Origin: Dryococelus australis
Lineage: Eukaryota; Arthropoda; Insecta; Phasmatodea; Phasmatidae
Direction of reading: 5' to 3'
DNA length: 64,000 nucleotides
Assembly (NCBI GenBank): GCA_029891345.1
Contig: CM057000.1
Coordinates: 125,587,338-125,651,337 of the forward strand
Position 1 is the first letter of the stretch. Each line of letters starts with the position of its first letter. Positions 1 through 64,000 of this stretch are shown here, in pieces. Below the pieces are notes generated by a model, which had not been told where the DNA came from, made no database searches, and saw only the letters and a program-made list of their open reading frames with translations. The position numbers and the translations under genes were made by a program.

Positions 1-773
1 TTTTCATTTTAGCCGCAAAGTTAAACTGGTATTCGCGAGAAATGCCCTAATGGCAGTAACACACAGCTTAAGAGTCTATATTGATGTCTGCCACTGGGTA
101 GATTGTTGGTGCAAAAATCTTTAGGAACTCTGTACCTCCTAAGATATATGAGCAGGTTAGGTGCTCGGGTCCACTCCCAGCTTGAATAAGGCCGGACGAG
201 AACTTGCAGTAAACTGGCCTCATCGACCTCTTGAGGGTCACTCACCCAGGGTTTTCTCCATTTATTGCACTCTTAGTTCAGTCTCAGCTTGCGAAAGTCA
301 AATGGTGGGAACTGAGAGTGGAACATGCCATACACTGAGTAGGACTGTTGTTAAATACCAGTTTTTCTTTCTTTACACGAGGTACAACTAGGGTGAGTGT
401 CCAAACCTACCCCCGGCTTGAATTCCACATTTTTTGATACCAGTTCCTTGTTCAATTCAATAATATAGTTTTGAATTGTGACTCTTAGCCTCAGTTTCAT
501 TCCCATCCTACTATATAAGTAGACAATATCTGTCTCTCTGTCCCTTGAAACTCAACAGAAGTTCTTCAAATTTTGCAGAGCGAATCCTCAGGGTAAAATA
601 CAGGTGAAGTTCGAATTTCAGCAATATCAGATTACGCAATCATTACCTTTTACCCTAAAAACTAATTTTTTAATTACTTTTTTCCTATGAAAGTGTTGTA
701 TTAATGCATAGAGAATATTGCATAGCGATATGAAGGTAATGGAATATCATGTTTGTTTACTTTAAATGCCTCA
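1..773. other. no gene recognised
   Basis: AT-rich sequence upstream of the tandem array. Short open frames exist but show no motif, no splice context and no codon signature. It probably belongs to an upstream intron of the APPBP2-like gene, because that gene must have further 5' exons to the left. Confidence 0.5.
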
Positions 774-1163
774 CTTCAATGTTGAGTTAATTATGTGGAG
801 GCCACAGGGGCTCAGTGGATAGAGCGATTCTAAATGGAGCCGTAGTGGCTCAGCGGATAGAACTATATTAAGTGGGGCCACAGTGGCCAAGTGGATAAAT
901 ATACACAAAATGGGGCCTTAGTGGCTCAGTTTATAGAACTATCTTAAGTGGGGCTGCAGTGGTCAAGTGGATAGGTATATATTAAATGGGGCCTTATTAG
1001 CTCAGTGGATAGAGAGATTCCAAGTGGGGCCGCAGTGGTTCAGTGGAAAGAGCGATTCCAAGTAGGGCCTTAGTGGCTCAGTGGATAGATCTATATTAAG
1101 TGGGGGTAAAGTGGATAGAGAAATATCAAATAGGACAGCAGTTGCTTCAATGTTGAGTTAATT
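774..1163 (+). repeat. 38-bp tandem array with tRNA A-box-like core, bracketed by 19-bp direct repeats
   Basis: About nine degenerate units with a period of 38 bp run from 793 to about 1144. Each unit is built on GTGGCTCAGTGGATAGAGC followed by a short AT-rich spacer and GGGGCC. The unit near 990-1010 reads TTAGCTCAGTGGATAGAG, which is very close to the 5' half (D-arm, Pol III A box) of a tRNA. No B box is present. The perfect 19-mer CTTCAATGTTGAGTTAATT sits at 774-792 and again at 1145-1163, like a target-site duplication. The sequence shows array and flanks; retroposition is inference. Confidence 0.8.
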
Positions 1164-1608
1164 TCACATAATTTCATTATTACCTACATATATCTATGCA
1201 ATATTTTTTTCAGTGTTTGTATATGTTAACTAAATTTTTTAATATGGTAACTGTTCTAGCCCCTTGACAATACAAAACAAAAATGTCACGGGCTAACCCC
1301 TAGTTATTTAATAACAACACGAGTTACAAATTTACTTGAGGAAGGTTCTAAATTGGTATGGAAAGTATGGTTATAAGTAGGTAACACCTGTTTGAGCTAG
1401 TTCATGTTGTTAGACAAATATTTAATAAATTTGAGTACTTTGTACACTTTTGCAGATTTTGTACTGTTTAATATAGTATTAAAAATAATTTTTCTTTTGT
1501 ACAGGTTTTTCATTTTGGACAGTTTTTTGTATCCGTGAGGGTTTTGAATGCTTTTCTTTTAGTATATGTTGTCTGCATGATGTTTTGAAGTGCCATTGTT
1601 TTGTGTAG

Positions 1609-1774
1609 GAGGCGGAATCGATGCATTTGAAAGCAATAGCCATCAAGGAGGAACTACTTGGGCCAGAAGACTATGAAGTTGGACTTTCCTTTGGACACTT
1701 GGCCAGCTTGTACAATTATCACATGAAAAATTACAAGAAGGCTGAGCAGCTCTATTTCCGATCCATCAAAATAA
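1609..1774 (+). CDS. APPBP2-like protein, penultimate coding exon
   Basis: The exon follows a pyrimidine-rich acceptor ending in TAG at 1606-1608 and stops before a consensus donor GTAAGA at 1775. Translation from the first base gives 55 residues beginning EAESMHLKAIAIKEELLG, then EDYEVGLSFGHLASLYNYHM and KNYKKAEQLYFRSIKI. This is the conserved C-terminal tetratricopeptide-like part of APPBP2 (PAT1). In mammals APPBP2 binds the amyloid precursor protein tail and is a substrate receptor of CUL2-RING ubiquitin ligases that reads C-terminal degrons. The exon ends in phase 1: its last base plus the first two bases of the 9269 exon form a Ser codon. Upstream exons lie outside the window. The reading is open and shows no damage. 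Confidence 0.9.
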
Positions 1775-1845
1775 GTAAGATTTAGAAATTTCAACTTACT
1801 TTCATTTGATGTTTTTTTGTTAATTTTTTGTGAAATTTCATACAC

Positions 1846-2031
1846 ATGGATGTGCATGTGTGCACACACATGCACTTATATGCATGTACACACTCACACT
1901 TGCATGGGTGCTCACATGAACTTATATGCATGTACACACTCACACTTGCATGGGTGCTCACATGCACCTGCATACACACACACCCTCACACATGTGTGCA
2001 CACTAGCTGGTGCGCGTACACATACACACAC
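1846..2031. repeat. CA/CACATG-rich simple repeat with a 48-bp duplication
   Basis: Purine-pyrimidine alternating sequence made of CACACA, CATG and TGCA words. Within it a segment of about 48 bp containing TATGCATGTACACACTCACA is present twice in tandem (roughly 1870-1917 and 1918-1965). Open frames across it are low-complexity artefacts. Confidence 0.85.
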
Positions 2032-2049
2032 AAAATAAGTTTATGGGCT

Positions 2050-2980
2050 TCAATTTTTAGCTGTGATGTGTGACCCCCTTTGACTGAGAGGGGTCTTCAC
2101 GGTCTCGCTAAGTTTTATTGTGCAGGTCAGAGATACATGGGAATCTAATTAGACTGACCTTACTGTCGACTTACGGGACCCCAGCTGGTGCACAATTTTG
2201 GGCGCGTGGCTTGTCAGGAAGATATAAAATCAGTCAGAGTCGTTGGTCTGCTGATGGTGTGGTGGCTGTCGACTGGAACTGGAGTCGAATGGGGCCCGTG
2301 GAGGGCTACTGGCCTGGCTGCACTGTAAACAGGGGTTGGAGAGTCCCAGCGGTACCTCATGTCCCTGGCGGATGTCAGTGACCACTGGGTGAGGTCAGCC
2401 GGTGGTCTTGATGGGAGGGTGGAATAAAGTGTGGGAGGGAGCTGGTAGGTGAGGTTTCTCCAGCTGACGGGCAGCTTGAGCTTGTTCCCGTGGGGTTACA
2501 CTGCAAAGCATAGCTGGAACTGGGGTTCAGCTCCCGTTGGCATTTGTTGTAGTAGTTGCCTTTCTGTTGTGACACCTGTTACCACTTCATTGAATGCTTG
2601 GCGTAAGGCATGTACAACGGGCAGCTTCACGAGAGGAGAGCATGCGACAAAGTTCCCTGACTCTGTGTAATACCAAAGCTGCAGCTGAACAGACCAGAGT
2701 CGTACCTGGTGCTCCGATAGCCAGCAACACGAGGCGCGGTGGTTATAGAGCGTTGGGTGTTCTCTGGTTACCTGACAACAACAGTGGATATGGGTCCAAG
2801 TGTTGGCAGATCTCCAGACCCAGTATGTCACTCCCTCTGGTGACAGTACAGCACGGTGGATCAACTGGTCTAGTGGTCTGATTACTCTTGGATTGAGTTA
2901 CTAGTGTTTGGTGTTCTACCTTACTGCACACCAGGTGTACAGTACAGGTGGCGATCGACTGTGTGCGTTTTCAACATACG
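2050..2980. other. GC-richer intronic insert of unknown type
   Basis: About 0.9 kb that is clearly more GC-rich than its surroundings, with sharp compositional edges. It contains TATAAAA near 2222 and AATAAA near 2424, and it starts with TGTGAC, so a solo long terminal repeat is possible. I could not find matching ends or a target duplication. No coding motif was recognised. Confidence 0.3.
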
Positions 2981-3034
2981 TGTGCTCGGTGAAGGCACGT
3001 TCAGATGAGAAGAAGTTGTTTGTTGTGTAGTCAG

Positions 3035-3900
3035 TAGGGATGGGTCAGTTTGGGTATTCGGTTCCAATTTATACCAGTTCTTTAGGTTTGAATCGGAACC
3101 GGTTTTAGATTAACGACGACTACTCAGTTCTCATTTCTACACAGCAATAAATTTAGTAATATTTTCAGATTATATACTTAGTATGAAACATTATGAATTA
3201 ATCTAGTTATGGCAAAACCTTTCATTACAAAATTAACTGTAAAGAGAAACTTATCAAAACAAACAAAGATTGCAGTTACTGCCAAAACAATATAGGTTAA
3301 TTCACCTGTAACAAGAATTTTTTTCTTGGCAGCAATATTTCCTTACAGCGTATTACTATTGCAGTTGAAAGCATATAAATATTATTTTATTTGGTACCAA
3401 TGATCACAGAAGTAGTTTTCAAGGACAGGCATTTTATCAAATACAGTATTTGGTATATATTCTGTCAGTTAAACGAGACAAATCGTAAATAGTCCGTTGG
3501 TGGCAATGTCATAGATAAATATACACAGAGAAGATACTACACTAAGCATTGAGTGAAACAAAATGGCTGCTACACTAAGCATTGAGTGAAACAAAATGGC
3601 TGACGTTTATGTACAGATTTTTTGCTTTCAATCGTTCTAATTGTTACATGTTTACGTCTCCTGAATGCAGCCTTCTAGGGTATTATATGAGAGAAAAAAT
3701 TACGTAACCAAGCGGAGTAGAGTATGTGCATGTATTTTGCGAGAGCTTTTGGACGTGATACATGAATAATGTTTGGCGTTTTATAAAGTTATTTAAGTCT
3801 GAAATTATTAAAATGTCATCCGAATACTGGAACTGATATTTAAATGTAGAATCGGCACCGGAACCAGAAGCGAAATTTTTTGTTATTCGACCCATCCCTA
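3035..3900. mobile_element. non-autonomous hAT-like transposon
   Basis: The ends are inverted: TAGGGATGGGTC at 3035 and GACCCATCCCTA at 3889-3900. Both are followed inward by related CGGTTCC-type subterminal words. The flanks are GTAGTCAG (3027-3034) and ATAGTCAT (3901-3908), which match at six of eight positions, as expected for an aged 8-bp hAT target duplication. The 866-bp interior has no transposase frame. A 33-bp segment is tandemly doubled at 3537-3602. Confidence 0.75.
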
Positions 3901-3908
3901 ATAGTCAT

Positions 3909-5348
3909 TATACTGTAAAATATTTTTGCTTACTCTTGCGTACACCGTTTTACTAGCCCCACAGTTGGGGTGCCAAAAGTACTGTAAAACGGTAAACTGA
4001 ATCTTAGTTTGTTTTACTTCACTTATTAGTATCTGATTAAGTAAGGTGTTATGGCTTAAATTTATGTATGTATTTTCACAAGCTTAAATGAGTGTGCAAT
4101 TTGTGTATTCATAGAACAAACCTTATTATAACACGTGTCAGAAATTTAATAAACTACCAAACTAATGGACATAACATTAAACTTGTATCATATTATCAAG
4201 CTGTCTTCTACACTACATAAAATAACACTTGATCGTGAATTCAGAAATCGTGCATTTTTTAACAATACAAAACCAACTTCAATACAATTCCAAAGAAGAT
4301 TCACAAACAAGAGAAACATAACAATTATATCTAAATTTTACTCTAGCATGTTTGTGAATGAGAACCTCAGGATTTATTTAGTTCTACCATAAGTGGTACT
4401 TCGTGAATCTACTCAAGTTTTGAAGGATTCCAACATCAGACATTAAACCCTAGTTTTGTAAAGTTACATTATCAATAATCTCCGGCTTTGATATTTTAAG
4501 TTCTTACTCATGTGTCCTCTGGGTTTATTATTTATTACTGTTTAACATTGTGATTACCATTTATTGTGAGAGCGGTTCTCTAAAAACACATGCAAATTTT
4601 ACATTACGAGAATATCATCAAAGTGAAATTTTATCATCTTCTTCCAGAGTATTAAATATTTCTTGCAGTAGTATGTACATTAAATTAAGCAAGATTCATA
4701 TAGAGTGGGAAAGGCCTTTTTGGACAGCCTAATTATCCTGCACATTCTTTTACCAATGCCAATTCTTCTAAAGTGGATTTGAATAACAGTAATATTCAAT
4801 TACACACCAGTTAGTTCTTAAAACTAAATTTTTTTTGCACAACATAGAGAGAATAATTCTTATTACAAATTTTTTTTGTACATGGCAGCCAGCCACATTG
4901 AATATTCAATCCATTAAAATAACCTAATATTATTTTACCTTTATCAGAAACATAGATTTAAGAAAATTAATCAACAAACATAAAATTAAAGGAGTAGGTT
5001 TGCATTTCACTATGGCTCGTTATATGAACTCAAACTAATATGTACTAGTACAAACGATTACGACTCATATCTTATGACGCCAGTATACCTACTACACCTA
5101 AGTGAGAGTCGAACCCCGACAACTTGTACACGGATGTTGCAGAAGCGCCACTACTCTGTAGCGTGCTTCCGAACACGTGGATACGAAGGTTGCACAAGCC
5201 AGCGGCATGTCGCCTCTCCCCTCCCCCGCGCTGAGAGTCTACAAGCCGTCAGCCGCCTTGGGGCACAGCCAAGCGCCACTGAATACGCACAAAGCAGAGA
5301 GATGACTAGAGGGTTGCTACCTCTCACTCCAGCTTCGCGCTAGAGGGA
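3909..5348. other. intronic AT-rich sequence, nothing recognised
   Basis: No gene, RNA or clear repeat was seen. The last 300 bp before 5349 become GC-rich and may belong to the LTR-like unit that follows. Confidence 0.4.
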
Positions 5349-6013
5349 TGTGACATCCCCCCCCCCCGCCCCCGTGGCCCACCGTCGCACCTGTCCTTCG
5401 GACTATATAAGTCTGTGCACTGCAGGGCTCACGAGTTATTCTTTCTGATCCTCGAGCTTGCTCCACCACTTCTTGTGCTGGGGCCTTCGACGACCTCCAA
5501 GTCTTCAGAAGCTTACCAGAGGCTGCTCCCATTGTTGACAATCTTCAGCAGCCACCAGCGGCTGCCACCATTGCCGTCACCAGGGGTTTCTACAGCAACA
5601 GCTACCAGAGGCTTCATTGACGTCAACTACTACCATCTATCAGAAGCTTCTTCAGCTATTATCACCGAACACCTCCGCTACCGATTCCTTCCTGAACTTG
5701 CTAGTAGGGGCAATTACCTCCCTCCTACTAGAGCAGTGGATCTTTTTATTTAATCATCTCGTCTAGACATCCCAAAGCTAGTTAGCCAACGTTAAGTATA
5801 ATTTAGCCATTGACTTTTTAATAATCTTGACTAGTCTAGAACCAGGTCACCTACACCTGTTCAGCGTAGGTTACTTCCAGCATACCGTCTGCTTAGTTAG
5901 GAGATAGCACGTGTCACTGTATTTATTACATCCTTAATAAATACAGCTTTGTTCTTTTAGCCAAGAGTATTCTTTAATAGAGAGTCCTTCACTACGTCGC
6001 TAGGAATTGTACA
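5349..6013 (+). mobile_element. LTR-like segment (possible solo or degraded LTR)
   Basis: It starts TGTGACATC after a purine run (AGAGGGA) and ends TTGTACA. It contains a TATA box (TATATAA, 5404-5410) and a polyadenylation signal (AATAAA, 5936-5941) followed by a T/G-rich tract. This arrangement is typical of an LTR. No second copy occurs in the window, the flanks show no convincing 4-6-bp duplication, and no primer-binding site was recognised after it. It could instead be an unrelated promoter-like repeat. Confidence 0.35.
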
Positions 6014-7060
6014 TGTTGTGCACTGCCGACTGAGACCGGGTATTGACTACGAATTAGACCAGGACTGGGGTCCCCCTTCAGGAACCCATCAGCCAGATGC
6101 ATACACCATTCGATGGCCAGTTGTTCTAGACCTCGGGGATAGAACAGCAGAGCCCCAACCACTAGCAACTCATCCAACCAGGGAGAGAGAGTACGCTTGG
6201 GTTGTATCCCTACCCGGAGCACCTAGGTGCTGGTTTGAGTGTTACGGCCTGACTATGCTTGCAACCCACACCCAGTAGCAGTAGGAAGGCGGCCCGTATG
6301 GCTCAACGCTTCTGGTCTGCCTGCCGGTGGCAGGGGGCCTTCTGGAGCACCGAGTTTGTGACGGCAGCTGCTACTGGCCTAACACTATTATAGGGAATTG
6401 TTTCACGTCCACGGTGCACAACCTATACTGTTTAGCAGCGTCCTACACCCTATGCCTTTCAAGGTGAGGCGTGGCTCATGGAGAGAAGAGCAGAGGACAG
6501 CTCACCTCGCTGCCAAGCAGCGGTCTTCTGTATTGGCCCCGCCGACTGTGGACAGACAGGCGGAACGAGACAGCGCTGCCTTAGTCAGACTCTTGGAGAA
6601 TCCAACCTCTCCCGTATTTACTTATATTGGTTTTCCTCTGCATACTCGTAAGCATTAAGACTACCGTCACATCCTGCATGGTCTGATACACGGGACCTAG
6701 GTGAGACTCGGGGTCTCTAACCCCAGGCTCTGGAGCAGAGAAGCCACAGCCTGGAATGGGCAATACCTTGTTGGCCGACACATTATCACTGACCTTCAGC
6801 CCGTGGATGGCACCGCCTGTTCCAGCCAGCAACCAGGAGCAGTTCTACCAATCACTGAAGCAAAGCAAAGTAAGCTAGGTAACCCCAACACCTCCCGCCA
6901 ATCACCTGCCTCGACACGTAAACCCATAATGGGGAACAAGGTAACTATCCGCAAGTCACAAGCCAGCCAGTCTATACTTTCGTGCAGAAATGCCAACCAA
7001 TGTTAAGGTAACGGGCCGCAAACATCAACTCAACCAGTAAAATCCCTATCGCCGCGTGCA
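6014..7060. other. GC-rich sequence, possibly retroelement interior
   Basis: The composition continues that of the LTR-like segment and drops sharply to AT-rich after about 7060. Short frames exist on both strands, but none shows gag, protease or polymerase motifs. Confidence 0.3.
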
Positions 7061-7583
7061 TTGGTCTACTGCAATCGAAGCTACGATGACTGTTTCATTT
7101 ACTCATTAACCAATGTATTCATCAGTGTTATTAATTTTTGTTACTTTTATGTATACATATAATCAAAATCTAACAACAATTTAAATTGCAAAATTTTTAG
7201 CCTAGTTTGTAAATGGGCACGTGTGGTTTGCCATATTCAGGTGGGGTGAAGTCATGATTCTGTAGTGCGCCTTCTCTAGCGCAAATTACGTCATTCATCA
7301 ATTCTCCCCCTTCCTTCCGACTGAGACCCATCTGGCCGTGGAAAGTCGAAAGGTTGGTTGAGATCGTCCAGGTCAAGTCCATGTGGCCATACACCGCTTT
7401 GGGTTCTATAATAGTAGCTGCTCTGTGCTACGAGGATGAGGTGGTTGGAAGTATGGCGGAGAAGATGCCGTTACTTCCCCTTCCACTGCTCAGGAAGGAG
7501 GCTTCTGCCTTTCGTCAGTTGGTATGTCTGGTAGCTCTGTCTCACTCTCATGCGCATACTGAAACATTATTGCATTACACACA

Positions 7584-7673
7584 ATGACATCCAAAACATG
7601 CAAAGCAATGTTTATGACATCCAAAACATGCAAAGTAATGTTTATGACATCCAAAACACGTAAAGCAATATAT
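7584..7673. repeat. 30-bp tandem repeat, three units
   Basis: ATGACATCCAAAACATGCAA-type units start at 7584, 7614 and 7644. The first two differ at a single base and the third has several changes. Flanking sequence does not continue the repeat. Confidence 0.9.
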
Positions 7674-8169
7674 TTTATACAAAATACAATGCTTTAATTC
7701 TTTTTCTATAATTTGAGTTACTACATTCTGACTTTAAGAGTTCAAAATAAAATGGTTTTGGTAGCTCACAGCTGCTGATTGATTAATAAAAGAACATTAT
7801 ATCTTTTACATAATCACAATGTTGGGGAAGTCTTGTTTACCAGAATAGCGGAAGCAACTGCTGTAAGTATTCGGCGTTGTTATAAAGACATACAGTAAAT
7901 GTAAACTGGTTCAGTTCATTTATTTTATAAATGCCAGTGTATACATATTGAGGCATGTGCCTAAATAGATTGGCTAGTATTAGATGAGATTTAGATTTTG
8001 AGTCAATGTGTAGGCCATTGATATGACACATTTAATTAAAACTATTACTGTTAATTTATACTTGATTGCATGAGACTGCCTAAAATACACTTAAAATTGA
8101 ATGGGTTTTATTATACCTTGGATGTATGTCACATTTCATAAAAATTCATAAATTTATCATCATTGCAAA

Positions 8170-8407
8170 TGTGGTGTAACACTAACTAAAACACTAACTT
8201 ACTTGGTTACACGTGGCAATTTGAGAGGAAGGAAATACTGTAGTTCAGATAGCTCACTCTCTGCATAGGGTGGAACTAAACTGTACAGACAAACTGTGGT
8301 GTAACACTAACTAACTTGGTTACAAGTGGCAATTTGAGAGGAAGGAAATACTGTAGTTCAGATAGCTCACTCTCTGCATAGGGTGGAACTAAACTGTACA
8401 GACAAAC
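8170..8407. repeat. tandem duplication, about 125 and 113 bp
   Basis: Two adjacent copies (8170-8294 and 8295-8407) start TGTGGTGTAACACTAACTAA and are nearly identical. The first has an extra 12 bp that repeats the AACACTAACT word. A short piece of a third copy (TGTGGTG) follows. Confidence 0.9.
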
Positions 8408-9268
8408 TGTGGTGGGTGGTTCGTTATCAAAAATCAAGTAGAAAATATATGCAACCTATAACCTAAGTTTATTCCGGAAGTGTTTAACTACCCTTGGAAG
8501 TGTAGCTGAAGTCAGAATAAAAGGTAAGTTTCTGAATAATTCAGTATTGAACAACAAATTGTCTACTATAAAAAATTGGGTGCCAATATCAACCCGCTTC
8601 CATAAAAAAAAGGAAGGGTTTTTAAACTCTAATTGTGCGTTAAAAAATGTAACGCTCTGGCATTTTGGGTTGATACCTGCGGAAAAGTAATCTACCATGT
8701 GTTACAAACACATTTCAGAAATTAATTCATGTTGTTTTAATACTGAATCGCAATGTCTGGCACTTAGCCAACACATTTGCATTTGGTGATTGATGGTGTT
8801 GTCTTAAATGACACAGTGAATTATTTTTTGTAATACTTTTATTTCAGTACTTATTAAAAATAATTACATAATTAAACTAATTTGACTAAGGAGCAATGTT
8901 TCTTTCTTGACATAACAGTAATAATAAGGCATTGAGATGTTTTAAAACCACACTTGCACATCAGCTATAGTTTGGTGGGGTTGGTATGGATATTGCATGA
9001 CACAGAACTTGTTCTACTGTTACGGGGTCACGTTTAAGGCAGCACAATCATATGCCAAGGGAACAAAACATGTTGAACTCTGGCTATTTTATCTCGCATG
9101 TAACTTTAAATTACTTGCAAATTGTTCAGTGGTTGTGGAGGTGGTGGTTATATTTTGTCTGGTAATGTTTGTATTCAGGGTGGTTTCTAAATTTTTCTTT
9201 CTGTTTTTTAGATGTGTGGAGTAACTTCTGTTTGTGCACACATTACAACTTTTGTTTCTTAATTGCAG

Positions 9269-9498
9269 GCTTGAAACTGTTTGGCGAAGGGTATTCTGGC
9301 TTGGAGTACGATTATCGTGGTCTGATAAACATTTATGAGAACACTGAAGAGGCAGAAAAGCGGGCAGAGTACAGTCGCCTTTTAAACAATTGGAAGTTTC
9401 TGCAGGATTTGCAGGATGAACAAGATTCAAAATCAGATTTTTATGATGGGAAACGTCTGAACTTGAAAGACATAATTGAATGTCTTCACGTGTCGTGA
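9269..9498 (+). CDS. APPBP2-like protein, last coding exon
   Basis: The exon begins after TTAATTGCAG and ends with TGA at 9496-9498. It encodes LKLFGEGYSGLEYDYRGLIN, a hallmark of the APPBP2 C-terminus, then an acidic linker, NNWKFLQDLQDEQD and a variable tail ending IECLHVS. The phase fits the exon at 1609-1774. The segment closes the last tetratricopeptide-like unit of this CUL2 E3 receptor. The tail after the NNWKFLQ motif is divergent from vertebrate proteins, as expected for that region. No frameshift is seen, so the gene appears functional. Confidence 0.9.
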
Positions 9499-10292
9499 AA
9501 GTGTACACCCACACTGTTGTTTCAAATGTCATATCTTTGATTCCAGCTGTTATGAACCTTGTCACAGAATCAACAGGCTGTCAGAACAAAATGAAATTCT
9601 CGTCGCTGGCTCTATTTTGTAATGTGATGTGGAGAAGCAACTGCAAAGTGTTTGTTTAAAACAGTGGGCGAGTTTAACCTAGTGTGTATAAAAGTTGTTT
9701 CATGTATAGTTAAATTTTAGTACAAGAGTGATGAATACTAGTGGATGAAGATGGAGGTTTGGTGGAAAACCTGTCTGCGAAAGTGTGTACATTTTAGTAC
9801 TTTAGTAGTAACATAGAGTTTCAGCGCAAGTGTTTTAGTTGTGTTGTTTCTCATGAAATTTTATTTGCAGTGATATATACTATTTTAAATAACTGTTGTA
9901 ATTATTTTATAATTGTTACCTTTTTTTTAATTTCACATTTATTTTTTAGAGAAGCATAGCCAAAGAATTTATAAAAGGAGCAGTTTGTTTATCACACCTG
10001 AAATTTATTGGTAGCATACAGAAAATTGGAAGAACACAGGTTTTGTGCTATTGCCATGTTTTGTACACCTACGTTTTGTAGAACATAGAGAAATTAGGCA
10101 AAGTAAGAGTTAGCTCCACAGGAAGACATTTGTAGTGCTGTGGACAGCAAAATACATTGCTGAGCTGAAATTAAGTAGAAAGGAAACACCAAGCAGATAA
10201 CATGTGGAGGACAGTATGTAACCATTAATAAATAAATTGTTTTGTTGTTTTGGATGATCTCTTCTTGTGAGGACTGATAAAGAGCATTAGTG
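9499..10292 (+). other. APPBP2-like 3' UTR with probable poly(A) site
   Basis: Non-coding sequence directly after the stop codon. Overlapping AATAAA hexamers at 10227-10236 are followed by a GT/T-rich stretch, a good polyadenylation context. A MITE begins about 55 bp further on. Confidence 0.6.
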
Positions 10293-10707
10293 AAAGCTGT
10301 TTACGATAAAGTAAGAACTTTTGAAATCAACCTTTGGAAAATATCACTGCTCCTACATGAATGTATTTTATCAGACACGCTGACTGGAATGCACATGGTA
10401 AAGTTGGCAATGACCGAGGGAAAGTACTTGTTTCATGTCTTACATAGATTTAATAGTGTTAGGTATACATTTGTGAATACTTAAATAACTTCTTTTATAT
10501 TCTGTTTTTTATATGCATATGTATATAAGTTTAAGAATTAGTAAATTTGTAAAATATTTACTCTTCTAATAATTTAACAGTTTTCCTTGCCCGATGGACT
10601 AATATAGTTTTCAGGTCCACTGTAATGTTATTATACGTATGTGAAGTGCATACAAGTATATCTTATGCTGGGTTTTCAAAAGTTGTCAGTTTAATGTGAA
10701 CTGCCTA
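10293..10707 (+). mobile_element. MITE, 'GGCTGTTCACGG' family, long (about 415-bp) type
   Basis: The left end is AAAGCTGTTTACGATAAAGT; the right end is the inverse, ending GTGAACTGCCTA. The interior matches the copies at 34535, 39747 and 47911, including the words CTTTTGAAATCAAC and GTAAAGTTGG. It sits immediately downstream of the APPBP2 poly(A) signal. No coding capacity. The family is interpreted as a Tc1/mariner-type derivative because of its TA flanks and its relative at 40773-41763. Confidence 0.8.
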
Positions 10708-12187
10708 CAAAAGACTGGTGAGAGTACCCAGGCTCGCTTAGTACTGGCATGTTGCACTTTGTTGTATTCTTCTGTAAATGTTGTTCTTGTACTATACACC
10801 TGTGTCCAGATATTTTGAAGACATCTGCCATCAGATGCATGTAGTGCATACTGCAGGTATTTCGTTAATTTCCCACTCTACTGCAAAGAACAAAGTTTAT
10901 TATTTATGTATCTTCTAACTCGGCACAAACAGGAAGATAAAAAATATTATATTTATTTATGAAAATTGCATCTAATGTATCCCATTTGTTTGCATGTAAA
11001 ATGAAGAAATTCATGTACACATGCAGTATCAGTGCTACGTAGCAGCATAAATTCTTATTTGCCAAACTGTAGCGTTGAGCTACCCTAACACACTACAGTA
11101 AACCTCGACTATAAGGTTAACACAGTGTTTACATACATAAGTAAATGCTCGCAGATGTTAGTACACTTTTTATAATGAAGTTGTAATACAACTGCAGTGT
11201 AATCAGGTTATGTATAATTTTTTTTTTTAAGTATGGTAGTGTAGTAAAACCAAATGTAAATAAACTACACAACACTGTTTGAAAACACAGTAATTTCTTT
11301 TGTCATTATTGGAGATTACATATTGCCCAGCCTACACTGTATAGTTGAACAATCATTGGAATGATTATATGTTTAGCTGCAGGAGTTGTGTATGGCTGCT
11401 GGTCGTGACTTTAACAATTGTATCCATATTTTTATAGCTCATGTCTTAGTTTTAATTGGTAGATGCTGTTAGTAGAATTCCATAACAATATGCTGAATCT
11501 ATCTTAGAGTGGACCGGACCTCTCTTCTTAGAAGTGGAGGAATATGCAATCAGTGAACCATTGGCAAATGTGAAAGTTGTGAGAACTGGTGCTCAACAAG
11601 GCTGTACATGTTTGTGTACTGTGTAACAATTAAAAACAGTATTGTGTAACATCATCTTGGTAATAGTAGTAGAGATGATTGCACCTGCTGGATGAAATGT
11701 GGACTGTGACTGTAAAATCATTGCCACCTTGCATTAGTTGTTATGCTGTTGCCCTGCGCTGCGGAGAGCTGCGTGTTTATGCCCATTGTCCCTTCCCAAC
11801 ATGGCAACGTCTTATCCAGTCTTTCTCTGAGCAACTTCAATTACCCATTGTGACTGGAGAAAGGGATGTATCTCCCATTGGATCCTTAATGGCACAGCAT
11901 CTTTTACAACAATTTTAGGAAAGGGAAGCGTGGTGACAAGGTACGTCTCGGCAGAACCACTGCTGCCGTTCACCGCAATGCATGTGGTTGCTACACATGG
12001 GGCTGATGGCCTTGTATAAGACGAAACATTGGAAGTCATCAGTTGAGGTTGCTGGCTCTAATGGCTGAATCGTGAACTTTTGAGCTTCAGTTGGCTGTTG
12101 GTGGTAGCCACTTGGTGAAGCCAACATGGCAGACTAAGACTGAATAAGATTCTATACAGTCGTGGTTTGGTTTTGCTGTGACTAGTA
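10708..12187. other. no gene recognised
   Basis: AT-rich sequence with scattered AATAAA words and an 11-bp T run near 11219. Alternative downstream polyadenylation of APPBP2 is possible, but nothing specific shows it. Confidence 0.4.
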
Positions 12188-13070
12188 TAGGCTGTTCACG
12201 GTAAAATGAGCCCTTCAGTCCTGTCGACTGCAAGTAGTACCCTGACACAAATACGTTAGCATTAGTTTGAAAATAAACTTACAACATACCTCAGTAAAAG
12301 CATGTCTTGCTCAGAGTACGAACAGAAACAGAAAAACGCACATGCATGCATACTAATTTATTGAAAATTGTTGCACTTCCACATGATAAATTACACAAAT
12401 TAATATAAAAAACTCCTAGTCACCTCAGTGCAATAAACAAGGACTTGTTTACTTTTGCTACAATAGTTTTGTTTGGTGTTAATGCCGCACTTTCAACTGT
12501 GCTGGCATCTAGCGGTGAGTTGCGGTGGTGAAATCTCGTTTCTTCAGTCAGTGCTGCTACCAAGCGCAAACGGAACCACGTCCGTATGTTACAGATACGA
12601 AGGAACTAGCACAGCCAGCGTTGTGCACTTGTCTAAGGTTAAAACTCCCATGAGGGGTGATGTGACTTCGACGTGCACATTCACAGATAGTGTAAGATCG
12701 GAGCACAAATCCGCTGTGCACTACACAGTGTTGCAACATCGCAGATAACAGAGTAAAAATTACCAGACATTCGTGATTGATGCAACAAACTCCGATAACT
12801 GTGCTAGGGCCACAAAATATCCAGAAATCGTATAAAATTTCACGACAAATATATTTGGCAGAAAACTGGGTGTGCACTTGCACATGTGCTCTTTAATACT
12901 GGCCGCTACGAAATTTAAGTTATCACGAACACTTTCTATTCAACATTAAGATTTGGAACTACTTTCCATCAATTGTTACCAGTTTCACCGTTAAAACATA
13001 TACAAGTTGGAGCAGTGACTTTTTTTCTAAGGTTTATTTGAAAAGTGGTAATTTTATTGTGAACAGCCTT
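12188..13070 (-). mobile_element. large member of the 'GGCTGTTCACGG' MITE family
   Basis: The left end at 12188 reads TAGGCTGTTCACGGTAAAAT; the right end near 13040-13070 ends TTGTGAACAGCC. The right-hand 170 bp, read on the minus strand, match the left part of the 415-bp MITE type, including GGTAACAATTGATGG-like and AGTAGTTCC words. The interior (about 12240-12900) is unlike the other copies and has no recognisable coding region. It is either a relative with different filler DNA or a copy with a nested insertion. Confidence 0.7.
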
Positions 13071-13600
13071 TAGCAGGGGAGAGGTTCTCCATGCCACTGT
13101 GTTTGAATGAATGAGAACCTGGGTTAGTACAAATGATGGGAATGTTATGAAACCTGGAAGCTATGATGTGAGCATATACCTGTATGTACATCCCAGTGTA
13201 GAGGGTTCATTTCTCATTGTCTATCTCTTTTGAGGAGCATAGTTAGAAAAGTAGGTTAAAAAGGAATGTAATAAAAGAAAAGGTTTAAGTACTTAATAGA
13301 GTAAAATACCTCCATAGAGAAATTGTAAATTAAAACATTGATAATAGAAAATTAATATTGTGAATATTCACGCTTTTTAGCTCAGTTTTATTAAATGAAA
13401 CCAATAAAGCTCTAAGTGATGTCAGAAAGAAATTTAAAAAGTTAATTCTTAGTAGGTTATAATTTATTATTATTATTATTATTATTTTATTGTTTTTGTT
13501 GTGGTGGTGGTTGTTCTTACTTTGTTTTCAACTAATCTTCCAGCAAAAAAAAACTGAGATTTTCTTTTGTTTAAATATAAACACACACAATTGTAGTAAT
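13071..13600. other. no gene; ATT microsatellite
   Basis: Unassigned AT-rich sequence with a (TTA)n run at about 13464-13486. Confidence 0.5.
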
Positions 13601-13615
13601 TTGTAGTTTGGTATT

Positions 13616-13817
13616 TAAAATATTCCAAAAAATAATAGTTATTGCGACTGAAGAAGTCAAATACTGAGAATATTTTCTTTTCTGACAGTGTCTCTGTTAG
13701 CTGCTCTAGTATGGGTATCTGATGGTATTCTCTCTTGATTTCTTTGTTAAGGTCTTGAGGATGAAGACACACACTTAATAAACCATTTGGTTTCTCTACC
13801 ACAGCAAGATTCCTCAC
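13616..13817 (-). pseudogene. Ty3/gypsy-like reverse transcriptase fragment
   Basis: The minus strand encodes VVEKPNG, then LHPQDLNKEIKREYHQIP and KKIFSVFD. These correspond to the start of the reverse transcriptase domain of Ty3/gypsy polyproteins (VVEKPNGKLR-, DLNKAIKR- and FSVLDA-type motifs, the last carrying the first catalytic Asp). After FSVFD the similarity stops and the frame runs into low-complexity sequence. Upstream, weak similarity with stops may reach about 13950. No LTR, integrase or RNase H part was found nearby, so this is an isolated fragment. Confidence 0.75.
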
Positions 13818-14076
13818 CTTGGTTTTCTGATCTTCCTAATTATCTTCTTTTCTTTTAGCACAAATGTCTCTTTTAACTTGTTTAAGATGGTTTGTGGATG
13901 CAGTCTTGGTTGTGCTTTTGGAACTGCATTGTCATAGACACTTATTGTTAGAGGCAAGATTTTGTGGTTTATTTTTTAAGAACAGTTCAGTGTTATTTTT
14001 CTTAGATTTTGGTGTTATTGGTTAAATTTTTTTCCCGAACTTAAATTACATGCATTATATACTTCTGGATTTAAAT

Positions 14077-14200
14077 TAGGGCTGGGCCGATACCAAATTT
14101 TGCAGATACTCACCGTTGCCGATACTGATTACACAGATACTCCACATGCCAGTATTGTCCATTTCATATAAGTGGGGTTTACACAATATGTAAACCGTAT
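14077..14200 (+). repeat. hAT-like terminus 1 (TAGGGCTGGGC)
   Basis: ATTTAAAT followed by TAGGGCTGGGCCGATACC resembles the 5' ends of hAT elements. Related sequence in the same orientation occurs at 16648, also preceded by ATTTAAAT. No matching inverted right end was found for either. Confidence 0.4.
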
Positions 14201-14554
14201 ATGCTCTCGCTCGTACAGTATTGTATCAGCTGATAAACTGCTGCGGTATCCGTGTTGTTGGGTTGGCTATTTTGATGATGGCTTGGGAAGAAAATAGTAC
14301 TCTGAACTAAAGTTGTAATTTAAAATCTTAGTTATACTTGCAACATTTATCATTTCAATTATGTTTTTAAAGCAATATTAAGTTTTCTGCCTATTAGTAA
14401 CTGGACTTTAAAAAACATGTTTAGCATTTATGACAAAGTATGTTGACACATACGAATAGTAAACGTTTCCAGCCAATGACTAGCCCATGTTTGTTTCTAG
14501 ATTCCAGCCCGGTGAAGGCCATTGTGCGTGTGCTTTTTTTCGCATTGTATTTAT

Positions 14555-16166
14555 TATATGAATATCTTATTGGTGTCGGAATTTTTAATCTGTAGTTAAT
14601 ATTTTTTTTTATTTGCTTTTTTCAAACATTGTTGTGGGTACCATTGTAGTGCGTTTTCTTGAGTGAAATGTAATTTTAATCGGTACGTTGTTATAACTGC
14701 TCGTTCCACCATTTTCCTTGCCGTCTTCCACAATGAATTGACATGAATGTAATTTACGTATATAAGTTTAAGTTTGTTTGCATCAGGAAACGTGCACAGG
14801 GTTGATTTTACTGAATGATTTTGCAAATAAATCATTTAATGCTAGTGATGAACAAATGTGATTTTAGTGAAGTAAACTCGCAAGGATTGCCATAGAAAAA
14901 CGTGTGTTCAAGAGGTTACAAATATTACAAACAGTAAGTTTGTGTGTTTTGTAAATTTATTTGTTTACCGTTAATATAATTATTGAAATGCATGTGGCCT
15001 GAAAAGAGCCGCACTTTCCACACGTTTGTAATGAGTGAATAGTATTTGTTTGTTCATATCATAAATTCAAGTGTAAGGTTAACTTCGGTCAAAGTGTATG
15101 CGTGAGTATATTGCTGCATCTGTACGAATACAAACAGCAACATATGCATCACATTTTGTGTTTTCATTAAAGTTATAATTTTCGAAGTTAAATAATTAAA
15201 ATGTTATTTCGATATGATCAAAATTTTCCACTGCTCCATCAAAACACATGCAACTCAAAATGCCACACAGTCATAAACTGTGTTGCCAACCCGGAAAGAG
15301 GCGATTTCGTTACAGCTGTAGTAAAATTCTGCTACATTCCTCTACACAACTAATTTTTGTTAAACTTTATTCTAATAATTTGGCGGAAAATGTGCCTGGC
15401 ATAAATATTGAAGCCTGTACAGCCAGAAATACAGTAAATCTCGAAAAACCAAGAATAGTGTAAACAAACTCTTCAAAATACAAAATATACAAGAATTGTA
15501 GCTCCAGAAATTCGCCAAACTGTCAAACAGCATACACGCAAAATGACATTGCAACCCTGATGCAGAGGTCCAAAAATATTAACTATCACAGACGGCGGCT
15601 ACAGAAGAATTACTAAACTATTAATGGGATAAAAAAAATACCTTTATGATATCAGGTGATAAAATCAGAATGGTGAAGCTATCAGACATTCATTGCATAA
15701 TAAACATGAATTCTGAACATTTTACTGTCTTCAACAAAGTGGTGATATTGATGGTTGCAATAGTAAGTTATTTGTGACGTTGTCATCGAACAAATTATAT
15801 GTTCACAAAATTCGAAAAATTTATTAAAACATTTAATAATAAAAAATAATGTGTAAGCTTTAAAATGTGAACCTCACTTTGCTGCGATTAGTTTTAGAGC
15901 ACCAATGGCATTTTTTTGTGGATGCCAGCGGCGTGCTAGAAAGTCGCTATGTTATCTATGTTTATCACTTTTTGCCGCTTTGTCTCCAAGGTTTAAATTT
16001 TGCCATGCATAGCGGAATTCCGCTACTGTTGGCAACACTGCTCATAAGAACATCAAAGTACTCCCGTTTCATAAAAGACGTTACTCTAACCCCCCCCCCC
16101 CCCCCCACATTTTTTTTCTCTTTTCCTTTTTCCCCTCGAAATAAAATAAACAGAACTCCATCAAAT
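14555..16166 (+). repeat. dispersed repeat copy 1 (interrupted)
   Basis: Long collinear similarity to 45613-46385, for example CGTTTTCTTGAGTGAAATG, TTTAATGCTAG and the TTTAGTGAAGTA region, ending in a poly-C run at about 16090-16107. The copy is split by the hAT-like insertion at 15278-16040; without it both copies are about 0.8 kb. No coding capacity, class unknown. Confidence 0.85.
15278..16040. mobile_element. non-autonomous hAT-like transposon inside the dispersed repeat
   Basis: The ends are CTGTGTTGCCAAC (15278) and GTTGGCAACACTG (ending 16040), an inverted pair. The 8-bp flanks are GTCATAAA and CTCATAAG (6/8 identical). The second dispersed-repeat copy at 45613-46385 continues straight through the corresponding point with CTCATAAG once, so it shows the empty site. 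The size is 763 bp and there is no transposase frame. Confidence 0.85.
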
Positions 16167-16647
16167 TTAACTCTGTAATTAAAAAATAAAACAGGTTGGA
16201 ATGACAACCTAGCTATAATATCCTACATTAATTACTGGACGGAAGGTAGCTAACATCAGCTTTTCAGTGCCTGCCATGACATGGAACATGAGGAAGGAGG
16301 AAAATGCAAGTGTGCATTGGACACAAAAAATTTGTTTACAAACGTCTGTTTCTACAGTGACAAAACAACTGTGGTGGGAGTATACACTGTGCCGTGCTAC
16401 TTTCTAGAACTGTCAAAATTTACCCCACTTACATGAAATTGACAATACCAACAGTTTATTCGAATAGTCTTTATTTTCCGACCTATACACAAGAAACCAT
16501 GTCTGCACTTATGTAGCTCATAAAATAAAGAATTTAAAGTAATAGCTTTTTTTCCTAAATGTGCAAAACTCGCATATTACAATCAGTCCATTACCACAAA
16601 TTATTTCAAATCCAAAATTACATTAAGTATAACCAGAAAATTTAAAT

Positions 16648-16740
16648 TAGGGCTGGTACAATGCCATTTTTTGCCGATTCTACCGATATAGATTCTTGTG
16701 AGCCAATACTGCCGATACTCAATACAGATACCCGCATTAG
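16648..16740 (+). repeat. hAT-like terminus 2 (TAGGGCTGG)
   Basis: Starts TAGGGCTGGTACAATGCC after ATTTAAAT, then GCCGATACTCAATACAGATACCC, which resembles the copy at 14077. It may be the start of another decayed element, or it may form a direct repeat with the first. Confidence 0.4.
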
Positions 16741-17897
16741 AAGTGACTTTATGGTGTAAATGAATATTTGAATACGTTCATGATTTATTATTAAAATATA
16801 TTGCATGCAGCAAAGAACACTTAAAACAATGAACTGAAAGACTTCTACTAGCACTTAAAGTATTTTGGAAAGCTGATGGACATCTATTTTAAAGTCAGTG
16901 TCACACTATGTATGGTGGTTGCACTGTGTCTGTTTGCGAATTTTCCCATGACACCATTGTTTCCATTTTGCGCGGTTACTCGCATTTGGTCGCGACGCGG
17001 CTATTTGTTGACAGGTTCAGTCGGCGGTTGCATCAACAACACTGTATACCTCGCTCGAATTTGTTGACTGGAAGTGCTTTGAGACACTGCAAGCACAATG
17101 GTGTTGCTGTCGTGGTGGATTTGGTGTAGCTGGTCATCGTCGTGCTTGACAACGGTAACATCGCTTTATTCTTGTAACACTTACATTTCAATGCTTACAA
17201 GTACGTACAAATGCATCGCTCAATAACTCATCAGCAGGTGCAACATTTCTTTCTATGAAGACATCTTCATCCATGGTTCCTGCTACTCCCGATGTGATGA
17301 CAGCCAAGCCATCTGGGACCCCTAGTGTATCATCTACGGAACTTTCACTGGCATATCGGTGTCGCGTCTGCTGCGATGGCTTTATCTTCAAGCTTACTGC
17401 ATAGCAGCACGAAGTTCACGAGTGCCTAAATAGTTGGTTTTATATTAAACGAAGGACAGATTTGTATAAGGATGTAGACGGACATTAATATATTTGTAGT
17501 AATATATTTTAATAAATTAAAAAACTTTTAAATATAGTATTTTCTTCTTTTAATCCTGTACCGTAACCTGCATGTTACAAACTATTTTAATTAAAAAATA
17601 TCCATACGAAGCAAATATATAGGCTAATGACTATGTTTATAAGGGGCTTTTACATACATATGTACCTGGGGCTAGAAATTATTTTTACAAACTGAATTTA
17701 ACGAGGCTGGCATTAGTAGTTTACAAATTATATTCACCTGGGACTATAAATATATTTACAGCCCGACTTGTGAGAATGAGGTTAGTCAAATAATTATTTA
17801 AAATTAATATAAGAAAATGTATGTGGACTTAGGTACATAATATTTAGAAAGTAATGGAATGCTTTTAATACAACCACCAAGCACATATCATGTGAGT
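16741..17897. other. no gene recognised
   Basis: Mixed composition; 16950-17400 is GC-richer and has a short minus-strand frame (17188-17391) with no motif I can name. It could be a relic of the hAT-like element that starts at 16648. Confidence 0.4.
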
Positions 17898-17968
17898 TTG
17901 GCGGTCCAGTGGCCAGCATACTGGATTCTTCTCCGAGGGCTAGTGGGTTCGAATCCTGTTTCCGCCAA
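17898..17968 (+). pseudogene. tRNA-like sequence, probably a tRNA pseudogene or SINE head
   Basis: TTGGCGG and CCGCCAA form a perfect 7-bp acceptor-type stem. CAGT/ACTG forms a 4-bp D-type stem, and GGTTCGAATCC is a perfect B box. The anticodon arm pairs poorly, the base before the anticodon would not be T, and two extra bases separate the T arm from the acceptor. These defects argue against a working tRNA. A T-rich run follows, as after Pol III genes. Confidence 0.6.
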
Positions 17969-18842
17969 GAAATTTTTTTTCTTTTTCCTTTTTTTTTTTT
18001 ATGTTGCCAGTAATTATGGTGAAGTGTGAAATTTACGTAATTTAAATTCGTGAAATAGATTTAACATTATAAATATATTTTTGGTATATTTTACTTACTG
18101 TATTTTTCGAAGTTTTCGGCACTTTTGAAATGGTAATTAAAATAAATTGATAAAAATTCTAACTTTGTATAAAGGCATTGATTCCTATATGTATGATCAT
18201 TTTGACAATGCTAGTTCGCGCGGACCTGATTGAATTGGTTGGGCGAGGGAGGGGGGTGTGGTCATTTACACTTACTGCCTCCTCCCGGCTCATTGTGTAC
18301 CGACGTTGCCTACATGCTCTGTATGTCATAACAAGTGCATCTGCCTCATGTGCCTGTCGGTGCATGCATGCATACGTGGTTAAAAAAGTTTAATAAAGTA
18401 AATAGTAAAAATATATTGATTGCATTCATTTTTAGAAAATAAAGTTTAAAAATTCGAATATTTGTTACAAAGTCCTGTATGGAATGTACTTTACAATAAT
18501 TTTTTATTCACTTTACTGTGTATGGAAAATTACATATTTAAATACGTTAATAAATATGCACACTGGCAATTAGCACACTCTAGCAGGAGTCGTATGAGTG
18601 GGGTTTCTAGGAAATAATTAAGGGTTTTTTTTAAAAAGGAAAATCAATAAAATCCGAGGTATTGAAACAACGTTAAGTTTTTACAACTTTTTTGTAATTT
18701 ATTTTTCGGCTTCAGGTTTGTTGTAAGGGGGATCGCTATGTTCCGAAGTGGTAGGCCGAATTTATTTTATTTTTATTAAGTTAATTCCCCCCCCCCCAAT
18801 TCACATGTTATATGTTTCTATTAAACCCTTGTCACAGAGCAT
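17969..18842. other. no gene recognised
   Basis: T-rich run followed by AT-rich sequence and a short C run at about 18787-18798. Nothing recognised. Confidence 0.4.
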
Positions 18843-19265
18843 GCCCCGATAGCCGAGTGGTCTAAAGGGGTCTGCTCTAAATAAAGCAGTGCCACTTGTG
18901 GCCAACTCTAGAACCAACATGGCTGACACACCAGTGCCCCTACAACAGCCGATGTAAAGAAAAGAAGGCAAGATGGTGGTGGCGGAAACAAACGACAAAT
19001 GAAAAACCAAGATGGCAGTGGTGCAAATGCGACTAATTGGTTGAACGAAATTGAGTAATTGGGAAACTAGAGAGGAAGAGAGAAAACAAAGTGTAGAATA
19101 TAATCGGGAGGACTCCAAGGAAACCCATGGAATGTCAGAGCATGAAAAAACACGGAATGATAGAGAGCCAACACAGAATGACAGAGCATGCAAATGACAC
19201 TGGCTACTAATATGGCGGCTGCATGACCAGGATGACAGAGCAGGAAGTTCGGAATCCAAGATGGC
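18843..19265 (+). repeat. tRNA-head-like repeat with degenerate 'ATGACAGAGCATG' body
   Basis: GCCCCGATAGCCGAGTGGTCT resembles the 5' half of a Ser/Leu-type tRNA, with an A box but no B box. It is followed by repeated CAAGATGG(CGG) words and, at about 19130-19245, degenerate tandem words of the form GAATGACAGAGCATG. It looks like a SINE or SINE-like composite. The long minus-strand open frame across it (18801-19259) is Ser/Leu-rich and without homology. Confidence 0.4.
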
Positions 19266-20183
19266 GGCCAGATACTCGATCCTTTAGCCCCAGGCCTTTA
19301 CCATAACCGACATAACCAGACTACTTTAGTTATATCAGTAATTTATTTTTGAAATTATGGGAAGAAGGCCTGACTGTTAATACAGAGAGGGTTACCTATG
19401 CTCTTGGGATGAGAAATGTCTTGGTTATGTGCTGATAAGACTGCTGTTTAATTGGCCTTAACTGTTGGTACCTGTGCTCAGTTTTCTGCGCCCGCTTACT
19501 GTAAAAGCAGTGCAGAAATTTCTCGGTATACTAGGGTATTATTCACGGCTTAGTGTAATTTTTCTTAACTGGCGGAGCCCATGAATAATAATAATAAAAA
19601 AGTTGTGGCATTTACCTAATGCCCAGAGCAAGGAAATGCCTTTCCAGTTTTTATAGCAAGCTCTCTTCACTGACTGTTTTGCATCTCGCGGATTTTTCTC
19701 ATCGTTTTGTAGTCCAGGTGGACGCCATGTCTATTTTTATTGGGTTATTGTTGAGTTAGTGGGTGGAAAAGTGTTCGGCCCAGTTGATTCTGCGAGTCGT
19801 ACTTTGACGGAAGAAGAAAGATGCTTGGAATGTACGGAAAAAAAAAATACTGTAGTGTGTTTCTTTGGCTTGGAGAGATTCATGTCATATGTTGAACATA
19901 GCGCTTTTTATTTTTTTGCACTGCCGATCATCTGGAAGGGGAACCCTTTAGGTCTAACCAGGCATTGTCAGGGCATTGCAAAGGAGCAACTGCTGGGAAA
20001 TAATAAATTCTTTAGAACTTACCTTTTAAATTTTCTAACCAAGGCATTCATTAGTTTTAACAGCAGATCTAGGTATTGTACTTAATATTAGTTTAAGGAC
20101 ATGAGTTGTTTTGCAAAGGACGAACATGGAGAACTCTTGATTCCATAGAGTATTTTGAAGATTCTGGTGTGTGGGCGTTAATA
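19266..20183. other. no gene recognised
   Basis: An open frame at 19759-20085 (+) has no motif and includes an A run. No other signal. Confidence 0.4.
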
Positions 20184-22254
20184 TATGAACACGGATGGTC
20201 TACCTAACGTGGACACTCCCAGAATTTCCGGAATGATCGCAGATCATGAAATACGATTTTCGCTAGATGAAATTACGTATGGGAGCTAGTAATCTGCCGC
20301 AAAGTGACTATTCGTAACACGTGGTGGACAGAGATAATTAAACCCAGCATGATTTTTCCCCTCTACATTTATTTCAATGACACCTGAAAGTACGTGCAAA
20401 GAGAAATTCCGTGATGTATATGCAATGGGAATTAATATAAAAAAACCCCAAGAAATAATGTGCATATATGATTATGTTAGGTGGGCTGGCGGCATGGGGC
20501 AGTGGACCTGTGCTCACAGCTGTAAGCAAGAAACAAGCGCATTGACATCCTGGCGGAACCGCATCATCATAGCAGCGTAGTGCTTACCTTAATGGGGCAC
20601 GCGGTACGTAATGCGATATTGGACAAAGAAGAGCACTGCAGTGGAGGGAAGACGGGCAATGTGAGTGCAAGTCTGGTATCAGTAGGCCTACATCACATTT
20701 TATTCAGATACCAACATAATTCAGGAGATTTGTTTCATAATCATTAACTGTACTGAGTAACGAGTGCGTACAGATGCACAGCAAAAACAGAACAAACCAA
20801 CCTGAGGAGAAGTGCAATCACATCCGCATGCATAGTAGGCCTACAAAAGAGCACAGTTATGGCTGAAACACTTCACATTACGTCTTTTCACAGCATGTGT
20901 TCGCCGTGTTTACCATCGACAGAAATACACATCTGTAAACGTATATGTAGCGAGCGACGAGCAGCCTGAAGTGTTGCTGGCGTAATACCTCTGCAAGCTG
21001 CCACAAAGTGTTCCTGCATGTCTCCTGGCGTCGTAGGAACCATGTTGTATACCCTAACTTTCACTTTTCCCCACAGGAGAAGATCGAGAGGAGTGAGATC
21101 TGGGGAACGAGCTTGCCATCTTATGACGCTACCACTGGTTTGGAAATGTTTCATTTAACACTTGCCTCACCACCAAAGCAAAATGCGCAGGACAACCATA
21201 AAGCTGAAACCTCATATTACGACGTAAGTCGAGCGGCACGTCTTCCAGAAGTGCCGGTAAGGTCTCTGAAGAAATGGGTGTGCGTAAAGTCGGTCATTGT
21301 CCCTAGAATGAAGTATGGCCCTATGACGTAGTTTCCAACGATTCTACATCAGACATTCACTTTCCGCTGTCGCTGGTGCTCCAAACGCCGGACCCAACTA
21401 GTTTCTCAATAGTGCATATTTTGTAAATTAACGTGAACATTGTTTGTGAAGGTCGCTTCGTCTAGTATGTTCTTCAGAAAACTGCTGTCATCCCTCGCAG
21501 ATATCAGAAGAAACGTACAAAACTGAGCACGCTGCTGGAAATCACTTTCATGCAATGCCTGATGAAGATTCACGTGATATGGATGGAACTTTCGTTGGCG
21601 TAGTATCCGTAACACACTTCTTTTTAATTATTCCTACGAACGTGGAAAGTTCTCGCGTGGCCATTGCATCAGCACGTGCCAACACATCGTGTTGATGCTT
21701 CTTGCTCGTGGCTGTCTTTCGTTGCACTCGTGTTGTGGAATTCCAATCGCCTCTTTCAAATTCTTCGTATCGTTTGTCGTGAGATGGCCGTCCGATTACC
21801 TTTCACCATACATTTCCAAAACCACTTTTAACAGATTGCGGGACTGGTGCTTCGCTGCTATAGGGAAGCGGTCCCGCCAGGATGAGTCACGGGGCATGTT
21901 GCTTGCTTACAGTTGTGAGTACAGGTCCCCCCGGCCCCATGCTACCGACTCACCTAGCTTAATCATATTTCCACGTTATTTCCTGGCGTTTCTGTCTTAC
22001 TTTCCATTGCATATGCTATATCGCTGAATTTATCTTCGCGTGTACTTTCAGATTCCATTGAAATAAATACATGTTTCTGGGGAAAAAAGTATAAAGTTTA
22101 ATTATCTCTGTCCTTATAAGTGTTAGGAATAGCCAATTTGCAGTAATTTACTTTCCTCCGTACATTATTTTATTTCGCTAAAAAAGCATTTCGTGATCTG
22201 CAACCGTCCCGGAAATTTTGGGGGTGTCTATGTTAGGCGGACCAACCTGTATAT
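20184..22254 (-). mobile_element. mariner/Tc1-type transposon, 2.07 kb, with about 90-bp inverted ends
   Basis: The left end reads TATGAACACGGATGGTCTAC, then CTAACGTGGACACTCCC and TTTCCGGAATGATCGCAGAT. Read on the minus strand from 22254, the right end gives TATACAGGTTGGTCCGCC, then CTAACATAGACACCCCC and TTTCCGGGACGGTTGCAGAT. The inverted similarity runs for roughly 90 bp and both ends abut TA. The element carries the broken transposase at 20888-21791 on the minus strand. Segments at 20300-20880 and 21800-22150 are non-coding. Confidence 0.85.
20888..21791 (-). pseudogene. mariner-type DDE transposase, frameshifted
   Basis: Reading the minus strand downwards from 21791, blocks occur in family order. 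ILRQRKFHPYHVNLHQALHE lies at about 21610-21540. DEATFTNN, carrying a catalytic Asp, lies at about 21460-21430. VGNYVIGPYF lies near 21330. MRFQLYGCPAHFALVVRQVL lies at about 21220-21160. SPDLTPLDLLLWG, carrying the third catalytic Asp, lies at about 21110-21070. Relatives of this arthropod family have QxDGCPAH at the fourth block; here the Asp is replaced by Tyr. There are at least two frameshifts and internal stops. The enzyme would cut and paste at TA sites, but this copy cannot be active. Confidence 0.9.
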
Positions 22255-23660
22255 AAAATTTCTTTTATTGACTCTGCGTTAATAAAACCATCATATACAG
22301 CAGTAGTCGATGAATATGAAATAGTTGGTTGTTTTTTAAAATATAAATACTAACATGGATAAATCATATAATCAGTACAAGCGCAAAACATGCTGTTTCA
22401 AATTATATAATTTTCCATTGTACTACCCTATGGTAAAAAAAACTTAAATATCAACCGAGTTCAATTTTTTTATAAGCCTCTTTTAAAAACTTAAAATATA
22501 AATTAAGTTGTGTTGCTTGGCCGACTAGCCGTTGTGGGCAGGCGGGCTGAAATTTGATCAAAATGAGACATCTCATCTCACTTTATACTGATATAGTCCA
22601 TTCAAGGTTACTTCCTACTGGTTTGAAGCCCTGCTTAAGTTATACTTTCGGAATATTCTTCCGCCTAATGCAAGCAAAGCGTAAACGAGTCTAGAAAATT
22701 ACACCGAAGAGATAACGCACCGCATTCGTGCGCACTCTGTTTTATAATATTTCCCATAAGAACTACTTCCTACTGCTAAATACCAACATACCTATTTTCT
22801 CTCAGGTTTTATTTATGTTAATCATAAATTAAACATAATTAATTGATAAAATATAAGTAAAAGTTCTATTTAACCAAAAATATGATACTTTTATGTTAAC
22901 ACAAGCATAAAAAGCTTGTGATATGGGGCATATCTAGGAAACAACCACACACGCCATACATGGGCTGATTGCTCAAATGTTTGGTTCATTAAGTGTAAAG
23001 AAACTGCAAATAGACTATAATCAAGTTTTGAGTTAGGTGATTGGCCATCCCGCACCAATTAGGGAAATAAGACCGTCGGATGTTGCACTTTTCCTGCTTT
23101 TGATTGAACATTTTTAATTTTTGCGGCGCCTAGTCAGGTGGCCCATACCTTATCCCATACGCATGATTCCGAGGACTTTCACCTACGAGACGAGGGTAAA
23201 GAAAAGGCGAGTTCAATTTTCGTAGGTTTTTTTGTTAGATTCGCGAAGCTTAATGTCTGTAATGCCTGGCGTGCGTCTGGCCACATGTATTGTGATTTAA
23301 GTATTGTTATGATATTGTGAATAGGCCATAATGCGACGGCCTGCCATCAAACATGAACAATAATCAGGACAGCCAGTTGCTGCAATCGGAACTCGCATTG
23401 CCCAAAGCCCGGTAAGTAAGCAGTAATCCCCTGTACTTGCCAGGGAATCAGGCCATGTGACGTTATGCCACGCCGATATGAGGGCAAAGCAGAATGGGCA
23501 AAGCATACTTCATCAGCCTTCTAATACGTTTCAAGGTAGGACAATCACAGTATACTAAAGTGGCTCTCAGTATGGTAGTGGACGAAGTTAACTTAACAAT
23601 ACTCACCCGACCTTATAGTACTTCATTTAATTTCCAGATATTTTATCATATAGCCATGTA
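22255..23660. other. no gene recognised
   Basis: AT-rich, with no family recognised. The words TAAGCTTGTG and ACAAGCATAAAAAGC near 22902 form a small hairpin. Confidence 0.4.
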
Positions 23661-23896
23661 TAGGCTATTCGCGGTAAAGTGAGCACTTTTGAAAGCCCTC
23701 TCATTTGTAATAATAGTCAATAAATAAATGTTATTGTAGCCTTAGACGTAAATTTCCGAGTGCTGTGAAATATACTCATTGTGTTTATTACTTCGATGGC
23801 AATATTTATATGATAATGTGGTTAAAGGATAGTAAAATGACTGACAGAAAAAGTAACTAGGGCTTCTAAAGTGCTCGCTTTGTCGTGAACAGCCAA
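23661..23896. mobile_element. MITE, 'GGCTGTTCACGG' family, short (about 235-bp) type
   Basis: The left end is TAGGCTATTCGCGGTAAAGT followed by GAGCACTTTTGAAAGCCC; the right end is AAAGTGCTCGCTTTGTCGTG followed by AACAGCC. The left interior (CTCATTTGTAATAATAGTCAAT) is the inverse of the right end of the transposase-bearing relative at about 41700-41763. Non-coding. Confidence 0.85.
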
Positions 23897-24961
23897 TAGT
23901 AACCTAAAATTCCTTACATTTATTTACTCCACATGCTCTACCATCACAAGTGCCCCCTCCCCCCCCCCTGTAAAAAGTATGATTTGAACACAATTTAAAC
24001 AAACTATAATATTGGGGGAAGCAATGGTTCGCCCTACCCTCTCGCAACCTTGCATCAGTTACCATCCACCCCCTCATTTAAATAAATTTCCCATCCATCC
24101 GCGCTTGAAGTAGTATGTGAAAATTATAAAAATTGAAAGCCACATATTAACTCTTATCATTAATTTTTACATTTAAATCATTGTAGCTGTTAAATACCAT
24201 ATAAGATGGATCACTTTTCATTCATGCCGATGTAATGTTCATGCTTTTGTAACAATATGTAGAGATCGTTTCTGTATTATATTTTACTGGGAGAAGTGAG
24301 CGAGCAAGGAGGATTGTTGTTCCCGAACTTCTATGGCCAGTGGTGTTGAGGTATTTTCACGATTTTGCGTTCAGAGGCCATCTCGGCATTAATAGAGCTT
24401 TTAAAAAGATGCAAACAAGCCCGAAAGTTAATTTTAGTCATTAAATGGCATAGGTGTCGGAATAGCCATGGCAGGCTGTGCAACTGGATATTTTTGGATC
24501 TCTCATGCAGTCTAAAAAAGGGAAATAGGTGTATTTTAATTTTGTCGGGTACGTTTAAGAAATTCTGTGTTTCTCACGCTCCTGTGTAATGCGAAGGCAC
24601 GTTTCGATCATTTTTGGAATGTTTTTGGTGCATCTGCTAAAGTGGTGACTCATAATGCACGCTGTTAAAAATCTCTAGTGTTTAAGTGTGCGTGTTCCAG
24701 TGGTGTTGTGAAACATTTTATGTCAGGTCCTTATTTTTCTAAGAAAAATCAGGTGGAAAGTTTCCATAAAAACCTGAAGGCCTCCCTTGCAATTTGCCAT
24801 GGTCAACAGTCGGCTACTTGAGATAAGGACATTCATTTTATTTATGAAGAATTTAATAGCTCGTTGCACGATTCTACTGTGGTTCCTCCATCTTTGCCAT
24901 TCCTTGGTTCCTCATATCAGTTACAGTCTCTGGAATATTCTGTCCCTGATACCTCCTCTCA
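23897..24961. other. no gene recognised
   Basis: A C run occurs near 23958-23968. The remaining sequence has short frames without motifs. Confidence 0.4.
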
Positions 24962-25518
24962 TGCCCGGTTGCACCATCATGGTTCGAAACTCGATCCGAG
25001 ATCGGATCTAAGATCGACACAGAAAACTGTTGCACCATTCGAGTTCAGAGCTGGACTGGAGACCGAGATGAAGTTCTTTTCGAACCGCCGAAATTGGTGG
25101 TTCGAAATCTCGGTCCGAGATCAGCAGCCATCGTCGACAAATGTAGTTTGAAAATACGCCAACGTTCGATTGTTTTCTTGGGAAATTAAAACAACATTAT
25201 ACGCACTTGAATGCCATTCATTAAAAGCCTTAAAACAATAAGTCACTTAAAACAGATAACATCTCACATCTAGTTCTATTTATAGTGAAAAATGCGCCTA
25301 TTTCCATGACGTCATATATTACGAACCAATAGCAAAATTTGTTTCATAGTTAATCTCGTTCTCTCACTTTGGAACCAAGATCAACGAATCGGAGATCCAG
25401 AATCATAAGATTTCATTGGTGCAACACTTTGACCTTGGAACCAAAATCAAACTGAATCCTGGTTCGGAACTAGGATCATTATAACGTGGATCGGGGATGA
25501 TGTTGGTGCAACCGAGCC
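24962..25518 (+). mobile_element. PIF/Harbinger-like MITE, copy 1
   Basis: The ends are TGCCCGGTTGCACCATCATG and, inverted, GATGTTGGTGCAACCGAGCC, flanked by TCA on both sides (24959-24961 and 25519-25521). The interior matches 39103-39673 in opposite orientation, with repeated GATCTCGGATC-, GGTTCGAA- and TTGGTTCC-type words that form internal inverted repeats. A 3-bp target duplication and a GTTGCACC end fit PIF/Harbinger; the superfamily assignment is inference. No transposase frame. Confidence 0.75.
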
Positions 25519-27029
25519 TCAGAGACGATGATAGTGACCGTCTGGAGGGCGAGGTGTTTTGAAGGTTTGGCACAGCTAAATAAGAGAGCTTCCAAACCGG
25601 ACCAGGCTGGAGTCCCATCCCCTTTTAGCCAGGCGACCTGGTCCTGTGTAAGAACCTTGGTTTGGAAGATTTCAGTTGAGATTTGAACGGAAAATTAATA
25701 CCGAAGTTGATTGAGTCCTTTAGGGTTGCTAAATGTTTAGAATATAATATTGCAATATTAAAATACCGTGATCCGGCCCTCAGCTTTCGAAAGGCGCACG
25801 TTAGCGGTTTGGGTCCTTATGTGGAGCGCATTTAACGATGTAAGAGCCAGCATACGTAATGTGGATATTTTACTTGCGTTTTGTGATAGATTTTTTTGTA
25901 AGAGCGAGTGTGATCCCTTCCCTTGTCTCTTACTGATTTGCTAACATTCACCGTCCTAATGCCTCATTTGTTTGCCTTTCTATCTTCTCGAGCCTTGCGG
26001 AGCTGCCCTGAGGAAATGTCGTCTCGGGTCGGAGACCGCTTGTTCTTCGTTTTGGCCTGGGAGGGGCCTTTGGTCTAGCGAGCGTTAAGGTGTCCGCCTG
26101 CCACTGCTTGGCTGCAACTCTCCCGACGTACATGTCCAAGAAGATGCATATACTGCAGGCGCTAAGATGCCCTTACTAGGTGCCTGGTTGCGCTTAACTT
26201 TTCGTCTCCGAATACGTACTTTCTGGAACTGGATGCTCATCTGGCTCGACGGGAATTGTGAGTATTGAATATGTGTATACATTGTGAATGGACTTGAACT
26301 TAAATATGTTGTCTATATACGTTTCTATAAACTTGAACAATTCGTCTTTTCGAAATATCTCGAGATGCTTCAGGATTTATAATTCTTTGTACTTTGTGAA
26401 TTTTTCCACGTATCTCCAGTTTTGAACTTATATGACGTCATATTTTTTGGACGAGAGTTTTTCTACCTGCCAGGGCACGGGTTTTAGGGGCGGGTTTAAC
26501 GTCGTTGGCGTGTTAAGATGTTATAGAGGCGCTGTCTTCGCCTGCTTCCTTTATTTACCTTAAGCTCTTTGGACCCCCTCTCCCCTCGCATGATGTTATA
26601 ATTTAAGCTTTTTAGATTATAAACCCCTTTACTATTTAGCTTAAACTATACGTTTGTGAGGGTTGTACTCAATGAGTTCGAACTACTCTACAATTGACTC
26701 AAGGCTTATCCCTTCCATGGTTTGACACATTATTATTTACCTCTTGGGTTTTACGCATATTACGTTAACTGGAAACATATCGGAGGAGCTAGCACTTTAT
26801 GGATTTAAGTTATTTTAATAAAGCCTAATGAAATCTAATATGAAGCCACCATTGCGGTTATTTACTGAACCGATCTTTCCCACCTCGCATGATGCCGAAG
26901 GCTGGTTTGTAGACGGGCTACGACGGTCGGTACATCGTCATCCTCCTGGCCCTCTGGAACGTCTTTCCTGGTTGGCGTCGAGGCGAGAACAGACATTCTT
27001 CCAGTCGCCTCGCTCGCCTATTAGCCCAG
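25519..27029. other. no gene recognised; GC-rich core
   Basis: 25930-26280 and 26840-27030 are GC-rich, and an AATAAA lies near 26817. A 73-residue open frame at 26828-27049 has no known motif and runs across the left edge of the next element. Confidence 0.4.
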
Positions 27030-27033
27030 TTAA

Positions 27034-27481
27034 GTTAGATCACATATGACCTAAACCCATAAAAAAATCACGTAAAGCTGAATTTTGGCACAGTGATATT
27101 ACTAGTCTTGGAGAACAACATATCAAAATACTCGGATTTTCTAGTGTTCGCGTTCTAAGTTCCTGAGACCTAAGATTTGCACTTTTTTTAATCTATCGCA
27201 TATTGTTATGCAACCGATAGAGTAAATGTTATCAAACATGTCACTGTGCAATCAATGTAATTTTACAACATATCTATAGAAAACCAATTACACAAAATTA
27301 AAATTTCTTTGAAATAATGTCAAACTATTGGCTCTAACTGCTTTAAAATTAATCTTAGACAAACATAACTCCGTATAGAAATTGCTGTCCGTTTTATGCC
27401 CTTTCCAACGGTATATCTACTTGCTCTGGAAAACTGATGGTTCTGAAACTGTAGCGAAATTACGTGATGCATGCATCACTC
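27034..27481 (+). repeat. left terminal inverted repeat of element A
   Basis: Matches 32094-32583 in inverse orientation with perhaps 75-80% identity by eye, so the element is not young. It ends near a palindromic TGATGCATGCATCA block. Confidence 0.85.
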
Positions 27482-27684
27482 TCAACGGTGTTATGTTGTC
27501 GTTTCAGCCCATCCGCAATGACCTTGCAATGGCAAGCGCTACCAGCAAAATCACACAGGAAGGAACAGTGACGTATTGTTACAGATCTATTTACAAGTGG
27601 GTTTCATACATGTGGTAGAGTAGTAACAATTATTTATTCACCTGACAACGGGAGCTTATCACAGCTTCCGAAACTTCTAGACTT

Positions 27685-28020
27685 TTTGCTGTCTTCGTCT
27701 TGTTATTACTGTATATTTGGCTGTCTGCATATCTCGTGCTGTCCTTCTCGTGTGTAAATTCTGTTGATGTGGTCTAGTCACGTTTATGCTGCCTTTGCTG
27801 TTTTCGTCTTGTTATTACTGTATATTTGGCTGTCTGCATATCTCGTGCTGTCCTTCTCGTGTGTAAATTCTGTTGATGTGGTCTAGTCACGTTTATGCTG
27901 TCTTTGCTGTTTTCGTCTTATTATTACTGTATATTTGGCTGTCTGCATATCTCGTGCTGTCCTTCTCGTGTGTAAATTCTGTTGATGTGGTCTAGTCACG
28001 TTTATGCTGTCTTTGTTGTT
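27685..28020 (+). repeat. 109-bp tandem repeat, three units
   Basis: The word TGTTATTACTGTATATTTGG starts at 27701 and 27810 and recurs with one change at 27919, a period of 109 bp. Units are nearly identical. The repeat lies just inside the left inverted repeat of element A. Confidence 0.9.
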
Positions 28021-29237
28021 TTTTCGTTGGATCATTATAATTTTTGATCCTTTCATATGCCTAATTATTTTGACCTACTGCAGCGTGTTTCGCTTGTTGT
28101 TTTACTGTTTTCGTATTGTCATAGTTGTGTCGTCACCGTTGTTTCAGTGCTGCTCATTGTCTAACTAGATAGTTGTATCTTGTTCCATGCATGTACTTAT
28201 ACATTTGATCACATTTTTATTGCAATTGTGTTTCTCACATATATGCTGTGTTCCTTTTTTTATTTTTTCCCGTCGTCAGTGTAGGCAATCGAGATCCTAT
28301 GAAGTTTTGAATTCAATTACACCACACCATTGCCAATAAAATTCACAAACATCTACCATCATAGTAAATTTACAATGCAGGTAAGCATATTGAAGATTGT
28401 TTTAAAAGAGTTATTTAGTGTACTATTTTCTGTCTCGGACAATGTTAGTTTTAAGGAATTGCCTACGATATTACACACGGCCTTTGCATTGGCTACTTCG
28501 ATGGGTATTCAAAGGTGTAGTTCATGTATTGGCACTAGAGTGCAAGCATTTACTCTATTGATTATCATTGTGTCATATGAAGCGTGACATTAAAATTGTT
28601 AATTATGTAAGTTTTAAAATGTATTGGGAAATACTTTCCAATAAAATGAACACACAAGTGTTCTTAGCGTGCCTGAGTAAACAATACGACATCCTAAAAA
28701 AAAGTCCCTAATGAATAAAAAATATTTTGTAAAACCTTTAAAATTCCACCCGAACTTGCTCCAGGGTCGACGATACACATCCAAGCAGCGTTTACAGTAA
28801 ATTGGTCACAACTTATGTTAAAAAAACAAAACCTTTTGATGTTATTTTATAGAAACCTTTAAAATATTGACTTCTAATATTCAGCAACAATGTACAATAT
28901 ATTACATATATACTGAACCACTAGCCTACCAGGCGGCACTCTTGCCTTTGCTAGTTTCTATTGTCATTAACTGCACCTAATCTTTCGTTTTGTAAAAGTA
29001 AAATTTGCCAATGAATCGCAAACGGGAGGGTTTCAACCCCAGAACACCTCTTCCCTCCTATTTTTATGTACACTCTGTCATCTGAGTAACATTTTATGCC
29101 TACTTATACGTATAAAATAGAATGAAGATTTCCTATCAGTTGGTATTACTAGTTTATGAAATTACGAAACTACAAGTTGCACCGATATTAAGGGCAACAA
29201 TAAATACATATATTTCACTGCCCATTTTTAAATTCAA
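28021..29237. other. interior of element A without recognised coding
   Basis: AT-rich; a frame at 28330-28587 has no motif. It may include the 5' untranslated part or an intron of the element's gene. Confidence 0.4.
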
Positions 29238-31008
29238 TTGCAGCTCTATTTTTTTTTTTGTTACAGACTCCAGTTCTCAAGGTCAAACATGATTACAAAG
29301 GTTCAGCATGAAAATGTCAGCTCAGTTCCCACTGAAGTTGTATTACCTGCTCTGCGTTCTTCTCTTGAGCCATTCAATATTAAGGCAGACTGCCTCTTTT
29401 ATGGCAAAAAGGCTTCAGCTCGAACAGAGACAAAAAACATATTAAGTTTGGACGCACAGTACAAGAAGTGACAACACCTATGTTCAAGGAGCATGTTTTG
29501 AATCTGGCAAGAGCACGGAATGATTGGGATGCAGTTGTCTCAGTCCCTGCGGAGGCTGCCCTGGACCTTGTTGAAGCAGAGTCAAAACCCCACAAAGAGT
29601 GTCACCTGATATTTTACTCGTGTATAAAGTTGTTCCCCAATGAGAACAGTGCCCGCGGTAGACCAGAGGATGGTACCAAAAGGACAACATTTCAAAGACT
29701 GTGCTTTTATTTTGAGGAGAGCTAATTTAGAGATTACTTGGAATCTGTTTGTAAGGAACTCGGATACGAATCTTATAGCCGCAGTTACGTGAAGACGAAA
29801 CTTCTTTCACACTATGGAAATCGCATAATTTCCACAGATATCCTAGGGGATAATACAGTTATCAACTTCAAGAGAACAGCAGACAGCATTTTTTTTTTTA
29901 ATGGAACGTGGTATAGGGAACTCAAGAGGTCTGATGTCGATGAGCGGCAATGCATCGTGGTGAAAGCAGCTGAAATCATCGGAGAGGATATACTTACAAC
30001 AGTGTATGGCTGTAATAAGTACCCCAGTGCAGAGGAATCTTCGTTATGCATGGATACGGTCCCAGGTACAGTCAAGTGAATCATGTAGAAAGTGATCACA
30101 TTATCATTAAACCAAAGCATGCACGAGATGTGACTTTCTTCACAGTTACCTACTCTTTTTGATGGTCAATATATGAGGAAGATAGACAAATCTGCCTGTG
30201 CGACACTTTTCACACATGTTTCACCAGAAGAAAATATGGCAGCGGCTCACCTACTTTTATCATCAATAGAGGTTATATATTTAATGCTGCAACAACAACA
30301 TGGCCACGGCTAACTAATTACGGTCAGATCTGTGGCATGTATGTGAAACCTATAACCAATAATTATCCATCCGCAGTGGTTGTATTCGATGGATAAAGTG
30401 GAAAACCAGGAACAAAATCCCAGGAGCAGGCTCGGCGGGCAATGAGGAAGTCGTGTCCTGACATTGTCTTCGGTGAACAGACTATGGTGACTTCTTCACA
30501 CGAAGATTTCTTGAGTAATAAGAACAACAAAGCCCATCTTATAACTATGCTACAATTACGTTTGTTGGAGGCTGGTGTTCAAGTTGTTCAAGCCAAAGTG
30601 CAGTTACCACAACACTCTACATAGAGCTATCAGAGAATCTTGACACACACGTAGGTACCGACACGGATCTCCTAGTTATGTTAATGTATAGGAACTGATC
30701 CAATAGAAGTGTGAGAACGCAGCATCCAAGTACGAGCAACACCTTTGCGAATCTGTATGACATTTCTGCAATCCAAAAAAAATTTTGGCGACATGCAGAG
30801 TGCAGTCCTGTTTGTGCATGATTTCGTCCGAGGTGGTAAAACATCTGTCATTTATGAAAAAGGTAAAATAAAAGCATATAAGATGCTCCAGAAAAATTTA
30901 AGCCTTTGTTCAGAAGTAGTTAACATCTTCAACAGCCCTACATCTCGTCCTAAAGAGGTAGCCACCTCTGGAGAGAGATTTGTTCGAGCTCTGTATCGTT
31001 CTGGATAA
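29238..31008 (+). pseudogene. large zinc-finger plus XPG/FEN1-like nuclease protein, broken (element A)
   Basis: Conserved blocks appear in order on the plus strand. LRSSLEPFNIKADCLFYGKK (29360-29410) is a Cys-x-x-Cys-type motif with the second Cys lost. DLVEAESKPHKEC follows near 29565. LGYESYSRSYVKTKLLSHYG lies at 29758-29817. TNYGQICGMY and VVVFDG lie at 30316-30395, with a stop directly after FDG. FGEQTMVTSSHEDFLSNKNN lies at 30470-30530. VGTDTDLLVMLMYRN lies at 30651-30695. A block ending EVATSGERFVRALYRSG ends at 31005. FDG and G-x-D-T-D-L-L-V are the kind of acidic motifs seen in XPG/FEN1-like (PIN) nucleases. Compared with element B, the middle third is deleted, and there are several frameshifts. 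The family is usually annotated as uncharacterised; an enzymatic role in transposition is inference. Confidence 0.75.
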
Positions 31009-31073
31009 CAATCTAATAATTTTGTTGATCTGCGACTGCAACTGTACAGTCGTTAGAGCAACGAGTATTTTGC

Positions 31074-31339
31074 GAATTCATTCGGAGGCGAGGTAGACAC
31101 CAAACACTCGTTCTTTTTTCCTACTGTTGTGATTGGATGGCAGTTCTTCAGACACGTCCCGCTCAACTGCGAGCCAGTAAAAAGCAGGAAGCGGTAGTCT
31201 GAGTGAGTGTTTAACAGTCCTGTACAGAGGCCTCACTTTATCACATCAACCAATAAGCAAACGATGTTGTCTCTAGTGTATAGAGGGCTGTCCAGCCTAG
31301 CTTGCTGCCAGCTCAATCCGTGAAATACCCGGAGCTCTA
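31074..31339 (+). repeat. dispersed repeat, copy 1 (266 bp)
   Basis: Starts GAATTCATTCGGAGGCGAGG and ends near GAGCTCTA. It is about 90% identical by eye to 41972-42230 in the same orientation. No poly(A) tail, no terminal inverted repeat seen, no coding. It lies inside element A, so it either inserted there or was carried with it. Confidence 0.85.
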
Positions 31340-32093
31340 ACAATCGTACACTTATAGACATACTCTCTCAGACTCTTTTGGGCTCGCGGTGCTGCCTCTA
31401 ACTAAAGCAGTACTCTACCAACGCGAATTGAGGACATATCTTCAGTTAGACCCTACTGTATATGTGTTTATGAAAATAATTGTTTCAATTATACATACAA
31501 GTGTATAACTGCTGTGTTTTCAGGTCCAGGAAAGGCAGGAGAATTAATTGCTGTCTACGGACTGGGGATGGCATTTTCCTAGTTCAGAAGATACTCCCAT
31601 GCCAATTATAACTATATAGCCTCCAGCCCCGAGCTTTTTTGTGCGGATTATTGCCTGTACATGAAAATGCAAACGTAATTGCAATGCTCGGCGTAATTGC
31701 AGAAAAACAGGTAAAATCTGTTATGACACGCGTGAACGCTTCCGAGGCACAAACTGCTTAAACCCAGCGAGTTACGAACTGGACACAGATGGGCTGTCAT
31801 TTGACCATGGTATTGAAATTGAGTATACAATGGAGAGTATTTTGTATTTATAATAATATGCAAAATATACGTAAACCTAAAAAAACCGAAAAAAAAAAAA
31901 TTGTTTTTACTTGTATGTTTAGAATGATATTTAGGTAAGTTTCTACACTGTATAGAAACATCCCCAGCATGCCATCGTTATCTTAATACACCTTGAACTG
32001 AGTATGTACTCTTCAATTTCAGACCAACTTTAACTAATGAATTAAATTTAATGCATCGCAGGATGAGTACGTGTAGAATGCAGTATGACGTAA

Positions 32094-32583
32094 GGTGACG
32101 CATGCGTCACGTAATTTGGCTACAGTTTTAGAACCACCAGTTATACAGAGCAAGTAGATATGCCGCTGGAAAGGGCATACAATGTACAACAATTTTTATA
32201 CGGAGCTATGTTGGCCTAAAATTCATGTTAAAGTAGCTAGGGCCAAAAGTTTGGCATTATTTCGAAGAAATTTTAATTTTTGGTAATTATTTGTTTTGTA
32301 GAAATGTGTTGCAACATTACTCTAAACATAAACTTCACAGTGATATGTTTTATAAGGTTTCTCTTTAATTTGAGACCAAACTGAGCTCAATCGCAGTGTC
32401 GGTTGTGTAACAATACACGCTAGAGTAAAATAGTGAAATTCATAGGTTCCAAGAAATTTAGGGGCCTAAAAATGTAGGACGCGAACACGAGAAAGACAGA
32501 GTATTTTTATATGTTGTTCTCCAAGGCCAATAGTGTCACTGTGCCAAAATCCAGCTTTACATTATATTTCTATGTGTAAAAAC
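32094..32583 (-). repeat. right terminal inverted repeat of element A
   Basis: Inverse of 27034-27481, with small insertions. It is followed directly by TTAA. Confidence 0.85.
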
Positions 32584-32587
32584 TTAA

Positions 32588-32992
32588 TCTGAATCATGCC
32601 GCCGCGGTTTCATTATTCGTCCGGCCGTGATTTGGCAATGGCGCTTTCATGCAAGCACTATGGACATGGCTGGCCACATTTTTCCATTAAATAACAATGC
32701 ACGTATCGAGTTATACCTGCTCAATTTTGCTTCAAATTGAGCGAGGAAGTTTGCACCATCCCCTAGCCACTCGTTTTACGTGGTCGGTATTTGAAGGGGC
32801 GCCGTCAAGCTGGCGAGACGTGAAGTGCAGTGTCAATGTTAAGTTGCGTTTTAAAAACAATTTCTCATAGAGTTTGATCGAGTCGCGCTGTCGTGTAGCG
32901 ACGTTTCAAAATTGTTTCATCGTTCCGCCGTTCGAAATTGTAGTTTCGTGCAACGTAAGTGGCTTCACGGAAATATTTTTGAAGAGTTTGTA
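32588..32992. other. no gene recognised
   Basis: GC-richer sequence between element A and the minisatellite. The minus-strand open frame of the minisatellite ends inside it at 32865. Confidence 0.4.
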
Positions 32993-34289
32993 ATGTTTCG
33001 TGTTGCCGTCTGATTTGTTCCGTCAGAGCTGAGAGAAGGCCTACTCCACGGGTGTGAAATGTTTCGTGTTGCCGTCTGATTTGTTCCGTCAGAGCTGAGA
33101 GAAGGCCTACCCCACGGGTGTGAAATGTTTCGTGTTGCCGTCTGATTTGTTCCGTCAGAGCTGAGAGAAGGCCTACTCCACGGGTGTGAAATGTTTCGTG
33201 TTGCCGTCTGATTTGTTCCGTCAGAGCTGAGAGAAGGCCTACTCCACGGGTGTGAAATGTTTCGTGTTGCCGTCTGATTTGTTCCGTCAGAGCTGAGAGA
33301 AGGCCTACTCCACGGGTGTGAAATGTTTCGTGTTGCCGTCTGATTTGTTCCGTCAGAGATGAGAGAAGGCCTACTCCACGGGTGTGAAATGTTTCGTGTT
33401 GCCGTCTGATTTGTTCCGTCAGAGCTGAGAGAAGGCCTACCCCACGGGTGTGAAATGTTTCGTGTTGCCGTCTGATTTGTTCCGTCAGAGCTGAGAGAAG
33501 GCCTACTCCACGGGTGTGAAATGTTTCGTGTTGCCGTCTGATTTGTTCCGTCAGAGCTGAGAGAAGGCCTACTCCACGGGTGTGAAATGTTTCGTGTTGC
33601 CGTCTGATTTGTTCCGTCAGAGCTGAGAGAAGGCCTACTCCACGGGTGTGAAATGTTTCGTGTTGCCGTCTGATTTGTTCCGTCAGAGATGAGAGAAGGC
33701 CTACTCCACGGGTGTGAAATGTTTCGTGTTGCCGTCTGATTTGTTCCGTCAGAGCTGAGAGAAGGCCTACTCCACGGGTGTGAAATGTTTCGTGTTGCCG
33801 TCTGATTTGTTCCGTCAGAGATGAGAGAAGGCCTACTCCACGGGTGTGAAATGTTTCGTGTTGCCGTCTGATTTGTTCCGTCAGAGCTGAGAGAAGGCCT
33901 ACCCCACGGGTGTGAAATGTTTCGTGTTGCCGTCTGATTTGTTCCGTCAGAGCTGAGAGAAGGCCTACTCCACGGGTGTGAAATGTTTCGTGTTGCCGTC
34001 TGATTTGTTCCGTCAGAGCTGAGAGAAGGCCTACTCCACGGGTGTGAAATGTTTCGTGTTGCCGTCTGATTTGTTCCGTCAGAGCTGAGAGAAGGCCTAC
34101 TCCACGGGTGTGAAATGTTTCGTGTTGCCGTCTGATTTGTTCCGTCAGAGATGAGAGAAGGCCTACTCCACGGGTGTGAAATGTTTCGTGTTGCCGTCTG
34201 ATTTGTTCCGTCAGAGCTGAGAGAAGGCCTACTCCAAGGAATGTGAAATGCCAGTCCTTGTGACATCGCACTCGTGTCTCAGTTTTCAA
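32865..34289 (-). CDS. hypothetical repetitive ORF across the minisatellite
   Basis: A 474-residue frame runs through the whole array because 66 is divisible by 3. It repeats a 22-residue unit, GVGLLSALTEQIRRQHETFH plus TR, with a non-repeated N-terminus of about 18 residues and a C-terminal tail of about 37 residues. A second minus-strand frame (32965-34266) is also open, so openness alone is weak evidence. The unit could form an amphipathic helix. No promoter, splice or homology support is visible; it may well be non-coding. Confidence 0.2.
   Translation of the reverse strand: MKTETRVRCHKDWHFTFLGVGLLSALTEQIRRQHETFHTRGVGLLSSLTEQIRRQHETFHTRGVGLLSALTEQIRRQHETFHTRGVGLLSALTEQIRRQHETFHTRGVGLLSALTEQIRRQHETFHTRGVGLLSALTEQIRRQHETFHTRGVGLLSSLTEQIRRQHETFHTRGVGLLSALTEQIRRQHETFHTRGVGLLSSLTEQIRRQHETFHTRGVGLLSALTEQIRRQHETFHTRGVGLLSALTEQIRRQHETFHTRGVGLLSALTEQIRRQHETFHTRGVGLLSALTEQIRRQHETFHTRGVGLLSSLTEQIRRQHETFHTRGVGLLSALTEQIRRQHETFHTRGVGLLSALTEQIRRQHETFHTRGVGLLSALTEQIRRQHETFHTRGVGLLSALTEQIRRQHETFHTRGVGLLSALTEQIRRQHETLQTLQKYFREATYVARNYNFERRNDETILKRRYTTARLDQTL
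32993..34236. repeat. 66-bp minisatellite, about 19 copies, with 330-bp higher-order pattern
   Basis: The unit contains TGTTGCCGTCTGATTTGTTC, CGTCAGAGCTGAGAGAAGGC and CTACTCCACGGGTGTGAAAT. Copies are almost identical and vary at two sites: GAGCTG/GAGATG and TACTCC/TACCCC. GAGATG occurs in plus-strand units 6, 11, 13 and 18, and TACCCC in units 2, 7 and 14. This gives a recurring five-unit block (units 2-6, 7-11 and 14-18) with units 12-13 as a partial block. The first and last units are truncated or diverged. Confidence 0.95.
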
Positions 34290-34534
34290 GGATTTTCTTG
34301 TTGTTCAAAGCAACGAATGTTCCTAACTTGCCTTTTTCCAAGGGACCTGTCGACCACGTAATCGGCTTGCATGCAATAGTAATATTTAATGCTTTTTTAT
34401 TATGGGGTGGTATTTTATTAATTTTTATGATTTTTGTGGGCTTTGGAGGGGCCTGTTGGCCTTCTAGCATAATGAAAGTTACGTACAATAAGTAGAGCTT
34501 TATTCTCTATATTAGTTAGTATAAATTGTTGTTA

Positions 34535-34933
34535 AAGGCTGTTCACGATAAAGTGAGCACTTTTGAAATCAACCTCAGAAAAAAAGTAACTGACCCTGCC
34601 TGCATATATTTCAACGGGCGCACTTAGTGACGTGCGCCCAGTAAAGTTGGTAACGATGGATAGAAGGTAGTTCCATATCCTAACATCGAATAGAAAGTGT
34701 TACGTAATCCATTTGAGAATAATTTAAATGATTTCTTTCGTTTACTGTTTTTTAATTGCATAGAACTGAAAAAAATTAGTATATTTGTAATAAATCTACT
34801 TTTCTAATAACTCCACAGTTTTGCTTGACTGAAGCATGAATAAAGTGATGAGGCCCATGACAATGTTAATTTTACATAAGACAGAAGGATACACAACGTG
34901 CATACAAGCAGATCTTTTACCATAAACAGCGTA
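34535..34933 (+). mobile_element. MITE, 'GGCTGTTCACGG' family, long type
   Basis: The left end is AAGGCTGTTCACGATAAAGT followed by GAGCACTTTTGAAATCAACC. The right end is degenerate (TTTTACCATAAACAGCGTA). Interior words GTAAAGTTGGTAACGATGGA and TAGTTCCATATC match the 39747 copy. Confidence 0.85.
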
Positions 34934-36272
34934 TCGTTAAATTAATCAGTCACCAGCATTATCTTGACGTTTGAGTTTCTGTTTTCATTAATTTTATCAT
35001 GTAAGTCCTAGAGCAAATCCATTAATTTTAATAAACATAATCAAGTGCAACATCGTCACTAAACGCAAGGCTCTGAACTGACGTGTAGTGTTCTCGTCGC
35101 GCTGCGTGTGTCCGTGGGACTTTAAGATGCGACCTTATCATTTTACTGGAGGAAAATATGTGGCAAGGTTCAATGAAGGACCCTTGAGAATTTTTTTTTA
35201 AATCTTACGTGCACATTTTGAAATACAGCGCTTCGAAGAAAACAAACATATTTAGCTAAGTTGGAGTACTCGGAAGTGCTGTTCCCGATGTGTGTGACTT
35301 CCTGAATGCGCTCAACAAGTCTCGTCTGAAGTGCGAATTCTTTTTGTAGAAATAAAACATGTATTTCAAATACACCGCAACGCAATCCAAGCGCCGGGTG
35401 GGCAAACCTCTCAGATAAACAGAAAAAAATAATCATTTGCTTGGATGTCTGCGATGAACGATTTACCTGGAACGTTGATGATGTCGGTTTCTATCCGGCC
35501 GGGATTCCCTTGGAGGTCTCTCCCGAGCTAGAAAGACACCTGTTCGCTTGAGGAATCGTGATAGTGCCAACCCGTAAGTGATAGAGCACACTTGACGCAA
35601 TAAAATAGCAAACTGCTGTCGACCAGCACACAACCACGTCTTGTCGCACGAGATTATCAGACCAGCCACCAGCAACACAGGGATGTTAGATCATCAGTTC
35701 TCTGTCATGGTACGGTGCATTCAAAATAATGGTACACTTACAGAAAAGTAGGGTACATTTATAAAAAAAAATTTAAAAAAAAAATCGTAAAAGAACAATT
35801 TTATGTTTGTTTTACTTCCATTACACAACGGTTGTTTGAACGTTGTACTACTGATATGAAATAGAAATTTAATACATCCTCTAATTTGCAGGTAAATCAT
35901 AGGGGTTCGGTTTTAGACTTAAACCAAGCGCTACAAAGTGATCATATTTTATTAGACTAAACTTTAAAGACATTAGCTGAATATTTTTACTCAGTCAGAA
36001 TATGGAACATTTTATGTCTAACATCACTGCAGCAGCATCTAGCAACAGCACTTCTAAGAAGGAAGGCGCCTGGAGGGGGGTGCGAAATTCCAGAGATAAA
36101 ATTAACAGGAAGTAGACGCAACAAAAGAAACCTGGGTGACACTTGTCAACCACGCGCCCTCTACAGGCTTAACAAAACCATTATAAACCAGTTATTTCAA
36201 TTTTAAAAATATAACTTTACAGTTTTATACTCAAGAATCATAAGACTCGGCTTCCAAAAAGGGCACACATTA
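34934..36272. other. no gene recognised
   Basis: AT-rich, with A runs near 35765-35785 and a GC-rich patch at 35480-35700. Nothing identified. Confidence 0.4.
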
Positions 36273-36515
36273 TAGGCTGTTCACAGTAAAGTGAACACTT
36301 TTTAAGGCCCTTATAAATTTTTCCTTTCATTAAATTTCCATCTGCTTGCTGCTTTCTGATATAAACGTTGCAATGTGACCAATAAACACAGTGTATACAT
36401 TTCATCACCAACAAAATTAGATGCCTGAGGCAGCAATACGATATATTTAATAGTGGTTAGTACCTGTTGGGTCCCCCCCCCCTTCAAAAGTGCTCACTTT
36501 ACTGTGAACAGCCTA
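36273..36515. mobile_element. MITE, 'GGCTGTTCACGG' family, short type
   Basis: Near-perfect 30-bp inverted ends: TAGGCTGTTCACAGTAAAGT left and GTGCTCACTTTACTGTGAAC followed by AGCCTA right. TA lies outside each end. 243 bp, non-coding; a C run sits near the right end. Confidence 0.95.
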
Positions 36516-37013
36516 TACCTAACGAGAAACACCTACGTAGATTACACATATTAGTAGCAACTCCTAATGGCTGTCGCTGGCTAATTTATTGTGCCAAGTT
36601 TGAATTTTCTCTAGGCTATTATAGTTGAAGGTGCGTAGTTTTAAATAAGTTTTGTGCTAATTTTTCCTATTCGTTAACGATTTTTTTTTCCAACATAAAG
36701 TCAATCATGGAGATTTTTTTCTACTTTTTATAACTTCTGAGTATTTTGGCAATTTCTGCATCGTTTTATATGTATTTTGCTATTGTATAAATTAATACAA
36801 AATTAGATTTCGCATAAAACCAATACCTGTGGATTTATGAGCAATAGTCAGGAAAAGTATAGCTGATGTGTATATGTTCCTACATTTTAGAAATGTACAT
36901 CCAATTTCTGTTGACAGTTTTCGGACGAGAAAAAAATCAATGAATCATTAGGATGGACAGAAGTGCAACGTAATTATCCAAAGCTGAGGAGTACATGCCA
37001 CATGTGTACGTAT

Positions 37014-37249
37014 AGGCTGTTCACGGTAAAGTGAGCACTTTTGAGGCCCTAGTTGCTTTTTTCCTATCAGCCATTTTATATCCTTCCACCCCTTTTAAAA
37101 ATAAATCATGCCATGTAAGTAATAAGCAAAGTGCATATATTTTAATAGACTCGAATGTTAATATCTTATGCCGCACTAAAATACATTTATTGACTATTAT
37201 TCCAAATGAGAGGACTTACAAAAGTGCTCACTTTACCGAGAATAGCCTA
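37014..37249. mobile_element. MITE, 'GGCTGTTCACGG' family, short type
   Basis: The left end is TAGGCTGTTCACGGTAAAGT and the right end is GTGCTCACTTTACCGAGAAT followed by AGCCTA, with TA flanks. The interior matches the copy at 63254 (ATGTAAGTAATAA, TATTCCAAATGAGAG). Confidence 0.95.
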
Positions 37250-37534
37250 TAGCATGTAGTACTCGTCAAATGCTGCCGTTCGCCTGGTCCGTGGTGCTGC
37301 AGTATACGGCCACGTCACCACTGTCGAGCCTTCATCCCGCCGTCTCTGACGGAGCCGTACAAATGTCAAATGCCGTACATTAAAGTTGACGACGACGCTG
37401 GGTGGCACAGCAGGTACAGCTCCACTTCTTGCCTCGTGTTGACTGCTCCCGCACACGGAGGTGCATGTCGGCTAGCTCCACTCGCGTAAGACGTCCCGTG
37501 CTTCCACAACCAGCTGCAGCCGCATATCCCATAC

Positions 37535-39080
37535 CAGTGGCGGCTGGTGACTTTTGAAACTGGGAGGGCTGGGGCGACACTAACTCAGATAATTGAAAAT
37601 AACATTTTTTTAAATGGGCACAGTGATAAGTACTTGTTTGAAGAAAAATTTATCATCGCTCGATTTGTAATGATCGACACACTGTGGCCGCTGGTTCAGA
37701 TCTAATAACTACCACACATATGTATTTGTTTTAAGTTTGTGTAGGTTATATGCCTTCCAACCAGTACCTACATGGTGTGGTACATTACACGAGACGACGA
37801 GAGATAACATAATAATACCAATTATACCATACTAATGATGATAATAACTTAAATTTACCAAAACAAATATTTTTAAAACCAAATACTAATTTGCATACAG
37901 CACATACAAAATTCCTGTCAAATTTAAATTAGAGGATGGAAGTGGCATATCTTAATTAATATACTTGTAAACAAAATACATTCTTCGACCAGTACGCGCT
38001 ATATAACTGGAAATTATTATTCACCTTACCAATTATTGAAAAATTTATACTTTTTTTATACGTTGTAAACGGGTTTAATGTCTATTAACTTGTCTCCCAA
38101 ATGTTTCAGATCTTTTACCTCATTGCCGGTCCATGCAAGATCATTAGGCTTCACTATCAAAAAAATTAAACGAAACAATACATTTCTAACTTCACACCCG
38201 CATAGCCAGTCCGCGAAATTGTATGTACTTACATTGAATTTTCGCGTATACGAACCAATGCGTTTGCCACCTTGGCTTTGTTGTTTTGTTATATTTAATC
38301 GTGGCATTGCTGGGCCCAAATTCTTAAGCTCTAGCTTATTATCGTAATTCAAATTCGTTGTCGCAATAATGTTTAAAATGTTACTAGCAGAATTATCCAT
38401 TATTTACAAGTTTACACAACACGACATTAAAAACAATCCAATCCTGCTTCTGACCAATGCTCATGACTCATCTTTAACAACAAACTTATTCAGAATATTA
38501 CACACTATATTTGAAGCTCACACGAGTTTGAAAGATACCTATAAATAAAAATCTATTCGAAATAAATACAAGCATTGTTATGAAATGTGTTTAACTGCAA
38601 AAGAGCGAGTGCGAAAGTGTGCCTACAAGACATGTGGAATATATCTGTATAACACATTCTGTTAAACAGTGGAATTTAAATTTTCAGTATTGGTAGCCTT
38701 GTCAAGTTACAGGAAACCGTTTTTGTGTGAGAGCAGGGGCGCGCCCTGCTCTCTCTGATTTACAGTATGTGATTGGCTGAAAAGTGACGAGCCCCTGACG
38801 TCTCCCCTCCTTCCCGTAGCACCCCTAGTCTATTGTTAAGGTAATCTCTCTCTACTCGCTCCACCCACTTCGCGGGCGAAGAATCTGTACTCTACTCGAC
38901 ATTTCTAAAATCATTTCTCTCGTAACAAGGGTATCGTCCATCTCAAAAACATCAGCTGCGAAATAACCTCCGTATTCGTACGCAGTATGGTTTGCTGATT
39001 AGCAGATAAATAGAGGTCCGAGTTCTGAGATTTTATTATGAGGGCTGCGCCCCGCAGCCCTCCCTCAGCAGCCGTCACTG
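37535..39080 (-). mobile_element. CAGTGGCGGCTGGTGA-ended transposon, hAT/ZMYM-type remnant
   Basis: The left end is CAGTGGCGGCTGGTGA and, further in, GGGAGGGCTG. The right end read inversely is CAGTGACGGCTGCTGAGGG, then AGGGCTGC. The minus strand encodes a TTF-type zinc-finger fragment (38056-38400). The immediate flanks ATAC and ATAT do not give a clean duplication, so the superfamily is uncertain between hAT and other CAGTG-ended groups. The coding content favours hAT. Confidence 0.7.
38056..38400 (-). pseudogene. TTF-type zinc-finger (hAT transposase N-terminus) fragment
   Basis: The 114-residue frame contains LELKNLGPAMPRLNITKQQS, then a block with WLCGCEVRNVLF and later AWTGNEVKDLKHLGDKLI. 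In ZMYM1-like hAT transposases the middle block reads WLCGC..xNALFCFPC and coordinates zinc. Here the FCFPC Cys residues are lost (FRLIFLI), so the domain is damaged. The rest of the transposase, including the catalytic core and C-terminal dimerisation region, is absent. Confidence 0.65.
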
Positions 39081-39102
39081 ATATCGACTTCCCAGCAGCT
39101 AA

Positions 39103-39673
39103 TGCCCAGTTGAACCAACATCTTCCCCGACCCGAGATCGAATGATTATAGTTCCTAACTAGGATATAGTTTGATATTGGTTCCAATGTAAAAGTGTTAC
39201 ACCAATGAAATTTCGTGATTCTGGATCTCCGATTTGTCGATCTTGGTTCCAAAGTGAGAGATCGAGATTAAGTATGAGACAAATTATGCTATTGGTTCGT
39301 AATATGTGACGTCATGGAAGTAGGCGCAATTTTCACTGTAGATAGAACTAGATGTGCGATGTTTGATCTGTTTTAAGTGAATTATTGTTGTACGAATTTT
39401 ACTGAATATTAGTCAAGTGTGCATAATGTTATTTTAATTTCCCAAGAAAATAATAGAACGTGGCTGTATCTGTTACCGTATTTTTAAACTGCATTTGTGG
39501 ATGATAGCTGCTGATCTCGGATCGAGATTTCGAGCCGCCAATTTCGGCGGTTCGAAATGAACTTAATCTCGATCTCAGGTCCAGTTCTGAACTTGTATGG
39601 TGCAACAGAGTTCTGTGTCGATCTTAGATCCGATCTCGGATCGAGTTTCGAACCACGATGTTGCAACTGGGCA
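39103..39673 (-). mobile_element. PIF/Harbinger-like MITE, copy 2
   Basis: The ends are TGCCCAGTTGAACCAACATC and GATGTTGCAACTGGGCA, flanked by TAA on both sides (39100-39102 and 39674-39676). It is collinear with 24962-25518 in inverse orientation. The TAA duplication fits the 3-bp TWA preference of PIF/Harbinger. It starts only 22 bp after the end of the preceding transposon. Confidence 0.8.
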
Positions 39674-39746
39674 TAAGGCCACTTCCACGTATGTGCCGAT
39701 TACATTTTCACCTGTTTCCTCAGACACATGCGTGGCGCGGGTGATA

Positions 39747-40165
39747 AAGGCTGTTTACTATACGGAGATCATTTCTGAAATCAACTTTAGGACAAAATCA
39801 CTGTCCCTGCCCGCATATATTTTAACGGCCGCACTGAGTAGCATGCTCCCAGTAAAGTTGGTAACGATGGATGAAAAGTAAGTTCCATATCTTAAGGTCG
39901 AATAAAAAGTGTTAAGGTAACCATTTGTGATAACTCAAATTATTCCTTTTGCTTTCTGTTTTATTTATGCATCGAAGTGTATGAGCAGTTTTGCAAAATA
40001 TTTACTTTTCTAACAAATCCACAGGTTAGCTTCGCCGACTAACGAATAAAGTGTTGAGGCCCATGGCAATGTTAAATTTAAATAACGCGGAAGAATACAC
40101 AACGTACACACAAGTAGATCTTAAGCAGGGCTTTCGAAAGTGCTCATTTTACCGTGGACAACCTA
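39747..40165 (+). mobile_element. MITE, 'GGCTGTTCACGG' family, long type
   Basis: A degenerate left end (AAGGCTGTTTACTATACGGA) and a better right end (GTGCTCATTTTACCGTGGAC). The interior matches 34535-34933 (AAAGTTGGTAACGATGGAT) and 10293-10707. Confidence 0.85.
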
Positions 40166-40534
40166 TAGCAGTGTTACTCACACCAGCAGGGGAACACCAC
40201 ACGTTCGGAATTTTGAGTGGCGTTTTCTCGAAAATAGTTTACCCGGAGCGAGTTCGGAGAAGCGGACCTTTTTGTCTTTACTTTGCCATGGTGAGTAATA
40301 ATTTGCCTCAACTTTTTTAATTACCGTCTAGTGTTCCAGAGTTGCTTGCAAAAATAGGGAACTACCCCTACTTAAGCAATGAAGGGCGATGACTTGGCCA
40401 ACAGCGTTTCAGTAGATTTACAATCTCCGTTTCGTGAAACACGATTACAATTTTTATCTCTCTATCGCAAGTACTACATGTTTGACAAGTCTTTGCCGTT
40501 GAGGAGAGAGCGCGCTGTTCTCTGTTGGCAACTA

Positions 40535-40772
40535 TAGGCTGTTCACGGTAAAGTGAGCACTTTTTAAGGCCCTTCTAAAATGTATTAACCCCTTATACAT
40601 AAACTTTATTGCAGTCTCAGACGTTAACATTTCAGAGTGAAGAAATGTATACACTGTGTTTATTGGTCATATTACAATGCTTACATTAAAAAGTGGCAGA
40701 AAGGTAGAAATTAATTGAAATGAAAAATTTAGCAGGGCCTTAAAAAGTGCTCACTTTACCGTGAACGAGCTA
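40535..40772. mobile_element. MITE, 'GGCTGTTCACGG' family, short type
   Basis: The left end is TAGGCTGTTCACGGTAAAGT and the right end is GTGCTCACTTTACCGTGAAC followed by GAGCTA, with TA outside each. The inverted termini extend over about 40 bp (AAGGCCCTT / AGGGCCTTA). Confidence 0.95.
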
Positions 40773-41763
40773 TAGACCTCGGTACAGGTGTGTAACACAG
40801 GAAGATGGGACGGCAAGTACACTTCGTGCACATACATAATAGACTCTAGGATGCTAACGAACACAACACATGCTGTTCTGCAGCAACTCCTAGCAACCTC
40901 GTCGTATTACCAGCTTTTCTTTACCGTGTAATGTGTATGAACCCATGTTTCGTCCATATACACTACAGGTTTGTTAGGTCCATGTGCATTTTGCCGCAGT
41001 GCACGTAAATCGGAAAATGGTATGTTTTCTTTCACAGCATTAAAATGAATTTACGCCGAGCGGGAATTCCTTTGTGCACTTCATAATATTCCAAGAACGT
41101 TCGGCGCACGACACTTTGATCGAATTTGTCGAGTTCCGCCTTCTTTTGCCGTCGACGTAAATGCGTCAGTTCCGTCATTTTCGGCTTTCTCACACTGTCT
41201 GACAGTGTTACACACGATCTTTTCATTTACACCGACTGCTTTGGCCGCCCTTTCCATTGCTTTGTCTAATAGCGTAAAGAGACCTCTTTTATTTTCTTCT
41301 TTGCAAAACCTGTAAAGCATTGTAAATAATCTTTCTACTTTGTGACCTGTTCACTTCCCATGATCTATTTCTGTACGTAGGCCCCGATTACTTGTCAACT
41401 CACATTTCGTTCCGTTACGTAACGATAGCACTCATAATAACACTTTTAGTTTACAGATGAAATAACAGCAGCGATCAATGCTCGTGGCGATCTTTTTAGA
41501 CACACGCTACACTCCGGTACAACGAACGCGGCTCACAGGTTCCCGTGCGTTGTGGCGCAGACTGTACACTGCTGTCTGCACGACGCGGTCGCATCATACC
41601 AACATTGTAGTTCCTCCGACTGCCAGCGGTAATTACTTATCAGTAGAACCACGACCATTGCACTCTAAAGTTTACGTCTAAATATAAAATAAGGTATGCT
41701 TATTGACTGTTATCCCTAATGAGAGAGCTTTCAAAAGTGCTCACTTTACAGTGAGCAATGTTA
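40773..41763 (-). mobile_element. degraded autonomous relative of the 'GGCTGTTCACGG' MITEs
   Basis: The right end at 41720-41763 (GAGAGAGCTTTCAAAAGTGC followed by TCACTTTACAGTGAGCAAT) is a MITE-family terminus and serves as the 5' end of a minus-strand transposase gene. The left terminus is not identifiable; the unit seems truncated against the MITE ending at 40772. This is the only copy with coding content. Confidence 0.75.
40910..41320 (-). pseudogene. IS630-Tc1-mariner-type DDE transposase fragment
   Basis: The minus strand encodes LFTLLDKAMERAAKAVGVNE (about 41280-41220), a helix-turn-helix-like start. KFDQSVVRRTFLEYYEVHKG follows. After a one-base shift near 41035 come AVKENIPFSDLRALRQ and VYMDETWVHTHYTVKKSW. 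The YMDETWVH block carries a catalytic Asp of this superfamily. A stop follows KKSW and the distal catalytic region is missing. Its terminus matches the MITEs, so a complete relative of this enzyme is the likely mobiliser of the family. Confidence 0.85.
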
Positions 41764-41971
41764 GCAATATTCCTCAATCATAAATAAAAAAATTATTTTG
41801 ACTGGGTAAATGTAAAAAGCTTATAAACAATTGTAGCTAGTGTAACAGTGCTCAAATTAAGTGCCACTTTCATTTCATATTAAGAGTGAAACTTAATACT
41901 GAGTTTTACAACTAATAGTAACCATTTTCTCATTTGAATTTCTTTTGTTACTAAATATGTGAATGTTTCGG
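41764..41971. other. no gene recognised
   Basis: Short AT-rich spacer. Confidence 0.4.
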
Positions 41972-42230
41972 GAATTCATTCGGAGGCGAGGTAGACACTT
42001 GTTCTCCTCTCCTACTGTTGTGATTGGACGACTGTTCTTTAGACACGCCCCGCTCAACTGCGAGCCGGTAAAAAGCAGGAAGCAGTAGTGTGAGTGAGTG
42101 TTTAACAGTCCTGTGCAGAGACCTCGCTTGATCACATCAACCAATGAGCAAACGATATTGTCTCGAGTGTATAGAGAGATGTCCAGCCTGGCTTGCTGCC
42201 AACCCAATCCGCGAAATACTCGGGGCTCTA
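41972..42230 (+). repeat. dispersed repeat, copy 2 (259 bp)
   Basis: Same family and orientation as 31074-31339, starting GAATTCATTCGGAGGCGAGG and ending GGGGCTCTA. This copy has a short deletion after GGTAGACAC. Class unknown. Confidence 0.85.
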
Positions 42231-43869
42231 CTTATCAGACAGGCATTACTTCCTGATAATTCTACATGCATGCGTTTCAAACTTTGATTTTCATTGCCGC
42301 ATACCTCCGTTGATATTCGGCACACGGCAGTTTTTGTAAGTGTATACCCCGGAGTTTGGCACATTAATTCTGTTCAACGTTATATATACGGCCTATGGTC
42401 TAAAGTGAATAGGCCTACTACACTTCTTTGAAGTTGGACCTGGAAATATATTCGATTACAAATACCGGAGCGAATATTTATGATGGAACACTGAGTGTGT
42501 GTGTAACGTTTAAATAGAATTGTTACATGCGGATTAATAATGTAGCTTTGAGATCGCAGCTATGGTACCGCGTAATGGAAATGAAGTTGAAATAAGGGTA
42601 GTAACCGTGATTATTTCCTTGAAATAACTAAATCGATAGTATAAACATTTAAACCTTTGATAGCAGACAAGCGCGAAAGGAAATAAATAAATTTTTTACG
42701 ATGTAAAGGAATTTTTCATCGTCATAGCCCAATACCATTTGCAAGTTTATGGCCTCGCCCATACACAAGGCTAAGGAAATATAAATACAAATGGAACACC
42801 TTTGTATAGTCTATTCGCAGTTTCTTCGCGCTTCTTGAATCACACCTCTGAAAACTCACCCCATGTAAGACGTGTTTAGTTATTTCCTAAATATGCCATG
42901 TATCGCAAGCGTCTTATACTCCTGTTCACATGAAAATATTTTCTGTTTCGTTAAATTGAAGTTTAACTTGTATTTTACTTATAAATTATAATAGTTCCTT
43001 TATAATAAATATAAATAAAAACAGCGAGAAAACATGTGTGTCGGTAGGCCTTGTCAGAAATAGTTCTATTGCAAAATATCATTACATCTGAGTGCGCACG
43101 AACTAGCACCTAGTTGTCCTTTGCTGTAATTTTCTAGATTCGTTAAGCTTGGTTTGCACGAGGCGGAGGAATATCCTGGAAGTAGAACTTTGGCAGGGCT
43201 TCAGGAAAGTGTGAAGTATCCGTGAATGGATTTTACATATCTCGTAACAGAGTGTGAAGTATTGACAGTAAACGCAATTAAAGTAGCGGTTTCGATAGCC
43301 GAAGTGCGACCCAGGCCTTGATTCTTCCACGCAGCTATGTAAAGCGAAGTTTATTTGAGCGGCGACGAACGTGCTGGAGCGCGCAGGCTCAGAGAGGAAG
43401 TCCACAATCTTACAAAGGTATATATGTTTGCATCTGCGATGTTCGAGATTGTGCAGTCCTCCTCGAGGGGCCGACCCTCGAGAAGTCTCGCCATTCCAAA
43501 TGGGAACACCCCCCTCCTCCCCCCTTCTAGGTGTCCGGGCTCAGGGGAAATACCACGCTCCCGCGGCATCATCCCCTCCCCACTCGTGGCCGTTGGGGGG
43601 GGGGGGGGGGCGAGTTCCCGTACCGCCAATTGGGGCGGACGCGAACAACCCCGGCGAGATCAACTTGGAAGTCGTAAAAATGTTCGCCGGACGACTTTTT
43701 CCTGTCACTGCGAGGTACAGACTTGGTTAGGAAATTGCACTTACGGCTTACAGCGTAGTCTTATTGGAGGAGGCAATTTCTTAAGGCGGCCGTCTACCTT
43801 GCACTTGGCATGCGTTGCAGTGGGTTTTCAGCTTATTTTCCCGTAGGAAATGAGATCGCTTTATTCTCT
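42231..43869. other. no gene recognised; GC-rich block 43330-43830
   Basis: The GC-rich block contains a G run (about 43595-43610) and short overlapping frames on both strands. It has no conserved rRNA or protein motif that I recognise. The rest is AT-rich. Confidence 0.4.
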
Positions 43870-44720
43870 GCGTGTGTATATGTGTATGTATGTGGGGGCA
43901 TGTCTGTTCCCCTTTTAACTTTTTTTCAACGCGTGAACCGAATTACACCAAACTCGGCACACATATACTAATTAGTAAGGAACCTGACTTTTATAGTTTT
44001 CAACCATTCTGGACACTAACTTTCAAAATGGGGGCCATTTTAAAATTTACAGTGATATGTCATCGGGGAACATATAACCGATTTAAACCAAATATTATAT
44101 GCATTACGTAAGTATTGAATTTAGAGGTGCATATTGTTGTTGTTCCGCCATTTTGGAAGATAGCACCACATAAAAAATAAAACTTTTATATTATACCTCG
44201 AAAACTAATCAACCAATTATCGCCAAATTTGGCACATAAGTAATACTGTGGTAGGTCATGCAAATGTATGGAAATAAAATTGATAAGGTATTTTTTTCAA
44301 AATGGTGACCATACAAATATTTTTTTTTTTGGTATCACTATCACATCGTTCGACCAATTTCGACAAAAAAAAATTATGCTGACAGTATCGATTACAAGCA
44401 TCACATATGCCAAGAATTAACCACTTTTGTCCACCATTTTGTAAGATAGCTCCCTGGGAATTAATAAAGTTTTTTTGGTCATATATCGGGAAACAATCAA
44501 ATGATTTCTTCTAAATTTGGCGAAGAAGTTGTACAATGGCAGGCCATATTAATGTATGTTATAAGTGTGCAGACCTTAATTTCAGAATGGCGGAAATCAA
44601 AACATTTTGGCTTAGTTTGCTATATCTATGAAACTATGCAACCGATTTTAACTTAACTTTGTATTGTGGCAGTACCTGTGACATTAATCGAATGTACTAA
44701 TATGAAACCTCGAATACTAC
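43870..44720 (+). repeat. old tandem repeat, period about 140 bp
   Basis: Diverged units recur near 43925, 44070, 44205, 44340, 44485 and 44625. Each contains a word like AACCGATTT or AACCAATTA, then CCAAATTTGGCACA, and a later 'CCATTTTG(G)AAGATAGC' or 'AAAATGG' word. By eye the units are only about 60-70% alike. Non-coding. Confidence 0.65.
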
Positions 44721-45612
44721 CAATTTTGTTCACGCAAGTAGTGCTATGTAGACGAACATATTCTTTCAGAATGACGAATTACTATCAAACATATTAATCC
44801 AAAGATAAATGAGTTTTTGTTATTACCGTAGTCCCAACTTTCCCGAGGGATTAATCCAGGTATAAATGTCAAAAACGAAAACTCATCACAGTCTAAACAA
44901 TAGGCAAAGATAGTAAAATTTCGCAAGTTCAATAACCTGAATCCACAGTCCATGTATATTCGAGCCTCAAATGTCTGTTCATTGGCTGAGAGAGTATCCA
45001 ATGTTACTCCACACCTGGCAGTATGGCACTCGCTGCTTGTTTCCTTGCAAGTGCGCTATTGGCTCAGATCATTCCAGGGCGTGTTTAATGAACTTTGATC
45101 CAATTGCAAAGGCGAATTCAGTGTACATGCGTTGGACGTCTATCTTGTCCTGAAATGAATTCGCAACATTTTTCCTACCCCTAGTGACAGGGCGAAGAAG
45201 CATAGAGGTGCTTTTAGGGCGTTTATCCCAAGTTTGTCGAAACGGAGCTCCCGATCGTGAAATAACGATTTACGTCATATTTCCGGGTTTCGATATTCTA
45301 AGTTAAAGATGACTTCTCGATTCTCGTGAGAAAACGATCGAGAGCACTCGACAGCTATATGTTGTCGAAAGCCGCGTCCCGATCGGGAAGTGGAAATTCA
45401 ACATGGCGGGTGAGAAGTGTGGTGGCCGTATTTATTGCATATCTTATGGTTTCGTACTTATTAAACATAATACGTAACATACAGGTTACAATATATACGG
45501 AACATTATTATATGCATCTAATTGTATCCACACATGTTCGGGAGTCTGAAGTTATATTTCTGTATCGTGAGTTAATTATGTAGTGTAGCAATGGCAGAGA
45601 GGTTATGTGTTT
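44721..45612. other. no gene recognised
   Basis: Mixed composition. The stretch 45180-45400 is rich in CGATCG/TCTCG words. No family recognised. Confidence 0.4.
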
Positions 45613-46385
45613 ATACGAGCATCGTGTTGGTGTTGTCGGAATAATGAATCGGTAGTTAATTATTTGTGTATTTGCTTTCTTCAAGCATAGTTTGTCGTAG
45701 TGCATTTTCTTGAGTGAAATGTGTAATAGTAATCGGCGTGTGTATACCGCTTCGTAAAACTGTTATTTATTTTTCTTAAACTCCGTCTGCAATGAATTGA
45801 CGAATATAATTTACGTAGTTAAGTTTGTTAGTTTACAGGAAACGTGCGCAGTGTTGATTTTATTGAATAATTCTGCAAATAATTTATTTAATGCTAGCGA
45901 CGCACAAACGTGATTTTAGTGAAGTACACATGCAAGGAATAACCTAGAAAAACACGTGTTCAATAGGTTGCGGTGTTTACAAACAGTAAGTTTGCGTGTT
46001 TTGTAAGTAATGTATTAGTAAAACATTACTATAATTATTGAAGTGCACGTGGCCTGAAAAAGCCACACTTTCGACACTTCAGTAGTGCGTGAATAATATT
46101 TATTTGTCTATATCGTAAATTCAACTAGTGTAAGGTTAACTTTGGAAAGTGTGCGTGTGTATACTGCTGCATCTATACGGACACGAACTGCGACATAATA
46201 TGTATCGCGTTTTGTTTTTCATTAAAGTTACAATAATGTAAATGTAATTTCCATGCGAGCAAAATTCACCACTGCTCCATCGAAACAATATGCAACTCAA
46301 AATGCCACACGCTCATAAGAGCATCAAAATAATGTCGTCTCACGAAAGATGTTATAAACTAAAGCACCCCCCCCCCCCCCCACCT
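45613..46385 (+). repeat. dispersed repeat copy 2 (uninterrupted)
   Basis: Collinear with 14555-16166 and ending in a poly-C run at about 46366-46380. It contains CTCATAAG once where copy 1 has the 763-bp hAT-like insertion, so it is the empty-site reference. No coding. Confidence 0.85.
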
Positions 46386-47910
46386 CCTACCCTTCAACAC
46401 CTCATACCTACGTGCAATCATAAAACTAATTAAATGGGCAGCTTCTATCATTTTGTGAATAATATATAGGCTACAGTCTTTGTGTACGAAGCACGCCACT
46501 TCACTAATAATGGGAATTCCTGCATTCCTCCAGCAAATCAATTACACATTGTATTATGTAAGATTTGTCGTTTAGGCCTAACGTAATTTTCCAAGCAAAT
46601 TTTACAGTTTTATTTATTGAAATGACATTTTGTGTATCGTTTTCTATACATTTCTTTACATACATCACAGTGAACGTTATTTAAAAGGACTGCTAGAGGG
46701 AAGAGGGAATACTATGTAATGAATCATCTCATCTTTTAACAGTCGTTTTTATACTTGAAACAGTATGTTCCTTTAAAACGAGTAATATTTTCAACAGCCA
46801 ACCTGTGTGTATAACAAATAACAAATGACCGTGTCGCCATTTTGCTCAGCCAAGCGTCTACGATGAGATCGTAGCCATATCGAGAAATTTCCCTCTAAAT
46901 ATCCCGCGTTGCGCTTTAATAAATGGAATAGTATTTGTTTTAAATAAGACAATATATAAATAATAGATAAATGTATGTGCACTTTTATGCGTTAACTAAC
47001 CACTTAAAATGCAACAGTTTATAAGAATAGCTCTACTTTAATCATACATTATTGCACACACAGCGTGTGTTTGCATTCATTACGTTGCCTGCCTGAACAC
47101 CAGCAGGGAGGGGAAGCGAGTTGAGGTAGGGTGGTCGGTTAAACCCGAGGATTGGCGAGGTAGGGAGGTCTCGAACCGATAGTGCGCTTAGAATAGCTAT
47201 TTGGGCACATTTTGCTCCCGATCGTTTCAAACGGCTTGTCTCGATCGGCAAGAAGCTGACTGTCGAGATTGACATCGAGATCCGCCGATAGATTTCCCCA
47301 GAAACATAGAATAAACGCCCAGTACTCGTACACATGCAACCTGTAAGTTGCATTAACTGAAGCACACGTCGAGAATGCAACGATCAACTGCATACTCTGA
47401 GGACCGTAAGCTGATTTCCGGGTAGGTCTTGTAAACAGCGACAGTGATCATGTGTCCAGATTGAATGTTTGGATTTTCGATATTCCCCACTGAATTGCAA
47501 ATCATTTTTAAGGCTCCGTGCACAATATCCTATGCGTTTATTGCGACACATATTTTATCGAGCGTGGTATCCATCTCTCACCTGCAAGATGTTGCCCATT
47601 AGGTTCTGATCGTTATGCATGGATTCCTTGAAAACTATGTTGTTTGGAGTAATAATACGTTACGAATATTGAGTTACGTTAACAACCCGTAGCTGGAAAA
47701 CCAATTATGATTTCTTGTCTTTTTTTTAGTGCTACTTCTAGGTGATGAAAAAGATTTAAGTGAAATAAATTGACTGTGACATGTTTGGAAGTTGTAGAAA
47801 ATCTTCTTTTCAATACACGTTATCCACACGTTCAGTATTCCAGCACATACATTTTTTGTATTACTAGCTTTTAACTCGTACTTCGGCTCCACCTCCGGTG
47901 ACAGGAACCC
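46386..47910. other. no gene recognised
   Basis: AT-rich, with a GC-richer part at 47080-47300. No motif found on either strand. Confidence 0.4.
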
Positions 47911-48278
47911 TTAGCTTAACTACGCACTTTTGAAATCAACCTTTGAAAAATGTCACTGACCCTACGTGCACATATTTTAACGGACACATTGACTGGAATG
48001 CGCTCTGTAAAGTTGGTAACGGCGTAATTAAAGTAAATTTCACTAGTAACGTTACGTAAATATTTATGAATACTAAAATTACTTATTTTGTTTTTTTTTT
48101 TAACTTATGTAAAAATTATCGAATTTGTAAAATACTTACTTTAATCATACTTTGACATTTTCACTTGGCCGACGCATTGCCATGTTAATTTTACGCATGG
48201 TGGAAGAATATGTAATGTGCACACAAGTAGATCTTAAGTAGGGCTTTCAAAAGTGTTCTGTTTACTGTGAACAGCGTA
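47911..48278 (+). mobile_element. MITE, 'GGCTGTTCACGG' family, long type, left end lost
   Basis: Begins around CTACGCACTTTTGAAATCAA and ends TTTACTGTGAACAGCGTA. The interior words GTAAAGTTGGTAACGG and AAGTAGATCTTAAG match the 39747 copy. The outer part of the left terminus is not recognisable. Confidence 0.8.
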
Positions 48279-50017
48279 TACCTTAGGAATATCTGTATAC
48301 TATACAGAAAAACGTACGTTCCCAACCTATTGTTTTGGTGATGGATCTAGAGCCACAGTTTGTTGGTGTGATTCAGTTACATTTTGTTTTTTCTCTGGTT
48401 TGACGCAGCAGCCGTTAGCTTGTTCACTTCGGAGTGACATCGCTGCAGTAAGATATACGGAGTTGAGTGCTGGCCACTGTGTTCTCTTGATATATTGTTT
48501 AAGTAAATGATTGTTTTGTCGGTTATTTATCACCAGCATGGATATGTGTTCTAGCATCTTCTCTGAATTTCATCTGTGTATCATTAAATATTATGAATGT
48601 TCGCACACTGGTAAATTTTATAGGCTTTTTAAGCGCAACTGAAGTGTTTAAAACACAAATAGATGCAGACTGGCTGTGCGTCTAATGCATTTAAATTACG
48701 CAGGTACAAATTTTATCATATACAGCATATTTATCTATGCACAGTTTATTGTATAAGTGCCTGAAGTTTAAATTGGGTGTAATTTATAAAATAATCATAT
48801 AAAGTACGTATTGACAGTTAAGACAATATTAATGATTATTATACTGCGTATGTGTTTTTCGTTCTTAAATAGTCTGAAAACGCAGAGCCTTGCGATATAA
48901 AACCTGACTGATTAGTTTCGGCCATGAGAATAAAATGAAAGTTTTCCCACCAAAACACAGAAAAGGAAAATGTATAGTAAGCTTATAGCGAAGAGAAAGC
49001 CTTCAAGGCCCCGTGTTGCGAGATCATTGCTGGCTGGGGAGGAAGTGACGTGCCGCACTGTAGGGTCGCTCGTGGGGAGCAGCGTCTTCCTCGGGACGTG
49101 AACAGGGCGCTCAAGTGTTGCGAACATCCCCCTTATTCGCCGTTTTACAACCCCTTGACGAAACTTCACCCCCGGCTGCCCCCCCCCCCCCAGGCCAGAC
49201 ACGCTGGGCGCCTGCTAATTCCTCGAAAAGGGGGAGGGGGAGGTGGTGTTCAACTACGCTTAAATACGCGAACTGGTCCCTCCCAGCCACAGACCCGCCG
49301 TTAATTAGACACTCCTCTGCTACAATGGTTCAAACATCCCTTAGTGCTAACAGACCATTATCGTTAGCTCTCGTGGCAACCAACTTTACCCACGCACCTA
49401 CCCCTCCTCCGCGTCCTGTTTCACAGGCACTTGTCTCTTCGTCGGCTGCGCCTTACTGTCTCCATTTAACTACGACGCCCGATCAACTAGAGTGCCTACA
49501 AGGGGGTACATGATGCAAACTGCGCCATAAAAAATTATTTGAGGGGGAGGGGTGGGTGGTGAGGAACATACATATCAGTCGGAAAACAATGGAGTGAGCG
49601 AAGAGATTTGGCCTTGAAAGCCGATGAGGGGTGAAGCGAGGAGAGTATGGAGCAGCGCGGGAATTTAAGGTCGGGGGAAACGGGAGATCCCCGAGAAAAC
49701 CCGCCGACCAGCGGCATCGTCTGGCACGATTCATACATGCGAAAATTCGGGAAACGAGCCTGGTTCGCATTGGTGTGAGGTGAGTCGTCTATCCTCTACA
49801 CCACCGCGGGCCCGGAAAACAGTAGAGAAAAGTTTATTGATATGTTCAGCTATGAGTGCTCAGGTGCAAAATGAATACCACATTCTCTCTGGGACCTTGC
49901 TTAAGTAAGTGTTTTAATAATTTTAAGATATTTTTCTTGTTTTGTTATTAGTTTTTAGTTTTTATTTCGCACTGGATGTATATTGCAGCAAGTTTAAAAA
50001 ATTCCTTTTTTTTAACG
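48279..50017. other. no gene recognised; GC-rich block 49010-49800
   Basis: The GC-rich block has C and G runs and several overlapping Pro/Arg-rich frames on both strands, which is typical of composition rather than coding. Confidence 0.4.
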
Positions 50018-52846
50018 AGTAGCCCATTTGCAAAACCTGCTATGTACAAAAAAATTACGATATTAGATTATTGTTTATATGGATTCTCTATGCACTGCGC
50101 CATCACTTAAAATATTTACCAAGATAAAATTCCAGCTATAAATTATATGAAGGTGGAGTTGAAAAAAAAAACAGTAGTTTGCAGAACCTGCTATATGCAT
50201 ACAGTCTCAGGATGCAAAACCAGTTAAAAGTGGAGTCATGTTTACCATTGCAAAACAAATTAATACGGTCACCTTTCAGTTGCAGATGCAAAACCAGTTA
50301 TATGTAATTCCGAACATTACTGGACTCCTCTTTATATGAATATAACTGCTGCTGTTCGTCTGCTGATGAAAAGTGAATTATCGAACCGTAAAGTGGGCTG
50401 TCCTGCTTATAAAACAGCTGAGTGTGATATTTACGCACAATTTATTACACACGTTTTGCATGTGTGTAGTTGCCTGACTGTACCGAGTAGTCACCGACGT
50501 CTGATTATTAATTTTGGTTTCAATGAGTGATAATAAAGAAAAATGTGGTAGTGAGACAGAATGTATTGTTGAAGTTGAACCTGGGAGATATCGGAAGCGG
50601 AAAAGATGCCCCGAAACATGGGAAAGAAATATGGCAAAAAGAGCTAGGCAAGCTAGTTTAACCTAAACTATCAATATATTATGATCTGATATTTCTGATT
50701 CTCCTGACGATTGTGTTTCTCCTGCTGTTTCAGACACCGGCCAAAAGGTTTGTCTAAAGAGCCCACCTGCGAACATGGTAATAAGGGACATTTTCGGTGT
50801 AAAGGCCTATCTTTGCAAGACATCAGAAGGATTCACAAGAAATTCTACCAGCAGCCGGATAGTGAGTGGCAGAGTAATTTTCTTCTTCAGCATGTTTCTG
50901 TTGAAACTCCAAAGAGAAGTTGTACATCTGCAGGTATACCAAGCAGACGTAGAGTATGTACAAACTTTTCTTTACCAAAGCGAAGACAGAATGCCATTAG
51001 AAATATATGAGTGTGCAGGGCAGTTTTCCTTAAGATTCTACAAGTAGGTCGTGATCGAGTAAACAGATTGTGCCAAATATTCCTTACAACAGGCTCAACA
51101 CCAACAGGTGAAAGTCGAGGCGGTAACCGTAGATCTCAGAGATAGGAACTCAAGCGTGAGGCTATGAAAAATCATATTAAAACCTTTAAGCCTCTACAAA
51201 GCCATTACTGCCGCGGATAAGCATGCAAAGCGGCAATACTTACCTAGTGACTTAAGTGTTCGAAAAATGTGGTTCGTGTATACAGAACACAACCCAGAAG
51301 ATCTGCATGTGCAATATGACTATTACAGAACCATATTTAGTATCGGTTTCGGAAGTCCTTGTGTGGACAAGTGCTCCACATGTTGCCAACTTGAAAGCAA
51401 GATTTCAGCTGAGAGAAGTAAGCATGGGAAAATAAACTTAATACTACAGTTAAAAGTTCACAAGAAACGAGCAGAAGTATCTTACCAGAAATTACTTGAA
51501 GAGATGGTAAGCAACATTACTTTCAGTTACAACTGTGAAAAAAACCTAGCTCTGCCAAAGATTCCTGACCAGGCCACATACTATGCAAGGCAACTATATC
51601 TGTACAATTTTACCATATGCCAAGGATCTTCAAAATCGTCAAAAACCAAAGACAACGCTTTCTGTTGTGTATGGATGGAAAATGAATTCAGTAAAGGTTC
51701 CAATCAAACTGCATCCGCTGTTCGCCACCGCTTGATCGATACAAACACGGACACGGCCACCACGGCCCGATTGTTCTCCGATGGATGTGGTAGACAGAAC
51801 AAAAATAAAACTGTGATAGCGATGATTTTACACTGGTTGTAGGGCATTCTTTGATACCACCAGACAAGATATTTGGGCATCTAGAAAGAGAATTTCACTC
51901 GCGCCGCGTTATTGAAACCCCAGGCGAGTACGTGAAAGTTATCAAAAAGCGCGGGACTGTTACTCATCCAGGTGAAGACTGTCCTGTCAAAGACTGGAAA
52001 ACTTGCGCATCAATTCCAGAAAGCAAAGGAAATCTTAAAAAGCAAGACAAATACAGCTGCTTCAGTACGGGGGAGAGCCGTTTTACAATTTCGAGAGCGG
52101 GGAACCAAAAAGTTTGTGCAAGAGGGGAAAAACACTCAGGCGTACTCAAATTCCTGATGTTCCAAAGGGAATGCCTGTAAAGCCACCGAAACTCTGTGAT
52201 GTCAGACGACTTCTTGTACTTCACTTCGGAGAAGAATGATACAGCAATCCGAAATTGTAACTCTTTGAAAATGTCTTTGAAGAGGAGAGTTTTCCTACTG
52301 AAGGTCTGAATGAGGTCGAAGAGAGTGAAGAACCTCTGGACTTTGATTTACTACAAGATGATGAAACTGCAGTAGCCTAAACTATAGGAATTCTTAATTC
52401 GCAGGCTTTAAGGTTGTATATTTTTATATCATTAGACTGGGAAGTAAGTAAAAATGTTATAAACATTTCATAACTTGGACAGTGAGAAAGATGAGGGAAC
52501 ATTTTAGTTTAATTTCAATAACAATCTGTTGTCATTCACTTATAGTTATGTGTGTGACATTAAATTACCAACATTATCTGCCGGTGAGTGTCGATGATAT
52601 TTTCTATGCAGATAGCTGGTATTGCAAACTAAGACAGAATACAAATGGCCGCCATAAGATTTGCAAAACCTGTTTTGTGAACAAAACAGTTGTAAAACCT
52701 GTTATACGTATTTTATTTTTTACAATAACTAACTAACCACCTTTGGTAAAAATTATTTAATATTTTTTTTTGCAAATTAAATTTATAAGTTTTTTGTGAT
52801 TGATCAGAATTAATTTAGCTTACACATAGCAGGGCTATGGGCTACT
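50018..52846 (+). mobile_element. 2.8-kb DNA transposon with transposase-like gene
   Basis: The inverted ends are AGTAGCCCA (50018) and TGGGCTACT (52838-52846). A second block, CCTGCTATGT, is matched by ACATAGCAGG at the other end. Motifs of the type GCAAAACC(T/A)G(T/C)TATATG recur near 50029, 50177, 50216 and 50287 on the left and 52660 and 52690 on the right, all in the same orientation. They may be binding sites of the encoded protein. No clear target duplication was found. The superfamily is unknown to me. Confidence 0.75.
50523..52380 (+). pseudogene. transposase-like protein of an insect 'uncharacterised' family, frameshifted
   Basis: ATG at 50523 opens a basic N-terminus with RKRKRCPETWERNMAKRARQ. 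A stop follows near 50662. Then come CEHGNKGHFRCKG (about 50773-50811) and, at 51210-51300, KRQYLPSDLSVRKMW. The long open part at 51267-51842 has VDKCSTCCQLESKI (zinc-type Cys), LPKIPDQATYYARQLYLYNF and LFSDGCGRQNKNKT, where the Asp of FSDGCGRQN resembles an RNase H-like catalytic position. After another stop, PPDKIFGHLEREF and VKDWKTCASI continue the family, with an acidic end at 52380. At least three disruptions make it inactive. A transposition role is inference from its placement between inverted ends. Confidence 0.8.
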
Positions 52847-53628
52847 AATACAACACAATGTTTTCCCGAAAGGGCGTTTACTTCGCATAATGATCTATGC
52901 TTCGCTGGGAACAACTGCAGTTCTAACATTCTTATGCGAGTGAGGCGCTGACAACTTCAATTAGCAGAATTATTTTTACTGAGTGGAAAGTGTTTTGGAC
53001 TATGATGCAAAATTATACCTTTACATGAAGCGTTGGCAATTTTGGTTAAAATAGAAAAGCTTTCTCAGACATTGTTTAATTTTATCACCAACATCTTACC
53101 ATGCTATTAGCCAAAATAATTTTACGGCCGTATCAAAGTAGTGTTTTTTTTTTTTTTTTTTTACCACGTCATAACTTTTAACACGCACCGAAATGTAAAT
53201 GGGCAATTCATGCTACACAACTACTAATTAGTAATTTCACACTTGTGCGATTCAAAGTCGTGCATCATATTTCCTCAAGCCTGTTCGGAAGCGGACACGT
53301 GGCATCTAAAAAAAAAAACTGCACGACAGAAGTATTCCGAGTGTCGCTGAATTTGCACGGGAAAGAAAGGAATGTTCCACATAAACAATAATGTTCAGCT
53401 TGTCTATCAACTTTGCCAATATGTGTGGCTGCGCGATAATTGTAGGATGGATTCTCCCTGTAAACTGCTGAGGAAGTGGTAGCGTATGTGTAACAAGTGT
53501 TGGTTAGCGATACATGAACGTTTCCATATTCTGGAATGTATCAGCTAACTCATAGAAAGAACATTTTTGGACGCATCGTTTATCATCAGCAGGAATCTCG
53601 TTTGAAAATGCTAATAAAACTTTCTTCC

Positions 53629-53667
<39 letters not shown>

Positions 53668-53727
53668 ATATATTCCTCTGTTATCCCTTCAACTGACAAC
53701 AGGATTGTCACAATAAGCGATTTATCT
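52847..53727. other. no gene recognised; long poly-T
   Basis: T runs at about 53144-53161 and 53633-53662. Nothing else seen. Confidence 0.5.
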
Positions 53728-54652
53728 TTATTTTCCCAACAGTCCGCTGATAGAACTAATATACGGCGTTTGGCCTAATCTTTTTATCCATTTGCGTTCT
53801 GAAAAACTGGGATCCCACAACGGCCAGGAAGCTATCGTGCAAACCAGCAGTGCAGAAATATACCGTGCGATGGTATTTTTCTCGTGAAAGATTGAGCCAT
53901 TAGAGTAGATGTCTACAATCTCGTATTTACACACAGCCACAGGCAACAAAATTAGCATAGTACAAAACATATCTGCAGTTTACCAGAACACTCTTTTAGA
54001 CAAGATATTAAAACCAGGAGATTACACTAATTCACTTGTTTGGCATTATTTAATGACGTTAAAAGGAGAATTAAAATACGCTGGTTCCATGAAATACTTA
54101 ACTGGGAAATAAAAGTTTTTACTCAGTGGGTTTTGTAGAATACTGCCACCTCTCTTAAAATATTTACTTATGGGGGGTGGGGGGAAATGGTAAAAATTAT
54201 TAACTCACTTTATCGCAAACGCAGTCTTCTATGGTTTCGAAATGAAATCATAGGCAAATGCAATTAACATAATTTAATTTAACTGATTTCGCTTTTTAAA
54301 ACTAGTGTAACTCAATATTTTTCTCATGGTTAGCAAAAAAAATAGAGCTAAGAAAAAAAAAGATAACTGTATACTCAGTCAGCGAGTTCACATGAGACAC
54401 ATCATTTTATAGTATCATCTGGGATTCGACGACACCGACAGGTAAAATTATACACATGGTTGAACAAAAAACTGCAGTCATGTTCTCAGGTCGGGTGAAC
54501 AAGAATGTGTACATAATTGTGCAGAAACCGAGGGCAAAAATGTTATACAAAATTGTGCTAAAATGATCACGGCGTTGTCTGACAACAAAGGATGGCATCT
54601 GCACACATACCAATAAACTAAAGTAGAAAACTCTAGTGACCAGAGAATTCAT
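53728..54652 (-). other. possible decayed exons of a multi-pass membrane protein
   Basis: Two minus-strand frames, 54652-54407 and 53970-53728, are hydrophobic. They share a related segment: VFCSTMCIILPVGVVES in the first and MFCTMLILLPVAVCKYE in the second. An acceptor-like AACTGCAG precedes the second at about 53975. The pattern could fit exons of a chemoreceptor-like gene or a duplicated relic, but I cannot name the family. Confidence 0.2.
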
Positions 54653-54879
54653 TCTTCTAAGAAAAAAAAAAAGGGGAATTCAAATAGTAGCTAATCAGTG
54701 TGGGCATTGAGTGTGACGTTCACAGAAATAAGTACATAGGGAAAATGGTGTTAGTGTATATTATACATAAACACTAATATTCTGGAGTAAATATACAAGT
54801 CAGTGAAATTATGGTGTTAGTTAAAAATATGTCACACGTGTGAAAAATAATATCCATGTGGGGAGGGGGGGGGGGGGCG

Positions 54880-55080
54880 TGTCTGAAGTTTGCTTGAGGT
54901 ATGTTTGAAGTCTGAAGTTTCTATGGAATCTGTTTGAGACCAGTTTGAAGTTTGACTGAGGTTTGTTTGAAGTAAGCTTGGACTTTTTTTTTTTAAGGTC
55001 CGCAGATCAATATGAGGTCTGTTTGATGTCTGCCAGTATGGTTGGTTTGAATTGACTTGGTACATTTGAAGTTTCAAAGG
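54880..55080. repeat. degenerate GTTTGAAGT-type tandem repeat
   Basis: About 15 imperfect copies of a word near TGTTTGAAGTCTG, with a G run at 54860-54877 just before. A minus-strand frame across it is low-complexity. Confidence 0.6.
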
Positions 55081-55258
55081 CCTAACACTTATGGTCGCTG
55101 AATGAAGGGCGATTACGATTTAAGTTGATGGCTGCTGAGCGCTATACTATACTTGTAACACAAATTTACGCAGGATGTATATCTGGATTGGTTTGATCAT
55201 ATAAATTTGTATTAAATACTTTTAAAAACCAGAGCAGCATTTAAATACATGTACTAAC

Positions 55259-55330
55259 AGAGAGAGAGGGGGAGAGAGAGGAGAGCGAGAGGAGAGAGAG
55301 GAGAGGAGAGAGAGAGGAGAGGAGAGAGAG
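55259..55330. repeat. GA-rich microsatellite
   Basis: GAGAGAGAGG/GAGAGGAGAG repeats over about 70 bp. Confidence 0.95.
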
Positions 55331-55518
55331 ACTTTTACAGGAATCTTAATAGAGTTTCAATATAAATTAAAAAATGTATACTCTTTTAAAATCAGAAAAC
55401 TTTTATTTTTAAAAGCGAAAATATCGACTACATAATTTTGTATAAACATAGAGCTAAAGTTTTGGCTAGTTGATGCTTAACATATAATTCTGGCAATTAC
55501 TTCATACAATGGGGTGAA

Positions 55519-55710
55519 GGTGACCGAGCGGTTAGCCCGCTCGCCTCCCACCAAGGCAATCCGGGTTCAATCCCTGGCCTGGTCACTTTGGATTTTCGCA
55601 TGTGGTAATCGTGCCGGACGATGCCTCAATCGCCCTCATCGACTCTCAAGACCACGATGTTAACAGCCGTCCAAATCTCTTCATTCACTCAACTTACAAT
55701 GAGACTGGAT
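55519..55710 (+). mobile_element. tRNA-derived SINE
   Basis: The head GGTGACCGAGCGGTTAGCCC has an A box, and GGGTTCAATCCC is the B box. The outer GGTGACC/GGTCACT pairs 6 of 7 like an acceptor stem. The head is followed by a tRNA-unrelated body starting CATGTGGTAATCGTGCCGGA. The exact 3' end is uncertain. Confidence 0.8.
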
Positions 55711-55992
55711 TCAAGCAAATTATAAGTAATTACTTTATTATTCGAATAAATTGTATTCCAAGACCGAGTAAAATCAGTTTATTGATCTCAGAAATTTAGC
55801 ATGAACGACTGCAAAGCACAGCATTAATTTTAACGTATGTCCCCGAGGACATATGTTGGAATTAAGCAATTTAGGTTACTTATTTTAATAATTTAATCTC
55901 TCTTTTCACAGTTTCGTACCGTCTCTTCCTGGTCATGGCAGCTCGCTTCCATTTCTTTTAGTTTCAGATTTATAGTGTAGTGCATTTAGGTT

Positions 55993-56513
55993 TTAACCCG
56001 GACCAAATCATTAACAAAACGAAACCTTTTGGAATGTGTTTGGCACTGTCCCCTCGTCATTTTCTGAAAATTCCCTAATTTTCCCACTCCAGAAAAATTC
56101 GCCATCTTAGAAAACCCCCCGCCAAAGCAGGATTTTACTCAAAAGTTTATATATCTAGAACGAAAGCTCGTAGAAAGACCCAACTTGTGCCATTCTCTTC
56201 TATTATGACGGTTCTACATGGAAAAAATATTTTTTTTTTTACCTTCCAACAAGATAAAAATATTGATCAACTCTTTTTTTGGCAAAAACATGGTTCTTGA
56301 AAACAAAAATTAATTCAAATTTTTAATCTTGTAGTTTTGCTATTAGTTTTACAAGTTTTCTTCTCAAACAAAAGCTGTAGAGCTGTTAAAGGCGTACCAG
56401 ATTCATGTGTCACTTTTGTACGTACGTGAAAAACGAACGGCCAAAAGAAGCATTAAACATGCATCGCATACGTGTCAGCTGTCACCCCGGCTGCGCCGCA
56501 GCTCTGGTAGCCG
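55993..56513 (+). repeat. left terminal inverted repeat of element B
   Basis: Inverse match to 61641-62142 with small indels in A and T runs. The inner end is a GC-rich CCGGCTGCGCCGCAGC block. Confidence 0.9.
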
Positions 56514-56774
56514 ACTATTTGCTAGATTTTGGCAGGAGCTGCAAACTGCAAATACAGTAATAAATAAAATAAATTACTATCTGAAGTAATCTACGTTTTA
56601 ACAATGAGGTGGCTGTAACCAAATTTCGTTTTCGCATTAAAATTAATTAAAATATATTTGACTAATTACATTTCCCACAGACATGCTATAAAAATAAACA
56701 TTTTCCTCATAAGAAATTTTGCAGTGCCACAACAAAGTGTAAACATGAATAAGATTACCTGTTTCATGGGTAAA

Positions 56775-59700
56775 GTGCAGGATCATCACTCGAATTTTGT
56801 AGATCATCGATACCATCATCATCCTCTATCAGCGGTAATCGATATCAGTGCACTTCAAACAGTGTCTTACAGTCCCAGCTTCGGCGGTCACAACCAGTTT
56901 TGCAGATGCACGATACCCAGCATAACAGCTTCTGTGGCGCCGGTTCTAACAATGTTGGTATCAGGGAGTATTGGCTATTTTCAAACTTCCTACCCAAACA
57001 GTAGGCTCCATCGCCCAGTTTTTCCACTCTTGTACCTGATGGAAAATACGAAATGAATGCTGCTTAGTAGCTTCAAATGTTCGAGGCAAGATCGATATTC
57101 TAAAGGTACCATAGATGTTTTGCTTAGCTACAGTTTTAAGCTACAAGTGGTAGCACAGCCTATGTATATTTTCCGAAGGTTCCCCACCATAAATAACGCA
57201 AATAAATACTTCTCCAGCTTCAGCGACCTCTTGCGGGGAAGAAGACTTGTCATTGAAAACAGCCACCTTATTCCTTAATGAATCATCACATTCTAGTTTT
57301 ACATATGACATTTGCCATGCTGAGACGAAGTGGTATCGCACCCAGTAAAGGCATGTATGAACAACATGCACTCCTTCATTGAACCAACGCCTCTTGAAGT
57401 TGTGTTATGTTGAATACTTTCCTGGCTCTTTTGCCTTTACTAGGTGTTAACATACACGTATTCCTTCAGAATGTGCAACAATTAGTCCAAGTAAATCAGT
57501 GTCTTCTCCTACCAGTATTGATATTTTTCCAAGCTTACCTTTCGACACCGCATTCAAAACAAGCAAGATACCAGCATCTGCCTCAGCTTAGACAACGCTG
57601 ACTCCTCATTTCCGTAGATGTGTTCAAAGTAAAGACATGAGTTGTGCTTTATTGCTAGCATTAGATAAAAGCATATCTGGAGGCAACGCAGTGAAAGAGT
57701 TTTCCACCACAAGTAATTCAGAAGAGCACCCACGTCGAAAATGTTCATGGTCTTTAGTTGAAGGTTTTCCATATCCGTTTAACACAACAGTCACATCCCA
57801 TGATATATATCTGCTGGTTAAGTAAGAAACATATTTACTCACTATTTATCCATATGTTTCATGGCATTGTCGAGAACATAAATGCAACAAATATCCGCCA
57901 TATATAACATAAGCAGTGTTCTTTGATTCATTTACCAAATCAGAACTTGGTTTGAGGTGGTTTTCAAGAACAGGCAATAATGCGGATTTACCAGAGCTTT
58001 TCCTCATATTGCAGTTTTCGAGCAGAGCTGGCGGCCAAGCAGAAAGTTCGTAGATTAGGTTTTCTGCGAGCTATTCGTCTGATCTCACCAAGCACAGCAT
58101 GCAATGGAAAAGCTGAGTTTAATAAACTTCAACAAAATGTTCTCTGACCTGGATACCTTGGGTGGCTTTCGAAAGTGTTGTCACAATATCTTTTCTCTTC
58201 AGAGTTATGCCACTGAATGTCTTTCCAACTATTGCTTTCATTGCGCTGAGTCCTGCATCTTTTGCAGCATCACAGTTTACTGCTGATGATGCTATCAAGC
58301 CATTAGTAACACAAACCAATGAAGGCGATCCTGTTTCGAATGGGTTGTGAAACTTCAACCAATCTTGCAGCCTGAATGCGTCATTCTTATCTCTTGTCTT
58401 GAATGACTCTCTGAGCTCCACATGTTGATAGGTTGTAGCAGAGTATACTCCGGCCACCTTTTCAAGTGCATCAACCACTTTAACAGTTGCAGTTTGATAA
58501 ACCTCTTCCATGTGTCAATCCTCCTGTGGATTCCATTGAACGCATGAAATATAGTTCGATTATCATAAGAAGAATAGTTGATACAGGAACAGGTACAGGA
58601 TGCAGTCCAGGTTCGGGACCAAAACCTGCCAGTTCTCTTTATTGTAAAATATGATTTCCCGACAAATTGTCCGAACTCTTCTGTAGGAAAAGATTCGCAT
58701 TATCTAAGCATTCGTTGTTACTAAATGTGTGCAGTTTTGGCGTACTCCAAGTGTGCAGCAGGGTGGAAATAAGGAAGCATACTTTGGACACAGAATAGTT
58801 GCAGGTTATAGTCTCCAACACGTCCAGCTCTAATATACAAAAGTACAATTTCCAATATTTCAATGTATTGAGCCCATAGCTTAGCAGTGCGACTTGCAAC
58901 TGACAGCTCTTCAATCTTCGAATCAATGAGTTGTACATCTCTACATTCAGTAACATGTTCAGGAAGTAGACTGCCCTCCAATATGTCACAAAACGTATCT
59001 TCCAGGTTGTGTATAATGTGTTGTTCTGGACACCTTTGAAATAATACACTTAATAATACTTGTTGAGTCAGAATGTGAGCTCTCAAACCTCTGGAGTACT
59101 GCATACCGCTAAGCATATGATGCACAGTGTTCTCTGCGTATATGGTATTCCACATATCTTCTAGTCCACAACCACCCATGGTTTTGTCTATTGCTTCAAG
59201 GAAGGACATTAGAAGGTGAAATCCTAGAATTTTAATTTCAATGCGCGACGAAACACTATAAGGAGGCGCTGCCAACAGAATATCAAACGCCTTGTTACAA
59301 AGTGGTTGATCAAAAGTAACAAATACTTATTTTTGATGATCTTTTCACTTTCTTTTGCCAGATATACCAAATCAGTGTATATGGTAGACTGATTGTTTGT
59401 GTCATGATTTATGAAAGTTAGTGATACTAATGCAGACTTGTCATGAGATAAATGTTTGTGCGCATCCTCCATACAACCATTCCAACTAGGTTTACTTATA
59501 GTTGAAGAGTCTGATGTAAATACTACAGCCCAGAGTATATCTAAAATCTCGTGTTTTGGGCACTTTTAGGTTCCAACTGTACACTTAAATTAGTTAGATC
59601 AGTTGCTGTAATTTGAGAAAGTCCGACAACAGATTGCTGCTTATAACAAACCATTGGTAAGTAGGCTAATGAGCCTACTGCAGACGTAGCTGTTGCAGGT

Positions 59701-61165
59701 ATATTTCTGGGAATTGGATTTTGGTTTTGCAGTATAGAATGTGAAGTGACAGTTAGTACACCACCTATTACATGAACCGAACCAAAACCATTATCAAATA
59801 TGTACTGAACATATGACGGTTTATCAATACATGTTGATGAGTTCAATGTAGCAGAATCCTCGTACTTCAATGTCTCTTTATAAGTGCTGCAGACACCCAA
59901 ATTCGATAAAATGTCTATTAGAAACTTTGATCCGAATTCTCTATGCAGGTAAATACTTAACCGGATGTGTATGGGTGATACAAAAGATCTCGACCTCGCA
60001 GCAACCACAATGCAGTGTTGTATTGTAAGTGATGGGAATTTTTTTGGTAGAATCATTTCATTCATAAAAAGTGACAGTGTTTCTGGCATTAGATCATGAC
60101 CCGCGTGTGATGCTTCCTCTGCCGTTGGGTATGTTTCGAAATTGTATGCACGAAAGCGAATGTCTTCCCGGATATTTTTTTTTCTGCCATTAGCACAATC
60201 CTTTTTTCTTCCATTTGTTTGATAATTTTTCATTTTCTTCATACCATTTTTCCGTTAATATTTTATCTTTGTGCCCAGAAAAACAAACAACAGAACTACG
60301 TCCCGGTATTTCTGTAAATACAACAGAATCTCCGTAAAACTCTTTTAATTTTCTTTTCAAGTGCTTTCCGGAATAAGGATCTGTTGTTGAATCTAATCGT
60401 TTCATAACATCCGTCAAGTCATTGGAGCAAATCTGACATTCCTCGTTTTCTTCTATGTAATCACACAATTTTATAAACGATTCGTTAATATCATTACGAA
60501 TGGGGCGACCTGCACATTTGTTAACAATTCCTGGGATTGAGTGAAGAATACTGATAGCCTTTGCAACGGTAACGCCCTCCGGCTGCCACTAAGTCTGTAA
60601 CCCCACTTAATAGCAATGTTACTCCCCTTCCCCAGTTATCATCCCTGACAATAGCATGCGATCTTATTGTTTCTAATATCCCTAGTGTCCTCCTGACTTT
60701 ACTAATGTTTTGATTCGGGTTTTTCGAGTCAAAGGTAGCAATCTCTCCACAAAGTAAGCAACTATTCTCGATATTAAAACCACCGGACCTTAGTGGTCTG
60801 GCTGCACATAGTGTACTTTCATCTTTCTTCACTGGCGGACGCCGAACATAGTTTTTTTCCGGCACTGTTAATGGACGCACGCCACTTCACTTTCCTCAGC
60901 ACGTTTGTAAACATCATCTTCTTTGATACGACTTATATTCTGTAATTTTTTTTTCAATAGCTTTATTAACAGCTCTTATATCTCTATCACTTCCACAGCA
61001 AGTCACACATTCCATCACAGGCAAATATGATTTACGATCACACGTGAAGCAACAAGAGCTATCCGACCGCCCACGTAATGTGACTAACAGAAGAAGCGAC
61101 AACCACAGGGAACGTGAGCTTATTGCCCTCTTATCCCTCCGTCGTCTACCATTCTGTTTCGACAA
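56775..61165 (-). pseudogene. large zinc-finger plus XPG/FEN1-like nuclease protein, broken (element B)
   Basis: Blocks in family order on the minus strand: ECVTCCGSDRDIRAVNKAIE (61010-60950); a QCRKNYVRRPP join near 60850; NIENSCLLCGE and RDDNWGRG with TDLVAAGGRY (60770-60560); ECQICSNDLTD and LKRKLKEFYG (60440-60330); FGSKFLIDILSNLGVCSTY (59940-59885); FDNGFGSVHVIGG; MGGCGLEDMWNTIYAENTVH (about 59180-59120); VQSMLPYFHPAAHLEYAKTA (58780-58725); LQDWLKFHNPFETGSPSL (about 58370-58315). The nuclease-like part has VVLNGYGKPSTKDHEHFRRG (57785-57725), AEADAGILLVLN (about 57580-57545) and ILVGEDTDLLGL (57520-57485). ASWDCKT-type Cys motifs end it (CKTGCDRR, about 56890). EADA followed by GEDTDLL is very like the XPG/FEN1 EAEA...TEDxD signature. 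The usual FDG is NG here. Several frameshifts and stops make the gene inactive. Confidence 0.8.
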
Positions 61166-61640
61166 TATCCCATTTCACCCTAAACTTCCCAATACAACTA
61201 CATACTTCGCGTAAAATATCACGTACACAAAATACAGTTATTATTATTACTATTATTAAGGGGCGTCAATTTCTTTTTGCACACAGCAACTTACATGTCA
61301 GTAATTTAAAGGCACTGTAATACTATTTATTGTATTTTTTATTTCAATATTATTTTAAAGTTTTTACAATTCAGCCACGTATTCTGAAAAAGTATATAAC
61401 GATTTATTTAATTAATTATCCATCAAATACATAGTTATTATTACTATGAAATATAACTCCCACATGTGCAGAAATGAGTAATGATTCAAATAATACACCG
61501 ATAGATGAAAAGACCAACTCCTTAAGTACACATTATTTTCAATATTGTTATCTCATTTTTCAATAAATATAAAACTCTTAATAAAAGAAAAAAAGAGTAA
61601 ATATAAATTATCTTGAAAATTAGTTGAGTTCAAAGTCCGG
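61166..61640. other. element B interior, 5' non-coding
   Basis: AT-rich sequence between the gene start region and the right inverted repeat. It would hold the promoter and 5' UTR; no specific site recognised. Confidence 0.4.
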
Positions 61641-62142
61641 CCGGCTATGGGAGCTGCGGCGCAGCCGGGGTGACGGCTGACACGTATACGCTGCATGTTT
61701 AATGCTTCTTTTGGCAGTTCGTTTTTCACGTACGTACAAAAGTAATACATGAATGTGGTACCCTTTTAACACCTCTACAGCTTTTGTTTGAGAAGGAAAG
61801 TTGAAAGCTGCATTTTTTTTTTTCGTTTTGAAGAACCATGTCTTCGCCAAAAAAAAAAAAACGAGTTTATCAATACGTTTATGTTGTTGAAAGGTAAGAA
61901 ATATATATATATTTTCATGTAGAACCATCAAAATAGGAGAGAATGGCACAAGTTGGGCCTTCTACGAGTTTTCGTTCTGGAGATGTACATTTTTTGAGGA
62001 AAAGCTTGCTTTGGCGGGGGTTTTTCCAAGATGGCGGATTTTGCTGAAGTGGGAAATTTGGGGAATTTTCAGAAAATGACTAGGGGCGGTGCCAAACACA
62101 TCCCGAAAGGTTTCGTTTTGTTATTAATTTTGTCCGGGTTAA
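61641..62142 (-). repeat. right terminal inverted repeat of element B
   Basis: Inverse of 55993-56513, ending GTCCGGGTTAA. Confidence 0.9.
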
Positions 62143-63253
62143 GTCCATTTTTCGTTTAATTGCCCTGCACTATTACTGGGAAACCGAAGGGAATCGCCCC
62201 ATGGCTCCACTTACCTCACCAGGGTGTTGCTTGCATCGCCCTGGCTGAAGTCAGCACCACTTGAAGACTGCCAAATACAACACCCTCTCTCTGCTAGTAT
62301 TTCATCTCTACTAATAAAGCACGAGTTTCAACCTCTGTAGCCCGTAGCATTTCTGTTTAATGCATGAATAATTTTAAGCTCTTTCCTGTCGACTAGGTTT
62401 TTACGTTGTCTCTGGCGGTTCGTCCCAGTCTCTTCTTAGTTATAGTCTTAACTATAAGTACACTCGGGGAGGTAGTCATGGCCCCAATCGCTGGCAATGG
62501 CTGCACGAGCCCTCTCTGCCGCGATGCATGTCTCCTTGCTTGATTTCCTTCCTTGTAGGCGTAAGGTGTTCGCCCTGAGACGCAATAAGATCCCGCCCTA
62601 CCCCCCGGGCTTCCACTTAACTCTTAGTAATTGGGTAGTTAGAAAAAAATCGCATGAACGATTACAATAGTAACATGTAACACTGTTGCTTTGAAAATAC
62701 AAGGCTAATAAAATTTATAAGTTATGAATGTTCTGAAATTGCACTTTTTGCACGAAAACTGAGCTGGGAATTGGCCGAAAATTGTCTTAGATACAAAGCT
62801 AAGTTTAGATTTCAGGAAATAAATTTCAGCATGGTAAACTAAGAAGGTTCTCGAATGTTAGCATTTAATGTACACAATAAAAAATAACAACATCAAAGTT
62901 GAATTTAAAAAAAATCATAGTATTGTTAATTCAGCACTTAGAATGTGTACTCTAAAGTTGGTGAAACTCGTTTGAGTTCTTCTTGAGATATGGTATAATT
63001 TTCAGGTGGCAGGCCTACTTTATTCTGAAATGGTGGTCAAGAGAGAGTGGATGCTGTCATACGTATTTAATAACCACAATATATACAATCAACACCCCCA
63101 GTTCGGTTGAAAATGTTTTATATAGGTTGTTTCCAAACATGTGGGACGTAATCGGAGAGTTGATAGTACACTCCAAAACAACACAAAATGTACCCACGAA
63201 CGTGTTCTAAAGTCGACAATTACTCATGTAACATTGCACCACGCGTATTGGTG
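62143..63253. other. no gene recognised
   Basis: 62180-62620 is GC-richer and contains TCACCAGGGTG- and CGCCCTGGCTGAAG-type words that might belong to a repeat, but no copy exists elsewhere in the window. The rest is AT-rich. Confidence 0.4.
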
Positions 63254-63466
63254 TAGGCTTTTCTTCTGTAGCTACTTACTTCTTTCTTCCAGTTATATTT
63301 TATTCTGAAACCACCTTCCAAAAAAAAATATTGTCATGTAAGTAATAAACAGTGTGCGTATATTCCACCGCACTACGAAGTTAACGTATAAAACTAAAAT
63401 AAAACAATTGATATTATTCCAAATGAGAGAGCTTACAAAAGTCCTCAATTTACCGTGAATAGTCAA
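63254..63466. mobile_element. MITE, 'GGCTGTTCACGG' family, short type, left end degenerate
   Basis: The interior and right end (ATGTAAGTAATAA, TATTCCAAATGAGAGAGC, TTTACCGTGAATAG) match the copy at 37014-37249. The left end retains only TAGGCTTTTC. Confidence 0.75.
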
Positions 63467-64000
63467 TAATAGTCAATATTTTATGAGGTGTGCCTATTAA
63501 GGGTCCTATGTACTGAAACGTTTTCTGTGAAATAGTTGTTTGCGCGTAGACGCGTGCATCGGTAAATAAATCTTCTGCAAATACGACTTTTTGTCAGAAA
63601 AGACAAAAACCCATTATCTATGTCCCAAATTTTTTTAATTTTTGTCATATTAAGTGTATTAATGGAGAAAAAATCGTGAAAGTTGTCAAATATCGCATTT
63701 TTAAAGCTTGCCTATGAAGTTTCCTTAAGCGGTAAGAGTAAAGTACGATTATGCGGGCGTAGTTTAATCTGTGTGCTTTCATCGCGTGTAATAAAACCCC
63801 GCTGTTACAGATCTAGTTTACACAATAAAGCGTCACAATGGAAACACTGCACGCCTTGCGCGTAGGAGCGATGAGGCGCTAGAAGTGCGCGTTAGTGTCG
63901 CCCGTATCGCTCCCTCGCTTCTTGACCTTGGACGCGCAGCTACATAGTCCTCTTAATGTTATCAGCTTTGAATGGCGTGGGTGTTATTACCTATTCCACC
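63467..64000. other. no gene recognised
   Basis: AT-rich, turning GC-richer after 63840. Nothing identified. Confidence 0.4.

Follow-up and report, generated by a model that had tools for sequence, protein, structure and literature searches.

Decayed transposons with unequal ends, most likely of the AcademX group, in Dryococelus australis

The window, a 64,000-nucleotide stretch of the Dryococelus australis genome (assembly GCA_029891345.1, contig CM057000.1, positions 125,587,338 to 125,651,337 of the forward strand), contains two elements, A and B. Both have long terminal inverted repeats, both carry remnants of a large protein gene and both are decayed, dead copies. Their extents are given by comparison with family copies. 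The features are as follows.

27022..32596, gene on + strand: element A, 5575 bp, extent from family comparison, target-site duplication not recognisable
27030..27033: TTAA within the left terminus of A
27055..27479, +: left arm of the A long terminal inverted repeat
27685..28022, +: 109-bp tandem repeat, 3.1 copies, inside A and upstream of the A gene
29268..30076, +: A protein remnant, N-terminal part
30262..31005, +: A protein remnant, XPG/FEN1-like nuclease
32095..32577, -: right arm of the A long terminal inverted repeat
32584..32587: TTAA within the right terminus of A
55970..55972: left copy of the B target-site duplication, TTA
55973..62172, gene on - strand: element B, full extent, 6200 bp, from comparison with family copies
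55973..55993, +: short outer end of B, type I, 21 bp, 95% identity with the type I end string
55993..55996: TTAA within the left terminus of B
55994..56513, +: left arm of the B long terminal inverted repeat
57311..57911, -: B protein remnant, XPG/FEN1-like nuclease with VIYGGYLLH, GEDTDLL and HAFTGCDTTSS blocks, start approximate
58501..60209, -: B protein remnant, candidate DDE core with FDN, TFDQPL and TGGLTHGRG blocks, with stops and frameshifts
60199..61087, -: B protein remnant, N-terminal part with Cys/His motifs, from protein homology
61642..62141, -: right arm of the B long terminal inverted repeat
62139..62142: TTAA within the right terminus of B
62142..62172, -: long outer end of B, type II, 31 bp, 97% identity with the type II end string
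62173..62175: right copy of the B target-site duplication, TTA

The long inverted ends noted in a preliminary description of this DNA are confirmed, with 72% identity between the arms over 484 bp in A and 82% over 530 bp in B, where the aligned arms are 55993–56513 and 61642–62142. The protein remnants of the two elements belong to one family (27% identity, E 8e-16 and 2e-12). The same block order had been proposed for both, and this stands for the N-terminal and nuclease blocks; it does not extend to the middle of the protein, as the DDE core that would lie between these parts is missing from A.

The letters TTAA are found close to both ends of A and B, and were originally taken as the borders and as the target of insertion. 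Comparison with other genome copies places the borders further out. Copies of the B family stay homologous beyond TTAA, for 21 bp on one side and for 31 bp on the opposite side, and on each side the homology ceases at TAGTGCAG. Across the genome, the families have a common terminus, 5′TAGYNCAG3′, that is reached outward of TTAA, and in multi-copy families homology breaks off at the same TAG. Among fetched relatives of A, the left-type ends display GTCAAG at the TTAA site in 8 of 11 cases, GTTAAG (as in A) in two and TTCAAG in one; TTAA is present in five of the seven right-type ends fetched, always inside the element. With homology continuing past TTAA and no TTAA duplication in any of 35 two-ended elements, TTAA is refuted as a border and as a target site. 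An undescribed superfamily that targets TTAA, with the XPG-like protein as its mobility enzyme, is therefore extremely improbable, even though TTAA lies near all four ends, TTAA or TTAG recurs within the common terminal box of several families and gene copies accompany the repeats: sister copies are homologous outward of TTAA, and the 0/35 TTAA duplications compare with exact 3-bp duplications in 17/35. A false TTAA superfamily is thereby removed before it is named, and the true borders and target duplications are fixed for a widespread animal transposon group.

The 35 elements represent nine families of one genome. Their terminus strings were chosen by eye, several being degenerate, and on these strings 17 elements have exact 3-bp duplications (78 of 105 positions identical) and 18 do not. 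Exact 3-bp matches are found in 40 of 1190 mismatched flank pairs, and none of 100,000 permutations was as high as the own pairs. Duplications of 4 bp were not found in the 35 elements, nor were own-pair matches at 4 to 6 bp. The terminus strings of L031, scored as lacking a duplication, and of the left end of C11:74.95, scored as having an exact one, are doubtful; without these two elements the count is 16/33. Excluded from the set were partnerless single ends, C17:83.6 because both its flanks are common with C17:99.8, C12:27.9 because its left end is missing, and the A-family elements C2:341.13 and C1:334.92, for which the sequence fetched around the second end held no recognisable terminus. 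Element A has no duplication at the limits given by family comparison, where its flanks are TAT and TGC.

The B family was also examined separately, each terminus being placed where one of two typed end strings matched best. Exact 3-bp matches are present in 5 of 10 elements at the proposed boundary and in at most one at shifts of 1–6 bp either way. Identity is also high at a shift of +4 (19/30, vs 22/30 at the proposed boundary), because the bases compared then come from an inverted motif of the element itself. In 11 B-family elements, own-pair matches at 4 to 10 bp were absent.

Copies of the group are numerous and dispersed; the genome has 41 matches to the B repeat. A B-type gene copy was defined by at least one match of at least 60% identity to P0001, and among the matches listed a B-type terminal repeat adjoins all 14 such copies, on both sides in seven. 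This bears out the proposal that the large protein is part of a DNA transposon with inverted repeats. Four more two-ended B-repeat elements, the smallest of ∼0.68 kb, have no gene among the matches listed. Thirteen divergent gene copies were read on both flanks. Of these, L033 and L035 display no long inverted repeat, and L032 (C12:5.97) sits between repeats of another transposon type; its inverted repeats start with TACAGTAGACTCTCGATTATCC, which we take to be a pogo/Tigger-type end, and were not counted. L037 has one B-type end only.

Full-length relatives of the protein, of ∼1450 amino acids, are found in insects and molluscs and combine a candidate DDE core and an XPG/EXO1-like nuclease with Cys motifs and a Cys-rich tail. 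The XPG/FEN1-like character first read from the motifs is supported by a profile match of the nuclease region to human EXO1 (E 0.0015), the alignment covering the VFDG, AD/DAD, eDtDlL and GCD..S..G.GK motifs. An alignment of 84 proteins displays seven invariant acidic columns (D851, D891, D964, D966, D989, D991 and D1046), presumably the XPG/FEN1 active-site positions; together with the H2TH-type GCD...G.GK motif, the alignment and the EXO1 profile give the features of an XPG/FEN1 nuclease. In the middle region, D416, D586 and E830 are invariant in a 25-protein alignment, and these conserved residues alone make it a candidate DDE core. Among the 25 proteins there is no Pfam transposase or DDE match at E ≤ 0.01. 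The only recurring Pfam match is DUF6589, in 6 of the 25 at that threshold and below its own cut-off in the three members whose scores were inspected; in a literature search, DUF6589 turned up in no paper. The DDE-like core, which lies in what had been called the unique middle and is absent from A, is a likelier mobility enzyme than the XPG domain, which is probably accessory.

The nuclease of Academ transposons is of the XPG type. In the passage of PMC10045372 on these groups, where the word used is simply 'nuclease', AcademX has duplications of 3 or 4 bp and AcademH of 9 or 10 bp, these lengths being tied to the encoded nuclease or helicase. The A/B group resembles AcademX, as described in that passage, in being a DNA transposon with an encoded nuclease (EXO1 profile and invariant acidic columns) and in the length of its duplications, which are of 3 bp and never 4 bp. 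We conclude that A and B, both decayed, represent two families within a single group of cut-and-paste transposons, most likely AcademX; membership is likely from the nuclease and the duplication length. As this combination is already in print, the separate, undescribed TTAA lineage initially suggested is unsupported, as far as the PMC10045372 passage goes. In the literature searched, no listing linked XPG with Academ or indicated ends of unequal length. A superfamily outside Academ, in which a DDE-like core was independently joined to an XPG nuclease with 3-bp duplications, is improbable, since both nuclease and 3-bp duplication are reported for AcademX in the same passage (PMC10045372); in its favour are that the likeness to Academ is one of published traits and that DUF6589 is the sole, weak Pfam match.

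Other groups fit less well. AcademH belongs to the Academ superfamily and is found in animals and fungi (from the title of Kojima 2020, cited in PMC10045372), but has a helicase and 9–10 bp duplications according to the passage, neither of which is seen in the A/B group: no helicase is among the Pfam matches of these 25 proteins at E ≤ 0.01, and 9–10 bp duplications are rejected by their absence from the 11 B-family elements. Kolobok elements likewise are DDE transposons, and several of their lineages have accessory nucleases, those named in the part of PMC9587614 concerned being PD-D/ExK, DEDDh and His-Me, not XPG. Kolobok differs in its TTAA duplications and 5′RR...YY3′ ends, whereas the A/B group has 3-bp duplications and 5′TA ends (15 of 16 end strings tallied, picked by eye), and is rejected on both grounds. 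With piggyBac, the TTAA letters were an initial lead only; TTAA duplications are not found, a piggyBac domain is absent from the Pfam matches of the proteins, and this group is rejected on duplication and termini.

The two outer ends of any one element are usually of unequal length, a property not among the expectations of the preliminary description. The difference is 8–11 bp, about one helical turn, in 29 of the 35 elements; the other six have differences of 14, 13, 5 and 0 bp or, in two cases, are not measurable. A difference in this range is typical of eight of the nine families. Absolute end lengths drift between families from 20/30 to 33/43, so that it is the difference that is held rather than the sequence, and families in which it is conserved have spacers and repeats that look unrelated. 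Relatives were sought in viral contigs (117 pattern matches) and prokaryote genome contigs (66 pattern matches), none being confirmed, and in plasmids, with no matches; the end asymmetry thus rests on one genome.

A difference of about one helical turn between the two ends is also found in the RAG/Transib 12/23 signals and in P element ends. In these systems, as here, it lies between a terminal motif and an inner motif; the transposases and motifs are unrelated to those of the A/B group, in which a long inverted repeat takes the inner position. XPG-bearing Academ-type transposons might follow a 12/23-like rule, with one short and one long end and with unlike ends paired, a reading that we put somewhat short of an even chance. 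With the same reserve, the distance concerned would be that from the TAGYNCAG box to the inner repeat, unequal at the two ends by one helical turn of 9–11 bp. On the 12/23-like reading, the difference would be kept across diverged families because the transposase pairs only unlike ends, and end length may be the enzyme's way of telling the ends apart. The difference could instead be a chance ancestral indel, functionless and inherited by all families. The copies share descent, so that one event could be common to all, the long end of L036 looks derived via a ∼10-bp duplication, and four of 33 measurable elements have other values; yet retention of 8–11 bp in so many elements and families despite unrelated-looking spacers and repeats, with absolute lengths drifting, makes this rather unlikely.

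We know of no biochemical studies of the Academ superfamily. From the conserved residues, FDN, TFDQPL and IEQ would provide an active site of DDE type, at which the ends would be cut and then joined with a stagger of 3 nt, and the XPG domain might then remove the resulting 5′ flaps or other branched intermediates, much as host flap endonuclease probably does after retroviral integration. The near-constant one-turn difference of the outer ends would let the transposase pair unlike ends. If true, the unlike-end rule would add an independent case of this logic to those of RAG/Transib and the P element. It would also offer a simple account of end recognition and a counterpart, independently evolved, of the 12/23 rule in V(D)J recombination. 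In element B, the long, type II outer end is on the 5′ side of the gene.

Two elements in the window carry remnants of one protein family, as the preliminary description had proposed.

27022-32596, gene on the + strand: element A
55973-62172, gene on the - strand: element B, flanked by TTA/TTA

The long inverted ends attributed to them are present in both. Protein comparison of the two elements shows the coding remnants, + in A and - in B, to be homologous at 27% identity, with E values of 8e-16 (nuclease part) and 2e-12 (N-terminal part). Direct DNA comparison of A with B gave no usable similarity (best E 0.029), and thus they represent different families of one group. The B remnant still spans most of the protein and is interrupted by numerous stops and frame changes; the middle part is absent from A. 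As A is without the core and the B frame is broken at many places, neither is able to transpose now.

The B read-through has at least 157 protein matches at E ≤ 0.001, the best 8000 candidates by shared words having been scored. Among the 120 matches listed are many full-length relatives of about 1450 amino acids; named sources are insects (the thrips Frankliniella, the wasp Venturia and the moth Diatraea) and molluscs (Mytilus, Mercenaria and Littorina). One homologue, P0001, shares 72% identity with the read-through across the whole searched part. An alignment of 25 proteins displays N-terminal Cys/His motifs, invariant residues in the middle region (D416, D586, H617, E830) and in a C-terminal block (D1059, D1100, D1167, D1169, D1192, D1194, D1248), and a Cys-rich tail, which we take to be CXC/TSO1-like. 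An 84-sequence profile matches human exonuclease 1 (E 0.0015), in register at VFDG, the AD pair, the eDtDlL motif and GCD..S..G.G. The nuclease therefore belongs to the XPG/FEN1 family, in agreement with the acidic core suggested earlier. The sole Pfam match of the middle region is a weak one to DUF6589, in 6 of 25 members; because acidic residues are invariant there, this region may represent a DDE core.

TTAA, earlier thought to form the element border, does not do so, since sister copies still align outward beyond it to another terminus. Alignment reaches 5′-TAGTGCAG, outside TTAA, in B-family copies and 5′-TAGCCCAGTCAA in A-family copies. In families named after copies elsewhere in the genome, the termini are 5′-TAGTCCAG / TAGCCCGG (L034), 5′-TAGTACAGG (L036) and 5′-TAGTCCAGGAATATTAG (51.95). 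A tally of 16 end strings picked by eye gives a common terminal box close to TAGYCCAGKMAWWTTAR; TTAA or TTAG often lies within the box and is hence internal. Outside it, similarity between copies ends and a 3 bp direct duplication begins.

In the B family, 5 of 10 elements have an exact duplication of this kind, and 22/30 positions are identical. Other boundaries within 6 bp give at most one exact match and identity of at most 10/30, save 19/30 at +4, where the compared positions fall within the element's own inverted motif. Over 35 two-ended elements of nine families, with terminus strings picked by eye and two of them doubtful, 17 duplications are exact and 78/105 positions agree. Mismatched flank pairs are exact in 40 of 1190 cases, and 9 was never exceeded in 100,000 permutations. 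No sequence is common to the exact duplications (TTA three times, TAT twice, and ATG, TTT, TAG, TAA, TCA, TTG, CTC, CAA, ATA, AGC, AGT and CTG once each), and none of the 17 is TTAA. The youngest-looking family (repeat identity 91 to 96%) has exact duplications in 4/4 elements.

A published passage gives duplications of 3 or 4 bp for AcademX and of 9 or 10 bp for AcademH, a difference tied to the nuclease and helicase they encode (PMC10045372). Since the group here, like AcademX as described in that passage, carries a nuclease and makes 3 bp duplications, it is most likely AcademX; a known lineage would thus take the place of the separate, undescribed TTAA group previously postulated. The duplication result does not rest on this assignment, nor the assignment on the end asymmetry described below. 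Kolobok is ruled out by duplication and termini, and piggyBac by duplication.

The 3.4-Gb assembly holds at least 69 protein matches (32 scored of 5172 first-look candidates). Gene copies were termed B-type if one or more of their matches to P0001 reached 60% identity; the B-type terminal repeat adjoins all 14, on both sides in seven. Four more two-ended B-type elements, the smallest about 0.68 kb, have no gene among the matches listed. Fourteen gene copies are divergent. Long inverted repeats with recognisable ends are found at 10 of the 13 read on both flanks, and neither flank of L033 or L035 has one; at the fourteenth (C12:27.9), both flanks carry repeats of the L034 type. The last of the 13, L032 (with L128, L129 and L130; G000:C12:5963000-5978400), is enclosed by inverted repeats starting TACAGTAGACTCTCGATTATCC, presumably a pogo/Tigger-type end, possibly a nested or flanking insertion. 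The A, L036 and L034 repeats have 42, 39 and 21 genomic matches; for the 51.95 repeat, 40 of 619 first-look candidates were scored. These copies are dispersed mobile elements. Two B-family copies (G000:C17:83.6 Mb and 99.8 Mb; L048, L049, L040, L041) have both flanks in common, so this locus was duplicated as a segment, not by transposition.

The elements have two end types, differing in the distance from the terminal TAG to the shared inverted repeat.

Short and long end distances (bp) in one genome; distances vary with placement of the repeat start, the difference hardly does
B family: about 21 and 31
A family: about 24 and 34
L034: about 28 and 38
L036: about 20 and 30
L031: about 33 and 43
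C11:39.65: about 28 and 38, or 23 and 33 by another measurement
C5:155.7: about 26 and 36, or 21 and 31 by another measurement
51.95 family: about 26 and 35
C14:5.3 (single copy): about 18 and 31

By automatic alignment in this genome, the difference is 8-11 bp in 29/35 elements. Exceptions are A itself (14), C14:5.3 (13), C11:74.95 (5) and C10:128.16 (0); it was not measurable in C2:133.99 (alignment score 8) and C3:370.04 (fetched stretch too short). In all 11 two-ended B-family elements the two ends are of different types. The gene-5′ side carries the longer end in 8/9 families, including 7/7 two-ended gene-bearing B copies; in 3/4 copies of the 51.95 family the longer end is on the 3′ side. 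At C2:259.8 (259.77-259.78 Mb; L122, L019, L123) the end types are flipped relative to three 51.95 sister copies, as expected if long inverted repeats at times invert the interior, which suggests such an inversion here.

The main alternative is that one-turn spacing is common to all families by descent alone. The repeats of different families are apparently unrelated, which argues that spacing has been kept rather than sequence. RAG/Transib signals and P-element ends follow the same spacing logic, which makes the enzyme pair unlike ends, and the two ends of these elements resemble them in this one-turn relation. The long end of the L036 family (L131-L144) resembles the short end plus an extra ~10 bp segment similar to its neighbour; duplication of this segment is a possible origin of the difference.

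To the observed termini, duplication, nuclease domain and copies can be added enzymatic steps that we infer. At each end, the candidate DDE core would bind an inner site as well as the terminal box. It would need the one-turn difference between the ends, and after cutting would join with a stagger of 3 nt. Flaps remaining on the 5′ strands would be trimmed by the XPG domain.

Just beyond the right end of A lies a 66 bp minisatellite (window 32992-34250; 19 copies, 98% matches), within which two long - strand open frames of 479 and 437 amino acids are repeat artefacts. An open frame at 51168-51842, adjoined by frames at 50685-51047 and 51809-52180, has a sub-threshold DUF7869 match (E 0.0011) and is perhaps another mobile-type gene.
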